64,000 bases of DNA. Origin: a virus. The notes under the pieces are model-generated. The model worked only from the letters and a program-made list of their open reading frames with translations, was not told where the DNA came from and ran no database searches. Below are positions 1 to 64,000 of this stretch, in pieces (position 1 is the stretch's first letter; every line of letters begins with the position of its first letter). Location: IMG/VR virus record IMGVR_UViG_3300023192_001558, positions 1-64,000 of that record; one strand, given 5' to 3'. Both the position numbers and the translations under genes were made by a program.

Positions 1-200
1 AAGCATTGTTTAAAAATGCATTCGTCATGTTGATGGTTGTTGTCGATACTGAGTGGGAACGCGTCACTATCTATCATCGTGGTATTGAAGATGAGTCTGA
101 GCTTAGCTATCGTGACTTGCAGACTGCTAACAAGCGTACTGGTCCTGATGTTGTTGAACTGCTTAAAGCTTTTCAAGCAGGTAACACCCCTCGTTATTAA
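1..200 (+). CDS. C-terminal end of a truncated protein of unknown function
   Basis: The reading frame is open to the left edge (codon phase starts at base 3), so only the last 66 or so residues are present and the true start lies outside the window. The visible part is a mixed polar sequence ending NTPRY with no motif I recognise. It is 12 bases upstream of the next gene and in the same direction, so it probably belongs to the same structural operon. Function unknown. Confidence 0.6.
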   Translation, partial: ALFKNAFVMLMVVVDTEWERVTIYHRGIEDESELSYRDLQTANKRTGPDVVELLKAFQAGNTPRY

Positions 201-212
201 GGAAACGAATTT

Positions 213-1100
213 ATGAAACTGACAGCCCTTTTCTCATCGCTGTTACCGTCTACTTCTAAAGAGACGCTATTGGGTGATATTAACCTAATCCGTGAGTCTA
301 TCAACTTACACACGCTGCCTGTCTATAAGACGGCAGCTGACCTAACTCGCAAAGCACCACTTAAAGGTGAGATTGCTGAGGAGTTTGAACGTAAGGCTAA
401 GCGCAATCTAGAGCTTTACAAAGACAACGCTATCCAGACAGTGCATACATCGCTTACACGCGCTGTAGCTAACCTGTCAGTTGTTGAAGAACTCATCCGT
501 AAGAACATTGAACAAGATAGCTTAATGCGTGATGCCATGACATACACGCAGGCTAGCCTAATTCAATACGTTCAGGTTGCACGCTTCTGTTCTTCTTATG
601 CACGTCGTCTTCTGCTGGTTATGACTGAAGAAGCATCAGAAGTATTGTCTGACGATTACAGCAAGTCAAGTAACCGCGAGATGGAATACGTCAAGCAGTA
701 CATGGATGGTTTCATTCGTGGTATTAACGCGATTGGTGGTAAGAAACAAGATACTGTAGAAGCCTTTGAAAAGATTCCAGATATCTTGTTAAACCCTGAA
801 ACGGTAGATGTGACCAAACAGACTGTGGGTATCAACCGCATGGATCCCTTTAAGTTTAACTTGATCCCTTATCGTTGGAATCCGATCTATCACCTTCGCA
901 TGGCGATTGCTAACTATCAAGTCCAAAATGCAAAACTTGCACAAGAAGAACTTGAGTCATTAGAGCTTCGCTTACTCCACCTTAAACAACGTCGAGACGG
1001 TAAAGAAAATGCAAGTATCGAACAGCAGATTAACCACACCCAAGGACGCATCGATAAGTTGCGCTACAAACTCCATCGAGATGAAGAGAAGGCTGCCTAA
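213..1100 (+). CDS. putative virion structural protein, helical (unknown function)
   Basis: This 295-residue protein is predicted mostly helical, with a charged coiled-coil-like C-terminal third (about residues 235-290, rich in E, K, Q and L). It has no signal peptide, membrane segment or catalytic motif. The start has a purine-rich site (AAGGAAACG). The end overlaps the next gene by 20 bases, suggesting translational coupling. Its position just before the internal-head genes suggests a head or tail component, but this is inference from context. Confidence 0.7.
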   Translation: MKLTALFSSLLPSTSKETLLGDINLIRESINLHTLPVYKTAADLTRKAPLKGEIAEEFERKAKRNLELYKDNAIQTVHTSLTRAVANLSVVEELIRKNIEQDSLMRDAMTYTQASLIQYVQVARFCSSYARRLLLVMTEEASEVLSDDYSKSSNREMEYVKQYMDGFIRGINAIGGKKQDTVEAFEKIPDILLNPETVDVTKQTVGINRMDPFKFNLIPYRWNPIYHLRMAIANYQVQNAKLAQEELESLELRLLHLKQRRDGKENASIEQQINHTQGRIDKLRYKLHRDEEKAA

Positions 1101-1668
1101 CCGCCCACGCATGTATCGTAACTACAACGCCACGGTTTTTCAAAGTGGCTTAGTACAACCGTTCATCATGCGTGATGACGATACTTACTATAGTATCGAA
1201 GAAATCCATAATACGCTTCATGACTTTATGGAGAAAGTTGTTTATCGTCGCACCGATAACATCCCAATGGAGTTGGTGAATGAGTTTGTAAAGTATGCAA
1301 TCTGGTTAACAGGTGGCAGTCACTTTTACGACGTGTTGATCACACAGTGTGATAATAACATGCTGAAAGATCAAACGCGTGACTTCTTAGTTGACACAGT
1401 TGAGATGCTTTCTACTGGCTCACGTAAAATGAACGTGTATACCTGGTTGCGTCTTACTACGGCATCTACCACAGAGTGGGGTGCGTCTAAGAAAGGACCT
1501 ATCTCGGATCACTCTTTATATGACGCGTTAAAAACAACGTTGCCCGCTAACCCTATAGCGACATGGCTTGCCATGGACGGCGGTTTTGAAGACCTCCTGA
1601 CAACGCTGTATATCTTATTTGCCCAAGCGAACTATGATCCTTGGCAGGTTACCCCTAACCGGGTGTAG
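1081..1668 (+). CDS. putative virion structural protein (unknown function)
   Basis: This is a 195-residue protein. The frame stays open further upstream, but I chose the ATG at 1081 because earlier starts would lie deep inside the preceding gene; an ATG at 1111 is possible. No recognised domain. It is coupled to the preceding gene by a 20-base overlap and is followed by two palindromes before the internal-head genes. Inferred to be structural from its neighbours. Confidence 0.65.
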   Translation: MKRRLPNRPRMYRNYNATVFQSGLVQPFIMRDDDTYYSIEEIHNTLHDFMEKVVYRRTDNIPMELVNEFVKYAIWLTGGSHFYDVLITQCDNNMLKDQTRDFLVDTVEMLSTGSRKMNVYTWLRLTTASTTEWGASKKGPISDHSLYDALKTTLPANPIATWLAMDGGFEDLLTTLYILFAQANYDPWQVTPNRV

Positions 1669-1701
1669 TTTTACGTAAAACTATCCAAACGTTTAATTAA
1701 A
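1667..1701. repeat. two adjacent perfect palindromes between genes
   Basis: AGTTTTACGTAAAACT (1667-1682) is a perfect 16-base palindrome that begins at the stop codon, and GTTTAATTAAAC (1690-1701) is a perfect 12-base palindrome. They lie 31-65 bases before the first internal-head gene. They could be a terminator plus operator, or a protein-binding site; neither is shown. Confidence 0.5.
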
Positions 1702-1731
1702 CAAAAAACTTAATATGGGAGTAAGACAATT

Positions 1732-3042
1732 ATGTCTAACCGTTTAAAAACATTACTAGCCTCTACTGCACCAACAGTAGCAGTAGAAAGCCAGAAAGAC
1801 AAGCCAGTAGAGAAAGCACCTGTTGTTGATCTTACCGGCCCTGCTCTAGAGCACGCTGAAGCAAACCTAGCGCTTGCTACCGTTGGTGTTGAACATGCTG
1901 ATAGCGATGTAAACGAACTAATGGAAATCGCTGCAGGTCTTGAATCTATCTGTGGTGCTGCTTCTGCAACTATCCCTGAAGGCGGTCTTAAGCGTTCTGG
2001 CGCTGCTATGCTACACGTAGCGGTTGAAGGCTATGCTAACCGTTTAGGTTTGGAAGAGTCTTTCGTTCCAGGCATCGAGTCTTTCGGTTCTGAAGGCGAA
2101 GCTATCACAGCAACTCAAGTATCAGTTGAAGGTATCAAAGAAACTATTCAACGTGTTTGGGAAGCGGTTAAAGCAGCGGTACTTAAAGCGATTGAAGCAG
2201 TTAAGGCATGGTTTGCTAAGTTCTTCATCAACGCTGAGAAAATCAAAGCACGCGCTGAAGCAATCAAAGCAGGTGTTAAAGACAAAACTGGCGATGCGAA
2301 AGAATCAAAAGTTAGCGTTGGCTCTGCGGTAGCTAAATTGCACAAAGGCGGCAAGCTTGCTTCTGTTTCTACTGTAGCGGCTGAAGTTAAAACTGTACTT
2401 GGCAACGTAGTAACAGCACAAACTGAACTTACTAAAACTGCTGGTGAACTTGGCGATATCGTAGGTAAGGTTGCAAAAGAAAATGCTGAGAAAGGCGCTG
2501 AGCTATTAGTTGAAGCAGGTCTTAAGCTAGTTGAAGCACCTCAAGCATTCAAAGGCACGCTGGATCTTAAAGAAAGCACCGTTGATGGCGAGAAAGCTTA
2601 CTTCTCAGACGAGTTGTTTGGCGGTAAAGTTATCAAGATGGTAGCGAATGAAAAGAGCTACTCTGCGTCACTTCAAGATAAGGCTGACGTGAAGCTTGAC
2701 GATGCTGACAAAGAAGTATCAACGCTTGCAGTTGCTGACATCGAGTCATTGTGTGACCTGGTAATCGATTGTGCTGACGAACTAGCCGGTGCTAAAGATA
2801 CTGTCTTTGATAAAGGTAGCGACGTTAAGAACGACCTACTTAAAGCCGGTAAAGATGCATCAGCTGCGTTAGGCGATGACGCTGATAAAGCAGTAGCATC
2901 TAACACTCAAGCAATGGTTCGCATGCTACCTACGTTTACACGTATGGTTGACCAGCCTTCAATGGCGCTTCTTGCACACTCTGCAAAAGCACTTGGTGGT
3001 GTTCTAGACATCGCAGCTGCTTCTTCAAAGCAGTACGAGTAA
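1732..3042 (+). CDS. internal head protein, paralogue 1
   Basis: This 436-residue protein is rich in Ala, Lys, Glu and Val and almost free of aromatic residues. It resembles the abundant internal (inner-body) proteins of phiKZ-group heads, which are cut by the prohead protease after S/A/G-x-E. A fitting site, S131-V-E133, lies just before an amphipathic helix that starts GIKETIQRVWEAVK. The preceding segment MEIAAGLE (residues 64-71) also occurs in the next gene, and both proteins have the same propeptide, cleavage site and WEA helix order, so they are paralogues. Codon use is strongly biased toward one codon per residue, fitting high late expression. The start has GGGAGTAAG upstream. The gene is followed by a hairpin. 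The internal-head role is inferred from composition and family knowledge. Confidence 0.75.
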   Translation: MSNRLKTLLASTAPTVAVESQKDKPVEKAPVVDLTGPALEHAEANLALATVGVEHADSDVNELMEIAAGLESICGAASATIPEGGLKRSGAAMLHVAVEGYANRLGLEESFVPGIESFGSEGEAITATQVSVEGIKETIQRVWEAVKAAVLKAIEAVKAWFAKFFINAEKIKARAEAIKAGVKDKTGDAKESKVSVGSAVAKLHKGGKLASVSTVAAEVKTVLGNVVTAQTELTKTAGELGDIVGKVAKENAEKGAELLVEAGLKLVEAPQAFKGTLDLKESTVDGEKAYFSDELFGGKVIKMVANEKSYSASLQDKADVKLDDADKEVSTLAVADIESLCDLVIDCADELAGAKDTVFDKGSDVKNDLLKAGKDASAALGDDADKAVASNTQAMVRMLPTFTRMVDQPSMALLAHSAKALGGVLDIAAASSKQYE

Positions 3043-3052
3043 GTTAAATCGT

Positions 3053-3074
3053 AAGGTGGGCTTCGGTCCACCTT
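3053..3074 (+). terminator. stem-loop terminator after internal head protein 1
   Basis: AAGGTGG pairs with CCACCTT around a GCTTCGGT-type loop, starting 10 bases after the stop codon. There is no T-run and no TTATGCCGT motif here, so it may attenuate or process the message rather than end it. Confidence 0.55.
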
Positions 3075-3128
3075 ATTCCCTGTTAAGTTAGTTTATTAAC
3101 AAACCCAACACGTAATTAGGATAGAATA

Positions 3129-4463
3129 ATGCGTAACTTTTTTAAAGAACCTGTAGCGGTTAAACCAGCGCCAGTAGCGCTGAGTGTTGAAGAACAAGAA
3201 GATGCGCTAATCGCATCTGAAGAAAGCTTTCACGAATTCATTAAATTGGACGTTGAAAACCAACGCGCAATGGAAATTGCTGCGGGCTTAGAAAACCTAG
3301 CAACCGTTGCAGGTCATGTATCTGAAGCACGTAACACTGATCTTGCTTTCTTTGACGCTGGCCTTGAGCTTGCACTAGTAGGTACTGGTATCGGTACTGA
3401 AGAGATTGAGCCTGGTCTTGAAGACATGCAGGGTAAAACCATTTCAACTGAAGCGGTTAACCAAACAGTTGAGAAGATCTGGGAAGCGATTAAGAAAGTT
3501 ATCGCTAACATGTGGAAGCAGATCCAAATCTTCTGGGGCAACCTAACTAAAGCAGCACCTGGTCTTAAGCTACGTGCTGAAGCGCTAACTGAAAAGGTAG
3601 CGGAAATGGGATCAGCTACTGCAGAAGGCAAAACCTTCTCTGCAGGTCGTTCTCTTAAAGTACTATCGGTTGACGGTGCGGTACCTAAGAAAGGTTCTGA
3701 CGTTATCGAAGGTCTTTCTTTGGTTGAGTCTATTACTACTCACCTTTACGGTAAGTACAAAGAGCAGCTAATTAAAGCTGGTAAAGACATCGACGCTGCG
3801 CTAGGCGAATTCGATGTAACGTCTATCGAAACAGCACGCAGCTCACTTGACGCTGTTAGTAACGCATTTGCTACCATCCATGAGATGAGCGAGTTCAAAG
3901 GCGTTAAGATGGTTAAAGTAGGTCGCGATACACGTTTCAATCGTTCAGAATCTGTTGAAGCGGTTCACCTGCCAACTGACATGGCTATCTTCCACGTTGA
4001 AGCGCCGGTTGAAGAAAACGAAGATGTATTGGGTCGTGCCGAGCGTATCCGTAAGTCTTCTTTGGTTGTAATGCAGTCAAGCGAGCAAGAGTCTAAAGCG
4101 AAAGATAAAGAAGCCGAGATGGAAATCTTTGCAACATCTGACGTAGTAACTATTGCTGAGCGTTGTATTGCTATCTGCGACATGATTGTAGAACATGACG
4201 CTAAAGCGCTTAAGTCTGTTGCTGACAACATCGTTAAGGCATCTGATGCGGTTAACAAGAAGTTTAAAGCAGCAAGCAAAGACGAAGCGGGCATCAGCTC
4301 TGCGTCTAGCTACGTAGATTCAGCGATGAAGTTCAACGTTGCCTTTACTACTGCATCAACTAAGTTTGAAGCACAAGTTTCTCGCGTTGCGATGACCACT
4401 GTTCGTGCAGCTCTTAGCGTTGCTCAGTCTAACTTATCTCAGTATAAGAAAGACAAAGCGTAA
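3129..4463 (+). CDS. internal head protein, paralogue 2
   Basis: This 444-residue Ala/Lys/Glu-rich protein is a paralogue of the preceding gene. It shares MEIAAGLE (residues 48-55), a prohead-protease-type site S106-T-E108, and a following amphipathic helix with WEAIKK. By analogy with phiKZ internal-head proteins, roughly the first 108 residues would be a propeptide removed during head maturation. Codon bias is as strong as in the capsid gene. It is followed by a hairpin and the TTATGCCGT motif. The role is inferred. Confidence 0.75.
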   Translation: MRNFFKEPVAVKPAPVALSVEEQEDALIASEESFHEFIKLDVENQRAMEIAAGLENLATVAGHVSEARNTDLAFFDAGLELALVGTGIGTEEIEPGLEDMQGKTISTEAVNQTVEKIWEAIKKVIANMWKQIQIFWGNLTKAAPGLKLRAEALTEKVAEMGSATAEGKTFSAGRSLKVLSVDGAVPKKGSDVIEGLSLVESITTHLYGKYKEQLIKAGKDIDAALGEFDVTSIETARSSLDAVSNAFATIHEMSEFKGVKMVKVGRDTRFNRSESVEAVHLPTDMAIFHVEAPVEENEDVLGRAERIRKSSLVVMQSSEQESKAKDKEAEMEIFATSDVVTIAERCIAICDMIVEHDAKALKSVADNIVKASDAVNKKFKAASKDEAGISSASSYVDSAMKFNVAFTTASTKFEAQVSRVAMTTVRAALSVAQSNLSQYKKDKA

Positions 4464-4510
4464 GCGATAAGCGGCACGCACTAAAGAAATCCCATTATCT
4501 GGGTCTTAGG

Positions 4511-4541
4511 CTAGGAGGATTTCCTCCTAGCTTTATGCCGT
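4511..4541 (+). terminator. terminator with TTATGCCGT motif
   Basis: CTAGGAGG and CCTCCTAG (4511-4530) form a stem. TTATGCCGT (4533-4541) follows immediately. It ends the internal-head operon. Confidence 0.75.
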
Positions 4542-4561
4542 ATATGTATGATGGGATATGC

Positions 4562-4835
4562 GGTCATTGGTTATCACGCGGGTTGTTGACGTAACATGTG
4601 TCTTCCTGCCAATTCGCAATTGATAACAGGGTGTAGGTTTTGGGTTGGGCTATTTACCTACACGCCTCTTTTCCAACGCACCATCATAGCACGGTGTTCT
4701 CTGGTAGGTTTTTTTACCTGATTTTCCCTACCACTGTACGGTTCCTGGACAGACCGTCACACCTGTAGCTGTTGACCACCAGTGTGGTCGCTGAGAGGGA
4801 TGGGGTCGTAGGGGCCCCATCCCTACTTATGCCGT
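4562..4835 (+). ncRNA. candidate structured non-coding RNA between two terminator motifs
   Basis: This gap has no credible reading frame but many local stems: GTTATCA/TGATAAC (4570-4576 with 4621-4627), GTGTAGGT/ACCTACAC (4631-4638 with 4656-4663), TGGTAGG/CCTACCA (4702-4708 with 4727-4733), ACGGT/ACCGT (4738-4742 with 4753-4757), GACCAC/GTGGTC (4774-4789), and a closing GGGATGGGG/CCCCATCCC stem followed by TTATGCCGT. A second pairing, AGGT/ACCT (4706-4709 with 4716-4719), competes with the TGGTAGG stem. A small phage RNA or a long regulatory leader would both fit. Expression is not shown. Confidence 0.4.
4797..4835 (+). terminator. terminator with TTATGCCGT motif, in the gap before the tail operon
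   Basis: GGGATGGGG (4797-4805) pairs with CCCCATCCC (4815-4823). TTATGCCGT (4827-4835) follows. No gene ends here, which implies a transcript from the non-coding region, or read-through from the internal-head genes, that stops at this point. Confidence 0.7.
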
Positions 4836-4901
4836 CGGGGATGGTATGAATATAAATACCAGCCCATTAATTATGATTAGTATTAACCATGGAATGATAT
4901 C

Positions 4902-6437
4902 ATGCCACGTATAGCGTTAGATTGTGGTGATAGTTACGATAGCGTCATACGCCCAACTGTCATCCAAGTAATAGATAAAGTAAAGAAAGTCACCGGTCTA
5001 AGTAACGTGAAGACTCTATTTACAGGTGATCCTCAAAACACACCTCAGATTGGTGGCAGTCTAAATGGGGAGGCTAAAGATGTTTCGTTTTCAAATGAAG
5101 AATACTTACAACTAGAAGTAAGAACGCAATACGTCGATTCGGATATGTTGACTAACAATGTATTTGCACGAGGTAATATTCCTTTATTCAACGATCCTGA
5201 ATTAGGTGTAGTGGTAACACCAGTGGTGGGTCATACGCAGGTTACCATCAGTGTTAAGTATAAGGCACAGAGTAAGAATAGCGCTGAGCGGTGGATAAGC
5301 GAAATCAAGCGCCGTACCGCCCAAGGGTTTAAAGAACTTATCCATGAAAGTGATTATCATTATCTCATCCCTAAAGAGATCCTAGTTATCTTAGATCAGA
5401 TCCATCAGCGACGTGAGAATGTAGCGCCCTATGGTGAAGACCTTAACACGTACTTAAATAAACACTTCCACCCTAAAGTCACGTGGTTGTCTAACCAAAG
5501 CGGACAGCGTAAAGCACTAGGTGTGCGTGAACGTCAAACCAATATCCTAGGGTATTTCGATTTTGAATCAGTACCTGAACTTGAGAAAGGGGAAAACGGT
5601 AATTGGATTAGTACGTTTGATTACGTGGTGCAGTTTGACAGACCCCACTCAGTGGTAATGCAATATCCTTTAGTAGTACACAATCAACTATTGGATCCTC
5701 GTTTCTTTGATGATTCGGAAAACTTCAACCTTAATTTAGAGCTGTACTTAAGTACAGCTTTTAATCAGGGATTAGATGTAATTGCACATCGCCATCGTCT
5801 TCCTGCCTTATCTACTATTATGGGGTATTCCGTTCCAGCCTTTGATGAGTGGTTACCTACTAGCGTCCCTATGGGTACCAGTACTATGGCGCGTATTTTA
5901 CTTGCGGTCGATGAGCAGAACCCTCGCTACTTGTGTAACATTGAAGAGCTGGGAGACTTTGCGCTAATTGATGAAGTGATAACCTATTTGAAAGAACGTC
6001 ATGAGTTTGCAACGGTGCTAGGCGCGTGTCCAGTATTCTTTAGCCTCTACCAAGACCATACTCGTATGTCAGATAGTGTGTTAGCTATGGATGAGGAAGG
6101 TAATTTATTTACCACCGTAGATCTTTCTTTACGGCGAGTATATCACCTGCGAGTAGGTGTGTATAACGACTTAACGTTACTTAATCAAGAGACGTTGGAA
6201 GACATCCGTATCAATGGTCGTTTTGCTCAGATATTACTGACGGCACTTGAACCTCAATTAAAAGATGACCCTTTAATTGAATTGTTACCTGATGGTCGTA
6301 TGCCTAAGCGTCAATTCTGGGACGCTATTGCAAAGATTAAAGGAACAAATGCCATGTACAAAAACAAGATAGAAGTATCGCGGTTTACTGTAGCCAGTTT
6401 AATGTTAACGGCCAACCGCCCTTCTCAGTACGCGTAG
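4902..6437 (+). CDS. putative tail/baseplate structural protein
   Basis: This 511-residue protein is soluble with mixed alpha/beta character and no membrane segment or catalytic motif. It is the first of four tightly packed genes (gaps of 9 and 2 bases, then a 13-base overlap) of the size and order seen in phiKZ-group structural operons. A purine-rich GGAATG lies before the start. A baseplate or tail role is inferred from operon position only. Confidence 0.6.
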   Translation: MPRIALDCGDSYDSVIRPTVIQVIDKVKKVTGLSNVKTLFTGDPQNTPQIGGSLNGEAKDVSFSNEEYLQLEVRTQYVDSDMLTNNVFARGNIPLFNDPELGVVVTPVVGHTQVTISVKYKAQSKNSAERWISEIKRRTAQGFKELIHESDYHYLIPKEILVILDQIHQRRENVAPYGEDLNTYLNKHFHPKVTWLSNQSGQRKALGVRERQTNILGYFDFESVPELEKGENGNWISTFDYVVQFDRPHSVVMQYPLVVHNQLLDPRFFDDSENFNLNLELYLSTAFNQGLDVIAHRHRLPALSTIMGYSVPAFDEWLPTSVPMGTSTMARILLAVDEQNPRYLCNIEELGDFALIDEVITYLKERHEFATVLGACPVFFSLYQDHTRMSDSVLAMDEEGNLFTTVDLSLRRVYHLRVGVYNDLTLLNQETLEDIRINGRFAQILLTALEPQLKDDPLIELLPDGRMPKRQFWDAIAKIKGTNAMYKNKIEVSRFTVASLMLTANRPSQYA

Positions 6438-6446
6438 GAGTAAACT

Positions 6447-7817
6447 ATGCCTTTAATGACACCCCCAAAGCCAGATGCACGTACACGTACCCAGATCGAA
6501 GATAAAGCAAAGACGATCAAAGACCTGGTTACACCTATTACGCATCCAGAAGAAGCTCAGAGAGCACATCTTGAAGAAGTGATAGATACGTCGTATTTAC
6601 CGACAAACTCTTTACTAGCGCACGTAGAGGGCTCAGAATGGACGGTTAACTATTACGGTCAAGTTTTAACTAACGGATCTGAGGCAAACCCCCAAGCTTT
6701 AACACAAGATGCAGTACATCAGCAGTATCGTCTAATCACCGGTCTAGCTATTAAAGTAACCAGTGAGATCTCACAAGAGCAGAACGCTGAAGACGGGACA
6801 TTTACTGTATCAGGCGCAGCCACCACTCTACCAGGTCTAGTGCCTAATACGGGTGATATGTTCACTGCCGATGTAGGTGATGGTCGTGTTGGTGTATTCA
6901 CAATAACCAGCTCACGCCGCATGAGTATGTTAAGAGACACGGTCTACGGTATTGAATACCAGATGACGTCTTTCTTAACCGGTGAGGTAGAACAAGATTT
7001 AAGTGAGAAAGTTGTTGAGACGCGACATTTCAACAAAGATTATTTACTTAACGGTGAAGATCCTTTTTTAAGTACCAGCGATGCGGTTACCGAGAAAGAC
7101 CTTAAATCTGATTACTACACGTTAATTCAACATTACCTTCAAGCGTTCTATAGTAGAGAATACAAAACAGTACTACTACCTGATAGTAACGGTAATACGG
7201 CATCGGTGTATGATCCCATGGTGATGAAGTTATTCCATTTGATCATTTCACGTAATGACGTGTTTGGTATGGAATACCCTACTATTAAACAAGTAGGTGG
7301 TGACGTTGAAACGGACACCCTCACGGTATGGGATGCACTACTTAAGCGTGAGCCTGACCTTTTACGCTTTGCTGCAACGCAATATCGTAAAGTCCCAGCC
7401 TCTGCCTTTTCCGTTCAACCGTTCTTCTCATCGATCGCACTAACGGGAATTGAGGAGGTCATTTGGCCCGCCTCTGAACTGACGCACAAAGAAAAACAAG
7501 CGGGTATTAAACGTAGCTCGCTTATCGATGCGTTAGAGGATGAGGGTGCTGATAACTATCAAACGCCTGATTCTGTAGATTTCTACGAACCAGATATGGA
7601 TGGCTACTATGTATTTAGTAAGCCGTTTTATGATGGTGATACGGAGTCTATGTCTAAGTTAGAATACATGGTTGATCAGTATCTAGATGGGGATAGTCTG
7701 CGCTTAGGTGATATTAAAGCTATCCTAGAGAAGCTTTATCAGGCCACACCACTTCAGCAGTATTATCACATACCAGTGGTATTACTACTGCTTAAAGTCT
7801 TTGTTAGGAATTTATAA
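6447..7817 (+). CDS. putative tail/baseplate structural protein
   Basis: This 456-residue protein has a TAGGAG ribosome-binding site 7 bases before the ATG. The N-terminal ~45 residues are charged and probably extended. The middle (about 95-185) looks beta-rich (alternating V/T/G segments). No family recognised. It sits in the four-gene structural cluster, with a 2-base gap to the next gene. Confidence 0.6.
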   Translation: MPLMTPPKPDARTRTQIEDKAKTIKDLVTPITHPEEAQRAHLEEVIDTSYLPTNSLLAHVEGSEWTVNYYGQVLTNGSEANPQALTQDAVHQQYRLITGLAIKVTSEISQEQNAEDGTFTVSGAATTLPGLVPNTGDMFTADVGDGRVGVFTITSSRRMSMLRDTVYGIEYQMTSFLTGEVEQDLSEKVVETRHFNKDYLLNGEDPFLSTSDAVTEKDLKSDYYTLIQHYLQAFYSREYKTVLLPDSNGNTASVYDPMVMKLFHLIISRNDVFGMEYPTIKQVGGDVETDTLTVWDALLKREPDLLRFAATQYRKVPASAFSVQPFFSSIALTGIEEVIWPASELTHKEKQAGIKRSSLIDALEDEGADNYQTPDSVDFYEPDMDGYYVFSKPFYDGDTESMSKLEYMVDQYLDGDSLRLGDIKAILEKLYQATPLQQYYHIPVVLLLLKVFVRNL

Positions 7818-7819
7818 CC

Positions 7820-8386
7820 ATGGCTAGTAAACCCAAACACTCTAATGCATTTAAACTGTTTAACTATCCCTTTACCATTTGGGTAGCTAACATGTATATG
7901 GTGTCTGAAGTTGAAGCAAGAGAAGTCGGTACTTTTTCAACCGGTAATATGGCAGAAGACCAACAACTTGCCCAACAAGAATGCCGTCGCATGGTAACCA
8001 TTTCTAAGATGGTAGAAATCGTAGAGATGGGTGGGAGCTTCAGTTTCATTAACGGTGAAGACGCACAACGCGCCTATGACATCATTGTCGGTCACTTAAG
8101 CGACTGGGTGGACGCGATCAATAATCGTGTTAACATTCGTCGACCCCCTAAAGATGACCTACGTCAGCTAGATGCATTGGCGGCAATGATCTATAAGAGT
8201 GCACGTATTCGCATGGTATCTGATACGTCTGTACCTAAGTTAGTACAGAAACTATTGAATATGTCACCAATGGCTACCCCTCAGAAACTTGTTAAGGACA
8301 GTGTAGCTAAGGATCACAAACACCCCATCACCGATATGATAGCGGATGTTGGCGAACTTAGGGATATAAGACGATGGCGGGATTAG
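7820..8386 (+). CDS. putative structural or tail-assembly protein
   Basis: This 188-residue protein is mostly helical. Its N-terminal ~25 residues, FKLFNYPFTIWVANMY, are aromatic-rich. No domain recognised. It overlaps the next gene by 13 bases, so the two are probably made together. Its size and place before a large tail-type protein would fit a small baseplate or tail-completion component, but this is not proven. Confidence 0.55.
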   Translation: MASKPKHSNAFKLFNYPFTIWVANMYMVSEVEAREVGTFSTGNMAEDQQLAQQECRRMVTISKMVEIVEMGGSFSFINGEDAQRAYDIIVGHLSDWVDAINNRVNIRRPPKDDLRQLDALAAMIYKSARIRMVSDTSVPKLVQKLLNMSPMATPQKLVKDSVAKDHKHPITDMIADVGELRDIRRWRD

Positions 8387-9810
8387 TAGATGAAACGGCG
8401 CTTTATAACGATGTCATTGATGTCATTACCACGCAGTATGACGACGTGGACGAGCGCAAGCGCCCCGATAAACACTATCGTTATCGTTTAGAACTTTACG
8501 TTGGTGATACGCCTTACGAGGCGATTAAAGTAGTCGCCGTTGATGTACAGCGTGACTTTCAAAACGAGTTTAGTGAATCTCTTATTGTTGAAGCGGTATT
8601 AGGTGTGGGCACATACGCCCACGCCATCTATCCTAATAAACAAGGACTCACTGCTAAGCTTTATCGACAGTTGGTATTGACGGCAGCTAACGGTAAAATT
8701 GTAACAGATAGCGCTGAGGAGTCGTGGGATTATCAATGCATCATCGTAGGGGATCAGTCCCCGTCAGTCGTGGCATCTACTGAGGCAACATCAGACCAGG
8801 AGACCGGAGATCGTTCAGATGTTATTAACGTAGAGTTACAACTTATCGAGCAGATTGTTGATGAGTTTCGTGTTGTAGAGGTAGGTGGGATCTTTAAAGA
8901 CTGCACGGTAAAGCAGATACTTACGCTATTCTTCGCTAACGTACAGCGTCCTGAAACACCCCCTAGTTCGTTAACGGTAACCTCTGAGGATTATCTTGAA
9001 TGGCGTCTTAAAAACCTTGTAAGTGGCGCACACATCATAGAACCAGACAATACGCGTGTCTATGACCACATCGTTATACCTCACGGTACGCGGTTGGTTG
9101 ACTTGCCTAATTATCTGCAGAAAACTTATGGTGTTTATAAGACGGGGATGGGGTATTTCTTCCAAAAGACTATATGGTTTATCTTTCCCGCCTATCATAC
9201 ACGTCGTTATGACAGTGTTGAACAAACTCTCACTATAGCTAACTTACCTGCTAATCGAATGCCTGGGGTAGAAAAGACATATAAGGTCAACGACCCCATT
9301 AAACATTACGGTAAGGTTTATATGTTGGCTACAGGGGATGTGGTGCAGAAAGACCATAGTGAGCGTCGTCAGATGAATGATGGTAATGCCTATTACCACG
9401 TCAATGCAGACAAGGTTATGGATGTGTTCAGTACTACCAGTGCTAACGTAACCACCATTAATGACGAAGACCATGAAGTCCAAGCTGCAGTAGAGAGTCG
9501 TATCCATACTAACTTCCTTAAGTTAAGTAAAGATGCCATTACGCATAACGCGTTTGTTGAAAACAGCAGGCTATCTAGACAAGTAGGCTCTCATGTTCAA
9601 ATACGTTGGGAGAATGCAGATATTGACCAGGTGTATCCTGGTATGCCTGTGCTGCTACTCTACATCTTAGATGGTAACGTGGCTAAACTTTACGGTACAT
9701 TACAGCGTATCGACCAGGACTCTACCGCTATAGAACCTGGACCTACCGAACACCGTCATTTAAGAAACGCGGTTATTACCGTTTGGGTAGAGCGTGATAA
9801 AACCGATTAA
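8374..9810 (+). CDS. putative baseplate/tail hub-like structural protein
   Basis: This 478-residue, mainly beta-type protein is the last of the four-gene structural cluster. Its layout (an N-terminal beta domain, a long acidic linker around residues 125-150, and a second domain with YVGDTPY- and VGGIFKD-like segments) is reminiscent of phage baseplate hub or wedge proteins, but no diagnostic motif supports a specific name. AGGGA precedes the start, inside the upstream gene. Confidence 0.5.
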   Translation: MAGLVDETALYNDVIDVITTQYDDVDERKRPDKHYRYRLELYVGDTPYEAIKVVAVDVQRDFQNEFSESLIVEAVLGVGTYAHAIYPNKQGLTAKLYRQLVLTAANGKIVTDSAEESWDYQCIIVGDQSPSVVASTEATSDQETGDRSDVINVELQLIEQIVDEFRVVEVGGIFKDCTVKQILTLFFANVQRPETPPSSLTVTSEDYLEWRLKNLVSGAHIIEPDNTRVYDHIVIPHGTRLVDLPNYLQKTYGVYKTGMGYFFQKTIWFIFPAYHTRRYDSVEQTLTIANLPANRMPGVEKTYKVNDPIKHYGKVYMLATGDVVQKDHSERRQMNDGNAYYHVNADKVMDVFSTTSANVTTINDEDHEVQAAVESRIHTNFLKLSKDAITHNAFVENSRLSRQVGSHVQIRWENADIDQVYPGMPVLLLYILDGNVAKLYGTLQRIDQDSTAIEPGPTEHRHLRNAVITVWVERDKTD

Positions 9811-9816
9811 CCTAAA

Positions 9817-9830
9817 CACCTACATTACTA
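9817..9830 (+). promoter_or_regulatory. candidate phage early promoter motif
   Basis: CACCTACATTACTA matches the motif found upstream of several other genes (27665, 43973, 49213 and variants). It ends only 13 bases before the GTG of the next gene, so if it is a promoter the leader is very short. Confidence 0.35.
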
Positions 9831-9843
9831 AAAGGAGACTATC

Positions 9844-9996
9844 GTGAGTGATGGTTTTGATGATTTTGATTTTGATATCGACGAAGCAGCACTAGAGCGT
9901 GCAAATGCAGAACGTATGGCAGAGCAAGATGAAGAAGCGAAAGCTTTAACGGAAGGCGATGTCGATGGCTGTGAAGGCGGTGCATGTAAAATCTAA
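9844..9996 (+). CDS. small acidic protein with Cys-rich C-terminus
   Basis: This 50-residue protein starts at a GTG with a strong AAAGGAG site 6 bases upstream. The N-terminus is very acidic and aromatic (DGFDDFDFDIDE), the centre helical, and the end reads CEGGACKI with two cysteines. It is followed at once by a hairpin and TTATGCC. The acidic composition could suit a DNA mimic or an inhibitor, but that is speculation. Confidence 0.65.
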   Translation: MSDGFDDFDFDIDEAALERANAERMAEQDEEAKALTEGDVDGCEGGACKI

Positions 9997-10005
9997 AGAA
10001 CTATA

Positions 10006-10036
10006 GGGAAGACTTTCGGGTCTTCCCGTTATGCCC
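10006..10036 (+). terminator. terminator with TTATGCC motif
   Basis: GGGAAGAC (10006-10013) pairs with GTCTTCCC (10020-10027) around TTTCGG. TTATGCCC follows at 10029. Confidence 0.75.
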
Positions 10037-10061
10037 TTAAGGAAACTAAAGGTAAAAAATC

Positions 10062-10613
10062 ATGAAAGAAGATATTAAAAAATTATGTCAGTTGCGCGGC
10101 GTAATCGTTGAGGTTATATCTAAGCCGAAACTAACTGAATGTCTAAGTAAAGAACTTGATGAATTAGACATGTCTATACGTGAGCCATTAAGAACTATAG
10201 ATGACTATATCGCCCTAGCGAATGAGTTAGAAAACGCTATAACAAAAACTGTGTTTATTGAATCATTACTTGTAGACCATGACGAGATTGATTATGCAAA
10301 CGGGAAGATGGTTTTTACATCTAATCTTAGCGCAGTATTCAGGCGAATACATTGCGCGGTCGTAGTTAATGGACATTGTCTGGTGTCTGTTCATTCTACG
10401 TCAGGTCTCTGGTTGTTAACGTTAATGCCATACATAACGTCATTAACTCTAGTTCTTGATGAAACTAAATGCTCTGTGATTATAAATAAGCTCGATAATA
10501 CTACTGACAGCAATCAAGGTATCTTTAACCAGCCTACCAGTCCGTATAAAGGCATGAAGGCGTGGTCAGAAAACGCGGATTTTACATTTACTAAAAAACC
10601 AAGCAAGACTTAA
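10062..10613 (+). CDS. hypothetical protein
   Basis: This 183-residue protein has no recognised domain. The N-terminal half is helical and charged. The middle is more hydrophobic (SGLWLLTLMPYITSLTLVL, about residues 111-130) but too short and polar to be a confident membrane span. The start has AAGGAAACTAAAGG upstream. It opens the accessory block. Confidence 0.6.
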   Translation: MKEDIKKLCQLRGVIVEVISKPKLTECLSKELDELDMSIREPLRTIDDYIALANELENAITKTVFIESLLVDHDEIDYANGKMVFTSNLSAVFRRIHCAVVVNGHCLVSVHSTSGLWLLTLMPYITSLTLVLDETKCSVIINKLDNTTDSNQGIFNQPTSPYKGMKAWSENADFTFTKKPSKT

Positions 10614-10627
10614 AGGACAAGTAATAA

Positions 10628-11098
10628 ATGGCTAGAATGAAACCCTTAGATGTCAAAGCGTATCAGAGAAACCAAACTCGGGTAGCTCAGTTGTTAGACA
10701 TCGCTGAAGGGTCACCCGAACCCGTTAAGGCTTTTAATGCGTTAATGGTAAACCATATCAACAGCGACTTACCCACTGCTCGTAGTTTTAGACGCCAAGC
10801 AGTAAAAGGCGAATTCCCTCGCCCCTTTAAAGCCTGGAATGCCATCGAGCGACTTATGATGCACCATGGGTTAGATGTGTTGTTTGATAAAAGCAGTGAA
10901 GCTATCTGGCTACATAGACAGCATCACCCTCTACACGCTAAAAATGGATTTCCTTTTAGGCGTGATCTTAAACTCACCATGGAGATGATCAACTGGATTA
11001 ACACCCATCCTTGTATTATTAAACCAGTAAATCAAACTGCGCTTTTAAAACTAATACAAGCCCCTGACTCTCCAATAATCAGGGCAGGTGACAGCTAG
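10628..11098 (+). CDS. hypothetical basic protein
   Basis: This 156-residue protein is basic and His-rich (for example HRQHHPLHAK) and has a strong AAAGGA site. The segment KAWNAIERLMMHHGLDVLF could be a helical pair. No family assigned. It lies 14 bases after the previous gene, in the same operon. Confidence 0.6.
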   Translation: MARMKPLDVKAYQRNQTRVAQLLDIAEGSPEPVKAFNALMVNHINSDLPTARSFRRQAVKGEFPRPFKAWNAIERLMMHHGLDVLFDKSSEAIWLHRQHHPLHAKNGFPFRRDLKLTMEMINWINTHPCIIKPVNQTALLKLIQAPDSPIIRAGDS

Positions 11099-11195
11099 TA
11101 TATAAATACACACTGCCTTTAAACTATTATGAGACGTGTTCTTTAAACACGCTTACACCTTTTAAACCAAAATAATAAATTCATGGATTATTACA

Positions 11196-11732
11196 ATGAA
11201 CAATTCAATCCCTTTAAATACCGTATTTCATTCTCCTAAACACCGTGTTGCTGACAACGCTAAGCGTCTGATTACCCTAACTAATCTGTCGCATTTTAAA
11301 CAAGTTGTAGGCGCGCTACATCCAGCTAAGGGTCTACCTACCGCCTTGGTTGATCAGTACAGCATTGACATGAATGTGTCGTCAGAGTGCGTTACAGCAT
11401 GTCTGGAGTGGGTGTGTCGTGTAAACCGCTTGGACAATGCTCAACTGCGTATCCTTGCGTTAACTAACATCATGTCAGGTCGTCTGTATGAAGAAGACTT
11501 GCTGACTAATGTTCATTTAGATGAGATCGAGCAATTGCATAACGACCCTCACGCAATAGACCTAACTGCTATTGAAAAAGCAATGAACATCCATCGTACT
11601 ACTATATGGGATCGCCCTACTATATCGTGGTGTGAGATAGAAGCCATGGGGCAGTACGCGCCTACGCTTACAAAAACGTTTTACCGGTTAATTAACGGCA
11701 AGGCATTTATTAAAGAAAGTGTTTGCATATAA
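11196..11732 (+). CDS. hypothetical protein
   Basis: This 178-residue soluble helical protein has no recognised motif. The start has only a weak ribosome site (GGATTATTACA). The preceding 97 bases are AT-rich and contain a small CGTGTT/AACACG hairpin. It begins a three-gene run ending with the exported endonuclease. Confidence 0.6.
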   Translation: MNNSIPLNTVFHSPKHRVADNAKRLITLTNLSHFKQVVGALHPAKGLPTALVDQYSIDMNVSSECVTACLEWVCRVNRLDNAQLRILALTNIMSGRLYEEDLLTNVHLDEIEQLHNDPHAIDLTAIEKAMNIHRTTIWDRPTISWCEIEAMGQYAPTLTKTFYRLINGKAFIKESVCI

Positions 11733-11741
11733 GGATAGGTA

Positions 11742-12359
11742 ATGAGCAACAATGCCAATTTAATAACTGTAAGGCAGGAAGCCAACAAAGCCCGGATGTT
11801 TTTAAAGCAGTTTCTTGATCCGTCTTTGGACAGACGAGCAAGTAATTTCATCCAGGGATTCAACAACGTTTACGAAGCATCGCTCAGACAACTAGAAAAC
11901 TTCCAATTCCGCAACACCTCATCGGTTACACTAACACACGTTTTTAATACTGCTGAGATCAACGCGTTGGGTCTAAGTGAACCTGCCGCGCGTGTAACTA
12001 TGGCTGTAGTTAAACACCTGCCATACACGGCTATGCAAAATGCCATATATCAAGATCTTGTTAATGAAATTGTAATGTTACCAGATAACATTCCTACCGT
12101 TAAAATAGGTCGTGGTATCTTTGCTAGGAAAAGGAAGTCAGTTATTAACTTCAACGTGATGCTGCAGGATAGGGTATTAGATTGGTATTTGCGCCATATA
12201 TTAATACTGGGTAACATCCTCATACTCGAACGACACGTCTGTACAGGTAAGCCATCGACCGCTTTACTAAAGGCTTGTGCGGAACGTGCAAAGAAGTTTG
12301 CTGTGCTATATCAAGAATTATTAAAACGCTCACCCCTTTTAAAGGATATAATAAAATGA
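11742..12359 (+). CDS. hypothetical protein, translationally coupled to endonuclease I
   Basis: This 205-residue helical protein has no recognised domain. AAGGATAGG precedes the ATG. Its stop codon overlaps the next start (ATGA at 12356-12359), so it is co-translated with the exported nuclease. A functional link, such as a cytoplasmic partner or protector, is possible but nothing in the sequence shows it. Confidence 0.6.
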   Translation: MSNNANLITVRQEANKARMFLKQFLDPSLDRRASNFIQGFNNVYEASLRQLENFQFRNTSSVTLTHVFNTAEINALGLSEPAARVTMAVVKHLPYTAMQNAIYQDLVNEIVMLPDNIPTVKIGRGIFARKRKSVINFNVMLQDRVLDWYLRHILILGNILILERHVCTGKPSTALLKACAERAKKFAVLYQELLKRSPLLKDIIK

Positions 12360-13129
12360 AACAAAAATCAGTAGGACTATTCACCATACTACTAGCTACC
12401 ATTGCTATTGGTATTATCATGTCTGCAAGTACCGGTTATGCAGCGGACATTCCTAAGTCATTCCCTACCAGTGTAAAATGGATGGTAGAGGACATCCACA
12501 AACCCCCATTGAACCAGACGTTTTATTGTGGGTGTGCTTTTAAAGATAATAAAAGTGTGGATTATTCAGACTGTGACTATCAGCCTGTTAATATAAACGG
12601 CACGCGCGCTAACCGCATTGAAGCTGAACATGCCATGCCTGCGGTTATGTTAGGTGGTGGGTTAATGTGTTGGGGTGATACACGTAAAGATATTCCTGCG
12701 TGTTATGAGTCGGATGGGGATTTGTTATCATCTAGAGCGTGTTGCGAGAAAACTAACATGATCTACGAGCGGGCGCAAAACGACTTAGTGAATCTAGTAC
12801 CCGCCATTGGCGAGCTTAATAACCTACGTTCAGACAAGTTGTTTTCAAATATACATGGTGAGGGGCGTGACTTTGGTAGTTGTGATGTTGAAGTCAACCA
12901 AGAATATGTAGAGGTGCGTGACGTTATGCGTGGGGATGTAGCCCGCATCTTTCTGTATATGTTAGATGCCTACTCATTACCACTTGATATTGTCATAAGC
13001 GATAAAGAACTCATGCATCTCTATTATTGGGATTTAAAAGACCCCGTGAGTGATGATGAGCGTTTACGTAATCAGCGTATCTGTGAAAAACAAGGTAGTG
13101 GTAACCACTACGTAGGTGAATGTGAATAA
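12356..13129 (+). CDS. endA: exported endonuclease I (EndA/Vvn-type nuclease)
   Basis: This 257-residue protein matches the endonuclease I family of periplasmic or secreted nucleases that cut DNA non-specifically. Residues 1-30 form a signal peptide (basic start, long hydrophobic core, GYAA cleavage region). The nuclease motifs are RIEAEHAMPA (87-96), with H92 in the place of the catalytic His and E89 nearby, and NLVPAIGELNNLRSD (146-160), which corresponds to the metal-binding Asn and conserved RS segment. Many cysteines (for example CGC at 58-60 and CC at 129-130) suit the disulfide-rich family. I chose the ATG at 12356, since the frame extends upstream but this start gives the signal peptide and follows AAAGGATA. 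It is coupled to the upstream gene and followed by a UUCG-loop terminator. It could degrade host DNA after lysis or damage incoming competitor DNA. Confidence 0.88.
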   Translation: MKQKSVGLFTILLATIAIGIIMSASTGYAADIPKSFPTSVKWMVEDIHKPPLNQTFYCGCAFKDNKSVDYSDCDYQPVNINGTRANRIEAEHAMPAVMLGGGLMCWGDTRKDIPACYESDGDLLSSRACCEKTNMIYERAQNDLVNLVPAIGELNNLRSDKLFSNIHGEGRDFGSCDVEVNQEYVEVRDVMRGDVARIFLYMLDAYSLPLDIVISDKELMHLYYWDLKDPVSDDERLRNQRICEKQGSGNHYVGECE

Positions 13130-13133
13130 TTAG

Positions 13134-13160
13134 GGAGGGCTTCGGCCCTCCGCTTATGCC
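13134..13160 (+). terminator. UUCG-tetraloop terminator with TTATGCC motif
   Basis: GGAGGGC and GCCCTCC close a TTCG loop (13134-13151). TTATGCC follows at 13154. Confidence 0.8.
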
Positions 13161-13184
13161 TGAATTTAAATAGAGAAATGGTTT

Positions 13185-13697
13185 ATGAATAAACTAACAC
13201 CGTTTATAGATTTTGATACGGGTGACTGTAAGAAGCCACACTATCTTAAACCTGAGACCAAGGGTCAGGGTATAGTACCACGAAAAACTAGCCAAGTTGA
13301 AGTACGACGTGTACCGCCAGATTGGAAACATCCAAAAGATAATGAAGGAAACTATATTCCTTTATTCGATGGTTTGTTAGTAGAAAAGCACAATTATAAA
13401 ATTATGCTATATAAGAGTCGAGCAAAAGAAGGGTTTGCTACTATCGACGGGCTGATATATTGGATGGGCGCTCCCTTTACACCCTGTGAAGACGGTTTAA
13501 TTGATCCAACGCATGCAACCCAAGGTTACACTGCCTTTGAAGCTACATCGTATTGTCTTTACGAAACTGTTACGGGAGGGACGCCTAAATCGCCAGTGTT
13601 TGATAGCTTAAAAGATATGGCTGCTTGGATTAAACAAGACAACGACGGCCGAACCCTTAATCACATTTTAGCTAATTTAGTTAGCTTGTTACGGTAG
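13185..13697 (+). CDS. hypothetical protein
   Basis: This 170-residue protein has no assigned family. The N-terminal third is basic and Pro-rich. The second half has Gly/Pro-rich loops and a C-terminal helix. A weak AGAG site precedes the start. It is the first gene of a three-gene run (gap of 8 bases, then an overlap). Confidence 0.55.
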   Translation: MNKLTPFIDFDTGDCKKPHYLKPETKGQGIVPRKTSQVEVRRVPPDWKHPKDNEGNYIPLFDGLLVEKHNYKIMLYKSRAKEGFATIDGLIYWMGAPFTPCEDGLIDPTHATQGYTAFEATSYCLYETVTGGTPKSPVFDSLKDMAAWIKQDNDGRTLNHILANLVSLLR

Positions 13698-13705
13698 GAA
13701 ACCTC

Positions 13706-13915
13706 ATGTCTGATTCAACATTTAACATAGAAGACAAGGCCAAAGATGTGGCAGCGCGGTTGCGTAGTCTAGCAGATGCCATAGAGACAGGCGAATACGA
13801 CTACCAGACCAAATTGTCAATCAAAGGCTTTAGTTTCAAATATGAACTTGAAGCAACACGAAAAGTAGAAATACCTTTACCCTTTAATAGTGACGAGGAA
13901 TGTTCTAATGTTTAA
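13706..13915 (+). CDS. small hypothetical protein
   Basis: This 69-residue protein begins with a short acidic segment and an amphipathic helix (AKDVAARLRSLADAIE), followed by a beta-like half. TAGGAAAC precedes the ATG. It overlaps the next gene by 8 bases. Confidence 0.55.
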   Translation: MSDSTFNIEDKAKDVAARLRSLADAIETGEYDYQTKLSIKGFSFKYELEATRKVEIPLPFNSDEECSNV

Positions 13916-14201
13916 ACTTCTTTTATTAGTGGCATTATTGTGGGTGGCGTACGAGTACTATAAAAAATGCACGCCAGTCATCGCCGACATGCGCATCCTA
14001 AAAGATACCAGCATGACGTACCAGGAATGGAACACCAACGTCTTTAATCCCGCACTTGTCAAAGCTTATCAAACTAAACGCCATGTTAAAGTTATTCGCT
14101 ATGAGGATGACACTAATCGTGGTAGAGTTAACGATAAGTTTGAGATAGACAAGCATTTATTAGAATGGATGCGACCTCTACCTAAAGTAGACTTTGAATA
14201 A
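13908..14201 (+). CDS. small membrane-anchored protein
   Basis: This 97-residue protein starts with a single hydrophobic segment (FKLLLLVALLWVAYEYY, residues 2-18) and continues as a soluble domain. It is a signal anchor or uncleaved signal. I used the ATG at 13908 rather than the in-frame GTG at 13890 because GAGG lies about 9 bases upstream and the membrane segment then sits at the N-terminus. Function unknown. Confidence 0.6.
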   Translation: MFKLLLLVALLWVAYEYYKKCTPVIADMRILKDTSMTYQEWNTNVFNPALVKAYQTKRHVKVIRYEDDTNRGRVNDKFEIDKHLLEWMRPLPKVDFE

Positions 14202-14205
14202 ACTA

Positions 14206-14231
14206 AGAAGGGTTAACGCCCTTCTTTTTTT
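14206..14231 (+). terminator. classical intrinsic terminator
   Basis: AGAAGGG (14206-14212) pairs with CCCTTCT (14219-14225) and runs into seven T. GCCGTC follows, so this one combines a T-run with a degenerate form of the TTATGCCGT motif. Confidence 0.85.
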
Positions 14232-14289
14232 GCCGTCAATGTTGTATTTAACAGCCCTTAGGGATCTTATAATACTAAGGAGAGTGACT

Positions 14290-14769
14290 ATGGGCGCTGA
14301 AGCTATAACGATGTTTAGGGGCGAATATTCGTTCTTAAGTAACTTTTACATATTAGAAACCCCGCTTCCTGAAAACGCTATATTTAAAACACGCTCACAT
14401 CCCCTGTTTTACTTTGCGTCCTCTGAACACGCTTACGTAGCCTGTAAGACTGATAATGAAGAGATTCGCAGATATATTGCAAGTCTATATAAACCCGGTG
14501 AAGTTAAACGCTATGGTCGATCTATCGACATCGTAGACAATTGGGATGATATCAGACAAGCATGTATGTGGGATGTGTTATATGCAAAATTCACCTTTAA
14601 TCCCCATTTAAAAGAAAAGCTACTTGCTACTGGTGAGCGAGAACTAGTCGAAGGGAATTGGCATGGTGATAAATACTGGGGCGTGTGTATGCGTACCGGG
14701 GAAGGCAGCAACCATTTAGGACGTATGCTCATGGAGCTGCGTGATTACTTTAGAGATATAGAGGAATAA
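14290..14769 (+). CDS. NADAR-family N-glycosidase / ADP-ribosyl hydrolase (YbiA-like)
   Basis: This 159-residue protein matches the NADAR (YbiA/RibX) family, which cleaves N-glycosidic bonds in ADP-ribose or riboflavin-pathway compounds; some members remove ADP-ribose from guanine in DNA. Motifs in order are FRGEYSFLSNFY (9-20), SSEHAYVACK (44-53, with E46 as expected catalytic residue), MWDVLYAKF, LLATGERELVE, and HGDKYWGV...GSNHLGRMLM near the end. The start at 14290 was chosen for its AAGGAGAG site; the frame extends into the upstream terminator. Thymidylate synthase begins 2 bases after it. In a phage this protein could undo a DarT-type or other ADP-ribosylating defence, or act in NAD metabolism; the sequence does not decide. 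Confidence 0.85.
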   Translation: MGAEAITMFRGEYSFLSNFYILETPLPENAIFKTRSHPLFYFASSEHAYVACKTDNEEIRRYIASLYKPGEVKRYGRSIDIVDNWDDIRQACMWDVLYAKFTFNPHLKEKLLATGERELVEGNWHGDKYWGVCMRTGEGSNHLGRMLMELRDYFRDIEE

Positions 14770-14771
14770 CC

Positions 14772-15650
14772 ATGATCTTACCAAAGAACTTACCGTCAGC
14801 TGAAGTACAGTATCTTGACCTTTTACGTACAACCATGGAGCACGGTCACGACATTCGCAATGATCGTACTGGGATGGTCTGCCGCACAGTTACAGGTGCG
14901 GTGATGTATTACAATGTAGGAGGAGGTGAATTTCCTCTTACTACTACACGTAAAAGCTATTGGCGTAAGGCGATTAGAGAACTCTGCGGCTACTTCCGTG
15001 GGTTTAACAGCGCAGCGCAGTTTAGAGACCTAGGTACTGATAGCTGGGATATCAACGCTAATGAAACACGTGCGTGGTTAGATAACCCTCATCGTAAAGG
15101 TACGGATGACATTGGTTTGGTTTACGGAGGCGTAGCTAAACGCTGGCCAACGCATGACGGCCACACCATGGATCTATTTAAAAAGGTCTACACTAACCTT
15201 AAAGCAGGAGTAGATGATCGCGGCGAGATCGTTACGTTTTGGAATCCAGGTCTTTTTGAATTAGGTGCGCTAAGACCATGCATGTATAGCCACACCTTTA
15301 CACTGTTAGGCGACACACTTCACATGACGTCGACTCAGCGTAGCTCTGATGCGTTTTTGGGTGTGAATTGGAATATGATGCAGTGTTATGTCTTCTTAGC
15401 GGTGATGGCTAAGATAACAGGTCATAAGCCGGGTTGGGTTAAACATGACCATAATAACTTCCACATCTACGAAAACCATTTTGAACAGGTGACGGAACAG
15501 TTGAGTCGTGATCCCTATGAGATGCCTACAATAAAGTTAAGTGACCGTATCACGGATTGGGACTATGTGGTTAACCATATGACCGATGAAGACTTTGAGG
15601 TAATAGGCTATCAGTCACACCCACCTATTTCAGGTAAAATGTCAGCATAA
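14772..15650 (+). CDS. thyA: thymidylate synthase
   Basis: This 292-residue ThyA-type enzyme methylates dUMP to dTMP using methylene-tetrahydrofolate. It shows the catalytic Cys at 170 in ALRPCMYSH (usual PPCH region), the phosphate-binding segment QRSSDAFLG (189-197), the Asn of VNWNMMQCY (201) and the FHIYENH motif near residue 232. R31-T33 in NDRTG fit the N-terminal phosphate-binding Arg. LRPCMY instead of the usual PPCH, and W200 in place of Phe, are minor departures typical of phage enzymes. It follows the NADAR gene by 2 bases and works with the dCTP deaminase just downstream and with DHFR, dUTPase and thymidylate kinase at 41-44 kb. Confidence 0.93.
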   Translation: MILPKNLPSAEVQYLDLLRTTMEHGHDIRNDRTGMVCRTVTGAVMYYNVGGGEFPLTTTRKSYWRKAIRELCGYFRGFNSAAQFRDLGTDSWDINANETRAWLDNPHRKGTDDIGLVYGGVAKRWPTHDGHTMDLFKKVYTNLKAGVDDRGEIVTFWNPGLFELGALRPCMYSHTFTLLGDTLHMTSTQRSSDAFLGVNWNMMQCYVFLAVMAKITGHKPGWVKHDHNNFHIYENHFEQVTEQLSRDPYEMPTIKLSDRITDWDYVVNHMTDEDFEVIGYQSHPPISGKMSA

Positions 15651-15659
15651 GGAACTTAC

Positions 15660-15866
15660 ATGATTGAAGAGATCATACAGACCCATGGCGATAAAAATGT
15701 AATTGCAAAAAGTGCAGATGGCAATCAGATAACTAAACTTGGCGTTGCTAAAGATGCCTTGAGTTTATTTGAGGATGCGCTATTTACCAGTTACTTCATT
15801 GAAAACAATCATGTGGTCATTATAGCCACAGATGATTTCTTTAATTTACAACCAGGATTAAGTTAG
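15660..15866 (+). CDS. small hypothetical protein between thyA and dcd
   Basis: This 68-residue protein has a good TAAGGAAC ribosome site and sits within the nucleotide operon (gaps of 9 and 5 bases). It is mixed alpha/beta with no motif. Probably a real gene because the spacing and signals are clean. Confidence 0.6.
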   Translation: MIEEIIQTHGDKNVIAKSADGNQITKLGVAKDALSLFEDALFTSYFIENNHVVIIATDDFFNLQPGLS

Positions 15867-15871
15867 TTGTT

Positions 15872-16489
15872 ATGTTGATACCAGATTACGCTATAGAGGC
15901 ACTTTGCACGGGTGATTGTTCTATCGAAATTGATGGAACGATTGTCAATAATAAAAAGCGTCCTATGATTGAGCCATTCATCAATACGTCGGTGAAAGTT
16001 AACGACAACGATCAACGTATTCCTAGTTATGGCCTTAGTAGCTTTGGGTATGATGTCCGTCTTGCCCCTGAGTTTAAACTCTTTAGTAAACCTAACGATG
16101 GTCGCATTATCGATATCATGAACTTTGATGAGCGTGAGTTTGTTGAAGAAGTGAAGGCCGACAGTGTTATCCTGCCTCCAGGTGGGTTGTTGCTATCTCG
16201 TACAGTAGAATACTTCTCTATTCCAAATAACGTCATGGGTACATGTTCTAATAAGAGCACATGGGCACGTATTGGTATGTTTAGTCTGGTAACACCGCTG
16301 GAGCCAGGTTGGGAAGGTAACTTAGTGGTGGAGATCACCAACTGTACTAATCTACCCATGCGTATATACGCAGGTGTGGGTATTGCGCAGATAGAGTTTA
16401 AAGCATCTAAGGTCCGCCCAAACGTCACTTACGGTGATAGAGGGGGTAAGTACCAGGGTCAGACAGGTATTACCGGCAGTAAGCTATAA
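15872..16489 (+). CDS. dcd: dCTP deaminase
   Basis: This 205-residue enzyme of the dCTP deaminase/dUTPase trimer fold converts dCTP to dUTP. Motifs are SSFGYDVRL (56-64), MGTCSNKSTWARIG (122-135, usual form GRSSLAR.G), PGWEGNLVVEITN (145-157) with E154 as catalytic Glu, and a C-terminal YQGQTG (194-199) that closes over the nucleotide. The family is usually 175-195 residues, and the extra length lies near residues 20-50. It could be bifunctional, but a separate dUTPase is encoded at 42.3 kb. The ribosome site is weak. It ends the operon before a TTATGCCGT terminator. Confidence 0.92.
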   Translation: MLIPDYAIEALCTGDCSIEIDGTIVNNKKRPMIEPFINTSVKVNDNDQRIPSYGLSSFGYDVRLAPEFKLFSKPNDGRIIDIMNFDEREFVEEVKADSVILPPGGLLLSRTVEYFSIPNNVMGTCSNKSTWARIGMFSLVTPLEPGWEGNLVVEITNCTNLPMRIYAGVGIAQIEFKASKVRPNVTYGDRGGKYQGQTGITGSKL

Positions 16490-16506
16490 TGACTAAATAG
16501 TTAACT

Positions 16507-16536
16507 AAAGTAGGGCTAGTCCCTACTTTATGCCGT
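16507..16536 (+). terminator. terminator with TTATGCCGT motif
   Basis: AAAGTAGGG (16507-16515) pairs with CCCTACTTT (16521-16529) around CTAGT. TTATGCCGT overlaps the stem end at 16528-16536. Confidence 0.8.
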
Positions 16537-16549
16537 ATCCGTAACATTT

Positions 16550-16567
16550 ATACCTCTATATTACCTT
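16550..16567 (+). promoter_or_regulatory. candidate early promoter, TATATTAC variant
   Basis: TATACCTCTATATTACCT lies 55 bases before the next start. It contains TATATTAC, the core published for phiKZ early promoters, and aligns with the ACCTACATTACTA motif found elsewhere in the window. Confidence 0.45.
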
Positions 16568-16621
16568 AGTGAATAAATACAATAATGTATTATTCTTTAA
16601 ACTAAATAAGGTATTAAGCCC

Positions 16622-17434
16622 ATGCAGATTACACAAACATTCACCCTGACCCGTACAGAAGTTGCTGCTTTTCGTGAACAGTCTAGTCAAGCCATTGACT
16701 TACTTAAACCACTAGCTGCAGAGCTGATGGGTGAACAAAAGACTGAAGCCCAGGCAGCGAAGCTCCTAGAGCAGTTAAAAACCTCTATAACTGTTGATGT
16801 TAAAGTTGCAAATAAACTAAGCACGGTGGGTTACCTGCTACGTATAAAAGATGATGTTGAGGTCGTACTGACCGTTGATGTTGATGATGAAGTATTTACC
16901 GAGCTGATGGCCTACGGTGTAGATCTTCTAAAAGATTACATGGGTATCCTTAAAGCAATGATTAATCTAGTTGTTAATTTAAAAGAACTCCAAGCCGATA
17001 GTGAATTACGTTCTACCCACCGCCTCGTGGCGCTTAAAGAACGTATGGGTGATGATCAGACTAGCGTGAAGGTAAACGGTGATGAGATGGTAAATGAGTT
17101 AAAAGAAGCCCACGAAAAAGACGAGTATGTTTATCCATACTGGACTGTATCTCAAGAAGATCAAGTCTCAGACGTGTTGTCTATCGATGCAGACAGTGAT
17201 GTTAACGACATTCAGGCTCTATTACTAGAGCTTAGTTTGGAACGTCCAGATAAAGTCTTGACATTAAGTGCGTCAGCAAGAGTCAGGATGGTTGTTAAAA
17301 ATGGTGAAGTAATTAAATCTTCTAAATTTGAAGATTTTTACATTATGGATGAAGAAGTTAAAGAAGAAGCTAAGATCTTTAATAACCTCGTACCAGCTAG
17401 CCACGACGGCATGGGTAATTTTAAAACCAAGTAA
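16622..17434 (+). CDS. hypothetical acidic protein
   Basis: This 270-residue acidic protein is helical in the first half (about residues 10-130) and mixed in the second. No domain recognised. AATAAGG precedes the start. It has its own candidate promoter upstream and a terminator downstream, so it is a single-gene unit. Confidence 0.65.
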   Translation: MQITQTFTLTRTEVAAFREQSSQAIDLLKPLAAELMGEQKTEAQAAKLLEQLKTSITVDVKVANKLSTVGYLLRIKDDVEVVLTVDVDDEVFTELMAYGVDLLKDYMGILKAMINLVVNLKELQADSELRSTHRLVALKERMGDDQTSVKVNGDEMVNELKEAHEKDEYVYPYWTVSQEDQVSDVLSIDADSDVNDIQALLLELSLERPDKVLTLSASARVRMVVKNGEVIKSSKFEDFYIMDEEVKEEAKIFNNLVPASHDGMGNFKTK

Positions 17435-17445
17435 TTAACTCAGAC

Positions 17446-17473
17446 GGGTAGGTCCAAAATGACCTACCCTTTT
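17446..17473 (+). terminator. stem-loop terminator
   Basis: GGGTAGGTC (17446-17454) pairs with GACCTACCC (17461-17469) and is followed by TTTT. The next ribosome site begins directly after it. Confidence 0.8.
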
Positions 17474-17486
17474 AAAGGAGAGTTAA

Positions 17487-17858
17487 ATGTCAAATAAAAA
17501 ATCATCAGAAACTGAAACAATGTTAACAGGTGCTAGTAAGTTAACAGTTAAAGATCACCCGGCCATTAATAAACGTCTAATGAGATGTTTAAGTTTCTTT
17601 ATCAATGTCGATAAAGATAGCTGGATGGTAGACGACGTTCAAACATCCAACAGTGATGAGAGGATTGTGTTAATGGAGGAGTTTAAAGCCAAACATCTAT
17701 CTGAGGTTGAATGTCTTTCCAAGAAACTTCTCAAAACGTTAAACTCTGAAGACGCTCGTGAGTTAAGCAAGTACGTTATAGCGAAAGCATTTAATCTAGA
17801 CTATTATTTAAATACTAGACTTATGTCCATTGCAAAGAAACTATGGCCTGTAACTTAA
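17487..17858 (+). CDS. hypothetical protein
   Basis: This 123-residue helical, charged protein has a strong AAAGGAGAG site. No family assigned. It stands between a terminator and the next gene. Confidence 0.6.
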   Translation: MSNKKSSETETMLTGASKLTVKDHPAINKRLMRCLSFFINVDKDSWMVDDVQTSNSDERIVLMEEFKAKHLSEVECLSKKLLKTLNSEDARELSKYVIAKAFNLDYYLNTRLMSIAKKLWPVT

Positions 17859-17913
17859 ACACCGTATCCCCACTATAACGTGGGTTACTATTAATCTTTA
17901 AGGAAACATTAAC

Positions 17914-18414
17914 ATGACAGCTACTGCTATTGAAACAACTACTAACCTAACACCTGCAACTCCCGCTAACATCAAACAACTTATCAAAGATAACGAAGGT
18001 CGTCTAGCTAAGGCGTTGGTTAATTTAATCGCGGGTTTTGAAGACAATGCTGTATTAGACGATGACTTATATATCATCGATCAAATCCCAACCCATTGGA
18101 ATAATGGCTCGGGCTATCTAGATCGCGGTGTAGACGACGCCAGCGTAGCTAAACGTATTCAATTCATCGGTCTAACCGAAGATAACCGTCTAGTGCATGT
18201 AACTAATACACCAGTGGGTAACGTTATTATGTTTGATCGCTACAGCTATGGTAGCAACGGTGTAATTGTAGCAAATATGCCAGAACACATTAAACGCATG
18301 TATGGGTCGCTTATGCGTGGACAGCTATCTGACATGGCTATTGATAATACCGTGCGTTATAACTTAGGTAAAGCATTATTCGACATGGTTGATTACTGCA
18401 AGGAAGAAAAATAA
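17914..18414 (+). CDS. hypothetical protein
   Basis: This 166-residue soluble protein begins with a low-complexity Thr/Ala stretch (TATAIETTTNLTPATPAN). A folded domain follows with no motif I recognise. AAGGAAAC precedes the start. Its stop overlaps the next start (TAATG), so the two are co-translated. Confidence 0.6.
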   Translation: MTATAIETTTNLTPATPANIKQLIKDNEGRLAKALVNLIAGFEDNAVLDDDLYIIDQIPTHWNNGSGYLDRGVDDASVAKRIQFIGLTEDNRLVHVTNTPVGNVIMFDRYSYGSNGVIVANMPEHIKRMYGSLMRGQLSDMAIDNTVRYNLGKALFDMVDYCKEEK

Positions 18415-18824
18415 TGAAAACTAAAACTACCCGTCTACAGCGTGAAGAAGTACAACAAGCCTCAGCTGAGGTTATTCAACTGTTTAAACAAAAGCATGAT
18501 GTTAGGTTAACACCGCTTGAGATTATGGTGAAGCTGCGCCTATCAGATCTGAGTCTGCCAGCCGTATTAGCGTTAGCTATTGTAGATAGTAACCACCATG
18601 GCAAATATCCTCTAGTCTACGTAGGTGAGGTTGAAGGGTTCTTCATGAGCTACTATAGAAATGGTGATAATCCATGGGGTTACTCGGCTATTGCACAGAT
18701 GCTTAATAAGTTGGTTAAGAAAGACCTGTTGGCTAAAGAGCGCCACGGTCGTTACATGGCCTACGGTATGACACGTAAGGGGATTCGCTTCTTACGTGAC
18801 CTAGGTCTAGATATCACCAAATAA
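18414..18824 (+). CDS. putative winged-helix DNA-binding protein
   Basis: This 136-residue protein has a C-terminal part (about 90-132: AIAQMLNKLVKKDLLAKERHGRYMAYGMTRKG and on) that reads like a winged helix: recognition helix, a short basic wing, then a TRKGIRFL strand/helix like the T.kG motif of MarR/PadR-type regulators. The N-terminal helices may dimerise. It is coupled to the previous gene. A small phage transcription regulator is the best guess, without a decisive motif. Confidence 0.5.
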   Translation: MKTKTTRLQREEVQQASAEVIQLFKQKHDVRLTPLEIMVKLRLSDLSLPAVLALAIVDSNHHGKYPLVYVGEVEGFFMSYYRNGDNPWGYSAIAQMLNKLVKKDLLAKERHGRYMAYGMTRKGIRFLRDLGLDITK

Positions 18825-18844
18825 CAATAGAGTTTTTAAGGGGT

Positions 18845-18890
18845 AGGGGATTACATAGATGCTAGCTACTATGATCCCCTTTCTTTTTTT
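18845..18890 (+). terminator. intrinsic terminator with long T-run
   Basis: AGGGGAT (18845-18851) pairs with ATCCCCT (18874-18880), with an inner CATAG/CTATG pair. A TTCTTTTTTT run follows. Confidence 0.8.
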
Positions 18891-18921
18891 ATAATAAACC
18901 AAACCCTTTTAAGGATAAACC

Positions 18922-19569
18922 ATGCTAACTAAAAAACGTTTACTTCCTAAATGCCTAACCGCCGCCCGTTTAAGAGTAGGCGCGTTGGAGATACGATGGG
19001 CGATACCTAAGTTTGATCGTTCGCTACATTTTCTATTAACGCGTACCACCAAACGAATGATCAGTTGGGATGAAGGAAGAAATGACATTACGCTTTCCCT
19101 TTACTGGCTATGTATTACTATTCATTTAGGTAATTGGGCCTGTACAGAAACCCTTAATTCAGATCAAGAAAGTTTTTGGTACGGTGTTTTTATTAGAAGC
19201 GAATCGCTACACTTCTATCTAGGAGGACGGGGTTCTAAGTTAGTAGATCTACCATGGCGGGTAAGTGCTGTTGAGCCTTATAAGGAACATACGCTTGCTG
19301 AGACCGTTGGTCTACATTACCATGACCGACCTAACCTTAATAGCGTGGATGCCAATGTGCGGGTCTACTATATTAAGGTTGCCCCTATCGGATTTCGCTG
19401 GATCCCTTTTCTATCGTGGAAGATTTACCGCGCAGAAATTGATTTTGCCGAGGAAGTAGGCGTCGGTGTGGGTAGTTGGAAAGGTGGGACGTTAAGCACT
19501 AGTTTTATGATCCCTAATAAAATGCAATGCGCAGAAGCACTGCGTTATTATGAAAATAATCATGCATGA
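18922..19569 (+). CDS. conserved phage protein of unknown function (SWKGG-type)
   Basis: This 215-residue protein fits, from memory, a family scattered through unrelated phages whose shared end contains PIGFRW-, EVGVGVGSWKGG- and a final ALRYYE-like helix. All three are present here (about residues 150-212). No biochemical role is known to me. AAGGATAA precedes the ATG. It forms a single-gene unit between two T-run terminators. Confidence 0.6.
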   Translation: MLTKKRLLPKCLTAARLRVGALEIRWAIPKFDRSLHFLLTRTTKRMISWDEGRNDITLSLYWLCITIHLGNWACTETLNSDQESFWYGVFIRSESLHFYLGGRGSKLVDLPWRVSAVEPYKEHTLAETVGLHYHDRPNLNSVDANVRVYYIKVAPIGFRWIPFLSWKIYRAEIDFAEEVGVGVGSWKGGTLSTSFMIPNKMQCAEALRYYENNHA

Positions 19570-19574
19570 TAGAT

Positions 19575-19606
19575 AAGGGGCGTTGCGGCGTCCCTTTCTT
19601 TTTTTG
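19575..19606 (+). terminator. intrinsic terminator with T-run
   Basis: AAGGGGCG and GCGTCCCTT form an imperfect stem (with a wobble) that runs into TTCTTTTTTTG. Confidence 0.75.
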
Positions 19607-19639
19607 TTTCCATCTATTCTTAACGTTGTGGAGAACGTA

Positions 19640-20191
19640 ATGAGTAATAAAGTCACGTGGAGCAGTGATTTTGGTCCCAGCTACACCCCCGATCAAATGT
19701 TGCGTATGGGTGTGTTTGAAGGAAAGTATATTAATAGTGTCAAGGGTCTGCCTAAAGAATGGTACGATATCCCTAAGGTATTAGGTCCCAAAGATGATCC
19801 AGATCCCTCTATCAACTACTATGGTGTTAAATCCCGTCAACCATTGTCTGTTTGGAAAGAAAATGGCTGGACCGATCCAGATTACCCCTTCGGATGGTTT
19901 GAATGGTACTGTCTATATTACTTAGGTCGTCGTTTAGGTAAGAAAGATGAGTTAGAGATTAAACGCTGGCGTAGTTTTGTAGCACGTCATCAAGGTCAGA
20001 TTAGCGCTAACTGTACGCTGGGTGATAAGAGTTGTCGTCCTAAACAGCGTCAAGCTTTGCTACAGTGGGCGTGGGATAGTAGCGTTTCTTATAGCGACGA
20101 GCAGGTGAAGCGTAACGCAAAACGGATGGGTCAAAAGGCAAAGGTGAGCCTAGAAGATACTCATGCTATGATTGTATCTCTAAACTGGTAG
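19640..20191 (+). CDS. conserved protein of unknown function (LGPK/GVKSRQPLSVW family)
   Basis: This 183-residue protein matches a family that I recall from many bacteria and some phages. It shows SDFGPSYTPDQMLRMGVFEGKY near the start, YYGVKSRQPLSVWKENGW, GWFEWYCLYYLGRR, and a C-terminal CRPKQRQALLQWAWD. Conserved Cys and Arg clusters (C-T-L-G-D-K-S-C-R-P) suggest a fixed fold. No function is established to my knowledge. The ATG at 19640 was chosen over the upstream frame, which runs into the terminator; GGAGAACG is the ribosome site. Confidence 0.7.
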   Translation: MSNKVTWSSDFGPSYTPDQMLRMGVFEGKYINSVKGLPKEWYDIPKVLGPKDDPDPSINYYGVKSRQPLSVWKENGWTDPDYPFGWFEWYCLYYLGRRLGKKDELEIKRWRSFVARHQGQISANCTLGDKSCRPKQRQALLQWAWDSSVSYSDEQVKRNAKRMGQKAKVSLEDTHAMIVSLNW

Positions 20192-20221
20192 GGTGCGATA
20201 TAACCGTTACAGGACACAAGC

Positions 20222-20929
20222 ATGAGACGATTACTTACCATCAGCTTTACTCGTGCTAACATTGATGTTTTGATTGAGAGACTTGAAGAAAAGAAGGTAT
20301 TGGCAGGCGCTATTCGTGATATTCTAACAAGTCAACGCGATCAGTGCTTCAATGATGCCGCCGAGGATCCCCACCCCACTAAACGGGCGTATGGGGAGGT
20401 AGATAAGGCTGTCAAGTCTTATGTTACCAACAAGCTCCACTACGTGACTTTTCGACGTTTTAATGCTTTCTATAATACCTACATGCGTATTATAGATGTT
20501 ATCATGGATGTGTTTGACAAAGTAGGTCTTAAACCTACTCGACGTAATCATTTTGACATTACCATTAACATCGATGAGAAGCGTAATCGTGATATCCACG
20601 AACTTTATCGTGGTCAAGCAGCTTTTAGCTATTTAGCGATGGATAGAGAAAGGGATGTAAGAACCGGGATAGTGTATTGGATTGTTAACTTAAATCAATA
20701 CGGTAGTCATCTTGGTAAATTACTCGAAGAGACTAATACCATAGAAGATAAGCTAGATGCCATGGAGGCCATGTTAGATCTCTATACTGACCACGCCGCA
20801 ACAGCTAAGGAATTGCTAGACGTCGGTGATAAGGGCCAGGAAATCCATTTCCCCGCCGAACCGTTAAATAAATGCCTTGATGGCATTGTTAGACTTCGCG
20901 ATACGTTGATAAGCAGTGAGGATCGGTAA
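20222..20929 (+). CDS. hypothetical helical protein
   Basis: This 235-residue charged, helical protein has no recognised motif. It starts after ACAGGACAC. The end of the gene forms the 5' side of a terminator stem. Confidence 0.6.
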   Translation: MRRLLTISFTRANIDVLIERLEEKKVLAGAIRDILTSQRDQCFNDAAEDPHPTKRAYGEVDKAVKSYVTNKLHYVTFRRFNAFYNTYMRIIDVIMDVFDKVGLKPTRRNHFDITINIDEKRNRDIHELYRGQAAFSYLAMDRERDVRTGIVYWIVNLNQYGSHLGKLLEETNTIEDKLDAMEAMLDLYTDHAATAKELLDVGDKGQEIHFPAEPLNKCLDGIVRLRDTLISSEDR

Positions 20930-20948
20930 CGGTCCTCACCTTATGACG
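20916..20948 (+). terminator. terminator overlapping a stop codon, variant motif TTATGACG
   Basis: GTGAGGATCG (20916-20925) pairs with CGGTCCTCAC (20930-20939) around GTAA. The loop and the right-hand arm contain the stop codon region of the previous gene. TTATGACG follows at 20941. Confidence 0.65.
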
Positions 20949-20960
20949 ATAAAGGACCAG

Positions 20961-22184
20961 ATGACCATGCGTAATGTTAAACTACTCTTGGATAGAGGAC
21001 GTCTGACTGAAGAACAATTAGAACAATTCTCATTAGTTAAAAGGCTGTTAAGACAGCGTTGTCAGACTTATCTATTTAACCCGCAACACGCCAACTCCAT
21101 TACCGCTGGCTATACGCCAAGCGTCGAGGATATATTAAAGCGTGGTATTAGACAACCTAATGAACTCCCTGCTAATAGAACGCTATTAGAGATAGAGAGG
21201 GTGCGTCAAGAAGATAAAATTAAAGCAAATGCTAAAAACCAAGAATGGCAACTCAAAGCAAGTGAGTTATATCACCGTGAGTTATATAAAGCCATCGATA
21301 TTGCATTAACTGAAAACCCTTTAAAAGCTATAGGGGTCGAGATACCTGATCTAGTTAACGTCCTTTACCATCCTAATGTAGATTTTAAGAAGTTGAGTAA
21401 ACTAGTACAGCAATCAGACGCACTAACCGACGGCATTGGTAGATTTGTTTTGCGTGAGCAGAATCAAGGACGTCTGACTAAGGTAGATGTTAAACGTCAA
21501 AACATGCAGACAGTTTTAGGTCAGCTAGGTAAAGATACCATAGATGAATTGTTACCGCTCCTACTTATACAACAAACCACCGACACGGGGATGGTTGTTA
21601 AACGTCAATCGGCGGAGATCAAATTTAGACGTCTTTTAAGCTACAACGTTAACTACGTTAGCCAAATCATAGCTACTCTAGGAGATAACACACCATATAA
21701 GCGCCTGACGGGCATTATAGGCGTGTTAGAGACCCTCACCTACATTACCGTATATCGATTATTCTGTATCCATCAGGACGAGGTTAGGGTGCGTGTAATG
21801 AGTAAGTGGCGTACGCAGAGTCAGCACAGCTTACATGCGGCTATGCAAGATGTAGATATAAATTTCAATGTGCTATCTATCTGGATGGAGTCGTTCAAAG
21901 AGAAAGTACAAGAAATCATCATCCAACAACTGGATTGGAATTATATAAGACCTGTGCGACGTGCATTAGAAGAACATCAGGAGCGCCTACCTCTACACGA
22001 ACGGTCGGTCTTAGGTGTTGTTTTAAATCACGGTTTTCAATTCGCACAGTTTAAACTTCTGGCTGAGGGTAAGCTAGCCAGCCGCAGTATTATAACTCAG
22101 TATCTATACGGGAGTTATATCCCTAACGAACTTAGCCGGTTATTGCTAAGTTCTTCTATGACAACGGAGCCTGTTCAATCATGA
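20961..22184 (+). CDS. hypothetical helical protein
   Basis: This protein of about 407 residues is rich in Leu, Arg, Gln and Glu and nearly all helical. No domain recognised. Three in-frame ATGs compete: 20943, 20961 and 20967. AAAGGA at 20951-20956 supports 20961 or 20967. Its stop overlaps the start of the HDOD gene (ATGA at 22181), so the two are co-translated. Confidence 0.6.
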   Translation: MTMRNVKLLLDRGRLTEEQLEQFSLVKRLLRQRCQTYLFNPQHANSITAGYTPSVEDILKRGIRQPNELPANRTLLEIERVRQEDKIKANAKNQEWQLKASELYHRELYKAIDIALTENPLKAIGVEIPDLVNVLYHPNVDFKKLSKLVQQSDALTDGIGRFVLREQNQGRLTKVDVKRQNMQTVLGQLGKDTIDELLPLLLIQQTTDTGMVVKRQSAEIKFRRLLSYNVNYVSQIIATLGDNTPYKRLTGIIGVLETLTYITVYRLFCIHQDEVRVRVMSKWRTQSQHSLHAAMQDVDINFNVLSIWMESFKEKVQEIIIQQLDWNYIRPVRRALEEHQERLPLHERSVLGVVLNHGFQFAQFKLLAEGKLASRSIITQYLYGSYIPNELSRLLLSSSMTTEPVQS

Positions 22185-23011
22185 AACATAACGCATTAAC
22201 TTTATCTATTCTGGATAAGATTAATAGCAATGCGCTAACACTACCAACACTTCCTGATATCGCACTACGTGTAAAACAAACTGCTGAGTTAGAAGACTCA
22301 ACAATTACTGATGTTAGTCAAGTCGTTGCAACGGATGCTGCACTTACTACCCGCATCCTACGCTACTCCAATACTGTATTAGTGCGCGGTGTATCAACGA
22401 TTACCGATATTCACGAAGCCTGCAAGCGTATTGGCTTGGTTAAGCTTAAAAACCTAGCTATAGGTATGGCGATGGAACAGTTGTTTGATTCTAAGAACAA
22501 ACAAATCCAAATTAAAATGCATGAAGTATGGATGGATACCGTTACTATGACCTCATGCGCCATGGGGGCGTTGGAGGTCTGTGCTAAACAAAAGCATATA
22601 AGAGAAGAAACATTATTCCTTGCTTGCCTAGTCCACAACATCGGCATGCTAGCTATACTTAACGAGGCAGAGACTAACCCATCCGAGTATGCTACCGATG
22701 CATTTCTTAATGAAACTGCCAATCGACTTTCCCCTATCTTAGGTGGTCAGATCTTAAAACAATGGGAATTTGAACAACCTGTTATTTATGCGGTTGAACA
22801 TTGGCGACGCCGTGAAACGGATGAATCTAAGAAACGTATAGACTACGTAGACTACCTGCGTCTAGGTGCGGCGCTTAATGGCTACTACGGTGAGAAGCAA
22901 GATAGGATGATCAGACACTGTAAATCTAAAGGTATGTTTAAACATCCTGATCTACTAGAGTGTGAACGTTACCATGAAATATCTCAAGCAGTACTTGCTA
23001 GCTTTATCTAA
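22181..23011 (+). CDS. HDOD-domain signalling protein
   Basis: This 276-residue protein is a nearly complete HDOD domain, a variant of the HD phosphohydrolase fold that usually lacks catalysis and acts in signalling. The family pattern is clear: LPTLPDIALRV (21-31), DVSQVVATDAALTTRILRYSN (44-64), ITDIHEACKRIGLVKLKNLA (about 73-92), and FLACLVHNIGML (about 150-162), where HN replaces the catalytic HD pair. HDOD proteins are common in Vibrio and related bacteria and uncommon in phages. It could interfere with host cyclic-dinucleotide or stress signalling. It is translationally coupled to the upstream gene and convergent with the helicase. Confidence 0.85.
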   Translation: MKHNALTLSILDKINSNALTLPTLPDIALRVKQTAELEDSTITDVSQVVATDAALTTRILRYSNTVLVRGVSTITDIHEACKRIGLVKLKNLAIGMAMEQLFDSKNKQIQIKMHEVWMDTVTMTSCAMGALEVCAKQKHIREETLFLACLVHNIGMLAILNEAETNPSEYATDAFLNETANRLSPILGGQILKQWEFEQPVIYAVEHWRRRETDESKKRIDYVDYLRLGAALNGYYGEKQDRMIRHCKSKGMFKHPDLLECERYHEISQAVLASFI

Positions 23012-23066
23012 ACGGCATAAGCTAACCACCTAGCCGTGAGGCCGGGTGGTTAGGCTTTTATGCGGC
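23012..23066. terminator. bidirectional terminator with motif on both flanks
   Basis: CTAACCACC (23022-23030) pairs with GGTGGTTAG (23045-23053) between two convergent genes. The left flank carries ACGGCATAA (the motif on the minus strand, 23012-23020). The right flank carries TTATGCGGC (plus strand, 23058-23066). So the motif follows the stem in each direction of transcription. Confidence 0.85.
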
Positions 23067-24620
23067 ACTGTCGCCTTTGGGTAAATCCCACCATGCACTG
23101 TCGCCAGCACCTGGCTCACTGTTAACACCACCACCTACTGAACGTCTGGATAGGTCAGCTCCATGAATATCATCTGGAATATCACCTACTGACTCAAAGC
23201 GATACACGCAGAAGAGATCCTTATCTGGTGTAATCTTACCTGACTTACGGTGTTTACCACGCATCATGGTAAGGTAGCTATGTCCATCTCCAGGTTTCTC
23301 GATGTGGATGGTTATTTCTAAATCAGGCTCTTGGTCAATACCTTTAGCAGAATCGTAGTAACCTTTGTTAGCCACTTCCTTAACAAAGTCGCTATTACCC
23401 ATACGTACTAACTGTTTAGCATCTGAACTTAACTGGTGGGCTGTTAAGAACGTAATCGCTTTAGGGTTACAATAGTTACGTACACGTCTAAACAACTCAC
23501 GAATACGAAATGCTTCATTAGTACCTGAGTTACAACCTTGCTTACTCATCATGTTCAAGTAGTCAACGGAAACAAGGTGGATCTCGTAGCCTTCAGCCTG
23601 GTATCTGTCTAGTAGCTCAAACAAATCACGATAAGTAAAGTCCGTTGGGTCGAAACGCAAGAACTTAAAGTGATACCCGTTCCTACCTAAACGTTCTTTA
23701 AGGTAAGCCGCTGCTTCTTGTATGTTAACGTTAGAAACATCACACTCTTCCTTCGTCTCATTCTCTTTAAGGTTCTTATAAAGGATAAGAATGTTATCTT
23801 CAATCTTATTCTCTAAAGAGATATAGATAATGAGAGGTTTCTTCTTAGGGTCTAACATGTATGGTTTGTTATAAAGCGCAACATGCTTAGGGATGTTCAT
23901 TAGCATCCCTGATTTAAAGTTGTGCTGTAGTGCCCCTATTAGAATGAAGTCACCACGTCTAATCCCACCATGGTCACCTGTCATTCGATTCACACCTTGC
24001 CAACCTAAGCGCATGATGCCTTCTGTAGAGTTTGACTCATTACCATCTTTCATGACCTTTTCAAGATCATCGATGTTATCAATGTCTAATTCAGTGACCA
24101 AGCCTTGTGCATTTTCAATCATATTACTGGTATAGGGCTCTAGCTTCTCAACAAGGTCGGCGGTAAAACTAGTCCAGTTAACTGACTCTTCATTAAAGTG
24201 TACATCCTGCGATGCTTGTTTAATGATGTTCTTAATAGTGTTTCTTGATAAAAACTGACGAAGGGTACGGATGTGGTCGTAGCAGATTTGTTGTATACGT
24301 TCTTCGCTCTCTACCTCTACCATGCCAAGTTCAACTGCTTTGAATAACGACTCATCATCAATGATGTTTACACGAAGTCGTTGTATGATAGTATCTCGGT
24401 CATGTTTATACCCTGACGGTTCTTCTAGCATATATAGAAGTGTATCTCTAAGGGCAATGAGTGTGTCTTTTGACGATCCTGATACCGCACTGTTGAAGGT
24501 TGGTTTAAGTGCCTCTATTACATCTTTGATAATCGATTCAGATTGACCGCTATTATCCTCTAATTGACCCTCGCGATACAGCAGCATAATTGCTTTTACG
24601 AGTAAGAGTTTTGAGTCCAT
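23058..24620 (-). CDS. DnaB-like replicative helicase (RecA-fold ATPase)
   Basis: This 520-residue protein has a helical N-terminal region (1-200) and a C-terminal RecA-type domain with the DnaB order: RRGDFILIGALQHNFKS (221-238, P-loop), IYISLEN (265-271, catalytic Glu), IHLVSVDYLNMM (347-358, Walker B), LTAHQLS (392-398) and GKHRKSG (455-461, arginine finger). The P-loop is unusual: the G of GKT/S is replaced by Phe (NFKS), as in T4 UvsX (SFKS). The C-terminal 40 residues are Gly-rich and end acidic. It would unwind the fork as a hexamer. AGGAAAC precedes the start. It is divergent from the gene at 24675. Confidence 0.85.
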   Translation of the reverse strand: MDSKLLLVKAIMLLYREGQLEDNSGQSESIIKDVIEALKPTFNSAVSGSSKDTLIALRDTLLYMLEEPSGYKHDRDTIIQRLRVNIIDDESLFKAVELGMVEVESEERIQQICYDHIRTLRQFLSRNTIKNIIKQASQDVHFNEESVNWTSFTADLVEKLEPYTSNMIENAQGLVTELDIDNIDDLEKVMKDGNESNSTEGIMRLGWQGVNRMTGDHGGIRRGDFILIGALQHNFKSGMLMNIPKHVALYNKPYMLDPKKKPLIIYISLENKIEDNILILYKNLKENETKEECDVSNVNIQEAAAYLKERLGRNGYHFKFLRFDPTDFTYRDLFELLDRYQAEGYEIHLVSVDYLNMMSKQGCNSGTNEAFRIRELFRRVRNYCNPKAITFLTAHQLSSDAKQLVRMGNSDFVKEVANKGYYDSAKGIDQEPDLEITIHIEKPGDGHSYLTMMRGKHRKSGKITPDKDLFCVYRFESVGDIPDDIHGADLSRRSVGGGVNSEPGAGDSAWWDLPKGDSAA

Positions 24621-24674
24621 GAGGTTTCCTATTGTATAGATGAATCACACGCAACTACCGTTTAAAGGCCCTTT

Positions 24675-25208
24675 ATGAATTATGTCATTATACCCCATTG
24701 GCTAAAGCAAACTTTAGCGCGTCTGGGCGAGCCTCTCACCAGTGTGCTGGATATTGAGAAATTGTCGTCTATACTATCACCCGAAGATGTTCAGTTCTAC
24801 CAAGCTTGTTGTTATAACACGCTTATGAAGCTAGGTTCTAATGATATCGTTTGGCTTAACGCATTAGCAGCAAGTTTTCCTCATGCTACTATTAAAGGGT
24901 TGCCAGATGTTCCAGAAGACGGCGCACGCATTAAACTTATGCAGCACCAGGATACCGCTAGTCAGGCGCAACTTTTAGTCTTCGGGCAAACATTAGGAAG
25001 CGCCATTGAGTCTATCTCTATGAAACCCTGCCTAATCGGCACGGATACTATAGGCTTATGCGTCGAGCCTAGTGAAGAACCTGTAGTGGTTGTAGATTTA
25101 TATGAGGAACTGTTCAACATTCTTCAGATACGCTATAGTCATGGCGACATACTAAAGACGCCACTGTATACCAGCTACGTTGCGATGCAGCTGCGTCACG
25201 CAGCGTAG
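24675..25208 (+). CDS. hypothetical protein upstream of the capsid gene
   Basis: This 177-residue soluble protein has no recognised motif. It lies between the helicase (divergent) and the major capsid gene. AAAGGCCC precedes the ATG. Confidence 0.6.
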   Translation: MNYVIIPHWLKQTLARLGEPLTSVLDIEKLSSILSPEDVQFYQACCYNTLMKLGSNDIVWLNALAASFPHATIKGLPDVPEDGARIKLMQHQDTASQAQLLVFGQTLGSAIESISMKPCLIGTDTIGLCVEPSEEPVVVVDLYEELFNILQIRYSHGDILKTPLYTSYVAMQLRHAA

Positions 25209-25229
25209 TCATCCGCATTTTTAACCTGT

Positions 25230-25272
25230 AGAAGCAAACTCGTGTCACACACTGTATGAGACACACGCTTCT
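25230..25272 (+). promoter_or_regulatory. extended stem-loop in the capsid gene leader
   Basis: Two stacked stems are visible: AGAAGC (25230-25235) with GCTTCT (25267-25272), and GTGTC (25242-25246) with GACAC (25260-25264). The structure lies 22 bases after the previous stop and 36 bases before the capsid start. It has no T-run, so a processing or mRNA-stability role in the capsid message is as likely as termination. Confidence 0.5.
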
Positions 25273-25307
25273 TAATAATCCACGTTAATGAAAGGAAAGG
25301 TACGATA

Positions 25308-27470
25308 ATGTCCCTATTAAGCATCAAGAAAAAGGCAACTGGTTTAGGTGCCGCTCAAACAAGCATCTCCGCGCTTCTGCAGGGTCAAGGTGCTGATCTG
25401 TCTAACCACACCATCGCGAACAATCTTGTGGCATTGGAGTCTTTGGACGACAACGCACGTACGGATCTTGAAGCGTCTTTTGAACACGGTTCACAAGAGC
25501 TTAACACTGTACTGAAAGATACGCTTGGTGAAGATTTCCGTGTAAACGAAATCGGTCTTGAAGCAGCTGCAATTGCTCTACTTGCTAGCGGTAACCCTGC
25601 GGTTTACGCTCAGAAAGCAATGCGTGTTTCTACAGAAAGCAACGCAGAACTTCCAGCATTTGGTTCAGCGGGTTCAATGGACTTCCGCCTAACGCCTTCT
25701 AACGAAGCGTTCGATGAAACTGAACTTCGTAAGTTTGCTCCACACTCAATTGTATTCAACGCCCTTGCTGCGGTACAAGACCCGTTTGCTGAAGCATTCT
25801 TCCCAACTTACGTAATGTCTCCTGACAACGCAGGTGCTGAAGTATCTGTACAGCGTACCATGGTTTTCAATGAAGTTACTCGTTCTGCTACTGGCAGCAT
25901 CACTAACTTCGGTAAAGTTAACCTAGTAGAAGCGGTTCAAGATGCAACTATTCTTGAGAACCAAACTACTGCACTTGTTCCAGTTTACCTGGCTGACGAC
26001 AGCCGCGCTGACTTCTTCGTAGACACAGACGTACTAGCACCTGTTGACACTAAAGTTGACGGTGACGAGTTCAAGACTTCTGCACTTCGCGTAGACACGC
26101 AAATGGATCTGGTTTCTCTTGCAACTGGTCCTAACCGTATCAATGCACAGATCGACAGCACTGATTCTATCGACGGTCGTGTTGAACTTAAGACTGTTTA
26201 CGTTCTTGTTCGCGATGCCGCTAACCAAGCCGATTCATCTACTGGTGAATCTGACGTTCTTGAGATCCAGGTTAAAGGTCTTCCACGTACTACTTTCCAG
26301 CCTGCTGCTGAAGGTGATAGCCGTGAAATGACACTAACGTTCTCTAACAACGCGGTATTGCTTGCTAACGACACTAAAGGTGTTGATGGTTCTGCTGCTG
26401 CTGCACTTAGCGGTCTTGGTGACAACGTTGCGTCTGTTGACCTTAAGCTTAACGGTACAATTAACGTTGAAACTGGTGCACTTGAAATCAATGCATCACC
26501 TGTTCGCGTTAACGGTCTACACGACGCTAGCGGTACACCTATCTCTACTAGCACTGGTGCTGGTAAGACTGCTATCGACAGCTTCTCTATGGAAGTTATC
26601 GGTTACAAATTGGACGCGCGTCTAACTAACGCTAACCGCCGTACTCGTGGTATCTTGATCGATCGCACTGAAGTTAAAGAGCGTTACACTGTACCACTAG
26701 GTGCACCTATCTCTGCACCTCAGCCTGTTCACGGTGCTAGCGACAGCGCTTCTGATCTACGTGCTCTTATTACAACTGCACGTACACGTACTTCAAACAA
26801 CGCGGTAACTACTCTACTTAACTATGTAGATAGCCTTCGTTCAACTGTTGCACGTGCAAGCGCAACTGGTGCTGCTCCACAAGTACAAGGTATCGGTCGT
26901 CTTCTAGTGAAGCCTTACTTCCAAGAAGAAACTATCGATGCTAAAGCAGTGATCAACTCTACCAAGTCTCATGAGAAAGCAGCTGACTTCTCTGCGGTAC
27001 TAGTAGACGCCATTCGTCAAATAGCTTATAAGATGATGGATCGTTCTAACTACGCAGCAGCGCTAGAAATGGAAACTGGTGGTACTAGCGTTAAGCCTAA
27101 GTTGATCATCGGTACAGATAACGTTATCGCTCAGCACATCATGGTTTCTGGTGATGAACGCACTGCAAGCATCGGTATGGACTTTGAAGTTGTATCTTCA
27201 CCTGATTCTCGTATGAATGGTAAGATCGTTCTTGGTTTCGGTCGCGGTGCAAGCGGTAAGCCTGATGCACTTGGTTTTGGTACTCACTTCTACATGCCTG
27301 AGCTTACTAGCACAGCGCAAGTTTCACGTGACAATGCTACAACTAAAGAAACTCAGGTTCAACCACGTGACCTACACGTTCCACACCTACCAGTATTGGG
27401 TGTGATCAACGTGTCTAACATCGACGCAGTCTTCACTGACTACATCGGTGGTGTACCAACACGTAGCTAA
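25308..27470 (+). CDS. major capsid protein (phiKZ-group)
   Basis: This 720-residue protein has the size, composition and genome position of phiKZ-group major capsid proteins (phiKZ gp120, about 750 residues). The N-terminal ~110 residues are helical and acidic like a scaffold-type propeptide and end in V-S-T-E (107-110), an S-x-E prohead-protease site. The remainder is beta-rich with few Cys. Codon use is the most biased in the window. A strong AAGGAAAGG site and a leader stem-loop precede it, and a strong hairpin follows. Mature capsid would start near S111. Confidence 0.85.
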   Translation: MSLLSIKKKATGLGAAQTSISALLQGQGADLSNHTIANNLVALESLDDNARTDLEASFEHGSQELNTVLKDTLGEDFRVNEIGLEAAAIALLASGNPAVYAQKAMRVSTESNAELPAFGSAGSMDFRLTPSNEAFDETELRKFAPHSIVFNALAAVQDPFAEAFFPTYVMSPDNAGAEVSVQRTMVFNEVTRSATGSITNFGKVNLVEAVQDATILENQTTALVPVYLADDSRADFFVDTDVLAPVDTKVDGDEFKTSALRVDTQMDLVSLATGPNRINAQIDSTDSIDGRVELKTVYVLVRDAANQADSSTGESDVLEIQVKGLPRTTFQPAAEGDSREMTLTFSNNAVLLANDTKGVDGSAAAALSGLGDNVASVDLKLNGTINVETGALEINASPVRVNGLHDASGTPISTSTGAGKTAIDSFSMEVIGYKLDARLTNANRRTRGILIDRTEVKERYTVPLGAPISAPQPVHGASDSASDLRALITTARTRTSNNAVTTLLNYVDSLRSTVARASATGAAPQVQGIGRLLVKPYFQEETIDAKAVINSTKSHEKAADFSAVLVDAIRQIAYKMMDRSNYAAALEMETGGTSVKPKLIIGTDNVIAQHIMVSGDERTASIGMDFEVVSSPDSRMNGKIVLGFGRGASGKPDALGFGTHFYMPELTSTAQVSRDNATTKETQVQPRDLHVPHLPVLGVINVSNIDAVFTDYIGGVPTRS

Positions 27471-27479
27471 GCCTACTTC

Positions 27480-27497
27480 GGGGAGGGTTTCCTCCCC
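27480..27497 (+). terminator. stem-loop after the capsid gene
   Basis: GGGGAGG (27480-27486) pairs with CCTCCCC (27491-27497) around GTTT. There is no T-run or motif; it could be a partial terminator or an mRNA-end stabiliser. Confidence 0.65.
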
Positions 27498-27602
27498 AAC
27501 GCTTCATTAACAATCTGGTTAAAATGCGCTTGCGTATTACAAAACAAAAAAAGACAATGCCGGTTTAATTACCGTTTTAAATATCACTTAGTGTGGTTAA
27601 GT

Positions 27603-27650
27603 AACACCTGGGGACTTAAGGTTCCTGGGTGTTATGCCGTCTATGCCGTC
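27603..27650 (+). terminator. terminator with duplicated TATGCCGTC motif
   Basis: AACACCTGGGGA (27603-27614) pairs, with several G-T wobbles, to TTCCTGGGTGTT (27622-27633). TTATGCCGT (27632-27640) follows and is repeated at once as CTATGCCGTC (27641-27650). A small CGGT/ACCG hairpin lies upstream at 27561-27574. Confidence 0.7.
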
Positions 27651-27664
27651 TCGACGATACTTCA

Positions 27665-27678
27665 GACCTACATTACTA
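27665..27678 (+). promoter_or_regulatory. candidate phage early promoter motif
   Basis: GACCTACATTACTA starts 15 bases after the duplicated terminator motif and ends 54 bases before the next gene. It is the same word as at 9817 and close to those at 43973 and 49213. Confidence 0.45.
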
Positions 27679-27732
27679 GAGTGGTCTTTGCGCTAAGACC
27701 ATTAATAGGGTTAAGTTTAGAGAATACGCCAA

Positions 27733-28857
27733 ATGGACAAATCTAGGAAAAGGGGGCATTTTACACGTATAAGATCAATGGAAGCGTATAAGGAAAATAC
27801 GTATAGTCAGCCGCGACATGCAGCACTGCGTGTGACTGAAAGCTATTATAACTATACAGGTAAGGTGCTATATCTCTCTCACCGTAACAACATTATGTTT
27901 CCTCTAACACTAGAGGATAAACACATGAACATCCCATCGGCTCATGTAGGTAAGCTTATTGTCGAGCAAACCTTCTTAGTCGCCTATGACCGTGTGGATG
28001 AATTTATCAACCAGCTAATGATTGACGTAGAAGAAGATGTTAACAATCAACACTGCGAACAGCAGCGCGTTATCGAAGCTATTACATCAGGAGACCATAT
28101 AGAGAAACATAAATCAGGATTGAAGTTTACTATCCGATACATCATTGGTGGTAGGGCGATCTCAGATCACCCTAAAGGACTTTACTTAACTAACCTAGAC
28201 GTTTGTATTGGGTTAGACGGGAACGACGTTAGACATCCTTACTCTGGTAAGGACGCAACCAGTATCTTCACTCAACATGAGAATGATAGAAAAGCATTAC
28301 TACGAAGTAACTTTACAATCACGCTGATAGATAATGCCAAGCGGTTCGATTCACTGTACATCAATATCCAAGGGGATGTGATGGAGATTAAACCTACCAT
28401 GTCAGAAAGCCTTGAGGACGGCATCTGGATACATCGTAGCTCCCACACATCGCAAGCTGGTGAGATTAACGGTATCTTTGTCAACGGTCCTACCACAAGC
28501 CATTACGAAACGTTAGACTGTTTGAATCCAGATAACGTAGATGCACCTATGATTTACTACAACCCCCAAGAGTGTCTTACTTATGGGGATGAAGTTAAAT
28601 TGTTGGAGAAGAAGTATCAGCTAGAGAAGCAACGGCTAGATAAAGAGGCAGCTGAAGCAGAAGAGCGTGCTAAACGTTTAGAAGAGTCACGTAAAGAACG
28701 TGATCATCAAAGGAAGATTGAGGAGTTGGAAAGAAAAGCAAAAGTAGATCGAATGAAGGATGAGCGTAGCGTTGGTGTGGAGATCCTTAAAATAGGCGGC
28801 GCATTAGTAACAGGCATCGGTATTGCATTGGCGGCAGTGGCTAAATTCCGAGACTAA
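27733..28857 (+). CDS. coiled-coil protein with C-terminal membrane anchor
   Basis: This 374-residue protein has a soluble N-terminal ~280 residues with no recognised domain. Residues ~285-345 form a highly charged coiled coil (E/K/R/A with Leu spacing). The last ~25 residues hold one glycine-rich hydrophobic segment (GGALVTGIGIALAAVAKF). This is the layout of a tail-anchored membrane protein. The ribosome site is weak. It lies between capsid and RNA polymerase genes and has its own promoter-like motif. Role unknown. Confidence 0.65.
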   Translation: MDKSRKRGHFTRIRSMEAYKENTYSQPRHAALRVTESYYNYTGKVLYLSHRNNIMFPLTLEDKHMNIPSAHVGKLIVEQTFLVAYDRVDEFINQLMIDVEEDVNNQHCEQQRVIEAITSGDHIEKHKSGLKFTIRYIIGGRAISDHPKGLYLTNLDVCIGLDGNDVRHPYSGKDATSIFTQHENDRKALLRSNFTITLIDNAKRFDSLYINIQGDVMEIKPTMSESLEDGIWIHRSSHTSQAGEINGIFVNGPTTSHYETLDCLNPDNVDAPMIYYNPQECLTYGDEVKLLEKKYQLEKQRLDKEAAEAEERAKRLEESRKERDHQRKIEELERKAKVDRMKDERSVGVEILKIGGALVTGIGIALAAVAKFRD

Positions 28858-28954
28858 GCGTTAAGAATTACAGAGAACACTAACCCTATGGTGATGCTTA
28901 AAAAGAAGTGTCATTATGTCCGAATGTAGACATAACTGATCGGAGGATGATCTA

Positions 28955-30571
28955 ATGGATCAATATTTATTTACACACATACACGAGCAACATGTGCCTA
29001 AGTTCAATCCCCTTTTGGCGGAAGGATTGGTCGTAGAGCAGATGCGTGGAGTCGAGGAATACATCGACCATGTGTGGAAATGTGCAGCAAGAAGCTTTCC
29101 AGAGGGATTTACGTACGATGGAGAGTACAAACGAGCGACACCAGAGCAGCAGTATAACTACATGACGCGCAAGCGTTCATCGCGTGCTGAGTTTAATCTA
29201 GCACCTAGTGACTTCTACGCTGTTCAATTTAACTTCAGCTATCAAGGCCAGAAGTTATTCCCACGTCTGTTACAACTTCCGTTTGTTGGACCAGGTGGTT
29301 TAATACGTGTAAATGGTTCTAAGTATGTTATCAATCCTGTCATGGTTGATAATCTTTTCTCTGTTGATGATGGTAAACTATTCGTTGCGTTAACACGTGA
29401 CAAACTTACCTTTGAGAGGGTCACGCACAACCTGGTCATCGATGGTGTAAAAGAAACCTTAAGTATCCCATGGAGTACTATTTACCATTTACGCCAGAAA
29501 GATAAAAACTCTAAGATTATCTACATGGGTGGACTCCGCCTAAATATGGTAAGTACCTTAGGTCATTATCTGTTTTGTAAATACGGGGTAACGGAAACCT
29601 TCAAACGTTTCTGCGGTATGGATGTAGTGGTGGGTGATCGTAACACGATTAACGAGCAAACCCACCCTAAGTCTGAATGGATGATTGTAGAGAGCTTACA
29701 TTTACAGCCTATTAGCGTTAAGGGTAAGGGCTACAGACCTACTCAAATACGTGTAGCGTGTAAACGTGATCAACGCAGTCAACTATCAGACAACCTACTT
29801 GCAACCTTCTTCTACTTAGCAGATCATTTTACTCAGCGTATTCGTCCGGAGTACATTGACGATACACGTTTATGGCGTGTGTTGATGGGACATGTTATCT
29901 TCAAGAGTAAAGTGAATGAAGGAAGGCTCTTAGAGGACATCGACGCTCACCTGGTGAGTCTAGATTACTACATTGATGGATTGGTACAGATGAACCTTGA
30001 GAAGGAAGGGGTAGAGTGTAAAGACATTTACGCACTATTTGCTTATATCATCGAAACCATGAATGAGATTATAGTCACAACGGACGTTTCTAACCTATAC
30101 GGTAAGAAGCTAACAACATTGAGATATATATTACTAGATGTGATAAAGGCTATATTCAATTTCACCTTCAAGCTAAACTCCAATAAAAATAAAACACTAA
30201 CGAGTAAAGACATCGAGAAACTAATGGATAAGTATCTTAAGTTTGATACCATCCGTAAGATTAACACCGGCCATGGTGAAGTAAGTTCACTATCTACCGC
30301 AGGTGATAACCTTATGTTTAAGATGACTAACAAAGTAGTGCCTCAGACCGATGCGACTGGCTCTCGTAACGGTACGAAGACTAAACCATCTAGGTTACTG
30401 CATGCCTCGCTAGCAGAAGTATGTAGTTATGGTAATCAGCCTAGTTCCTGCCCAACAGGCCATGGTCAGATTAACCCTTACTTAAATGTAACACCTGATG
30501 GTGAGATTATACCTAATCCAGAGTTTGCCGATTTGATTGACTCAGTACAAGCTAAAATTGCACGCACGTAA
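28955..30571 (+). CDS. phage RNA polymerase beta subunit, N-terminal half (phiKZ-type split polymerase)
   Basis: This 538-residue protein corresponds to the first half of a bacterial-type beta subunit. GPGGLIRVNGSKYVINPVM (about 111-129) matches the beta-family G.fiinG.ervi motif. Near the end, SRLLHASLAEVCSYGNQPSSCPTGHGQINPYL matches the beta segment around the rifampicin pocket (usual LHPSHYGR.CPIETPEGPNIGLI). In phiKZ a protein with this content, gp123, is part of the non-virion RNA polymerase; the remaining beta and beta' parts are encoded elsewhere, outside this window. GGAGG precedes the start. This half lacks the catalytic centre. Confidence 0.82.
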   Translation: MDQYLFTHIHEQHVPKFNPLLAEGLVVEQMRGVEEYIDHVWKCAARSFPEGFTYDGEYKRATPEQQYNYMTRKRSSRAEFNLAPSDFYAVQFNFSYQGQKLFPRLLQLPFVGPGGLIRVNGSKYVINPVMVDNLFSVDDGKLFVALTRDKLTFERVTHNLVIDGVKETLSIPWSTIYHLRQKDKNSKIIYMGGLRLNMVSTLGHYLFCKYGVTETFKRFCGMDVVVGDRNTINEQTHPKSEWMIVESLHLQPISVKGKGYRPTQIRVACKRDQRSQLSDNLLATFFYLADHFTQRIRPEYIDDTRLWRVLMGHVIFKSKVNEGRLLEDIDAHLVSLDYYIDGLVQMNLEKEGVECKDIYALFAYIIETMNEIIVTTDVSNLYGKKLTTLRYILLDVIKAIFNFTFKLNSNKNKTLTSKDIEKLMDKYLKFDTIRKINTGHGEVSSLSTAGDNLMFKMTNKVVPQTDATGSRNGTKTKPSRLLHASLAEVCSYGNQPSSCPTGHGQINPYLNVTPDGEIIPNPEFADLIDSVQAKIART

Positions 30572-30618
30572 CAATCAGACTGTAAACACACTACCGACAA
30601 AAAACAACGAGGTCTCTT

Positions 30619-32718
30619 ATGTACCCCGGTAATTTACCCTTTGATCCTAACGTACCTAATCAGCAGTTCTTTATTCAAGGACTGCCGTATTCAGTACCTG
30701 GTCGTAATCCCCCTAACGGATTCCCAATGCAGTTGGGTCCAGATGCATTTAGAATGCTGGACGGCTACCTACGCCATAACTTACAAGAGCAGGCAACACG
30801 TAATCCTCTGCGTGTGTTCTTGTATAATCAAATGGCGAACAACATGTATAACAACCAAGCATACGAGGATATGCTTATTTCATCTGGCGGCTTCTTAGAA
30901 CTTGTAATGAGTTCAGGTAATCAAAACCTAGAAGGTGCTTGTCAGATGGTTGCCCAGAAAATGACAGGGATCTACGCATCGGTTAACGCAATACAGTTCC
31001 AACCGTTGCAGCAATTGGTGCAGGATCCAAACATCATCAATTCTGTACAGTCCACACTTGCTGAGTTTGAACAATTGAAGCAGCAGATTATGCAGTTTCA
31101 AAATCAACAGCAAGGTGGTGGTCGTCAGTGGGGCAATCAAGGTGGTGGTTTTAACCAAGGTGGTTTTAATCAAGGCGGGGGCTACAATCAAGGTGGTTAT
31201 GGCTATAACCAGGGCGGTGGCGATCGCTATGCCCCGCGTACAAGTGGATTTAACTCAACGAGTGGGTTCAATAGTCAGTCAAACTATCAGGGTAATAACT
31301 ATGGCGGTATGAATAACGGTGGTTCATCGATGTTCACTAACCAGCGCACACCTGCTCGTTCGACAGTAGATACTGGTCGTCGTGGTGGATTGCACAACTA
31401 CGAAGAAGTCGATGTGGGTAAGACGGATAAGAAACCAGCTACCAACACCGTAGAATCTTTTGGGCGTGGTCGCTGGGATACCCCTGAGATTAAACCTGCT
31501 GAAGATGTGTCGTTTGACAATGAGTTATCGTCTAAGTACGACGCACCGCTATACTACACTGATCTAGCTGCCGGTATGAGTACATTACCTACTCTACCTG
31601 TTAACATTTTACACAACCCTAACACACACGAACGTATTTACTTACCGCACAAAGACGGTTACGTCGTGGAAGTCATTAAAGAAAAAGGTGAATTCATGGA
31701 TTACGAACAGCACGAATTAGATAAAGCCCTTACTACTCAAAATCTAGGTAAGCCTAGTGGTTCTCCTCAAGGTGACGGATGGGGGAACTACCATTACGTA
31801 AACGCCACAGCGACAATCCTATCGGATGAGGCTGAGGAGGATGAGATGGTCCCAGCAGTACAGCTTAACAATCTAATTGATGCGCATTCTGATCAACAAG
31901 CCGAGTTCTATTTGCGTCAAGCGTTGATCAGCAAGAACATCAAGATCCCTGAGGACGCTATCTTGGAATTCCAATATCGTCAGTTAAAACCGATTGCTTA
32001 TCGTGTTGATCGCGAAGGAGCAAATGATCTGGTTGCAGCAGAGACGATGGGTGATTTCATTAAGACTATGAACGGCTTAGATATGCCTGAGCGTTTCTGT
32101 GGTCAAATTGCTAATCGCGCTATCAGCATTATCAACGATGCACTTAACTACTCGCTGTCTATTGATTGGACTATAGATGAGTTAGCTGACTTCGATGATC
32201 TATTAACTGAAATCGAAAATGAACACGGTGAGCGTACGCGCAAACTGTTTGAAGATAAAGTTAACGATCTACTATCGCTTATCTTCTCTGCTGTCCCTGC
32301 AGGTGATGTAAGTAACTATCTACAATCTACCTACGATGCTGAGCGTCTTAAAGACAACATTGTAGAATTGGCAGAAGCTACCGACTTATCGGGCTTTGTA
32401 GAAAACATCGAAGACCCAGACATCTTAGATCTAACCAAAGAAGACTACGCTGTGGTATTCCTAGCAGATGTCATCTCTATTACTCAGGTTCCTTGGAGCC
32501 TTAAAGAAATGGAGCTTAACATCTCTAAAGAAACACCTATTGCATCGGTCAAACAATCCGTTAACCCAACTGAGTTTAAAGTGTTAAAAGATCTATTCTC
32601 TCGCACAGGCGAGTTGAACGTACGTCATTACTTCATCGACACTATCGATGGGTACCGCCTAAAAGTACTGCCAGGCTGGCTAAGTAAAGACTACTACGCA
32701 TTGGGACTGTGGGGATAA
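30619..32718 (+). CDS. large protein with prion-like Q/G/N-rich segment (unknown function)
   Basis: This 699-residue protein has three parts. Residues 1-160 are folded and Asn/Gln-rich. Residues ~164-240 are a low-complexity region with repeats such as NQGGGFNQGGFNQGGG and Tyr/Phe spaced at regular steps. Residues ~280-699 are a folded acidic domain. Such Q/G/N/Y tracts promote self-association in other proteins. It is not a recognised enzyme. It lies between RNA polymerase beta and the portal, so a virion or assembly role is possible. A T-run terminator follows. Confidence 0.65.
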   Translation: MYPGNLPFDPNVPNQQFFIQGLPYSVPGRNPPNGFPMQLGPDAFRMLDGYLRHNLQEQATRNPLRVFLYNQMANNMYNNQAYEDMLISSGGFLELVMSSGNQNLEGACQMVAQKMTGIYASVNAIQFQPLQQLVQDPNIINSVQSTLAEFEQLKQQIMQFQNQQQGGGRQWGNQGGGFNQGGFNQGGGYNQGGYGYNQGGGDRYAPRTSGFNSTSGFNSQSNYQGNNYGGMNNGGSSMFTNQRTPARSTVDTGRRGGLHNYEEVDVGKTDKKPATNTVESFGRGRWDTPEIKPAEDVSFDNELSSKYDAPLYYTDLAAGMSTLPTLPVNILHNPNTHERIYLPHKDGYVVEVIKEKGEFMDYEQHELDKALTTQNLGKPSGSPQGDGWGNYHYVNATATILSDEAEEDEMVPAVQLNNLIDAHSDQQAEFYLRQALISKNIKIPEDAILEFQYRQLKPIAYRVDREGANDLVAAETMGDFIKTMNGLDMPERFCGQIANRAISIINDALNYSLSIDWTIDELADFDDLLTEIENEHGERTRKLFEDKVNDLLSLIFSAVPAGDVSNYLQSTYDAERLKDNIVELAEATDLSGFVENIEDPDILDLTKEDYAVVFLADVISITQVPWSLKEMELNISKETPIASVKQSVNPTEFKVLKDLFSRTGELNVRHYFIDTIDGYRLKVLPGWLSKDYYALGLWG

Positions 32719-32775
32719 TAACCCACACGTCACTACCCCTTTAAAAGGGCGTCTGGTGTTAGGGCCAGACATTTT

Positions 32776-32807
32776 GGAGAGGGGGTTTTGCCCTCTCCAT
32801 TTTTTTG
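32776..32807 (+). terminator. intrinsic terminator with T-run
   Basis: GGAGAGGG (32776-32783) pairs with CCCTCTCC (32791-32798), followed by ATTTTTTT. Confidence 0.88.
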
Positions 32808-32836
32808 TCTTCAATTATAAAAATAAGGAATGTCTC

Positions 32837-33037
32837 ATGTTCTCTAAACCCCGTATGGATGCTGCTCTAGTAGCAGCTATGGCTTCTTCTTTTTCTAATG
32901 CTCCAATTACAGCTAAACGATCTAGTTCCGGTAGGGTCAGGTTAGAGGACGAGGCTGCTCGCAATAAACGCATTAAAGGACGTAAGCGTGCTAAAGTAGC
33001 AAGACAACAGCGACGTCGTAACCGTAAGTCCGATTAA
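32837..33037 (+). CDS. small basic protein (probable nucleic-acid binder)
   Basis: This 66-residue protein has a C-terminal third that is a dense Arg/Lys tract (NKRIKGRKRAKVARQQRRRNRK). The ATG at 32837 follows AAGGA by 8 bases; the frame extends upstream into the terminator. It may bind DNA or RNA, or be a packaged basic peptide. The inner residues resemble an Ala/Ser/Met-rich helix. It is convergent with the portal gene. Confidence 0.65.
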   Translation: MFSKPRMDAALVAAMASSFSNAPITAKRSSSGRVRLEDEAARNKRIKGRKRAKVARQQRRRNRKSD

Positions 33038-33057
33038 AGCGCCTGTATCCCATTGTG

Positions 33058-33103
33058 ACGGCATAAAGTAGGGTAGGTGATCCTACCCTACAACTTATGC
33101 GTT
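33058..33103. terminator. bidirectional terminator with motif on both flanks
   Basis: GTAGGGTAGG (33068-33077) pairs with CCTACCCTAC (33082-33091) around TGAT. ACGGCATAA on the left (33058-33066) and TTATGCGTT on the right (33095-33103) place the motif 3' of the stem for both convergent genes. Confidence 0.85.
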
Positions 33104-35777
33104 AAAGTGGTGGTAGATCGTCATCAGCACCCGGTTCTTCACTAGGTGGTGTTTCAGATTCTTCTTCACTTTCTAGGTCTTCAGGGATGTCTGTATTGTC
33201 ATCTACAGCTTCCTCTGCTTCCTCTTCCTCCCCATTACCTTCAAGCTTAGCTTTAAGCGCTTCTAACTCTTCTTGTAATGATTGGATCATTGCATCTTTC
33301 TCTTCTGCTGCTTGTGTATCCTTATCCTGATCAGCATCCAAGTTACTTTGTGCTTTACGCCCTTCCTTACGCATCATCCTTAATAGTTTCTGCATTGGTC
33401 CAAGAATGGCTTCAGCGTGGTCTTTATGCACAGTTACAATATCAAAACTATCCACTGAACCATCATTAACCATCCCGTCAAGTTCTGGCATGATGTTATT
33501 CTTACGTAACCATTGACGCTGGAAGTAACTACGCAGAGCTGCGATGGTTCCTTCAATACCTTCTTCAAGGTCAGAATCTAACATACCGTCAAACATCTCA
33601 GCATCTAAGTAAGCAGGAAGTGCTGCTTCAAGAAGACTGTTAAACTCTTCAAAAGACGCACCCTGATTAGCTAACTTAGCAGTATCTGGTGTAGGTAAGC
33701 TAATACGGATAGAATCGATGATTTCAGCAATTAATGATTCCACTGTGTCTATGGTACCATCTTCAGTTACATCGGTCTTACCTTGTTTAAGTTTCTTACT
33801 TAATGAAGATTCTTCAATCACATTTACAATCTGTTCCATCAGTACCGATGAATTAGACGTAAACTTACGAATGAAGTCAGATAAGTGATCACACAGCGTG
33901 TCCTGATAAATGATAACACGTTTAGCCAGCAATAGGTTAGAACCTACCACGTTAGTAGCAAATTCAACATCTAGCGTAGAGTCTACAATCTCAGGCGCGA
34001 TGTGCATCGACATGAAGTGACGATTACGTAAGCTTTCCTCTAACCCCGTATCGACATTAACCATATTACGCTGACCATCTTCCACGTTGGTCTTGGTATT
34101 AGGATACGCAGGGTGGCCCTCTACGTTAATGTCAACTGACGAGCGCTGCAAGTAACCTGTAATGTCCGATGGATCAATAGTACCTAACGGATAGCTAAGT
34201 TGATGATTCTTAGTAAAGTTGTGCATGATCTTCTCCACAGTACTTGCTGGATCTGGATCATCTTCATCTAAAGTAATGTTCAACTTAGTACGGTTGTTAG
34301 AGTTCTTGATACCGGCCATGGTGTTTGCAAACATGGTCATAGCGCGCAACGATGCTATAATCTTAGAACCTTCAATCAATGAACGCCCTGTACCGTCGTC
34401 GTTGTAATCAAAAGCCACATACGTCAGCAGTTCAGCAGGAATGAATAATACCTGAGTATGCATCTTACTTAATGCGCGACCAAGCATAATACGACCTACT
34501 TCGCTAGGGCATGATAATGTAGCATTCTCATTATACACGCCTGCTTCTAAACGTGCGACTAAATCGTTTTCGATTAGAGATGTATAAGAGGCAATGATTT
34601 CTGACTCAGTACGATCAGCAATGTTACTACGTTCACCGTACATGCCTTGACGTACTTGCTCTATAAGCTCACTCGTGCCTTCGTTTTCTTTTTTCAAACG
34701 TTGCTTTAAATTAGTGAAGTATTTAGAATCTTTAGCACGTGTAACCGGGTTACCATTCTTGTCCAATAGCACATAGTAACCAACATGGTTAGATGGATCA
34801 GACGGAACGTGCACCGGAATGACAGATTCACTAGGTAACTTCATCACCAGCGGATGACCTACTGCTTCACGGTTAAGCGCCTCGGAGGTCTGTAGCTGCA
34901 CGGCAGAGCGCTGGGTGTAGACACGACGACGATACGCCGATTTAAGCACAGTTGGTTTGTCTTCTCCCTGCTTGCCACGCCACGACTCTAACCCAACCTT
35001 TACACCCGCAACGCCTCTGTTTTGAAACGTATCCGCCACTGCGTGTTGACGTGCCTTTGTTAACAATGCAGGTACTTTAAGTGCGTTAAAGTTATCTGTC
35101 ACTGTGGTATAAGGGTTAAAATTATCAAATTTATCAGGCGCGGTATTGGCGCTAAATAAACTCTCTATGCCAATGCTGGTTTTCTTGCCACCACTATTAG
35201 GGTTACCTAACAGTCCCAGAGGGCGAACACTGGTAGTATCTTTAGTGAAAAAAGACTTCACGCTTTCTGTAGATACCTGGTCGTTGCTGTTAATTACATC
35301 ATCTAACGTGTTCTCAGGTATAACAGCAATGGGATAACTACCTGTCTTAAATAACGCGTCTTGCAATATACTACTGAGGCGACGTTTAAGACCAAACTCG
35401 GTGATGAAATAATTCTGCACAATCTTTATGACACTAGCCGCTATATCAGCAGCCTCACCAGATACGCTGGAGGTGAAGTTGATGTCTGTAGAGATCATGT
35501 CTTTAGGCGAAAGTATTGACGATACTAATACTTGCATCGCCATTTCGGTATCAGGCAGAATTTCAAATATGGCTCTAGCATCGTTAATGTTAGTGGCTAT
35601 CTCATTAGAAATAGTTTCCATGACATTCATTGAAGGCGCTTTTGTTTTTCTAGGCGGCTCTCCATCTGATTGCGTAGGATTAACTATTTTATCAATGATG
35701 CTTTTAGTTTCGGCCGACATCCCTTGATCAGCGTCATGGCGGGGATGGGAGTGTTTGCGAATATGTTCTGTTGCCAT
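33102..35777 (-). CDS. portal protein (phiKZ-group)
   Basis: This 891-residue protein has the size, polarity and layout of phiKZ-group portals (phiKZ gp129): a His/Arg-rich N-terminus, a large alpha/beta body, a long helical section (about 620-800), a coiled coil (about 825-850) and a very acidic Glu/Asp/Pro-rich tail ending DDDLPPL. It lies on the minus strand between structural genes, as in related genomes. The portal forms the dodecameric DNA entry vertex; no single residue motif proves this, so the call rests on size, layout and position. It is divergent from the next structural gene across 41 bases. Confidence 0.7.
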   Translation of the reverse strand: MATEHIRKHSHPRHDADQGMSAETKSIIDKIVNPTQSDGEPPRKTKAPSMNVMETISNEIATNINDARAIFEILPDTEMAMQVLVSSILSPKDMISTDINFTSSVSGEAADIAASVIKIVQNYFITEFGLKRRLSSILQDALFKTGSYPIAVIPENTLDDVINSNDQVSTESVKSFFTKDTTSVRPLGLLGNPNSGGKKTSIGIESLFSANTAPDKFDNFNPYTTVTDNFNALKVPALLTKARQHAVADTFQNRGVAGVKVGLESWRGKQGEDKPTVLKSAYRRRVYTQRSAVQLQTSEALNREAVGHPLVMKLPSESVIPVHVPSDPSNHVGYYVLLDKNGNPVTRAKDSKYFTNLKQRLKKENEGTSELIEQVRQGMYGERSNIADRTESEIIASYTSLIENDLVARLEAGVYNENATLSCPSEVGRIMLGRALSKMHTQVLFIPAELLTYVAFDYNDDGTGRSLIEGSKIIASLRAMTMFANTMAGIKNSNNRTKLNITLDEDDPDPASTVEKIMHNFTKNHQLSYPLGTIDPSDITGYLQRSSVDINVEGHPAYPNTKTNVEDGQRNMVNVDTGLEESLRNRHFMSMHIAPEIVDSTLDVEFATNVVGSNLLLAKRVIIYQDTLCDHLSDFIRKFTSNSSVLMEQIVNVIEESSLSKKLKQGKTDVTEDGTIDTVESLIAEIIDSIRISLPTPDTAKLANQGASFEEFNSLLEAALPAYLDAEMFDGMLDSDLEEGIEGTIAALRSYFQRQWLRKNNIMPELDGMVNDGSVDSFDIVTVHKDHAEAILGPMQKLLRMMRKEGRKAQSNLDADQDKDTQAAEEKDAMIQSLQEELEALKAKLEGNGEEEEAEEAVDDNTDIPEDLESEEESETPPSEEPGADDDLPPL

Positions 35778-35818
35778 TGTGTAATTACCTATAACTGTAA
35801 TAAAGAGCGAAGTACAAT

Positions 35819-37903
35819 ATGTCTGACTCTACCTACGATCTTTATCGACAAAGCTGTATTAATCTAGCCCGTTCGATTATTTTAAAATCCAGCGAAGTCG
35901 CATCTGCTATAAATGCAGAACTTAACCTGCTTGGGGTAGAAGTTGATGAAACGGACCCGAGTACATGGAAATATTATTTAAATTTAAGCGGTCAATACCA
36001 TCCTTTTGACGAACCGATGACGGTAACATCACTTGATACTTTAGAGGTCATAGCATTCACTCGAGAGAGTTTAGAGATACACCGCTCTACGGCGAAAGCG
36101 TATACCTTTAATAGCGATGCGTATCTGTCTTTGCTTGCCCGCTATCCTGATCAAGAAACGTTAATCCGTGGTATTGTTAATCCGGTTGATATAGATACGG
36201 CTATTGCCGCTTCCGATTGGGATATTCTTTTTTATAACAATGACCTTGTTGAGATTAATGAGGCTGATTTAATTAGCCGTATACAGAATTGGATACATCG
36301 CCATATGCTACGGTGGCATATTAACGATTACACGTTAAGTGATGATCTTTATCTAGCAAGCGCCATAGGTGTGATGTTCAGTCACCTACCTAATGCTATT
36401 ATCAACATACGGTTAGATAACGCTAAGACGTACAAGGCCCATAGTTATCACGTATGGACCTACCTAGCAGGTCATGGTGGTTTGAGTGGTTATCGTGAAA
36501 GCCTTAATACCGCGCAGGCTTTGTTCTTATATAGAAACATCCGATACATCTATAAGAACTCAGGGAAGACATCAACGTTTAGACTGTTAATTGAGAATCT
36601 ATTAACCAAACGTGGTCTACCTTTATACGCCTACGACCTACGTCATCGTACGGACAGTTTACCTGATTCAATACGTCCAGAGATTGACGTTATTCGTTAT
36701 CCACTTAACGACTCTCTAGTTAGCGCTGATGCAATACAAATCTATACACCCGATGAACTGACTGAATTGGTTCGTAACTTTGCGCCTGATAATGGGCTTA
36801 ACGCAGAGGAACTCACAGATGAGTGGGTGTTGAAGATGCAGCGCTCAGGCAGAGACCGTGTCTTAACTAAAGTGGTAGAATCAGTAGTAGAGATCAACGA
36901 TAGCTTTGAAGCTGTTGACATCAACCAACTATTACTTGAACATTGGGTTTATTTATCTAACATCAACGTCTATAGTGGTAACGTAACATTAGTTAACCCG
37001 CATAGCGGTAACATACTTCAAATAAGTGCAGCTGATGCATTTATATTGTACATGTATCTGTTTAACCGCACACTAGGCGTAACATTAGATAAAATCCCTA
37101 CCTTTACTACGTTCTTAACAGTAGAACCAGTAATGCAGGATTGGGATACATTCACCGAAGGACTGAATCCTAAATATGTAGAACCATATCGTGATTTATT
37201 CTTAAGTTTACCTACCACGTCTAACATTATCAACGCCGAAGGCTTCTTTGAACATGTTCACGATGTATATACGGTACTTGCCTCTATCTTAACGGCCTCT
37301 AATATGGCTAGCAAGATCGAAGAGAAAGCAGAATTACGTATTCTGTTTAATCGATTAACTAAATCTAAGACTATCACGCTTAGCAATATAGAAACTTACG
37401 ATCAATGGTTATTTGTTAACGATATTGATGTTGAAGAGATTAGCATTACAGATGCACAAGCATTTATGGATATTATTGTAGAGACGTCCACAGGTAGCGA
37501 TGCATCTACAGATACCACCGCGCAGGCTATACAAAACGCGCTAGTGTCTATTTTGAACCAGCTAACCAGTTACGATATTAACGTCGTATCAACATTGTTA
37601 GGTCAGAATTCATTTAATGTAGATACTAGTAGATTCAAGATCTCTGAATTGGATATATCTGGCTCACATAACGACGGTGACTACGATTCTACACTTCGTG
37701 TCAAAGACGCATCTCTACATGCAGACATGGGTTCCATCGATATTGAACCAGGCGTGTTAAGGTTAAATGACACAAGCCAATCGTATGCACAGTTCTCCAT
37801 TAACCAATTAGATACTGCAACACTTCACACCCGTGCTAAGACTTTAGGTTCTATACGCATTGCAAACGTTGAAGTCGCCGTAAAGGAAATAACACATGAC
37901 TAA
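35819..37903 (+). CDS. putative virion structural protein, probably baseplate
   Basis: This 694-residue acidic protein has no catalytic motif. The first ~420 residues are mixed helical. The last ~130 (around residue 560 on) look beta-rich. It overlaps the next gene by 8 bases, so the two are made together. Large paired genes next to the portal in phiKZ-group genomes encode virion parts; baseplate wedge is a plausible guess only. Confidence 0.6.
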   Translation: MSDSTYDLYRQSCINLARSIILKSSEVASAINAELNLLGVEVDETDPSTWKYYLNLSGQYHPFDEPMTVTSLDTLEVIAFTRESLEIHRSTAKAYTFNSDAYLSLLARYPDQETLIRGIVNPVDIDTAIAASDWDILFYNNDLVEINEADLISRIQNWIHRHMLRWHINDYTLSDDLYLASAIGVMFSHLPNAIINIRLDNAKTYKAHSYHVWTYLAGHGGLSGYRESLNTAQALFLYRNIRYIYKNSGKTSTFRLLIENLLTKRGLPLYAYDLRHRTDSLPDSIRPEIDVIRYPLNDSLVSADAIQIYTPDELTELVRNFAPDNGLNAEELTDEWVLKMQRSGRDRVLTKVVESVVEINDSFEAVDINQLLLEHWVYLSNINVYSGNVTLVNPHSGNILQISAADAFILYMYLFNRTLGVTLDKIPTFTTFLTVEPVMQDWDTFTEGLNPKYVEPYRDLFLSLPTTSNIINAEGFFEHVHDVYTVLASILTASNMASKIEEKAELRILFNRLTKSKTITLSNIETYDQWLFVNDIDVEEISITDAQAFMDIIVETSTGSDASTDTTAQAIQNALVSILNQLTSYDINVVSTLLGQNSFNVDTSRFKISELDISGSHNDGDYDSTLRVKDASLHADMGSIDIEPGVLRLNDTSQSYAQFSINQLDTATLHTRAKTLGSIRIANVEVAVKEITHD

Positions 37904-38729
37904 TGTAACACGTACCATCTACGCCAGTGCGCTTCAATCAGCACAGGTTTTAGGTATTCCCTACGACATCGTAGATAATACCACACTAAATGAAAAGTTT
38001 GGTATTCTCGATGGCATCCATCCAACCGGAGGCTATCCGGTAATGCAGTACCTAGCAATCGGACGTGGTGGTCATAGAAACGCCAGTGGCGCAGACGGTG
38101 CATCGCTTACGCGTTTAAATACCCACAGAGCATCTGACGCGGCGTTATTTAAACACCTACCCTTTGTATTACGCGAGGTAGATAATGACCTTACCGCAGC
38201 ACAGCGTGCCCGTTACGGCATGCGTCGCGAAGAAACTATTGACGGTGTTAATTACATCGCCTATTACTTACTGCGCATCGATAACACTAACGTGGATATT
38301 GATTACAACCGTGTAACTGTTACTGACGGTGATCAGTCAACTGTTCCATATACGCCGTCTTCAAGCGACTTGAGTCCAACGCCAACTGAAGTATCACCTA
38401 CGGGTATTAACGTGTCTGATGGTGAGTACCTGACCGCCTCTGCAGGTATCACGCTTAACTTCACTAGCGACATTATCAACGAAATCGTTAATGCTGCTAA
38501 AATTATCTATGGTGAAGAAGAGTACGCGACGTTATCTGAGATAGGTTTGGTATCTGGTCAGGACTACACACACAGCGCTACTAACAGCGAAGGTGGTTCA
38601 TTCACTTACGCTGAAGTTATTGCCGCGCAGGTTAACACGCACATCACCATGCATCAGCAGTTATGGTTGTTAAATAACAGCTTAACGCTTGAGTTTAATC
38701 TAGGTGGTACTGAATCATTATCAATCTAA
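37896..38729 (+). CDS. putative virion structural protein
   Basis: This 277-residue protein has a well-placed AAAGGAA site inside the upstream gene. Residues ~155-185 are a Ser/Thr/Pro-rich linker between two folded halves. The C-terminal half is helical then beta (MHQQLWLLNNSLTLEFNLGG). A structural partner of the preceding gene by coupling; no family recognised. Confidence 0.6.
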   Translation: MTNVTRTIYASALQSAQVLGIPYDIVDNTTLNEKFGILDGIHPTGGYPVMQYLAIGRGGHRNASGADGASLTRLNTHRASDAALFKHLPFVLREVDNDLTAAQRARYGMRREETIDGVNYIAYYLLRIDNTNVDIDYNRVTVTDGDQSTVPYTPSSSDLSPTPTEVSPTGINVSDGEYLTASAGITLNFTSDIINEIVNAAKIIYGEEEYATLSEIGLVSGQDYTHSATNSEGGSFTYAEVIAAQVNTHITMHQQLWLLNNSLTLEFNLGGTESLSI

Positions 38730-38738
38730 GGTGATGAC

Positions 38739-39041
38739 ATGCAAAGTGACCATATAAGAACGTTAAGTACCTTTGCCCACACGCTCGATTATGAGTGTGA
38801 AATAGAGACCTGTAAAGGTAAAGTCTCACTTACCAGTATAAGTGAAGCATCACGGGAAAAACTGTATGGTAGCCATGCCTGGCCATGTCACTGCAAGGAA
38901 TGCGGCGCGCTCTACATCTCTAATGTACCATTACCTTTAGAGATAACCGGTCAAGGAGGAGCTCGACGCTCCTCTTATAGCCTTGAGATCGCTAGGAGAA
39001 AGATGCTTGTAATCAAGCTCAATAACAACAGGTTAGGTTAG
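38739..39041 (+). CDS. small zinc-binding-type protein
   Basis: This 100-residue protein has a Cys pattern (CEIETC near 25-30, then CHCKECGALY near 49-58) that suits a zinc ribbon. The rest is basic. AAGGTG precedes the start. It lies 2 bases before the resolvase gene, so a nucleic-acid role is plausible. Confidence 0.6.
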   Translation: MQSDHIRTLSTFAHTLDYECEIETCKGKVSLTSISEASREKLYGSHAWPCHCKECGALYISNVPLPLEITGQGGARRSSYSLEIARRKMLVIKLNNNRLG

Positions 39042-39043
39042 CT

Positions 39044-39619
39044 ATGTTCGGTGTAAACACTTTTCGCATCATTGGCTTTGATCCTAGCGTTGACAACATG
39101 GGTGTAGGTATTTTAGAGGTAGACATTAGAACCTATAAAGTTATCTGCGCCCAGTCTTTTACGCTAAAGGGTAAAGACCATGTTAAGCGATACGCTCATA
39201 TTGCCAAAATACATGGTGATAGAGTAGCTAAACTACACGGTCACTATAATGCAATTTTGAATATCTTTGATCAGTGGGACCCCCATGCTGTTGCAATCGA
39301 GACGCCATTCTTAGGACGTTTCCCTGCAGCTTATGGTGCATTAAAAGAATGCGTGTGTATTGTCAATCAAGCTCTACTTACACATGACTTCTCATTGAAG
39401 CTTAATGAGATTGACCCTAAGAGCGTTAAGAACGCACTTGGTGTGTCAGGTTCTAGTAAAGATAAAGATGACATGCAAAAGGCACTTATTGCAAAAGATG
39501 ATATTAGCTGGGAAAGAGATGTAAACCCTGAGGAACTAGACGAGCACAGTGTTGATGCGGTAGCTGTGGCTTACTGGTTTTATGAATTCCAATTTGGTCC
39601 TTATATAAAGAGGTCGTGA
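39044..39619 (+). CDS. RuvC-like Holliday junction resolvase
   Basis: This 191-residue RNase H-fold nuclease resolves branched DNA before packaging. RuvC motifs are present: IIGFDPSVDNMGVG (9-22, D13), AVAIETPF (82-89, E86), and a C-terminal DEHSVDAVAVAY (166-177, D171 with H168 or D166 as fourth ligand). The size matches bacterial RuvC. Its start overlaps nothing and its stop abuts the next gene by one base. It works with the helicase and exonuclease of this window. Confidence 0.88.
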   Translation: MFGVNTFRIIGFDPSVDNMGVGILEVDIRTYKVICAQSFTLKGKDHVKRYAHIAKIHGDRVAKLHGHYNAILNIFDQWDPHAVAIETPFLGRFPAAYGALKECVCIVNQALLTHDFSLKLNEIDPKSVKNALGVSGSSKDKDDMQKALIAKDDISWERDVNPEELDEHSVDAVAVAYWFYEFQFGPYIKRS

Positions 39620-40017
39620 TGGCAACTTTCTTTTTAGTTACACCCACAAACGTCGGACATGAAACGCTCGGAGATATAGAAAAGATCATTCAAGCTAAAG
39701 TCGATCCAATGGCGCAGTTAACACACGTAACTAGGAAGACGGGCGCTATGGGCACGACCCCAATCCTCATGTCTCGAACAAATCCTGACGGTATACCCCT
39801 TGAGGATATTATTGATCAGTTAATTGCGGAGATGAATGAAAAGCAAGAATATATCGAAAAAGATAAAAGCCTAGCTGCTCAATCTCTTAAATTAAACAGT
39901 CGGCAGATTATTGATTTGCTGATACGTATTAAACGTATTAATAACGAGTCACGTAATCTACTAGAGGCTATTAGTCCTGATCAAGGTCCAGTGGGTAAAC
40001 CGCGCGTAGGTAATTAA
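39619..40017 (+). CDS. hypothetical protein downstream of the resolvase
   Basis: This 132-residue protein has ATFFLVTPTNVGHETLGD at the N-terminus, a helical charged centre (about 65-110) and no family I recognise. ATG 39619 was preferred to GTG 39616 because AAAGAGG lies 5 bases upstream. The start overlaps the resolvase stop. Confidence 0.6.
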   Translation: MATFFLVTPTNVGHETLGDIEKIIQAKVDPMAQLTHVTRKTGAMGTTPILMSRTNPDGIPLEDIIDQLIAEMNEKQEYIEKDKSLAAQSLKLNSRQIIDLLIRIKRINNESRNLLEAISPDQGPVGKPRVGN

Positions 40018-40020
40018 ACT

Positions 40021-40051
40021 AGCCAGGGTACTGTCCCTGGCTTTATGCCGT
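40021..40051 (+). terminator. terminator with TTATGCCGT motif
   Basis: AGCCAGGG (40021-40028) pairs with CCCTGGCT (40035-40042) around TACTGT. TTATGCCGT follows directly at 40043-40051. Confidence 0.85.
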
Positions 40052-40095
40052 GTTAACTCTGACGCGGGTAATGAAACCTATAGAGGAGATTCATC

Positions 40096-40461
40096 ATGCA
40101 GTGTTATACATATCAAATTGGCAAGGCTGAAGATAACCCAGAGCACGAGCATATACTGCTTATAAATAGCTCTGTTAAAAGCGGCCACCGCTGGCTGGCC
40201 CCGACATGGGCATTATTAATGGCTTACAAACAAGGTGAGATTACAGAAGAACAATACACTGAGAAGTTTAAAACACTGATGCGTCTGAGGTATCGACGTT
40301 ATCGTAATTTATTTGAAGCGATGAGCAAACAAGAACAAGTAGCGTTCGGTTGTTATTGTAAAGACGGTGACTTCTGCCATCGACATCTACTCATTGAGAT
40401 GTTTGAAAGGATCTGTAACAACTACGGCATTCCCTTTAAATATATTGGAGAATTAAAATGA
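40096..40461 (+). CDS. DUF488-like protein
   Basis: This 121-residue protein ends with GCYCKDGDFCHRHLLIEMF (about 91-109), the Cys-...-C-H-R signature of DUF488-like proteins. Their function is not established. AGAGGAG precedes the start, and the stop overlaps the next gene. It opens a compact operon of nucleotide-metabolism genes. Confidence 0.65.
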   Translation: MQCYTYQIGKAEDNPEHEHILLINSSVKSGHRWLAPTWALLMAYKQGEITEEQYTEKFKTLMRLRYRRYRNLFEAMSKQEQVAFGCYCKDGDFCHRHLLIEMFERICNNYGIPFKYIGELK

Positions 40462-40790
40462 GTAACTATAATCCAGTTAACGTTGAAGACCTACACGACG
40501 ATACATTCAACACCGTTGTTAGAGCAGCTGATGATGTTCTAGTTAAATTACGTCACGCACAACTTAAACATGGTCTAACTAGGGGATGGCGCTACCCGCC
40601 ACCAAATGCTGCAATAGGTGAGGGGCGGTTCTTTAACACTCCTGAAGAATGCGTGGTGGCTTTAAAATCCCATCTAGCGAAGGGTGAGATTACCGACTGC
40701 ATTGCCTACCTGATGTTTTTGAAAGACTTAGAGGGGGGTGATTTCTCTGAAAGTCTTGTTAAGCAGTTTAAATTAGATAATAAGGAATAG
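40458..40790 (+). CDS. possible MazG-like nucleotide-associated protein
   Basis: This 110-residue protein carries CVVALKSHLAKGEITDCIAYLMFL (about 64-87), which recalls the LxxHvxKGDPxDvAaYxmF signature of a small MazG-like phage family. HGLTRGW precedes it. The acidic metal ligands of true MazG enzymes cannot be assigned with certainty. It sits before the exonuclease and DHFR genes. Confidence 0.45.
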   Translation: MSNYNPVNVEDLHDDTFNTVVRAADDVLVKLRHAQLKHGLTRGWRYPPPNAAIGEGRFFNTPEECVVALKSHLAKGEITDCIAYLMFLKDLEGGDFSESLVKQFKLDNKE

Positions 40791-40794
40791 CGAC

Positions 40795-41433
40795 TTGAAA
40801 ATATCCAACGATGTAAAAGCAATTACCAGAAACCCCATCGCTGGTGTTTTAGATATTGAGACAGGATCTCTTCGTAATAAAACACACATATTCACCATAG
40901 GTCTAGTTATTGGTAATCTTGTTACCGGTGAGATTTTGGCAGAGTCGTATTATCGAATAAACGGGGTTGGTCAAGAGGACCGTATAATGGATCATGATAC
41001 GTTTGAGGTATTCTGGAAAGACAGCTCCCTGGTTTCTCTAGAGGCTCAAAGAGAAATATTCGATGAAACTCTACCACGCATGTCCTTGGCTGAAGCCCTA
41101 TTAAAAATAAATGATGACATCAATGATTTTAAAAAGAAACATGATGTTAAACAAATCAACATAACGGGTAACGGTAGTGAGTTTGACAACGCTATTATTG
41201 TGGAAGCTTATCGAGATTTGGACATTGAACTACCATGGAAGTATGGCGATAACCAATCACTACGCACAATAGTCTGGCTGGGGCGGTTATTGCTAGGAAT
41301 CGATCCTAAATATGCTATCGAGTTTGAAGGGATATTGCATCACGCGCTGTATGATTGTCGGCATGAATTTAAAACAGCTTCAACTATTGTTAGAGAGTTA
41401 CTAGCCGCTATTAAGGAGAAAGGCGATGTATGA
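40795..41433 (+). CDS. DEDDh-type 3'-5' exonuclease
   Basis: This 212-residue protein has all three exonuclease motifs: LDIETGS (19-25, D20 and E22), TGNGSEFDN (about 123-131) and HHALYDCRHE (about 182-191). The last has the His expected of the DEDDh class. The start is TTG at 40795, supported by AAGGAA 8 bases upstream; no ATG is well placed. It could proofread, trim recombination ends or degrade RNA. It overlaps DHFR by 8 bases. Confidence 0.85.
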   Translation: MKISNDVKAITRNPIAGVLDIETGSLRNKTHIFTIGLVIGNLVTGEILAESYYRINGVGQEDRIMDHDTFEVFWKDSSLVSLEAQREIFDETLPRMSLAEALLKINDDINDFKKKHDVKQINITGNGSEFDNAIIVEAYRDLDIELPWKYGDNQSLRTIVWLGRLLLGIDPKYAIEFEGILHHALYDCRHEFKTASTIVRELLAAIKEKGDV

Positions 41434-42010
41434 TAACGCTATCGGTATATTGGCTTGTGATGCCAAGTGGGGGATAGGACGTGATAACAGTATCCCGTGG
41501 TATTGTCCGGAAGACTTTAAACATTTCAAAGAAACGACGTATAAGCAAATTGTCATTATGGGTCGTAAGACCTTTGAAAGTATAGGGAAGCCATTGCCGG
41601 GACGTGTTACTATTGTTCTCACTAGAAACATGCAACTGACTGCACAAGGTGTTATTGTTACCTCAAGTCCTGAAAATGCAATATGGACAGCTAGAGCCCT
41701 AGCAGACTCTATCGATACAGGCGGAGAGCGTACTAAGATATTCATCTGCGGTGGGTCTGAGATATATAAGGCCATGCACCGTTGGGTTGATCGTTACATT
41801 GTCACGCGCATATCCCATGCTAAAGTATCGCATTTTGATTGTGATGCGTTCTTTGACACCTCTCTTCTTGATAATTACCGTATTGAGAAAATCAGCGAAT
41901 TAGAGAAATCTAAGAACCCAGGTATTGGGTTTCAGATTCTTCATTTTGTTGATACCGAAAATCCTGATACGGACACGCGCATTACATTGGAGCGTCACTA
42001 TGCCCGCTAA
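41426..42010 (+). CDS. folA: dihydrofolate reductase
   Basis: This 194-residue enzyme reduces dihydrofolate, regenerating the cofactor used by thymidylate synthase. It shows GIGRDNSIPWYCPEDFKHFKETT (17-39, with the Asp of PEDF as catalytic acid), IVIMGRKTFESIG (43-55), LPGRVTIVLTRN and a C-terminal ICGGSEIYKAM (NADPH site). It is coupled at both ends: AAGGAG precedes the start in the exonuclease gene, and the end overlaps a zinc-ribbon gene by 11 bases. About 30 residues longer than E. coli FolA. Confidence 0.93.
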   Translation: MYDNAIGILACDAKWGIGRDNSIPWYCPEDFKHFKETTYKQIVIMGRKTFESIGKPLPGRVTIVLTRNMQLTAQGVIVTSSPENAIWTARALADSIDTGGERTKIFICGGSEIYKAMHRWVDRYIVTRISHAKVSHFDCDAFFDTSLLDNYRIEKISELEKSKNPGIGFQILHFVDTENPDTDTRITLERHYAR

Positions 42011-42278
42011 ACAAGTGATCCTAACCCCTATACAGATCGCCTACGATTGTGACGTTTGTGGTAATCCGGTAAAGTCTCTTAGAGATACTACTAATGTTTC
42101 AGAATGGTGGGGTGGTGTTGAAAGTAAAAAAGTACCGCATCAGTGTAGTGTATGTGGAAAGACCTACACCTTCAATGTTGATATAACTCAAGTAATATGG
42201 TCTTCTGACCCTAACGGATATACCATCGAGCAGATTAACGAATACATCTTACCCAGCAAGGATAAAGATAATGAATAG
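42000..42278 (+). CDS. zinc-ribbon protein
   Basis: This 92-residue protein has CDVCGNPV near residue 16 and CSVCGKTY near residue 50, two CxxC knuckles of a zinc ribbon. The ATG at 42000 lies inside the DHFR gene; the frame runs further upstream only as a shadow. Overlaps dUTPase by 8 bases. Function unknown. Confidence 0.7.
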   Translation: MPAKQVILTPIQIAYDCDVCGNPVKSLRDTTNVSEWWGGVESKKVPHQCSVCGKTYTFNVDITQVIWSSDPNGYTIEQINEYILPSKDKDNE

Positions 42279-42993
42279 AGAACAATTAATAAATGCATTA
42301 ACTGACATGCTTCAAAAGCAACATGAAGTTAATGTGGTGATGAATAAGACGGAAGACTGGACGGCACTTGAACGTTCTTGGTATCGCGCAATGTGGACTG
42401 AGGCGTCTGAGATTGTTACTGAATGGGTCGATTGGGAATGGTGGAAGAAAGGCGCGGTAAGTATTAGACAAGCGCAACTTGAAGTCATTGACATCTGGCA
42501 TTTCTACCTATCGCATCTTCTACAGCGTCGTGATGAAGAAGAATCATTTCAAGACGTTGCTATCGTTCTAACAGATAGTATTTTAAATGAAGGACCGTTT
42601 GGAGAACCGCTAACTTTCCCAGAAGGTGTTGAAGAGCTCTGCGTTGATGTTGAGCGTTTTATTAACGATACGATTGAATTTCGTGAACCTGATATCACTT
42701 ATTTCATGCGTATTATGGAAGATCTAGGACTGAGTTTTGAAGCGTTGTATACTTGGTATATTGGTAAAAATCAACTTAATCATTTTAGGCAGAAAAACGG
42801 CGATAAAGAAGGTACTTATAGCCGCAACTGGCGCGTTTCTAGCACTGGTGAATCTACTGCTGATAATGCCATCTTAGAGGCTATTGTTTTAACCGCGATC
42901 GAGTTAAACACCCCTAGTGATGTAGTAGCAGACTATATCCGTACTGCCCTGGAAGCAGCATGGGAAGATCACATTACTTATTCAAAGGTGTAA
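42271..42993 (+). CDS. dimeric dUTPase (all-alpha NTP pyrophosphatase)
   Basis: This 240-residue protein of the dimeric dUTPase class hydrolyses dUTP to dUMP. Helical metal-binding segments are visible: AMWTEASEIVTEWVDWEWWKKG (about 39-60, the ExxE), QLEVIDIWHFYLSH (about 68-81, the ExxD), and KNQLNHFRQKNGDKEGTY (about 165-182), the diagnostic C-terminal motif. It lies between DHFR and thymidylate kinase, consistent with dTTP synthesis. Confidence 0.88.
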   Translation: MNREQLINALTDMLQKQHEVNVVMNKTEDWTALERSWYRAMWTEASEIVTEWVDWEWWKKGAVSIRQAQLEVIDIWHFYLSHLLQRRDEEESFQDVAIVLTDSILNEGPFGEPLTFPEGVEELCVDVERFINDTIEFREPDITYFMRIMEDLGLSFEALYTWYIGKNQLNHFRQKNGDKEGTYSRNWRVSSTGESTADNAILEAIVLTAIELNTPSDVVADYIRTALEAAWEDHITYSKV

Positions 42994-42994
42994 T

Positions 42995-43639
42995 ATGTCA
43001 GGTAAACTTATTGTTGTAGAAGGAATAGAAGGTGCGGGTAAGACAACGGTAGTGGAAAGACTGGTGAGTTGGCTTCGTGAAGTACATGGTGTAGAAGTTA
43101 ATGACTATCGTGAACCTGGCGATACTGTCATCGGTGAAGCTGTTCGTACGCTGATTAAACACCCGGATAGTAATATCTCAGTACAGACTCAATCTGAGTT
43201 ACTGTGGCTATCACGCCGTTGTCTATTAGAAGAGATAATTAAACCATTACTGGCTAAGGGTACGTGGGTTGTTTTAGACCGTTACTGGTTATCTACTATT
43301 GTATACCAGCACGACTATTATAACACACGTCCGCTCAATGAGTTGATTGCTGAAATACTTGATGAGTATGCTATTCCTGATTTTCTTATCTATTTAAATG
43401 TAGATCCTCATGTGGCGAAGAATCGCTGCATGCATGGTGAAGGCAGGGGCCAAGTAGCCGATAAAAATGACGACCAGCCTATTGAGGTATTTAAACAATG
43501 GGCGGGACGTTACAACGCTACTGTGGCAACGTATAATAGCTTAAAACCAGTGAGCGCCTATACGCTAACCATCGATGCGAATCAGTCACCTAAAGATGTT
43601 TGCGATGATGTTATCTTTAGTGTAAACGAATTGATCTAG
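42995..43639 (+). CDS. tmk: thymidylate kinase
   Basis: This 214-residue P-loop kinase phosphorylates dTMP to dTDP. EGIEGAGKTT (9-18) is the P-loop. YREPGDT (38-44) is the dTMP-binding region. VVLDRYWLSTIVYQ (about 91-104) is the DR.x.S.xAYQ motif. The GEGRG area is a short LID. It starts one base after dUTPase (TAATATG) and is followed by a GTG-start gene. Confidence 0.92.
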   Translation: MSGKLIVVEGIEGAGKTTVVERLVSWLREVHGVEVNDYREPGDTVIGEAVRTLIKHPDSNISVQTQSELLWLSRRCLLEEIIKPLLAKGTWVVLDRYWLSTIVYQHDYYNTRPLNELIAEILDEYAIPDFLIYLNVDPHVAKNRCMHGEGRGQVADKNDDQPIEVFKQWAGRYNATVATYNSLKPVSAYTLTIDANQSPKDVCDDVIFSVNELI

Positions 43640-43640
43640 C

Positions 43641-43970
43641 GTGGCTATCTTTCAATGTACCCGGTGTGGTGTGGCGGAAAACTCCGCACTGGGTATTTAC
43701 AATCGCCGCCATAGAAACTCACGGTTCTTTAGCAACGTTGAAGACGGCGAGGCGTTGTGCTGTATGTGTGCACCTTCAATGTATAAAAACGGCAACCCTA
43801 CTAAGTATACGGGTCAGTGGCATGGTTGTTTTGAGCGTCATTATCTACCTAAAGGCTCTTGCTTTACTAATAGGAATGGTAACTTAGAACACACTGAGAC
43901 AGGACTTATAGGGACGGCGCTTTATAAAGCGCTAGGTAAGTCGACTCCTTACTCGTCTGAAACCGACTAA
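43641..43970 (+). CDS. small Cys-rich (zinc-ribbon) protein
   Basis: This 109-residue protein starts with GTG at 43641, one base after the kinase stop. CTRCG at the N-terminus and CCMC near residue 34 form a zinc knuckle pair. The rest is Gly/Asn-rich with no motif. Last gene of the nucleotide operon. Confidence 0.65.
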   Translation: MAIFQCTRCGVAENSALGIYNRRHRNSRFFSNVEDGEALCCMCAPSMYKNGNPTKYTGQWHGCFERHYLPKGSCFTNRNGNLEHTETGLIGTALYKALGKSTPYSSETD

Positions 43971-43972
43971 GT

Positions 43973-43990
43973 TATACCTCTACATTACTA
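43973..43990 (+). promoter_or_regulatory. candidate phage early promoter motif
   Basis: ATACCTCTACATTACTA follows the stop codon of the preceding gene and lies 55 bases before the next start. It matches the motifs at 9817, 16550, 27665 and 49213. Confidence 0.45.
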
Positions 43991-44045
43991 CTATGCAGTA
44001 CAGACTGTACAACAAGCCCTTTAATAGTATATAAATGGAATCGGT

Positions 44046-44381
44046 ATGGAAATAACATTTAAAATATCAGCAATCAGCAAAGGTCAGGTAGTCGTTGCTA
44101 ACGAGCACCGCTTATGTGTTAACGATATTCATGAGAATAAAGATTGGATTTCTAAAATTGCCAATCTGACAATTCTGGTAATGCAGAAGAATATTGAATC
44201 TTCACTACCTGAAGCCCAGATCCGAAAAGATCTTAACGACTTACGGGATTCGATTAAAGATAACATCGAAGAGCAGCGTTATTTCTGCGAAGAAAACAAC
44301 ACCATGTTGAATCATATCAAACAACAGTATACTGCTGGGTTCACCAGCGCTGTAGTTGAGCTATGGTTTAAAGAAAACTGA
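44046..44381 (+). CDS. hypothetical protein
   Basis: This 111-residue soluble helical protein has two cysteines and no recognised domain. The ribosome site is weak (GGAATCGG). It has its own promoter-like motif upstream and a hairpin downstream. Confidence 0.55.
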   Translation: MEITFKISAISKGQVVVANEHRLCVNDIHENKDWISKIANLTILVMQKNIESSLPEAQIRKDLNDLRDSIKDNIEEQRYFCEENNTMLNHIKQQYTAGFTSAVVELWFKEN

Positions 44382-44403
44382 TTAAATAATAGACTGTTTA
44401 TAG

Positions 44404-44431
44404 GAGGGGTCAGAAGACTCTTCTTATGAAC
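44404..44431 (+). terminator. stem-loop with variant motif TTATGAAC
   Basis: GAGGGGTC (44404-44411) pairs, with wobbles, to GACTCTTC (44416-44423). TTATGAAC follows. A weaker example of the motif family. Confidence 0.55.
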
Positions 44432-44480
44432 AGTGTTATGCTGTATTTATTTTTTTAACACATTAGGTGAGGATAGAGGG

Positions 44481-44861
44481 ATGTCTAATATAGATATTGA
44501 TAAGTTTAATGCGGTGCAGGATAGCTTGTCTAAAGAAGATGCTAAGGGTGGTAAAACCCGTCCACGCATTACATGGTTGATGGCTATATTGTTTACTGCC
44601 TTCTACATCACCTATATGGTATCTATGGTCATGGGTGTAGTAAAGGGGCAGATTGAATTACCTGGATGGGAAGCTATTACCGCGCTTTTAGGTTTACCGG
44701 CTTTTGTATTACGTAGTTACTTTAACAACCGTACGCAAGATAAGAAGACCCGCGCTGCTGCTGGGCTGGGAATAAACCCTAATACACCCTCTACATTAGA
44801 TAAGGTAATTGGAGCACTTGCCGCTAAATATCTAAAGGTAGATATTGATAAATCCACATAA
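44481..44861 (+). CDS. putative holin (small two-helix membrane protein)
   Basis: This 126-residue protein has two hydrophobic segments (about 31-53 and 63-80) separated by a short PGWE turn, a polar N-terminus and a charged C-terminus with RTQDKKT. This recalls three-helix gene-transfer-type holins with a Lxx.F/W...NRTxDK end, but the match is by memory. The start at 44481 has GAGG upstream. It is the first gene of a five-gene membrane cassette that includes the spanin pair, which supports a lysis role. Confidence 0.55.
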   Translation: MSNIDIDKFNAVQDSLSKEDAKGGKTRPRITWLMAILFTAFYITYMVSMVMGVVKGQIELPGWEAITALLGLPAFVLRSYFNNRTQDKKTRAAAGLGINPNTPSTLDKVIGALAAKYLKVDIDKST

Positions 44862-44872
44862 AGGAAAAGACT

Positions 44873-45307
44873 ATGTTACTTGGATATAAAATAGCCGGTT
44901 TTAGTATTGTTGCTCTTTTAGGTGTAATTGGATTTATTAGCTACAAACATGTTGTTTTAGAAAGAGACTACGCGTTACAAAGTGCAACGATTGTAGAGTT
45001 AGAACAACATAACGCCACTTTAACCAGTGTCAATGAACGACAATTAGAAACAATAGACCAACTCACTACGCTTACCCAAAGACAGGCTGATTTGTTGGTA
45101 GAATATGGAGAACAAAACAATGATGCCTTCGCTCGCGCCAACCGTCTGGAAAACACTCTCAACACTCTCAGACAAACCGAAGCCGTTAAAGCTTTGGAAG
45201 AACCTTATGCGCGGGGTAACGCTGCTTCTATGCGTGTTGGTGAGCTCCTGCGCACTATCGCCGGAACCTCAGGTCGTGAAGGTGAAAACCATCCCGATAC
45301 TCCCTAA
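44873..45307 (+). CDS. i-spanin (Rz-like)
   Basis: This 144-residue protein has one N-terminal membrane segment (about 7-24) and a long periplasmic coiled coil (about 30-110: VELEQHNATLTSVNERQLETIDQL... with heptads). That is the layout of an inner-membrane spanin, which with the outer-membrane lipoprotein fuses both membranes at lysis. The last 101 bases overlap the next gene in another frame, exactly as in Rz/Rz1 pairs. AAGGAAAAG precedes the start. Confidence 0.75.
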   Translation: MLLGYKIAGFSIVALLGVIGFISYKHVVLERDYALQSATIVELEQHNATLTSVNERQLETIDQLTTLTQRQADLLVEYGEQNNDAFARANRLENTLNTLRQTEAVKALEEPYARGNAASMRVGELLRTIAGTSGREGENHPDTP

Positions 45308-45677
45308 GACTACCCTACCTGCAGCTGTACCTCGACCTGACATCACTATGCCTGAAGTCATTACATTAACTGCTCAAGATGCAATGTTCTACAAGTATGT
45401 CTGCGATGAGTTTAAAGATGCGGGTCAGGAGGATGCGTATACCGTAGAGGAAGTCTATGAGCGCTATCCCGGTATGACTAGAGAAAGTGCGTGTAACTGG
45501 GCTATCTATGGTTATACCGTTCAAGGATGGTTCATGTTAGAAAGTCAACTGATACAATTAGGTTTGTACAGTGAGCAGTTGCGAAACAGAATCACTTATC
45601 TTGAAAATGTGATTAAAGAACTAGAACGTTCTGCTGATATGCAACAAAAAGCGGTAATGGAGTTAAATGATGAGTAA
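45207..45677 (+). CDS. o-spanin (Rz1-like lipoprotein), extended C-terminus
   Basis: This 156-residue protein begins with a lipoprotein signal MRGVTLLLCVLVSSC, with lipobox VSSC and C15 as the lipidated residue. A Pro-rich segment (LPKTTLPAAVPRP) follows, as in Rz1. It is much longer than usual Rz1 (about 60-100 residues): residues ~55-156 are a helical domain with a coiled-coil end. GGAAG 7 bases upstream supports the ATG at 45207. It overlaps the i-spanin by 101 bases. Confidence 0.75.
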   Translation: MRGVTLLLCVLVSSCALSPEPQVVKVKTIPILPKTTLPAAVPRPDITMPEVITLTAQDAMFYKYVCDEFKDAGQEDAYTVEEVYERYPGMTRESACNWAIYGYTVQGWFMLESQLIQLGLYSEQLRNRITYLENVIKELERSADMQQKAVMELNDE

Positions 45678-45942
45678 CGAGATTCAACCTGAGAGGAGGC
45701 GCTTAGATAACAGGATACACGAGATAGCCTATTTGCTAATGAAACTACGCATAGCGCAAGTTGCGTGTCTAGTGTTCATCTGTTACCTTACTTTTGATTT
45801 CCATACATTTTATATGGCTAACTTCGATAACTTTGAACAATGGCAGATGGTGTCAGTGGTAGCTTATATGGGTGGTTTCTTAGGTGCCCTTAAGCTGATG
45901 TTTGAAAATATTAAATTAAAGGTCTCCAAGGATGATATATGA
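45667..45942 (+). CDS. two-helix membrane protein (possible holin-type)
   Basis: This 91-residue protein has a basic N-terminus, a membrane segment at about 30-50 and another at about 62-79, and a Lys-rich end. Two adjacent ATGs (45667, 45670) compete. It overlaps the o-spanin by 11 bases and the next gene by 4. It may be a second holin or an antiholin. Confidence 0.5.
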   Translation: MMSNEIQPERRRLDNRIHEIAYLLMKLRIAQVACLVFICYLTFDFHTFYMANFDNFEQWQMVSVVAYMGGFLGALKLMFENIKLKVSKDDI

Positions 45943-46328
45943 CTTTTCAACACCTTACCTTTATTAGCATTGGTTTAATTGTTATCTTAAACGCGTATAC
46001 AGTGTTAGATGGCGAGTATCTATTTAGAGTCAGTCGCTGCAAGCGCTGTCGTTCTTTAGATGCTAGGATCATTACGTGGTATGATCGTTTAGCTATGCTA
46101 TTAAAGGATTCCAGCACGGCAATAGGTGTCGGGTTATTTTATTTAGCTAGTGGTGTCTTTACGATATGGATGTATGGCTACATCCTAATACTACTTGCTA
46201 TCAGTGTCGTTAGGGCTTGTGATAGTGAACTTGCTGCTGAGATAAGTATGCATGTCGTATTCAGGCTCTTGGTTAGTCCTTACGCGGCCGTATGGCTTCT
46301 ACCTTTGCTAGTGTATTTAGATCATTAA
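45939..46328 (+). CDS. membrane protein of unknown function
   Basis: This 129-residue protein has about three or four hydrophobic stretches (roughly 5-22, 62-92 and 103-126) and a CKRC pair near residue 34. Its start is coupled to the previous stop (ATGA). Last gene of the lysis cassette before a terminator. Confidence 0.6.
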   Translation: MTFQHLTFISIGLIVILNAYTVLDGEYLFRVSRCKRCRSLDARIITWYDRLAMLLKDSSTAIGVGLFYLASGVFTIWMYGYILILLAISVVRACDSELAAEISMHVVFRLLVSPYAAVWLLPLLVYLDH

Positions 46329-46334
46329 ACTATA

Positions 46335-46367
46335 AAGAGGATGCGTAATAGCATCCTCTTATGCCGT
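46335..46367 (+). terminator. terminator with TTATGCCGT motif
   Basis: AAGAGGATGC (46335-46344) pairs with GCATCCTCTT (46351-46360). TTATGCCGT begins at 46359 inside the stem end. Confidence 0.85.
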
Positions 46368-46382
46368 CGCAGCTACTTTTAG

Positions 46383-46393
46383 ACCTACATCAT
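46383..46393 (+). promoter_or_regulatory. candidate promoter motif, variant
   Basis: ACCTACATCAT is an inexact form of the ACCTACATTAC word. It lies 15 bases after a TTATGCCGT terminator and 36 bases before the next start, the same arrangement as at 27632-27678. Confidence 0.3.
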
Positions 46394-46429
46394 TTAAAAG
46401 AGATTAACCTATTACTAAAGGAAACTATC

Positions 46430-46546
46430 ATGGACTTCTCATTATTAGATTTCATTTTCTACATTGCCTTTATGTCTATTCTGGTCGCGCTTCTGTATCG
46501 CGATGCTATTATCCCTACAGTCATGAACTGGTTTAAACGAAAGTAG
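46430..46546 (+). CDS. single-span small membrane protein
   Basis: This 38-residue protein is essentially one membrane helix (about 5-23) followed by a basic end (NWFKRK). AAAGGAAAC precedes the ATG at 46430; the longer upstream frame passes through the terminator and is unlikely. A small inner-membrane peptide such as a lysis or superinfection factor is possible. Confidence 0.6.
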   Translation: MDFSLLDFIFYIAFMSILVALLYRDAIIPTVMNWFKRK

Positions 46547-46565
46547 GTATCGTCTAGATACCTAC
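46543..46565 (+). terminator. stem-loop after the small membrane protein
   Basis: GTAGGTATC (46543-46551) pairs with GATACCTAC (46557-46565) around GTCTA. No T-run or TTATGCCGT follows. Confidence 0.6.
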
Positions 46566-46610
46566 CCCGCCCTTTTATAAGAAACATTACATTATTAAAT
46601 AAGGACAGTT

Positions 46611-47567
46611 ATGTTTATAATTGTTATTAAGCAAGAGTTTAGAAATCAGATTCAAACGCGTTACATCACAACAGATCAGCTAAAGACCACCGCTAATAAA
46701 AAGCACCCTTCTATGGTGCAGCTTGAGATAGATGGTAACAATGTTAATATCTTAGATCTTGACGGTGATGTGAACATTAGCATCTACACGGCTACCGGGA
46801 TGAAGTTAAATGAAATAACCTACACGGATAATACTTCATCTGGACTACCAGAATCAATCCACTTCTCACCGGATGATCCTTATCTAGATAAACCATTTGA
46901 AGGTAAAGACCAACCCTTCCCTGAACCGCTTAAATACATAGAGACACTTCAAGAGACATTAAACTCATGTCTGTTAAGTCGTTGGGATGAACCCCATGCA
47001 TTCTTTAGGGGGTCTTATTCCCTAGATGTACCTATGTTGCGTAAAATAGTTGCTTCAGTATTTATCGAAGGTGTGGATAGAACCAGTCAGCATTTAACTA
47101 CAGCGAAGTGTCTATTAGCTAACGTGACGAAACTGATTGAGCTACTGCAAGATATAAAAGAAGGAAGGCGAGAAAGTCACTTAATATTAAACGATGGATA
47201 CTGGATCAACCCCGCCATACATGCTAGGGTTAAATTCCCACCGTGGTTAACTCACAATCTTGGTACGCTTATTAAGTTAGAGCAGGATAAATTATCGGCA
47301 ATTACTTCTGATAAGTTAAACGGCATTAGTGTATATACGGCTGATATAGAGTTTATCAAACGTGCATCTTTATCTGATAGAGATCGCATCTTCTATGGCG
47401 GTATGTGGTTTATTGACAAAACTAGCAATTTTAATGATAACACGTTTAAGTCAATAGTAGACGATCATCAAAAAGCAGTAATGGCTGATAATGATAAAAT
47501 TCTAACACAGTTAATTGAGTTAGATGAGATTAAAACTAATTTGAAATCTTACATCAACAACAATTAA
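46611..47567 (+). CDS. hypothetical protein
   Basis: This 318-residue protein has no recognised domain. Its N-terminal ~60 residues are beta-like (VQLEIDGNNVNILDLDGDVNI). The rest is helical and charged. AAGGACAG precedes the start. It is the last plus-strand gene before the minus-strand fibre region. Confidence 0.6.
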   Translation: MFIIVIKQEFRNQIQTRYITTDQLKTTANKKHPSMVQLEIDGNNVNILDLDGDVNISIYTATGMKLNEITYTDNTSSGLPESIHFSPDDPYLDKPFEGKDQPFPEPLKYIETLQETLNSCLLSRWDEPHAFFRGSYSLDVPMLRKIVASVFIEGVDRTSQHLTTAKCLLANVTKLIELLQDIKEGRRESHLILNDGYWINPAIHARVKFPPWLTHNLGTLIKLEQDKLSAITSDKLNGISVYTADIEFIKRASLSDRDRIFYGGMWFIDKTSNFNDNTFKSIVDDHQKAVMADNDKILTQLIELDEIKTNLKSYINNN

Positions 47568-47598
47568 CGGCATAGGTGAGAGGGTTATCCCTCTCACC
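47567..47598. terminator. convergent terminator, motif on the minus-strand side
   Basis: GGTGAGAGGG (47575-47584) pairs with CCCTCTCACC (47589-47598) around TTAT. ACGGCATA (47567-47574) is the motif read on the minus strand and follows the stem for the hydrolase gene. The plus side has only CTCTTTAC. Confidence 0.8.
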
Positions 47599-47601
47599 TC
47601 T

Positions 47602-48456
47602 TTACTCTTCTTTTTTGCTTTGAATATGCGAATAGAGACGAGAACGCCCACTGCAATAATTACCTTGATTTATCCCCGTCAGATAATGACGATTCAACAG
47701 ATGACCTCCTAGGTCCCTCACATACTGCTCTCCACAGATACGTGCTTGATAATGCTTAGCACCTATACGGTACACGTAATCCTTTTCATTACCAAAATGC
47801 TCTACCATGGGAACCTGAGGAAACTCATCGTGCGCCCCGGCAATAGTAAAGAATTCTACATTGTTTAATTCAAATCCGTAGCTCTGTAGTATCTTAGCCA
47901 CATTAGATAAGATGATAGCACCCTGAGAGTGTCCTATTATTCTAATAGGCTTACCTGATAATACGGGATAGAATAAATGCTGAGCCATAACCCGTGCGAT
48001 GGGCGTCAGGCTGTCTGTAGCCCTCCCTATAACGCTTTCTACCAAATCACGATACATTCCCTTGCTCGGGTTGTAAAGGCCCATTACAGGGCGATTGAGG
48101 AGCTTAGATAGTCCATGGAGATTTACATCGAAAACTTCTTGATTCGTCATGATACCGTTAATGAAATACCAGTGCTCATCATGTTTATTAAAATCCACGA
48201 TAGGCATGACCTCGCCTTTATAGACAGGCATAGCAAAGAAGCGATCTAAGATCTTTGTTCTACTGTCCCCGGTAACTACAATAGCCAAAGCTAACTTAAC
48301 CTTACTACGGCGTTCTACCTCTTTAGTGATAGCAGTACCTTCACTGCCGAATTCTGGCACAGGATGACCTACTGGTGAGTTGATATACTTGAGATAGGGT
48401 AACTCACTAATAAGCAAGATAGTCTCTTTAATAATGTTTGCAATTAACTTAAACAC
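47602..48456 (-). CDS. alpha/beta hydrolase (lipase/esterase type)
   Basis: This protein of about 284 residues contains IIGHSQGAIILSN (173-185 by the chosen start) with the nucleophile Ser177 in GHSQG. Upstream is WYFINGIMTNQEVF, typical of the first strand of lipase-like hydrolases. HDEFP and the C-terminal GHLLNRHY give candidate Asp/His of the triad. I chose the GTG at 48456 because AAAAGGA lies 8 bases before it; the ATG at 48492 has no such site. No signal peptide. Substrate unknown: a lipid or ester in the cell envelope, or a polysaccharide acetyl group, would suit its place next to fibre genes. Confidence 0.75.
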   Translation of the reverse strand: MFKLIANIIKETILLISELPYLKYINSPVGHPVPEFGSEGTAITKEVERRSKVKLALAIVVTGDSRTKILDRFFAMPVYKGEVMPIVDFNKHDEHWYFINGIMTNQEVFDVNLHGLSKLLNRPVMGLYNPSKGMYRDLVESVIGRATDSLTPIARVMAQHLFYPVLSGKPIRIIGHSQGAIILSNVAKILQSYGFELNNVEFFTIAGAHDEFPQVPMVEHFGNEKDYVYRIGAKHYQARICGEQYVRDLGGHLLNRHYLTGINQGNYCSGRSRLYSHIQSKKEE

Positions 48457-48510
48457 AATAGCGTCCTTTTGATAACAAATACAACAATACATACGATTGT
48501 TTACACCGTG

Positions 48511-48546
48511 ACGGCATAAATGGGACCCTATAAAAGAGCCCCATTT
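48511..48546 (-). terminator. terminator with TTATGCCGT motif (minus strand)
   Basis: On the minus strand AAATGGG and CCCATTT (48540-48546 with 48518-48524) form a weak stem. TTATGCCGT (48519-48511) follows it. It ends the fibre gene at 48558. Confidence 0.65.
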
Positions 48547-48557
48547 TAATAAAGTGA

Positions 48558-49088
48558 TTACTGTTCAATGTTTGTCAAATAGACTTTGTTATTCTCAACA
48601 TCAACGAGTAACTCAAATTGACCTTTCCCTGTTAAGCTTACCGACGCATCCTCGGTCGTTGCATCTAGATGGAAAACTGTTCCACCGTCAGATGATACAA
48701 CATTGACTTCACCAGCCGTGTCCCACACATTGTCAATTTTAACGATCGCGTTTTGTGCGATGTCTTCCATATCTAACGTGATCGTTCCCGTACCTGATCC
48801 AATTCTTTTAACAACATGGTAGACTGCAAAACCAGATAGGGTGACGTCGCCGTCTGTGTTAACGACGTTAAATGTACCGTGGGGGTCGATCGCACTAAAG
48901 TGAGCTTCTAGGATTCCATCGTAAGACGAACCGATGGTGAACATGTTTCCTTCATCGTCTTTCGAGTAAAGGATCTGATCTTTAACGTTAATGGCAATAC
49001 CTGCCACATTAATTAATTCAGGTTCAGGTACTGCACCGGGGGTCGTACTGTAAGGAAAACCTATTGGCCCTAAGCGGAATGTTGCCAT
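48558..49088 (-). CDS. tail-fibre protein with shared N-terminal attachment module
   Basis: This 176-residue protein has an N-terminal ~80 residues that align with two others in this region (50482-51474 and 60961-61551): a Pro/Ala segment, IAINVKDQILYSKDDEGNMFTIGSSYDGILEAHFSAIDPHG. The C-terminal part is beta-rich with Gly/Asp repeats. AGGAG precedes the start. Likely a short tail fibre or adaptor. Confidence 0.65.
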   Translation of the reverse strand: MATFRLGPIGFPYSTTPGAVPEPELINVAGIAINVKDQILYSKDDEGNMFTIGSSYDGILEAHFSAIDPHGTFNVVNTDGDVTLSGFAVYHVVKRIGSGTGTITLDMEDIAQNAIVKIDNVWDTAGEVNVVSSDGGTVFHLDATTEDASVSLTGKGQFELLVDVENNKVYLTNIEQ

Positions 49089-49212
49089 TGCATACTCCTG
49101 GATGTAACATTTGTAGTAAGATTATTTAAATAAATTGCCTTACACCAGGTAAAGCTAATGGGGTGTTTACGAAACATAGTCACAAGATATAGCTCCTATG
49201 CCCTATAGAATT

Positions 49213-49231
49213 ACATACCTACATTACCTAA
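49213..49231 (+). promoter_or_regulatory. candidate promoter of the homing endonuclease
   Basis: ACATACCTACATTACCTAA lies 30 bases before the endonuclease start. It is the only occurrence in the minus-strand block and points the same way as the endonuclease. Confidence 0.45.
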
Positions 49232-49260
49232 ATAGTGTACGATATTAAAAGGTGGTAAAT

Positions 49261-50397
49261 GTGGGAAGAGGTATAGATTTAACGGGACGGGAGTTCGGTA
49301 AATTAACCGTAGTAGATCAGGCTCCTAATAAGGAAGGTCAGAGGGGTAATTGGTGGAATTGCTTATGTGATTGTGGTAATGCGAAAGTTGCTTCGGCTAA
49401 AAGTCTAAATGCAGGCGATACCCAAAGCTGCGGTTGTCTAAATAAGAACGATCTAATAGGTAAGGTCTATGGGAGGTTAACCGTCAAAGCAGAGGGGGTT
49501 GAAAAGAAAGGTGATAAACGCACATGGGTTTGTGAATGTAGTTGTGGATCAACTACTACTGTTACGACGAGTGATTTAGTAACCGGTCATACGCGCAGTT
49601 GTGGATGTTTACAGAAGGAGCGGGCGAAAGAAGCGAATAAGACGCACGGCTATTCACGTAGACGCCATCCCCTCTACGCACGTTGGCTAGGTATGAGAAA
49701 TCGATGCAATAATCCAAATGACGATTATTACGACAACTATGGAGGTAAAGGTGTAAAAGTCTGTAAGCGATGGGACTCATTTACTAACTTCTTAGAAGAT
49801 ATGGGCGAGTGTCCGGAAGGTCATACTCTGGACCGTCGCGACAACGATGGCGACTATACGCCTGAGAATTGTAGATGGGCAAGCTCATCCGAGCAGGCCA
49901 TGAATAAAAGCACGACGGCTATGGTTGAATACAATGGAGAACTTATAAAAAGGAGAGAGTTAGCCAAACGTTTTGGCATTGATCCGGATAGACTACGTCA
50001 ACGGCTAGAGATGGGATGGTCTGTTGAAAAAGCATTAACTGTCGAAATACCACCCCAGGTAAAATGGAGAGTGGTTGTTGGAATAAACATAGTAACAAGG
50101 ACAATATATTTTAGCAACAAGCTATCCAGGTTCGCTAAAGATCATAATCTTAATCTTAATATTCTTCGTAACAATGCCACCCGCAGGGGATTAGCAGAAG
50201 GAGAGTGGGCGGTTAAACGTATCGAGGATGATACACCTTGGAATGATTTCAGGGGATGTAGCGGGATACCAGAGGACGTTATCTTAAAGCAAGCTGATGA
50301 ACCGGATATTATCTTTTCTAACGCGAGAGAGGCTTACAGGTACCTTGAGCGGAGTTCTCTGTTAGATAAGGAGTATACATTAAAAGTATTTGAATAA
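49261..50397 (+). CDS. HNH homing endonuclease with N-terminal zinc-ribbon repeats
   Basis: This 378-residue protein starts with two SCGC-type repeats (GREFGKLTV...CDCG...SCGCL, about 7-62, and YGRLTV...CECSCG...SCGCL, about 72-120) seen in phage-encoded free-standing homing endonucleases. The HNH-like domain follows (about 135-210: HPLYARWLGMRNRCNN, YGGKGVKVCKRWDSFTNFLEDMG, HTLDRRDNDGDYTPENCRWA). The C-terminal third may carry DNA-binding repeats. I chose GTG 49261 because AAAGGTGG precedes it by 5 bases. It is on the opposite strand to all surrounding fibre genes, with its own promoter-like motif, as expected for a mobile gene. Confidence 0.85.
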   Translation: MGRGIDLTGREFGKLTVVDQAPNKEGQRGNWWNCLCDCGNAKVASAKSLNAGDTQSCGCLNKNDLIGKVYGRLTVKAEGVEKKGDKRTWVCECSCGSTTTVTTSDLVTGHTRSCGCLQKERAKEANKTHGYSRRRHPLYARWLGMRNRCNNPNDDYYDNYGGKGVKVCKRWDSFTNFLEDMGECPEGHTLDRRDNDGDYTPENCRWASSSEQAMNKSTTAMVEYNGELIKRRELAKRFGIDPDRLRQRLEMGWSVEKALTVEIPPQVKWRVVVGINIVTRTIYFSNKLSRFAKDHNLNLNILRNNATRRGLAEGEWAVKRIEDDTPWNDFRGCSGIPEDVILKQADEPDIIFSNAREAYRYLERSSLLDKEYTLKVFE

Positions 50398-50432
50398 CGG
50401 CATAAAACCATGGGGCTTTACAACCCCATGGT
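50397..50432. terminator. convergent terminator, motif on the minus-strand side
   Basis: ACCATGGGG (50407-50415) pairs with CCCCATGGT (50424-50432). ACGGCATAA (50397-50405) gives TTATGCCGT on the minus strand, downstream of the stem for the fibre gene at 50482-51474. The plus side has only a weak CATGCTGAC. Confidence 0.8.
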
Positions 50433-50481
50433 CATGCTGACTATGTTTCTTTTTTTGTTTCTAACCTAACTGATCAGAATC

Positions 50482-51474
50482 TTAAAATGAACGACCATAA
50501 TCAAGATTAGCTGCTAAGTCAGCTACTAGGCCGTTAGCATGGCTGATTGCTTGTAGACGTGCATCGTTAACTGCTTTAGATGAAGCTACGTTAGTTTCAG
50601 ATGCAGAGTCAACTGCGCTAGAGATAGCAGACTTGTCTACTTTAAGTGCAAGACCAGCGTCAGCGTATGCTTTAGCGTCAGTCAATGCAAGTAGAATTGC
50701 ATTTGAAGAAGCAACGTTTGTTGAGCTGTTAGACGTGATTGAATCAGAGATAGACGTTTTGTCTACTTTGGTATCCAAACCATCGTTAAGCTGAGTGATG
50801 CTTGCTTTAGTTGCAAGTGAAGACGTAATAGCAGCGATATCGCTGTCGTTGTCTGTCAATGCAGCAGCAAGTTCTTGAAGTGTATCAAGCGCGGCTGGTG
50901 GAGCGCCGCCAAGGATGTCAGACTTAACTGCATCAGCGTAAGCAATCGCTGCTGCTTCAGCATCAACCGCACGTTGGTGAGCAGTATACGCAGCCATAGA
51001 TGATGCGTATTGAGTAGAGTTTTGTTCTACAACTGAGTCGCTGATACCGTAGTTTTCAACGTTACCTAGACCAACGTCAGCTTTAGTTAGGTTAGAAGTG
51101 TCTTGTTGCGCTTGAGCAATGTTAGACTCAGCAGTTTCAAGACGTTGACCGATTTTCAACAGGGTGTCTAAGTCAGCAGCTAGTGTGCCACCTTTAAGAC
51201 CATTGATTTGGCTATCGGTGTAGGTATTAGCTTGAGCGATCGCGTTAGCTTGTGCAGCGGCGATGTCAGCTGTGTAGTCACGACCTAGCGTGATTACATT
51301 ACCTTCGTGGTCTTTAGTGAAGATCTTGCGATCTACTAAGTTAAGTGCAATTGCACCTTCTTCCAAGTCAGCAGCTAGCGGCGCTGCGCCTGAGGTGATT
51401 GAACGGTCAAATTGAATCTGACCAAGATCAATGGCTACGTTTTCCGCGCCTGAAGTCGAGTTGACTGTACTCAT
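50482..51474 (-). CDS. tail-fibre protein with shared N-terminal attachment module
   Basis: This 330-residue protein shares the attachment module (residues ~20-75: FDRSITSGAAP, EEGAIALNLVDRKIFTKDHEGNVITLGRDYTADI). The rest is Ala/Asp/Ser-rich repetitive sequence with SAISS..., KADVGLGNV and KVDK-type tail-fibre repeats. AGGAG precedes the start. The repeat region ends in LDYGRSF with no clear receptor domain, so it may be a shaft subunit. Confidence 0.7.
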   Translation of the reverse strand: MSTVNSTSGAENVAIDLGQIQFDRSITSGAAPLAADLEEGAIALNLVDRKIFTKDHEGNVITLGRDYTADIAAAQANAIAQANTYTDSQINGLKGGTLAADLDTLLKIGQRLETAESNIAQAQQDTSNLTKADVGLGNVENYGISDSVVEQNSTQYASSMAAYTAHQRAVDAEAAAIAYADAVKSDILGGAPPAALDTLQELAAALTDNDSDIAAITSSLATKASITQLNDGLDTKVDKTSISDSITSNSSTNVASSNAILLALTDAKAYADAGLALKVDKSAISSAVDSASETNVASSKAVNDARLQAISHANGLVADLAANLDYGRSF

Positions 51475-51589
51475 AGGGTGAAACTCCTAGATGGGATGGG
51501 TCCCGGATTAAAAATACGATAACAATCGTGTCATAGTATCTTAGTAAATGGAGGGGTAGATTTTAACACCTACCCCGAAAAGTTAGCGC

Positions 51590-52243
51590 TTAAGCACTTA
51601 CACCAAAGAATGCAGCACGTGCATCCCACGCAGTGAAATAGAAGGTTTCCCATTCTTCTTTCGTTGCAAGGACTACTGTGTTACCATTCTCATTCTTAAA
51701 TGGAATAGCCTGCCACTCAGCACCTGCCGCTTCGCGTCGTTCAATCAAACGATCGATAGACGTCCAACCGTTTTGATCGTTTTCAGTAACGCTACACACG
51801 GTACCGTTGAACTCAAACGCATTCAGCTTACGCCAAGATGTATACTTGGTATCGCCGGTAAAGTAGTCTTTAAACTCACCAGGTTGAGGCATCGCCGTGA
51901 AAGGGATGTAGTCCTTTAGTGGTTGTTTGAAATCTTCTTGCTCAGACGTTAACGTGTCGTTATACGCTGACGCTTCTTTGTTGTACGCTTCAATCTCAGC
52001 GTTCTTTCTGTCAGTGGCGAGAACTTGGTTAACCCACGTTTCTTTCAAGAACTCTTTAAACTGATTAAAAGCAGCTTCAAGGCGAGATGGTGCTACGTTG
52101 TTAGCCATTAGACGATACAAGTAATTGATATCGTACGTTAAATGACTTAAGTCGTAAGTAGCTTCTGTAACAACACCTTCGTCGTCGGTTGATTCAGGTG
52201 TTATGATCCATTGACTCAGATCAGGTTTAGTAGGACGCGACAT
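51590..52243 (-). CDS. tail-fibre-associated protein (possible assembly factor)
   Basis: This 217-residue protein has a helical charged middle (about 60-105) and a C-terminal half ending WDARAAFFGVSA. Small genes after long fibre genes are often chaperones or cap proteins, and the size fits, but no motif is diagnostic. Its start overlaps the stop of the preceding fibre gene by 1 base (TAATG), so it is made with that fibre. AAGGAG is its ribosome site. Confidence 0.55.
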   Translation of the reverse strand: MSRPTKPDLSQWIITPESTDDEGVVTEATYDLSHLTYDINYLYRLMANNVAPSRLEAAFNQFKEFLKETWVNQVLATDRKNAEIEAYNKEASAYNDTLTSEQEDFKQPLKDYIPFTAMPQPGEFKDYFTGDTKYTSWRKLNAFEFNGTVCSVTENDQNGWTSIDRLIERREAAGAEWQAIPFKNENGNTVVLATKEEWETFYFTAWDARAAFFGVSA

Positions 52244-55089
52244 TAGCGTTTCTCCTTAGGTAAGAATCCTAGCGGTCTATGTGTGCGAGACAGACCACGG
52301 GCGACTCGATAGTCGTTTAAGTTAGTCATGAAAGTGATGTATGGATAATACTGCATGGCGTTATCATCACCTACATCGTTGGTCGGATCTACTTGGAATG
52401 TTGAATGTAAAATGCCAACATTATTATACACTGACCCATCTTCGTAGTTGACACTATAGCCATCAAAATCCGTAGGGTTCCAAGTAGGAACCGGCGCGCC
52501 TCGAGTAACAAACACAATACCATTCATAACTGGGTTAGGGCAGTTCTTAAGTATAAAACGATCGTTAATACCAAGACCGTGGGTAACTGATGTGGATAGA
52601 TCAATTTCGGTAATCGATTTTGGATCGTCATCATACTTTAACTCGCGGAAAGTCAAGCTACCATAGGCTATGCCTTCAACCAAATCCTCACTTAGAAATG
52701 GTAAGAATTTAACACAATCACCAAACGTCTTCATCGTGACGTTACTATGACGTATTACATCGTTAGACCAAGATGTTTCAAAGGCAGAACCTTCATCTTT
52801 GTTATACGTCATGATAGCTCGCTCTAGCGCGTGTTTGCTATATATAACCGTACTGTTGTAAGGTCCGATCTTACCGATAAGTGTAGGTATCAACGTGCTT
52901 TTCTCATCGGCACGTAGTACGAACACATGACCCAAATCAGCACTGGCCAATACACGACGCTCTGCAAAAGACATAGGCTCCATTACGCTGGACCCGTAAG
53001 TATACTCCATCAACATAACGGTAGACGCAGGCATGATAACCGAACCTGCATTATCGTTTGCATTAAAGCTAGCAGTATACGTGTTGTTATTAACCCAAGA
53101 GTCACCTAAATCCTGAGAGGTTGATAAGTGATTGTTTCTCTTAATAACACGGCGAGTAAGCGGCTGTGTTTTATATGTGTCATCGGGGATTACCGGCGAC
53201 CATATTAAACCCGGCACGTAATCTACACCATAGCGATCTACCATATCCACAAGATTTGCTGGATTAGCAAACACTTCAGTAACCGGTAACTGCTCTAATG
53301 AATAAGGCGTCTGTATAGGCATCATGATAATTAAATCATCGCCTACATCCCAACCTTCATAGACCCGAGTTCCCTTTTCTGAAAATACTGATCTAGAACT
53401 GTTAGTAAACGCACTACCTTCAAATAGAGTAGGACTTACATAAGACGGCAGGTAATAATAATAATCATCACGATCATCGCGGTTGATCTTAACAGCCGGT
53501 ACGTATTGATTTTTATTTACGTTATAAACCCAACACCCACCTTGTTTGACCGTCTGACCATCTTCCTTGGTAATCTTGCCTGCGGGAGGTGCTGTGAACT
53601 CCCCTTCAACGATATCGCTACTAGTAAGCGTGGTTCTGACAAATGCTAGTCCTTTAATGCGTTCCCATCCACGATGACGACCACCCATGACATCAATGCC
53701 AAACGCATTAGCGTCTACATCAACACCATGTGCTGAGATACGTAGATCTTGCATTTGCCAATCGTAAACACCGTCGTAGGTATATTGCTGGGGGTGACCA
53801 CTTGCGCCGTATTGAATGTTACCGCCGTATTTACTACGTATTCTTGAACCGCCAGACTCAAAACCTAAAAAGCAATCAGCAACGCTAGTTGCTAGTTTAG
53901 CCGTGGCCGTTGAATCCCATGTAGAACCGCCGCTATTAGTCTGTGCATGAAGCAGCGTTCCCATAGCGTTATAGAACGGATGATAAGCACCTTGGTTCAT
54001 TCTTGTAACGCGAGCAATGCCCATCCAATAAATAGAACCTATCGCACGATTACTAGTATGTTCTGGGTTAGTGATTGCTATTCCGCCATCCACACCAGGT
54101 ACTCGATCGTTAGCATTAATCTGAAAGAAATAACGACCGCTGTTGTAATCTAGTGGCTGGGGGTTAGAACCTTGCGCGGTAAGTCGAATTGGCACTTTCG
54201 TGCCACGGTTACGAATGATATTATTTGCATAATCATCAAAACCGCTATTATAACGCCAGTCGTCTCCGACCGAAGATATAGATCTAAATCGATACTGCCA
54301 TTGGAATACGCGATCGCCATCACGATATATGTTGTTATTAGGATTGTTCAAGAACGAATCTTTCTCTTCCTCGGACATCAATGCCCAAGTATAACCACGC
54401 CCCCATGTAACCGTATCCCACGTACCAAATGCACTATAGCTCTGTGGCATTACCCCGTCGGTATAGTTTTTAGATCCGGTGCTATTACCGTCGTACTGAA
54501 CATTGCCTAACGGATAGACCGCAGGTACCTGTTCGCCCTCATCGCCTATCTCGACAAGGAAGACCTCCATCCCCACAAGGTCTTCACGCGAGACCATGTC
54601 TACGGGTTTAAAATACGTAACGTCGGTTAGCAGCATCCCTGAAGGCGCGTCTAAGACACATATGTAGATATCATTACCAACCACTACGTGATCGCCAACA
54701 TCATAGTCTTTAGTTGTTGTAGTAGAAGTCTCTACTTCCGCCGTAGGGGCTGGCGGTAACATAATAGTGTTGCGGTTACTAGCCCCCACTAGCGCTTGGG
54801 TTATACGCAGACCATCAACATTATAGATAGGGTAACCAGTATCGCTCTCGCCGTGTTGTGTTGAATCACCCGACCCACGTCCCATTCTAAACCCATTAGG
54901 CACGCCGCCGTTTATAGTACACCAGATACCTTGATTTACTACAACGTTAGACGCATCTACATAATGCCTGCCTGGTTCAATATAACCAGAACATGCAAAC
55001 GTACTTCTACGTTGCTCACGCAGAGCTTCAAACTCAGCAATTGTCATACCCCGTCCTGCATCAGGAAGAAGGTTACTTAATTGAGTCAT
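52243..55089 (-). CDS. long tail-fibre/spike paralogue 3
   Basis: This 948-residue protein is one of three tandem paralogues. Shared blocks in order: LSNLLPD start, CSGYIEPGRHY, ETSTTTTKDYDVGDHVVVGNDIYIC, VGMEVFLVEIG...VYPLGNVQ, WALMSEEEKDSFLNNPNNNIYRDGDRVFQWQYRFR, GAYHPFYNAMGT, DCFLGFE, SGHPQQY, DLRISAHGVD, and the end RPLGFLPKEKR. No hydrolase motif was found. The variation between the three proteins lies in the middle and C-terminal two-thirds, as in receptor-binding fibres. Confidence 0.75.
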   Translation of the reverse strand: MTQLSNLLPDAGRGMTIAEFEALREQRRSTFACSGYIEPGRHYVDASNVVVNQGIWCTINGGVPNGFRMGRGSGDSTQHGESDTGYPIYNVDGLRITQALVGASNRNTIMLPPAPTAEVETSTTTTKDYDVGDHVVVGNDIYICVLDAPSGMLLTDVTYFKPVDMVSREDLVGMEVFLVEIGDEGEQVPAVYPLGNVQYDGNSTGSKNYTDGVMPQSYSAFGTWDTVTWGRGYTWALMSEEEKDSFLNNPNNNIYRDGDRVFQWQYRFRSISSVGDDWRYNSGFDDYANNIIRNRGTKVPIRLTAQGSNPQPLDYNSGRYFFQINANDRVPGVDGGIAITNPEHTSNRAIGSIYWMGIARVTRMNQGAYHPFYNAMGTLLHAQTNSGGSTWDSTATAKLATSVADCFLGFESGGSRIRSKYGGNIQYGASGHPQQYTYDGVYDWQMQDLRISAHGVDVDANAFGIDVMGGRHRGWERIKGLAFVRTTLTSSDIVEGEFTAPPAGKITKEDGQTVKQGGCWVYNVNKNQYVPAVKINRDDRDDYYYYLPSYVSPTLFEGSAFTNSSRSVFSEKGTRVYEGWDVGDDLIIMMPIQTPYSLEQLPVTEVFANPANLVDMVDRYGVDYVPGLIWSPVIPDDTYKTQPLTRRVIKRNNHLSTSQDLGDSWVNNNTYTASFNANDNAGSVIMPASTVMLMEYTYGSSVMEPMSFAERRVLASADLGHVFVLRADEKSTLIPTLIGKIGPYNSTVIYSKHALERAIMTYNKDEGSAFETSWSNDVIRHSNVTMKTFGDCVKFLPFLSEDLVEGIAYGSLTFRELKYDDDPKSITEIDLSTSVTHGLGINDRFILKNCPNPVMNGIVFVTRGAPVPTWNPTDFDGYSVNYEDGSVYNNVGILHSTFQVDPTNDVGDDNAMQYYPYITFMTNLNDYRVARGLSRTHRPLGFLPKEKR

Positions 55090-55106
55090 GAACTTTACTC
55101 CAAGTT

Positions 55107-55128
55107 AGGGGCTGGATATCCAGCCCCT
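55107..55128 (-). terminator. stem-loop between fibre paralogues
   Basis: AGGGGCTGG (55107-55115) pairs with CCAGCCCCT (55120-55128). It sits 10 bases after the fibre gene stop. No TTATGCCGT. Confidence 0.65.
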
Positions 55129-55137
55129 TTAGTTTAA

Positions 55138-58002
55138 TTAACGACGGCCGTCTTTCGGAAGGAACCCAAGCGGGTTTCTACTTAGCATGCTACCAGATAT
55201 GCAACGGCGACCATTTAAATCATCATAGGCCGCTATACCTGTTACTTCAACAGGGCTGTAGAACTCACCATCATCGCCGAATTGACCTATAGGTGCTAAT
55301 TCAAATATAGTCATAAAGGAACCATTTTCACGGTAAATACGACCATCATCATAGTTAAGCCTATGGTCATCGAATGTGGCATTTGACCACGTCCCTGTAA
55401 AATCTCTCATCGCAGATAACACAACACCCTCAATATCTGAATTGCGTGTATTGAGCAAACGATAGCGTTTACCTAACTCGATATTTACAGTTGGGTTTGT
55501 TGAAAGATCTATATCGTTAACAGGAATTGTATCAGCTTGGTGGAACAACTTCTTATAATGCACTTGAGAATAAACCATCCCAGTATCGTCATTATACCCT
55601 AAGGATATAAGGTACTTGATACCGTGCGAGGCGTCCAAATTGTCTATCTCAGCGTGGGCAATGCGTTGTAACTGACTTGAGTCGTGGTAGAAAACACCAC
55701 CTAGGTTCTTAAGACCATGGCGTTCAATAGCATAACGCAGGGCGCTAGCACCGTTACCTTCTGGAACATCACCTAATAACGTAGTTGCCATCAAGCCACC
55801 TTTATGGTCATCCGACGACGTAGATGCCCATACGCTACTAAATGTACCATTAATATAAGGCAAGCGTGCGTTCAAACCCATCACCCCCGAACGATACACG
55901 TACTGAATTAACTGTATCTGATTAAGATACATCTCTCGTACATTTGCGTTGGTAGGAAGTAAGAAGTTATCAATAAACGACGTATCTGCTATCCAGTTAT
56001 CACCTACATCATTACTAGTAAGTGATTGATCAGCTACTTCGATAGCGCGACGTGTAGCCTTAAAGGATTTAACCGTACCGTCAGGGATTTCAGACATCCA
56101 ATCCATACCATAGACTACGTTGGTGCCGTGTGTTTGTAGCCAGTTTAAGATATTATCAGGAGAACCTATTACATCGGTGGCGACATGCTCTCTCATAAAC
56201 ACGTTAGCATACTCGTAAGTAATGTAAATTACCGTATCACCCACTTCCCAATTACCTTCTAACGCACCTCTGGCTGAGCCAGTAATGTTACCTGGCGGCA
56301 TTGCCCTTGGATTTACATCGTTAGAAAGAATATCTAAGTTTTCTGCATCTGCTGAGAAACGTATACAGCCGGTAACTAGATTTTTAGTAACGTTAAATAG
56401 ATAAGCACCAGAGTGCCTTGCGTCGGGCATTGACGCCAGAGTTACTTGATTTGACGAAACTGCACTAAGCGTACTGCGATGGAAGTACGTCTTTTTAATT
56501 GGCTCCCAGCCTGGTGTTAAACCAAACGTCAGATTATAAGCGGCATCTTCAGCACTTAGATTAACACCGTGGGCGCTATTACGCAAGTCATTTACAAGAT
56601 GCGTGTAAATTACATCATGCATGTAACCCATAGGGTGGCCTGATCTACCCGAGGCGTAGTATCCGGCATATGGGAACGCGCCTTCTGATTGAGCTTCTTC
56701 AGTAAATCTAAAACAATCAGCTACGCTTTGAGGTTTGTAGACTTGGCTAAAATGCCACGCGTTATTACCGTCGATATCCAGACGTCTGAAGGTGGTAGTA
56801 CCCATTGGATTATAAACAGGGTGATAAGCGCCCTGATTATATCTTGTCACTGTCGCAATTGGCAAGTAGTATGCGATGCCTGAATCTGATATATAGTCAG
56901 TTACGGCTGAAATACCTTTTCGTGTAGCGCCAACGCCTGAGTCCACCTCAACAGGTCTATCAGCATGGCCATGGGTAAGTAAAATAGCACCATTGTCAGG
57001 GCCAACATCTTTAAATTCAGTATAGCGCTTACCTCTAACGCGTAACATTCCGTTAGCACTTGCAGTTCTACCCGTTGAGGTTCTAATTGCTGAATTTGTA
57101 AGTATATTGGGTCTAGGTGCCGCCCATGCCTCACCATTACCGCGTGTTACTTTCCAACGGTATTGCCATTGGAAAAACTTGCCGTCTTCTTCGTAGATAT
57201 TATTACCTTGTTCAGATAACCATATATTACGCTCAGCCGCAGACATAGTACTCCAGCGTCTTCCATAGCCGTAGATTTGTGTCTTATCGTTCCAAGTGTA
57301 GGGTTCTGTATCCCACTCACCTAGCTCACTATAGCGATCTGGCATGACTGTAGAATCTAATGTGAAACCATTCCAGTCAGTTTCCTGACATTGAACATTA
57401 CCATAAGGGTATACGGCATCTACGCTCTCACCTAACTCCACGCAAAATACTTCTACACCTACCAGCGTTTCGTCGGTTACTAGTTCTCTTGTTTCAAAAT
57501 AAAGATCATTTAACAGCGACGTACCTACGCCCGCACCATCGTGATGGACACACACGTAGATGTCGTTGCCAACTACAACGTGGTCACCGCGCTTGTATGT
57601 ACGAGTGGTAGTGGTGGATGTTTCAATTTGTGCAACTGGCGCGTCAGGTAACCTAACGACATTCACATCGAATTTAATCCTCTCATATTCCACATGGGCA
57701 GAGGTATCACCACCACCGCGAACATGAACATTTATACCATCTATATTTAATATAGGGTAATTGCTATCACTAGTACCACCTGTTTCATCTTGATACGGTG
57801 AGCGACCTAAGGTGAGATGGAGAGGCCAGTTTCGAAAAGCGAACATTCCCTCACCCATCACATAGTTACGGGTGTCGTGTTTACCGTATTCAACAATGCC
57901 CGAACCCGCAAGGTTACTTCTGGTTTGTTGTCTGTTTGCTTCAAACTGAGCTTTAGACAGCGCCTTGAGCGCTCCTGGAACTCGGTTGGCTAAATTTCCC
58001 AT
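55138..58002 (-). CDS. long tail-fibre/spike paralogue 2
   Basis: This 954-residue protein has the same block order as its neighbours: LANRVPG, GSGIVEYGKHD, ETSTTTTRTYKRGDHVVVGNDIYVC, VGVEVFCVELG...VYPYGNVQ, RWSTMSAAERNIWLSEQGNNIYEEDGKFFQWQYRW, GAYHPVYNPMGTTTFRRLDIDGNN, DCFRFTEEAQSEG, SGHPMGY, DLRNSAHGVN and NPLGFLPKDGRR. The ATG at 58002 was chosen because TTGGAG precedes it; an earlier in-frame ATG at 58017 overlaps that site. It shares a 29-base identical block with paralogue 1. Confidence 0.75.
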   Translation of the reverse strand: MGNLANRVPGALKALSKAQFEANRQQTRSNLAGSGIVEYGKHDTRNYVMGEGMFAFRNWPLHLTLGRSPYQDETGGTSDSNYPILNIDGINVHVRGGGDTSAHVEYERIKFDVNVVRLPDAPVAQIETSTTTTRTYKRGDHVVVGNDIYVCVHHDGAGVGTSLLNDLYFETRELVTDETLVGVEVFCVELGESVDAVYPYGNVQCQETDWNGFTLDSTVMPDRYSELGEWDTEPYTWNDKTQIYGYGRRWSTMSAAERNIWLSEQGNNIYEEDGKFFQWQYRWKVTRGNGEAWAAPRPNILTNSAIRTSTGRTASANGMLRVRGKRYTEFKDVGPDNGAILLTHGHADRPVEVDSGVGATRKGISAVTDYISDSGIAYYLPIATVTRYNQGAYHPVYNPMGTTTFRRLDIDGNNAWHFSQVYKPQSVADCFRFTEEAQSEGAFPYAGYYASGRSGHPMGYMHDVIYTHLVNDLRNSAHGVNLSAEDAAYNLTFGLTPGWEPIKKTYFHRSTLSAVSSNQVTLASMPDARHSGAYLFNVTKNLVTGCIRFSADAENLDILSNDVNPRAMPPGNITGSARGALEGNWEVGDTVIYITYEYANVFMREHVATDVIGSPDNILNWLQTHGTNVVYGMDWMSEIPDGTVKSFKATRRAIEVADQSLTSNDVGDNWIADTSFIDNFLLPTNANVREMYLNQIQLIQYVYRSGVMGLNARLPYINGTFSSVWASTSSDDHKGGLMATTLLGDVPEGNGASALRYAIERHGLKNLGGVFYHDSSQLQRIAHAEIDNLDASHGIKYLISLGYNDDTGMVYSQVHYKKLFHQADTIPVNDIDLSTNPTVNIELGKRYRLLNTRNSDIEGVVLSAMRDFTGTWSNATFDDHRLNYDDGRIYRENGSFMTIFELAPIGQFGDDGEFYSPVEVTGIAAYDDLNGRRCISGSMLSRNPLGFLPKDGRR

Positions 58003-58021
58003 GGATAAATACTCCAAAGTT

Positions 58022-58043
58022 AGCCGGGGTTATAACCCCGGCT
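58022..58043 (-). terminator. perfect inverted repeat between fibre paralogues
   Basis: A 22-base perfect palindrome (arms AGCCGGGG and CCCCGGCT) lies 11 bases after the stop of the next gene. Likely a terminator stem; no motif follows. Confidence 0.65.
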
Positions 58044-58053
58044 ATAAGTTTAA

Positions 58054-60933
58054 TTACATTTTGTTACGGCGCTGACGCTTTGGTAAGAAACCTAAAGGCC
58101 TAGTGGTTATCATTGTACCAACGCGAATATCGTTTTGGTTTAAATCTTTATCGTAAAACATCCAAGATCTAGGTTCAATGGTACCGCTATCTGCGTTGGC
58201 TAGCGCATCAAGACGCGCGCCGCTCCAGATATTACCGGCGGCAGTATAGATCCTACCGTCATCAGTGTCGAGTGAATATCCTTCAAAAGCACCTGGTGAC
58301 CATGTTGCCGTATAGGTAGACAATGCTACTAAATAACGATTGTCAAAATTAGTCAGACCGGTACCTACTAGTTTAAAGCGTTCGCCTGCGACTAAGGATA
58401 CCTCTACAGCACTACTAACGTCTATGGTACGATAGTCGCGCGTGCTCTCAGTTGCCCTTACTTCTTTAAACATCACCTGACCGTTAACAATACCTCTAGG
58501 CTCGCTAATGGAAAAGAAAGGTACAAATTTAACACCATCGTCTAGAAAAGTATAAGGTATATTGGTGTGTGCGATTTCAGAATACGACGACGTAGCAACG
58601 GAGTCAAAATCAAGACTATTGTACTGCATGCCTGCTTTTTGGATCTGCAGTGCTATAGCTTCGTTGTATGCAAGATTAACTGGAACCTTACCTATTAGAT
58701 TGTAAGCTAGCGTCCCGCCTTCACCACTAGCATTATTGTCAGTAATCCACGCTGATCCAAACTCACCATCTAACAAACGATAACCGAAGTTATATGGTGT
58801 TAAAGCCACGGACGGGGTGTTATAAGTAAACATAACAAACGCTGTTTCATCCTCGATCAGACTTGCAGCATTGCCATTAAACTCAAAATCATTGTTATAG
58901 TCCGTTTTAACTGAGATTCTATCCGAGTATTTAATGTAAGCGTTATAAGCGTTTTCAACTTTACGACGCGCCTTGACAACTACACCTGCGCCTGGATTAG
59001 AGCCAAGTTCAGCCGGTGTCCATAGAGCGTTAACCATACGGTCAACACCATATTCACTGAAAGCCTCTAATAGCCTTTCAGGTGTGGCAATAACGTCGAC
59101 ACACTCCTGTATCCCAGTGTAGTACTTAGTTTCCTTGTAACCTATAAATGTAACAACGTCACCCACCGTCCATGATTTTCTATCACCAGACTTTAATAAA
59201 GTTGAAGAATAGAATCGTCCGATGTTTTCAACTTGTATCTCATCTTTTAAAGGTTGGATAAGGATACGACCCGTGCTGTGATGATAGATACTTATAGGCA
59301 TAAGTTCCTGTTTATCTTTATTGTAAAGATAACCGGCACCCTGATACGCCGCTACAATACCCCATTCATCTAAGATATTATCTTCGACATAATAACTAAA
59401 GTCGTCTACAATCTCCTCAATAACAGTGTCCATCACACGTAACACTTTTGCAGGTTCCATCGCAGGCATGTTGTTATAGAGTAGTTTATTAGCAAACTCA
59501 TCTGGTGTCATGTTAAACCCATGAGCATCCATACGTAGGTCTTCTACCTGCCAACCGTATACAATATCACTACGGTAATCTTGAGGATGACCAGATCTAG
59601 CACTTCTTAACAGACCAGAATGTATATAAATACCTTCTGACTGCGCAGTCTCACCAATTTGGAAACATTCAGCGGTACTAGTAGGCTTGAATGTGTTAAC
59701 ATTATCCCAGCGGTTATCACCGTTGATATCTTGACGACGGAACGTCTTTGTACCTGTTGGGTTATATACAGGATGATAACCACCTTGGTTAAGACGTGTA
59801 ATCTTTGCTAGCGATAGGAAATACCCTATCCCGTTAGCAGAACGAGTACGACTATTGCTACTATTCGCTGTAGCTGCAACGCCTTTATTGACTTCTAATG
59901 GAAAACCATTATTTAAAGTAGTTAAGAAATAACTAGCAGTATATCCTGCATCGACGCCAGAAACCGAATCTGGATTTGGTGTTAAGGCAGAACCTTGAAG
60001 CGTTGGATAGCGCCCATTGGTCGTACTTTGATCAGAGTTTCGTCTATCACGAATAGCCCATGAGGTGGAGTCCCAAGCTGTAGCTACATGCCACTGGCCG
60101 CCGCGTGATTTAAAAACACGAGCACGGTATTGCCATTGGAAATATTTACCGTCTTCAACATAAATGTTGTTTGATGCCTTTTGCGCCCACAGATTACGCT
60201 GTTCCGGCGTTAGCGTAGACCACTTAAGACCACGACCAACTGTATCAGTATCGCCTAAAAACATTGCACTGTAGCTTTGAGGCATGGCGTTTGAACTTAG
60301 TGAGAACTGACCATCGACGGTGGTAGGGGTGTACTGTACGTTACCGTGCGGGTAAACGGCGTCTACTGCACCATTTCCATCACCGAGTTGCACTAGAAAA
60401 ACTTCTAACCCGATTAGGTCTTCACGCGATACCACATCATCACGTTCAAATAGATCAGTATCGGACAACACATCGCCTGCAACAGACCCATCAGGATGTA
60501 TACATACGTAAATGTCGTTGCCAACTACAACGTGGTCACCTTGTGCGTAATCACGCGTTGTTAACGTGGTAGTTTCTATCTGTCCGGTAGGGGCGGCGGG
60601 AAGATCGATTTGATTATTCTCTTCATTTACCCAGTTAAGTCCGGCCATTGTAATAACCAAACCGTCAACATGAAAGATAGGATTGCCAGAGTTAGACGTT
60701 CCTGTAGAGTCACGGCTATTGCGACCAAATCGAATACCTTGCACAATTGCATTTGATGTCCACATGCCACCAGGGCCGAATACGTCATCAGCAAAGGCCC
60801 CGTCGTAATGTCTTCCAGGTTCGATATAGCCCGACGCGGCGTACTTGTCACGGTTAATATCACGTCGTGCGTTAAAGGCAGCAGCCGACAGAGGCGGTTG
60901 ACTATCGGGGAGCCGATTGGCTAAGTTAGTCAT
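58054..60933 (-). CDS. long tail-fibre/spike paralogue 1
   Basis: This 959-residue protein is the first transcribed of the three paralogues. Shared blocks: LANRLPD, ASGYIEPGRHYDG, ETTTLTTRDYAQGDHVVVGNDIYVC, IGLEVFLVQLG...VYPHGNVQ, KWSTLTPEQRNLWAQKASNNIYVEDGKYFQWQYRAR, GGYHPVYNPTGTKTFRRQDINGDN, ECFQIGETAQSEG, SGHPQDY, DLRMDAHGFN, and RPLGFLPKRQRR. The final part is basic (RNKM). AGGAGTATC precedes the start. A receptor-binding role is inferred. Confidence 0.75.
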   Translation of the reverse strand: MTNLANRLPDSQPPLSAAAFNARRDINRDKYAASGYIEPGRHYDGAFADDVFGPGGMWTSNAIVQGIRFGRNSRDSTGTSNSGNPIFHVDGLVITMAGLNWVNEENNQIDLPAAPTGQIETTTLTTRDYAQGDHVVVGNDIYVCIHPDGSVAGDVLSDTDLFERDDVVSREDLIGLEVFLVQLGDGNGAVDAVYPHGNVQYTPTTVDGQFSLSSNAMPQSYSAMFLGDTDTVGRGLKWSTLTPEQRNLWAQKASNNIYVEDGKYFQWQYRARVFKSRGGQWHVATAWDSTSWAIRDRRNSDQSTTNGRYPTLQGSALTPNPDSVSGVDAGYTASYFLTTLNNGFPLEVNKGVAATANSSNSRTRSANGIGYFLSLAKITRLNQGGYHPVYNPTGTKTFRRQDINGDNRWDNVNTFKPTSTAECFQIGETAQSEGIYIHSGLLRSARSGHPQDYRSDIVYGWQVEDLRMDAHGFNMTPDEFANKLLYNNMPAMEPAKVLRVMDTVIEEIVDDFSYYVEDNILDEWGIVAAYQGAGYLYNKDKQELMPISIYHHSTGRILIQPLKDEIQVENIGRFYSSTLLKSGDRKSWTVGDVVTFIGYKETKYYTGIQECVDVIATPERLLEAFSEYGVDRMVNALWTPAELGSNPGAGVVVKARRKVENAYNAYIKYSDRISVKTDYNNDFEFNGNAASLIEDETAFVMFTYNTPSVALTPYNFGYRLLDGEFGSAWITDNNASGEGGTLAYNLIGKVPVNLAYNEAIALQIQKAGMQYNSLDFDSVATSSYSEIAHTNIPYTFLDDGVKFVPFFSISEPRGIVNGQVMFKEVRATESTRDYRTIDVSSAVEVSLVAGERFKLVGTGLTNFDNRYLVALSTYTATWSPGAFEGYSLDTDDGRIYTAAGNIWSGARLDALANADSGTIEPRSWMFYDKDLNQNDIRVGTMITTRPLGFLPKRQRRNKM

Positions 60934-60960
60934 GAGTAGATACTCCTAATTAATAAAACG

Positions 60961-61551
60961 TTAGACATATTGAACTTTAACAGTCCATAGGTCAGATTGT
61001 GCTTTTGTTAGAATGGCCATGAACGTCTGCTCATTAATGCGTAGGTCGGTGGCGCTACGTGCTCCGTCTATTAGCCAATCGCCTGCGTTCAATGCGATAG
61101 TTATCTCACCAGCACTGTCTGCTAAACGGGCAATTTCAAACTGGTCACCAACAGCATACATAGAGGCATCTATCGTGTAGGTAACGTTAGCTGCCGCTGC
61201 ATAATCCATGCGAGTCATGATACGTGGAGTGTTAAGTGTGCGAGAACCTGAATTGTAGTAATACAGAGGTTTTAAGTTCTCATTAGGTACATTACTTAAA
61301 CCCACATCAGCCTTGGTAGTCCCATGGGGATTCCTTGCTTGAAAGTGAGCAGCCAATATGGCATCGTAGTTCTGACCTAGCTTAACAATGTTACCATCGT
61401 TGTCCTTGGTATAAAGAATTAAATCCTTTAAATTAGCCGCCAATTCACCCTCGTCCAACAACGGTGCGGTTGGCACTGCGTTGGGGGTAATCGAGCGACG
61501 TATTTTCAATGGATTCAAAGTCGTGCCACCGGGGGTGGTTACTGAGCCCAT
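60961..61551 (-). CDS. tail-fibre adaptor with shared N-terminal module
   Basis: This 196-residue protein carries the same N-terminal module as two other genes in the region (IRRSITPNAVPTAPLLDEGELAANLKDLILYTKDNDGNIVKLGQNYDAILAAHFQARNPHG, residues ~17-77). The C-terminal domain is beta-rich. AAGGAG precedes the start. It lies directly before the long-fibre genes, so it may connect one of them to the baseplate. Confidence 0.65.
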   Translation of the reverse strand: MGSVTTPGGTTLNPLKIRRSITPNAVPTAPLLDEGELAANLKDLILYTKDNDGNIVKLGQNYDAILAAHFQARNPHGTTKADVGLSNVPNENLKPLYYYNSGSRTLNTPRIMTRMDYAAAANVTYTIDASMYAVGDQFEIARLADSAGEITIALNAGDWLIDGARSATDLRINEQTFMAILTKAQSDLWTVKVQYV

Positions 61552-61563
61552 ATTAACGTCTCC

Positions 61564-61989
61564 TTATATTCCCGATGGGATTTCAATTTGGGTTGCCGGT
61601 GCGAAGATAGCTTCCAAGTCTGCCTCGCTATACAACCCTAGTGATTCAATAACCGGACGTAGACGAGGGTCGTTTAGATCAATAAACTCTCGCGTTCGGA
61701 TGTTGGTTAGATACTTATAAAGCGTCATGTCTGGCGGTGTGGCGCGTGTTCCTTCCTGCGCCATAGCGTAAATAGTCTCTAATTTATCATCTATGTCTAG
61801 ACGATCTAAGAGAGAGGCAACCGATATAATGTACGTATCGGACTCCACTGCTTCCAAACTTTCTTCTCGATAAACAACAACCTTGGCCGTGGTATCAGAA
61901 AACGTGTGTCTTAAATGATCACCGTCGGCTGGCTGTTCACCAGGTCGACTTAGGTTTTCAGTCGACACTATTGTTTTAACACCACTCAC
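61564..61989 (-). CDS. putative tail-fibre-region structural protein
   Basis: This 141-residue protein starts at GTG 61989; the longer frame is unlikely because TAGGAG lies 7 bases before this GTG and the start overlaps the upstream stop (GTGA). C-terminal residues look helical. No family recognised. It is coupled to the neighbour at 61986-62570. Confidence 0.55.
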   Translation of the reverse strand: MSGVKTIVSTENLSRPGEQPADGDHLRHTFSDTTAKVVVYREESLEAVESDTYIISVASLLDRLDIDDKLETIYAMAQEGTRATPPDMTLYKYLTNIRTREFIDLNDPRLRPVIESLGLYSEADLEAIFAPATQIEIPSGI

Positions 61990-62570
61990 ATCTCGTCTCC
62001 TAAAAGATAATCGCAGCTTAGTGTTTGACTTGACCCCCAACTGTATAAGTTAGCGTATTCAATCTTAAGCTGTGTTTCAAAGTGAATACCGCCTTTGAAA
62101 AAGTTTTGTCGGTATTCATCTGTAATAGCTTCCCTTCCTTTATAAAAGAAAAAACCATTAGCTGAATCCTGACCTGAACCCCGCATCCAATAACCCCAGA
62201 GTAGATGTCGATAGCTCCAGCTGTTAGTATAAGTAACACTCTGCTCACCATCAACGGTGATGCGTATACGCATGGGTTGGTTCATTCCGTGCAGCGCACT
62301 TAAAATCCCCTTCCCATCAAGCTGTAAGTAGAGTTTAAACTCTCCTGCACCACCTCTATCTGTCCTAAAGCTATCACGTGATAATGTGGCGTTATGTTCC
62401 GTATCTGGTGTTAGTGTACGGTATTGCTCCTGATATGCATTGTCTTCTCGACCAAAGACATTAGTAGCAAAAATCACATCACGTAAACCGAAAGCTGGAT
62501 AATAAAAACGTTCTATTATCTCTTCGCCGTCGTCGGATACAGGTAGTAGTGTATATAAATCATAAGGCAT
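61986..62570 (-). CDS. putative structural protein of the tail-fibre cluster
   Basis: This 194-residue beta-rich protein has many aromatic residues (YSW, WGYWM, FFFYKG). ATG 62570 was chosen over an in-frame GTG at 62579 because AAAAAGG lies about 8 bases before it. No family recognised. Overlaps the next gene's GTG by 4 bases. Confidence 0.55.
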   Translation of the reverse strand: MPYDLYTLLPVSDDGEEIIERFYYPAFGLRDVIFATNVFGREDNAYQEQYRTLTPDTEHNATLSRDSFRTDRGGAGEFKLYLQLDGKGILSALHGMNQPMRIRITVDGEQSVTYTNSWSYRHLLWGYWMRGSGQDSANGFFFYKGREAITDEYRQNFFKGGIHFETQLKIEYANLYSWGSSQTLSCDYLLGDEM

Positions 62571-62655
62571 GTTTGACACCTTTTTATATTAACAACATTA
62601 AGACGATAAACTGCCTCTAATGTACACGTACTACTGTAGACTCATAGGATATTTT

Positions 62656-63744
62656 TTAGAAGCTCTCTGGACGGTCAACGTAGTTGCGCCATTCTGTATT
62701 AACTTCTTCGATCTCTTGAAGAAGATTCTTGGTTTCAGTCTCAGCGAGACGTAATTCTTTATCCGTAAGGTCTGGGTTCTTACCCCACAACCATCCTGTT
62801 CTGTATGTTTCCCCATTAAGACAAGAAGTTGTCATTCGTGTTACGCAAAGATGGACGTCATCCCAATTTTGCTCATTATCGTCAAGTTCGATATACAATG
62901 CATTACGCAGTGGGTTAAGGTATTCAAAATAGTATTTGATACGCTCACCCGATAGCTCTGAGCCATGTAGATGTATTAACGTTACATCATTCTCTATCTC
63001 TTTGTAAGACAGGGAGTAACGCGCCACTCCTTTAGCTGAGATTATCTCAAACTCAACAACGTTGATAGCATTTTGATCGATAGAACGATCAATCAACAGA
63101 CGCAACGCACCCGTGTAATCCCCAGGATAGAAAGCCGCTTCATCTTGAGTGATCAATTTAGTACGACCCACATCAGACGTTTTCTTGGCAAGTTGTTTAA
63201 GGATTTGCGTGACAAATGCCTCGTTAGACACGTCTACAGCGTCTTTAACGTTACCAATACTTTCTACCAGTTCACTTAAGCCAACTAGGTCGTACCCGCT
63301 GTGCTTGTGGTCTTCTGGTGGATAAGCCGTCTTCTTGTTTTTTATATCATCCCAGTAGACTGTCATGTCAGACACACTTAACGTGGATAATACTTCATGG
63401 ATAGCTGCTGCTTCTGAGGCATAACGCTCACCTACGGTTTGGTAGCTAAGCATCAATTCGTTAACGGTTAGGTTCTCGTTTAACAACGCAACGCCCGTCA
63501 CAACTTCATGACCGGTATCCATGGTGGCTTCTTGATACAAGTAAACTAACTTATAATCGTCGCCAGGTACAAGAGGGTTGCCGCCTTTAGGGGTAAGGGT
63601 AAAACCTTGCGCGTAGAAAGGGGTATGGGTGGGCACGATGATCTGTTTACTCACCGTGTCTAAGGTGACAATTTCACCTGAGATTGCGTTGGTTGATGCC
63701 ACCGCTGTAGGATCAAAGGGGTACTTTTGTAATTCAGGTAACAT
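62656..63744 (-). CDS. putative tail-fibre base protein
   Basis: This 362-residue protein has an N-terminal ~75 residues that look like a fibre-anchoring beta domain (IVTLDTVSKQIIVPTHTPFYAQGFTLTPKGGNPLVPGDDYKLVYLY). A shaft with HKHSGY follows, then a mixed domain with a charged helical end. AAGGAGCG precedes the start. HKHSGYD is common in phage tail fibres. Inferred, not proven. Confidence 0.6.
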   Translation of the reverse strand: MLPELQKYPFDPTAVASTNAISGEIVTLDTVSKQIIVPTHTPFYAQGFTLTPKGGNPLVPGDDYKLVYLYQEATMDTGHEVVTGVALLNENLTVNELMLSYQTVGERYASEAAAIHEVLSTLSVSDMTVYWDDIKNKKTAYPPEDHKHSGYDLVGLSELVESIGNVKDAVDVSNEAFVTQILKQLAKKTSDVGRTKLITQDEAAFYPGDYTGALRLLIDRSIDQNAINVVEFEIISAKGVARYSLSYKEIENDVTLIHLHGSELSGERIKYYFEYLNPLRNALYIELDDNEQNWDDVHLCVTRMTTSCLNGETYRTGWLWGKNPDLTDKELRLAETETKNLLQEIEEVNTEWRNYVDRPESF

Positions 63745-63763
63745 AACCCGCTCCTTAGTGAGA

Positions 63764-63796
63764 TTGCATAAATGGGTAGGGATTTACCCTACCCAT
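63764..63796 (-). terminator. terminator with variant motif TTATGCAAT (minus strand)
   Basis: ATGGGTAGGG (63772-63781) pairs with CCCTACCCAT (63787-63796). On the minus strand TTATGCAAT (63772-63764) follows it. It ends the partial gene at 63818. Confidence 0.7.
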
Positions 63797-63817
63797 CGAT
63801 GTGTTTATGATCAGTGA

Positions 63818-64000
63818 TTATACCGCACCAGCGATAACAATCCATTTTGATTCCGCCTTCATCCAACGTAACCAAACCCAACCGTAATCTGATGAAATTG
63901 TCAATGGGTCATCATCAGCCACATCTTCAATCGGCCCAGCGATATTAATAGCGTTGTTACTGGCGCGACCGTAGCGATCTTTAATGATAATCTCTGAACC
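63818..64000 (-). CDS. C-terminal end of a tail protein (truncated by window)
   Basis: The last 60 residues of a gene that begins beyond the right edge. The sequence reads IIIKDRYGRASNNAINI, then a DYGWVWLRW and a final SKWIVIAGAV. This is the common C-terminal strand pattern of phage tail-fibre and tail proteins (xKDaxGxAxxnxItI ... W.vi). Stop at 63818-63820. Confidence 0.6.
   Translation of the reverse strand, partial: GSEIIIKDRYGRASNNAINIAGPIEDVADDDPLTISSDYGWVWLRWMKAESKWIVIAGAV

Follow-up and report, generated by a model that had tools for sequence, protein, structure and literature searches.

A stem-loop followed by TTATGYYGT at gene ends of a phiKZ-related giant phage, a probable terminator for a phage multisubunit RNA polymerase

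The window considered here, i.e., the whole stretch of 64,000 nucleotides at positions 1 to 64,000 of the virus record IMGVR_UViG_3300023192_001558, carries on its plus strand a homologue of phiKZ gp123 (28955..30571), the beta-like subunit of the non-virion RNA polymerase (nvRNAP), which binds TATG in phiKZ. With genes called as longest open reading frames (ORFs) and stems taken from a home-made scorer, predicted stem-loops across the window are followed by a nine-nucleotide word, namely TTATGCCGT, or a close variant of it. On the plus strand, the exact word follows the stem at 4508..4541 (motif 4533-4541), 3' of the ORF 3129-4463, at a tandem second stem-loop (4796..4835, motif 4827-4835), and at 16506..16536, 40021..40051 and 46335..46367, and variants follow the stems at 10006..10037 (TTATGCCCT), 13134..13162 (TTATGCCTG), 27601..27649 (TTATGCCGTCTATGCCGT), upstream of which lies the major capsid gene, and 20916..20949 (TTATGACGA), the last being a weaker member overlapping the called start of the ORF 20916-22184. 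On the minus strand, the exact word is found at 48511..48544 and, at a convergent junction, at 50397..50433, together with CTATGCCGT at another convergent junction (47567..47599) and the weak member TTATGCAAT at 63763..63796. Two bidirectional stems between convergent genes, 23012..23066 and 33058..33103, bear one copy per direction, as an earlier note on this DNA had claimed, i.e., TTATGCCGT on the minus strand of both (23012-23020 in the former) and, on the plus strand, TTATGCGGC (23058-23066) and TTATGCGTT (33095-33103), respectively. Some positions in that note required adjustment. A motif site does exist near 44424, but the stem (44393-44434) runs through TTATGAAC, and TTATGCTGT at 44436-44444 makes a better motif (44393..44444, plus strand); the minus-strand copy placed at 63764 is present, its true span, 63763-63771, being one base off. 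As for the five T-run terminators proposed, those at 14206, 18845, 19575 and 32776 have seven T, but 17446 has TTTT only; at 14206..14237 (plus strand) the run is followed by GCCGTC, a mixed type.

The recurrence of stem-loop and word on both strands, initially noticed from the letters alone, holds when counted. The window holds 10 exact copies against 0.43 expected, a number reached by 0 of 100 shuffles; with one mismatch allowed, the 21 copies in the window against 15.15 expected are not significant (14 of 100 shuffles match), which places the signal in the exact word and in its adjacency to a stem. At all 16 sites first listed, a predicted stem-loop ends 0-2 nt 5' of the word. The 40 nt before the word have a minimum free energy between -9.2 and -25.5, whereas 1000 40-mers drawn at random from the window average -5.3 (sd 3.3). 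All 15 exact copies in the 109-kb phage record adjoin a stem-loop and have a same-strand gene on their 5' side, and six face a convergent gene. Two other records of the same species, G001 and G006, hold 19 and 6 exact copies, respectively, which were counted only.

Enrichment 3' of stems, which the earlier note had proposed to look for in the rest of the genome and in relatives, was found in both. Besides the 15/15 of its own record, a stem adjoins the exact word at 26/26 copies in G002, 7/8 in G005, 7/9 in G003 and, by score, 20/23 in G004 (22/23 by eye), the background being 2-3% at random positions and about 3% for anagrams. In G002, the motif occupies 48/67 gene-end-facing stem sides, 0/39 other sides and 8/206 sides of coding hairpins; the corresponding figures in G004 are 48/79, 3/45 and 9/210. 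P values on such counts are rough, since each stem contributes two sides that depend on each other. Three hundred anagrams average 1.5 copies in G002 (most 9) against 26 for the word, and 1.6 in G004 (most 8) against 23; a stem adjoins 14 of the 446 anagram copies in G002 and 11 of the 468 in G004. The reversed word TGCCGTATT makes a small and partly contaminated control, with 11 copies in five records, three of them within a real TATGCCGT copy; of the remaining eight, three adjoin a stem, two of which seem to be one site in G000 and G002. Gene-end stems without the motif amount to 27 of 72 in G002.

Motif finding returns TTATGCCGT in this phage and TTAT(G/t/a)YYGT in phiKZ, where the G is present at only 54% of gene-end stems and T or A is tolerated; sense-side likelihood scores are 285 (G002), 296 (G004) and 244 (phiKZ) against 57-78 for shuffles (six each). 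Across 35 comparisons among 19 related sites, from which repeat-family stems were excluded, the motif is nearly constant, with changes at 16 of 315 positions (5%) against 24-28% in the flanks and 24% in the stems. The stems vary with partial compensation: pairing is kept at 28 of 346 stem pairs with changes on both sides and at 31 with a change on one side, and 37 are broken. An earlier version of this comparison, in which repeat-family stems matched paralogues, is superseded (motif 1.7-6.4%, flanks 26-33%, stems 14-22%, pairs 438/33/35/43). TTATGC is scarce on the coding-sense strand of G004 (33 vs 56.0, sd 5.3) and phiKZ (75 vs 99.2, sd 7.3) and not clearly so in G002 (45 vs 54.1, sd 6.6), these figures including uncontrolled codon-pair effects; the full TTATGYYGT occurs there 0 times against 2.6 in G004, and is not depleted in G002 (5 vs 3.9) or phiKZ (4 vs 3.9).

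Among 46 lineages chosen for their similarity to a gp123 alignment (cluster representatives from 80 of 98 loci, 7-22 kb each), 45 have the motif, on 172/394 sense, 52/248 antisense and 86/3228 coding stem sides; antisense sides bearing it amount to 52/242 when the window lineage is left out. In the 45 other lineages, 220 of 385 gene-end stem sides are without motif, 183 of these also without a T-run. Stems were likewise scored in 42-50 kb pieces of isolates, except for phiKZ (200 kb): PhiPA3 has the motif at 4/21 on both kinds of side and phiKZ at 19/73 antisense sides, EL has it on 2/23 sides and SPN3US, in spite of its gp123 relative, on 1/25, and pieces of SPN3US, AR9, phiR1-37, T4 and CBB show it on at most one gene-end side each. 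Counts of TTATGYCGT on both strands of 13 whole phage records, against a reversed pattern subject to the same contamination, agree broadly with the stem test, i.e., PhiPA3 30/6, RAY 14/3, SNUABM_54 16/7, phiKZ 12/4, Goslar 13/7, LucasX 10/4, pVa-21 4/3, EL 1/2, SPN3US 0/4, AR9 1/1, phiR1-37 2/2, T4 1/3 and CBB 3/12, with Goslar, LucasX and pVa-21 weak. As such, genes of this phiKZ-related giant phage and many of its relatives often end in a predicted hairpin followed by approximately TTATGCCGT, usually lacking a T-run.

From these patterns we infer, with a probability of roughly three in four, that the hairpin plus TTATGYYGT terminates transcription by a multisubunit RNA polymerase of the phage, probably the nvRNAP, the window lineage encoding both phage polymerases. 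Some such stems already bear a predicted-terminator label in the LucasX and Goslar records, in line with this reading. The hairpin would form as the RNA leaves the enzyme, and the word would replace the U-tract, the polymerase pausing and letting the RNA go some 7-8 nt beyond the stem, close to the conserved CC|G. Since TATG, to which gp123 binds in the phiKZ late promoter, forms part of the core, promoter-like pausing is a candidate. It is conceivable, though doubtful, that the gp123 beta-lobe pocket, which takes the non-template TATG and sets the start site, re-reads TATG in elongation and imposes a pause while the hairpin extracts the RNA; if so, one pocket of a multisubunit polymerase would both start and stop transcription, possibly coupling termination to re-initiation. 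The window homologue is 32% identical to phiKZ gp123 and shares 7 of the 14 pocket residues (S144, F151, K158, K190, H331, S334 and Q466), and among ten gp123 proteins compared the pocket identity to phiKZ is 11/14 in PhiPA3, 9 in SNUABM_54, 7 in LucasX and Goslar, 6 in EL, 5 in SPN3US and 4 in pVa-21 and phiR1-37. The apparent match with motif use is imperfect, pVa-21 having the motif and EL barely, and is confounded by descent. In phiKZ, a 3'-UTR RNA of about 100 nt was seen by Northern (PMC8545117) and may end near a stem then TTATATTC, without G. Counting against a terminator are this G-less tail, the 54% of G in phiKZ, the motif-less gene-end stems, the antisense copies and the low figures of SPN3US and EL.

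Alternatively, transcripts could read on and a nuclease cut or trim them back to the hairpin with a UUAUG tail, a reading we hold to be unlikely: a nuclease site would fit the short fixed 3' tail, but stems at convergent junctions bear the signal both ways with scant space for run-on, and the conserved word spans the 7-9 nt beyond the stem at which RNA is let go from intrinsic terminators. For the phiKZ298 3'-UTR RNA, the authors do favour an origin by mRNA processing (PMC8545117). Even less probable are ordinary intrinsic terminators with a poor T-tract, serving a host-type polymerase, in which the word would be drift within one clade. TTAT is T-rich, 20 of the 385 sides in the 45 other lineages have word and T-run together, and the LucasX and Goslar records annotate some such stems as predicted terminators; yet the fixed A and YYGT tail recur across genomes of 35-59% GC, motif likelihoods far exceed shuffles, and pieces of T4, CBB, SPN3US, AR9 and phiR1-37 have mainly T-rich tails (TTATG on 3/17 sides in CBB).

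Least probable of all, by a narrow step, is that TTATG is a phiKZ-type start element beside an incidental stem or a separate terminator. The TATG late promoter of phiKZ, a type also mentioned in the earlier note, has its G as start (PMC4666361) and strictly requires that G (PMC7598289); the window phage has the gp123 homologue, and the TATG core is present in G002 and G004. Unlike that promoter, the word lies 3' of gene-end stems in gene orientation rather than upstream of a gene to transcribe, as the six exact sites facing a convergent gene illustrate, carries an extra conserved YYGT and, in phiKZ, allows T or A at the G. In G002, it is present on 27/32 gene-end sides before an opposite gene against 21/35 before a co-directional one, and every exact copy has its stem, whereas TATG in the phiKZ P119L region has no adjoining stem by eye. 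A separate promoter-like motif exists, distinct from the stem-adjacent word; the flank of the gp119 homologue shows no clear shared late promoter by eye. The preference for a 3'-end signal over a promoter, expressed at the outset, is thus upheld on orientation, stem adjacency, convergent junctions and this other motif. The companion idea of two terminator classes for two polymerases or gene sets is not supported: in a crude test on the first 200 kb of phiKZ, with structural genes hand-listed from annotation, the motif is no commoner behind these (15/36) than behind the rest (22/71, p = 0.29).

The proposed terminator resembles a bacterial intrinsic (Rho-independent) one in its stable predicted stem-loop, which is found where genes or operons end, is oriented with the gene and is often common to convergent genes, and differs from it in the fixed TTATGYYGT largely in place of the U-tract; T-runs are indeed mostly absent, T-run-only sides numbering 7/72 in G002 and 10/78 in G004. 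At the T7 class II site, too, a short fixed word makes a phage polymerase pause or stop, but here a hairpin is present and the polymerase is multisubunit, not single-subunit. Gene ends of AR9 and phiR1-37, phages with related nvRNAPs, have stem-loops too, but followed by T-rich tails, with TATG[CT] on 0/17 and 0/21 gene-end sides, respectively; the AR9 late promoter differs as well (PMC5312081). The available text of PMC5312081 (AR9 terminators predicted earlier), PMC8545117 (a possible phiKZ terminator) and PMC9009655 (47 predicted LucasX terminators) contains no such motif, and no description of termination by jumbo-phage multisubunit polymerases was found in the available parts of PMC7598289, PMC4666361, PMC12809450, PMC7618050, PMC5312081, PMC9209446, PMC7824862 and PMC10612078. 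Literature searches did not retrieve the motif, which could be in print in the main phiKZ transcriptome (10.1128/JVI.01347-14) or a dRNA-seq study (10.1080/15476286.2020.1827785). A sequence-defined terminator common to phiKZ would make termination testable on a purified, structurally solved enzyme and would sharpen the operon maps of these phages, and the stem with its word could supply orthogonal terminators.

Judged from the sequence, the word TTATGCCGT (about TTATGYYGT), sitting directly 3' of a stem-loop at gene ends, forms with that stem a real, widespread and sequence-defined 3'-end signal of phiKZ-like phages. The viral record holding the window (109,453 bases) gave PHROG family matches for all ten proteins scanned, several being head and packaging proteins, and its major capsid protein matched 202 phage records, at 29-40% identity among the 60 matches listed, which belong to giant phages of Erwinia, Xanthomonas, Klebsiella, Serratia, Pseudomonas and others. 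Relatives in IMG/VR have capsid identities of 100% (G001, G002 of 190,650 b, and G006), 89% (G003 and G004, the latter of 189,382 b) and 85% (G005). By tblastn, 12/12 phiKZ query proteins were found in each of G002 and G004, namely pieces of the non-virion RNA polymerase (nvRNAP; gp55, 68, 71, 73, 74, and 123), virion RNA polymerase subunits (gp80, 149, 178, and 180), chimallin and PhuZ. Of these, gp123, 149, 178, and 180 occur in the record of the window itself, which is shorter.

Exact copies of the word number 10 in the window vs. 0.43 expected, 15 in the record, 26 in G002 and 23 in G004, with a mean of 1.5-1.6 for control anagrams (n = 300). A stem ends within 3 nt of the exact word at 15/15 copies in the record, 26/26 in G002, 7/8 in G005, 7/9 in G003 and, in G004, 20/23 by score or 22/23 by eye, the exact word at 132405 having no stem; random positions have a stem at the same distance in 2-3% of cases. 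The earlier note had listed 16 motif-plus-stem sites, and a stem was predicted at every one. At mixed sites (window 14206-14237; G004 99811, 110447, and 170472), a T-run precedes GCCGTC, or a T-rich run lies about 10 nt beyond the motif. At G004 92384-92450, two facing stems share the palindrome TTATGCCGT-T-ACGGCATAA. Stems by the large paralogous ORFs, at window 55107-55128 and 58021-58044, have AACTTGGAGTA / AACTTTGGAGTA in place of a motif or T-run.

All 15 exact sites of the record come after a same-strand gene, at 9-161 nt, except that the second of the tandem copies (4827) lies 363 nt away; the downstream neighbour is co-directional at 9 and convergent at 6, and no copy lies entirely within a called ORF, four overlapping an ORF edge by 1-7 nt. 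Among intergenic hairpin sides, the motif is found on 48/67 (G002) and 48/79 (G004) with a gene running into them, and on 0/39 and 3/45 without one, so that it tracks gene ends and needs no downstream gene start. It occurs on 27/32 and 27/38 sides when the next gene is opposite, on 21/35 and 21/41 when it is on the same strand, and at 8/206 and 9/210 coding hairpins, respectively. Two families of near-identical stems, CTAACCACC...GGTGGTTAG or CCTACCTCTACC...GGTAGAGGTAGG, recur in four copies each at convergent junctions (G002 38816, 105825, 133696, and 177582, with window 23022-23053; G002 3874, 44422, 99366, and 181726), as if bidirectional terminators had been copied around. Between two tandem motif stems, a 285-nt gap with no called gene (window 4542-4826) could host a small RNA.

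A motif finder given the 20-nt flanks of gene-end stems returned TTATGCCGT from G002 and G004 (model fraction 0.70 and 0.67), TTAT[G.54/T.27/A.18]YYGT from phiKZ (0.65), and T-rich tails from AR9 plus phiR1-37. Sense scores, i.e., on the hairpin side facing the gene end, were 285, 296, and 244 for G002, G004, and phiKZ vs. 57-66, 62-71, and 60-78 when each set was shuffled six times. On antisense flanks, the scores were 40.5 (n = 53), 39.7 (n = 54), and 102 (n = 129, TATG-like). In a uniform test for TATG[CT] close to gene-end stems, sense and antisense sides gave 45/72 and 1/53 in G002, 46/78 and 3/54 in G004, 12/25 and 3/23 in LucasX, 8/16 and 0/8 in RAY, 4/10 and 1/10 in SNUABM_54, 37/107 and 19/73 in phiKZ, 4/21 and 4/21 in PhiPA3, 4/18 and 1/19 in pVa-21, 2/23 and 0/18 in EL, 1/6 and 1/9 in Goslar, 1/25 and 0/25 in SPN3US, 0/17 and 1/18 in AR9, 0/21 and 2/28 in phiR1-37, 0/11 and 2/9 in T4, and 1/17 and 0/15 in CBB. 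Across 46 IMG/VR clusters of gp123, the beta-like nvRNAP subunit, TTATG or TATG[CT] was present on 172/394 sense, 52/248 antisense and 86/3228 coding sides, at least once in 45/46, the remaining locus having no testable stem. Leaving out the window lineage, these values were 165/385, 52/242, and 82/3168, with a motif score of 704 vs. 232-262 in four shuffles; the 385 sense sides comprised 145 with the motif only, 37 with a T-run only, 20 with both and 183 with neither. By the counts in named phages and clusters together, the motif is widespread, occurs on antisense sides too in many lineages, and is absent from many stems.

In 35 alignments of 19 G002 sites with G004, G005, and G003 (seven repeat-family sites left out), the word, which was picked for exactness in G002, was unaltered in 24 and differed at 16/315 positions (5%) vs. 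24-28% in flanks and 24% in stems. Out of 346 stem pairs, 250 were unchanged, 28 had changed on both sides and 31 on one side while still pairing, and 37 were broken; at several sites, the same word follows a wholly different stem.

The stems are not all new, since predicted Rho-independent terminators are annotated at several motif stems in the LucasX record (e.g., locus L019 22025-22073, a stem then TTATGCCGC) and a putative terminator at one in that of Goslar. In the papers and records consulted, no description of the fixed word was found. An experimental pointer comes from phiKZ, where an RNA roughly 100 nt long that follows PHIKZ298 is described as containing two stem-loops, of which the second may be a terminator (PMC8545117); the sequence there reads CCAGGGG...CCCCTGG then TTATATTC, without T-run or G.

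Transcription by the phiKZ nvRNAP begins at TATG, whose G is +1 (PMC4666361, PMC7598289), and an open-promoter structure places non-template TATG in a gp123 pocket (PMC12809450). This same pocket could also read the terminator TATG, although we rate this as rather unlikely. The window gp123 homologue shares 7/14 compared pocket side chains with phiKZ (32% overall identity), SPN3US 5, and phiR1-37 4, but pVa-21, which has the motif, also shares 4, and EL, which barely has it, shares 6; these last two values lower the odds slightly. Against shared reading stands the tolerance of T or A at the G in phiKZ terminators. In addition, a complete hairpin could not form in the promoter register, where stem and RNA end would be only about 4 nt apart, whereas the CC|G step of the word sits at the usual 7-8 nt.

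A separate motif, ACCTA[CT]ATTA, lies on the + strand at 16/16 sites in G002 (e.g., 1828, 14782, 27500, and 138340) and 15/16 in G004. In G002, 14/16 fall outside called genes, 10 of these 34-70 nt ahead of a gene start, and 3/16 begin 24-34 nt beyond the first base of an exact copy of TTATGCCGT (14758, 98038, and 138306); in G004, 6/16 are within called genes. It resembles the phiKZ early promoter and is likely the early promoter of the window lineage. As for the motif and stem at gene ends, the signal most probably represents a novel form of intrinsic terminator in phiKZ-like phages, a function we infer from sequence only.
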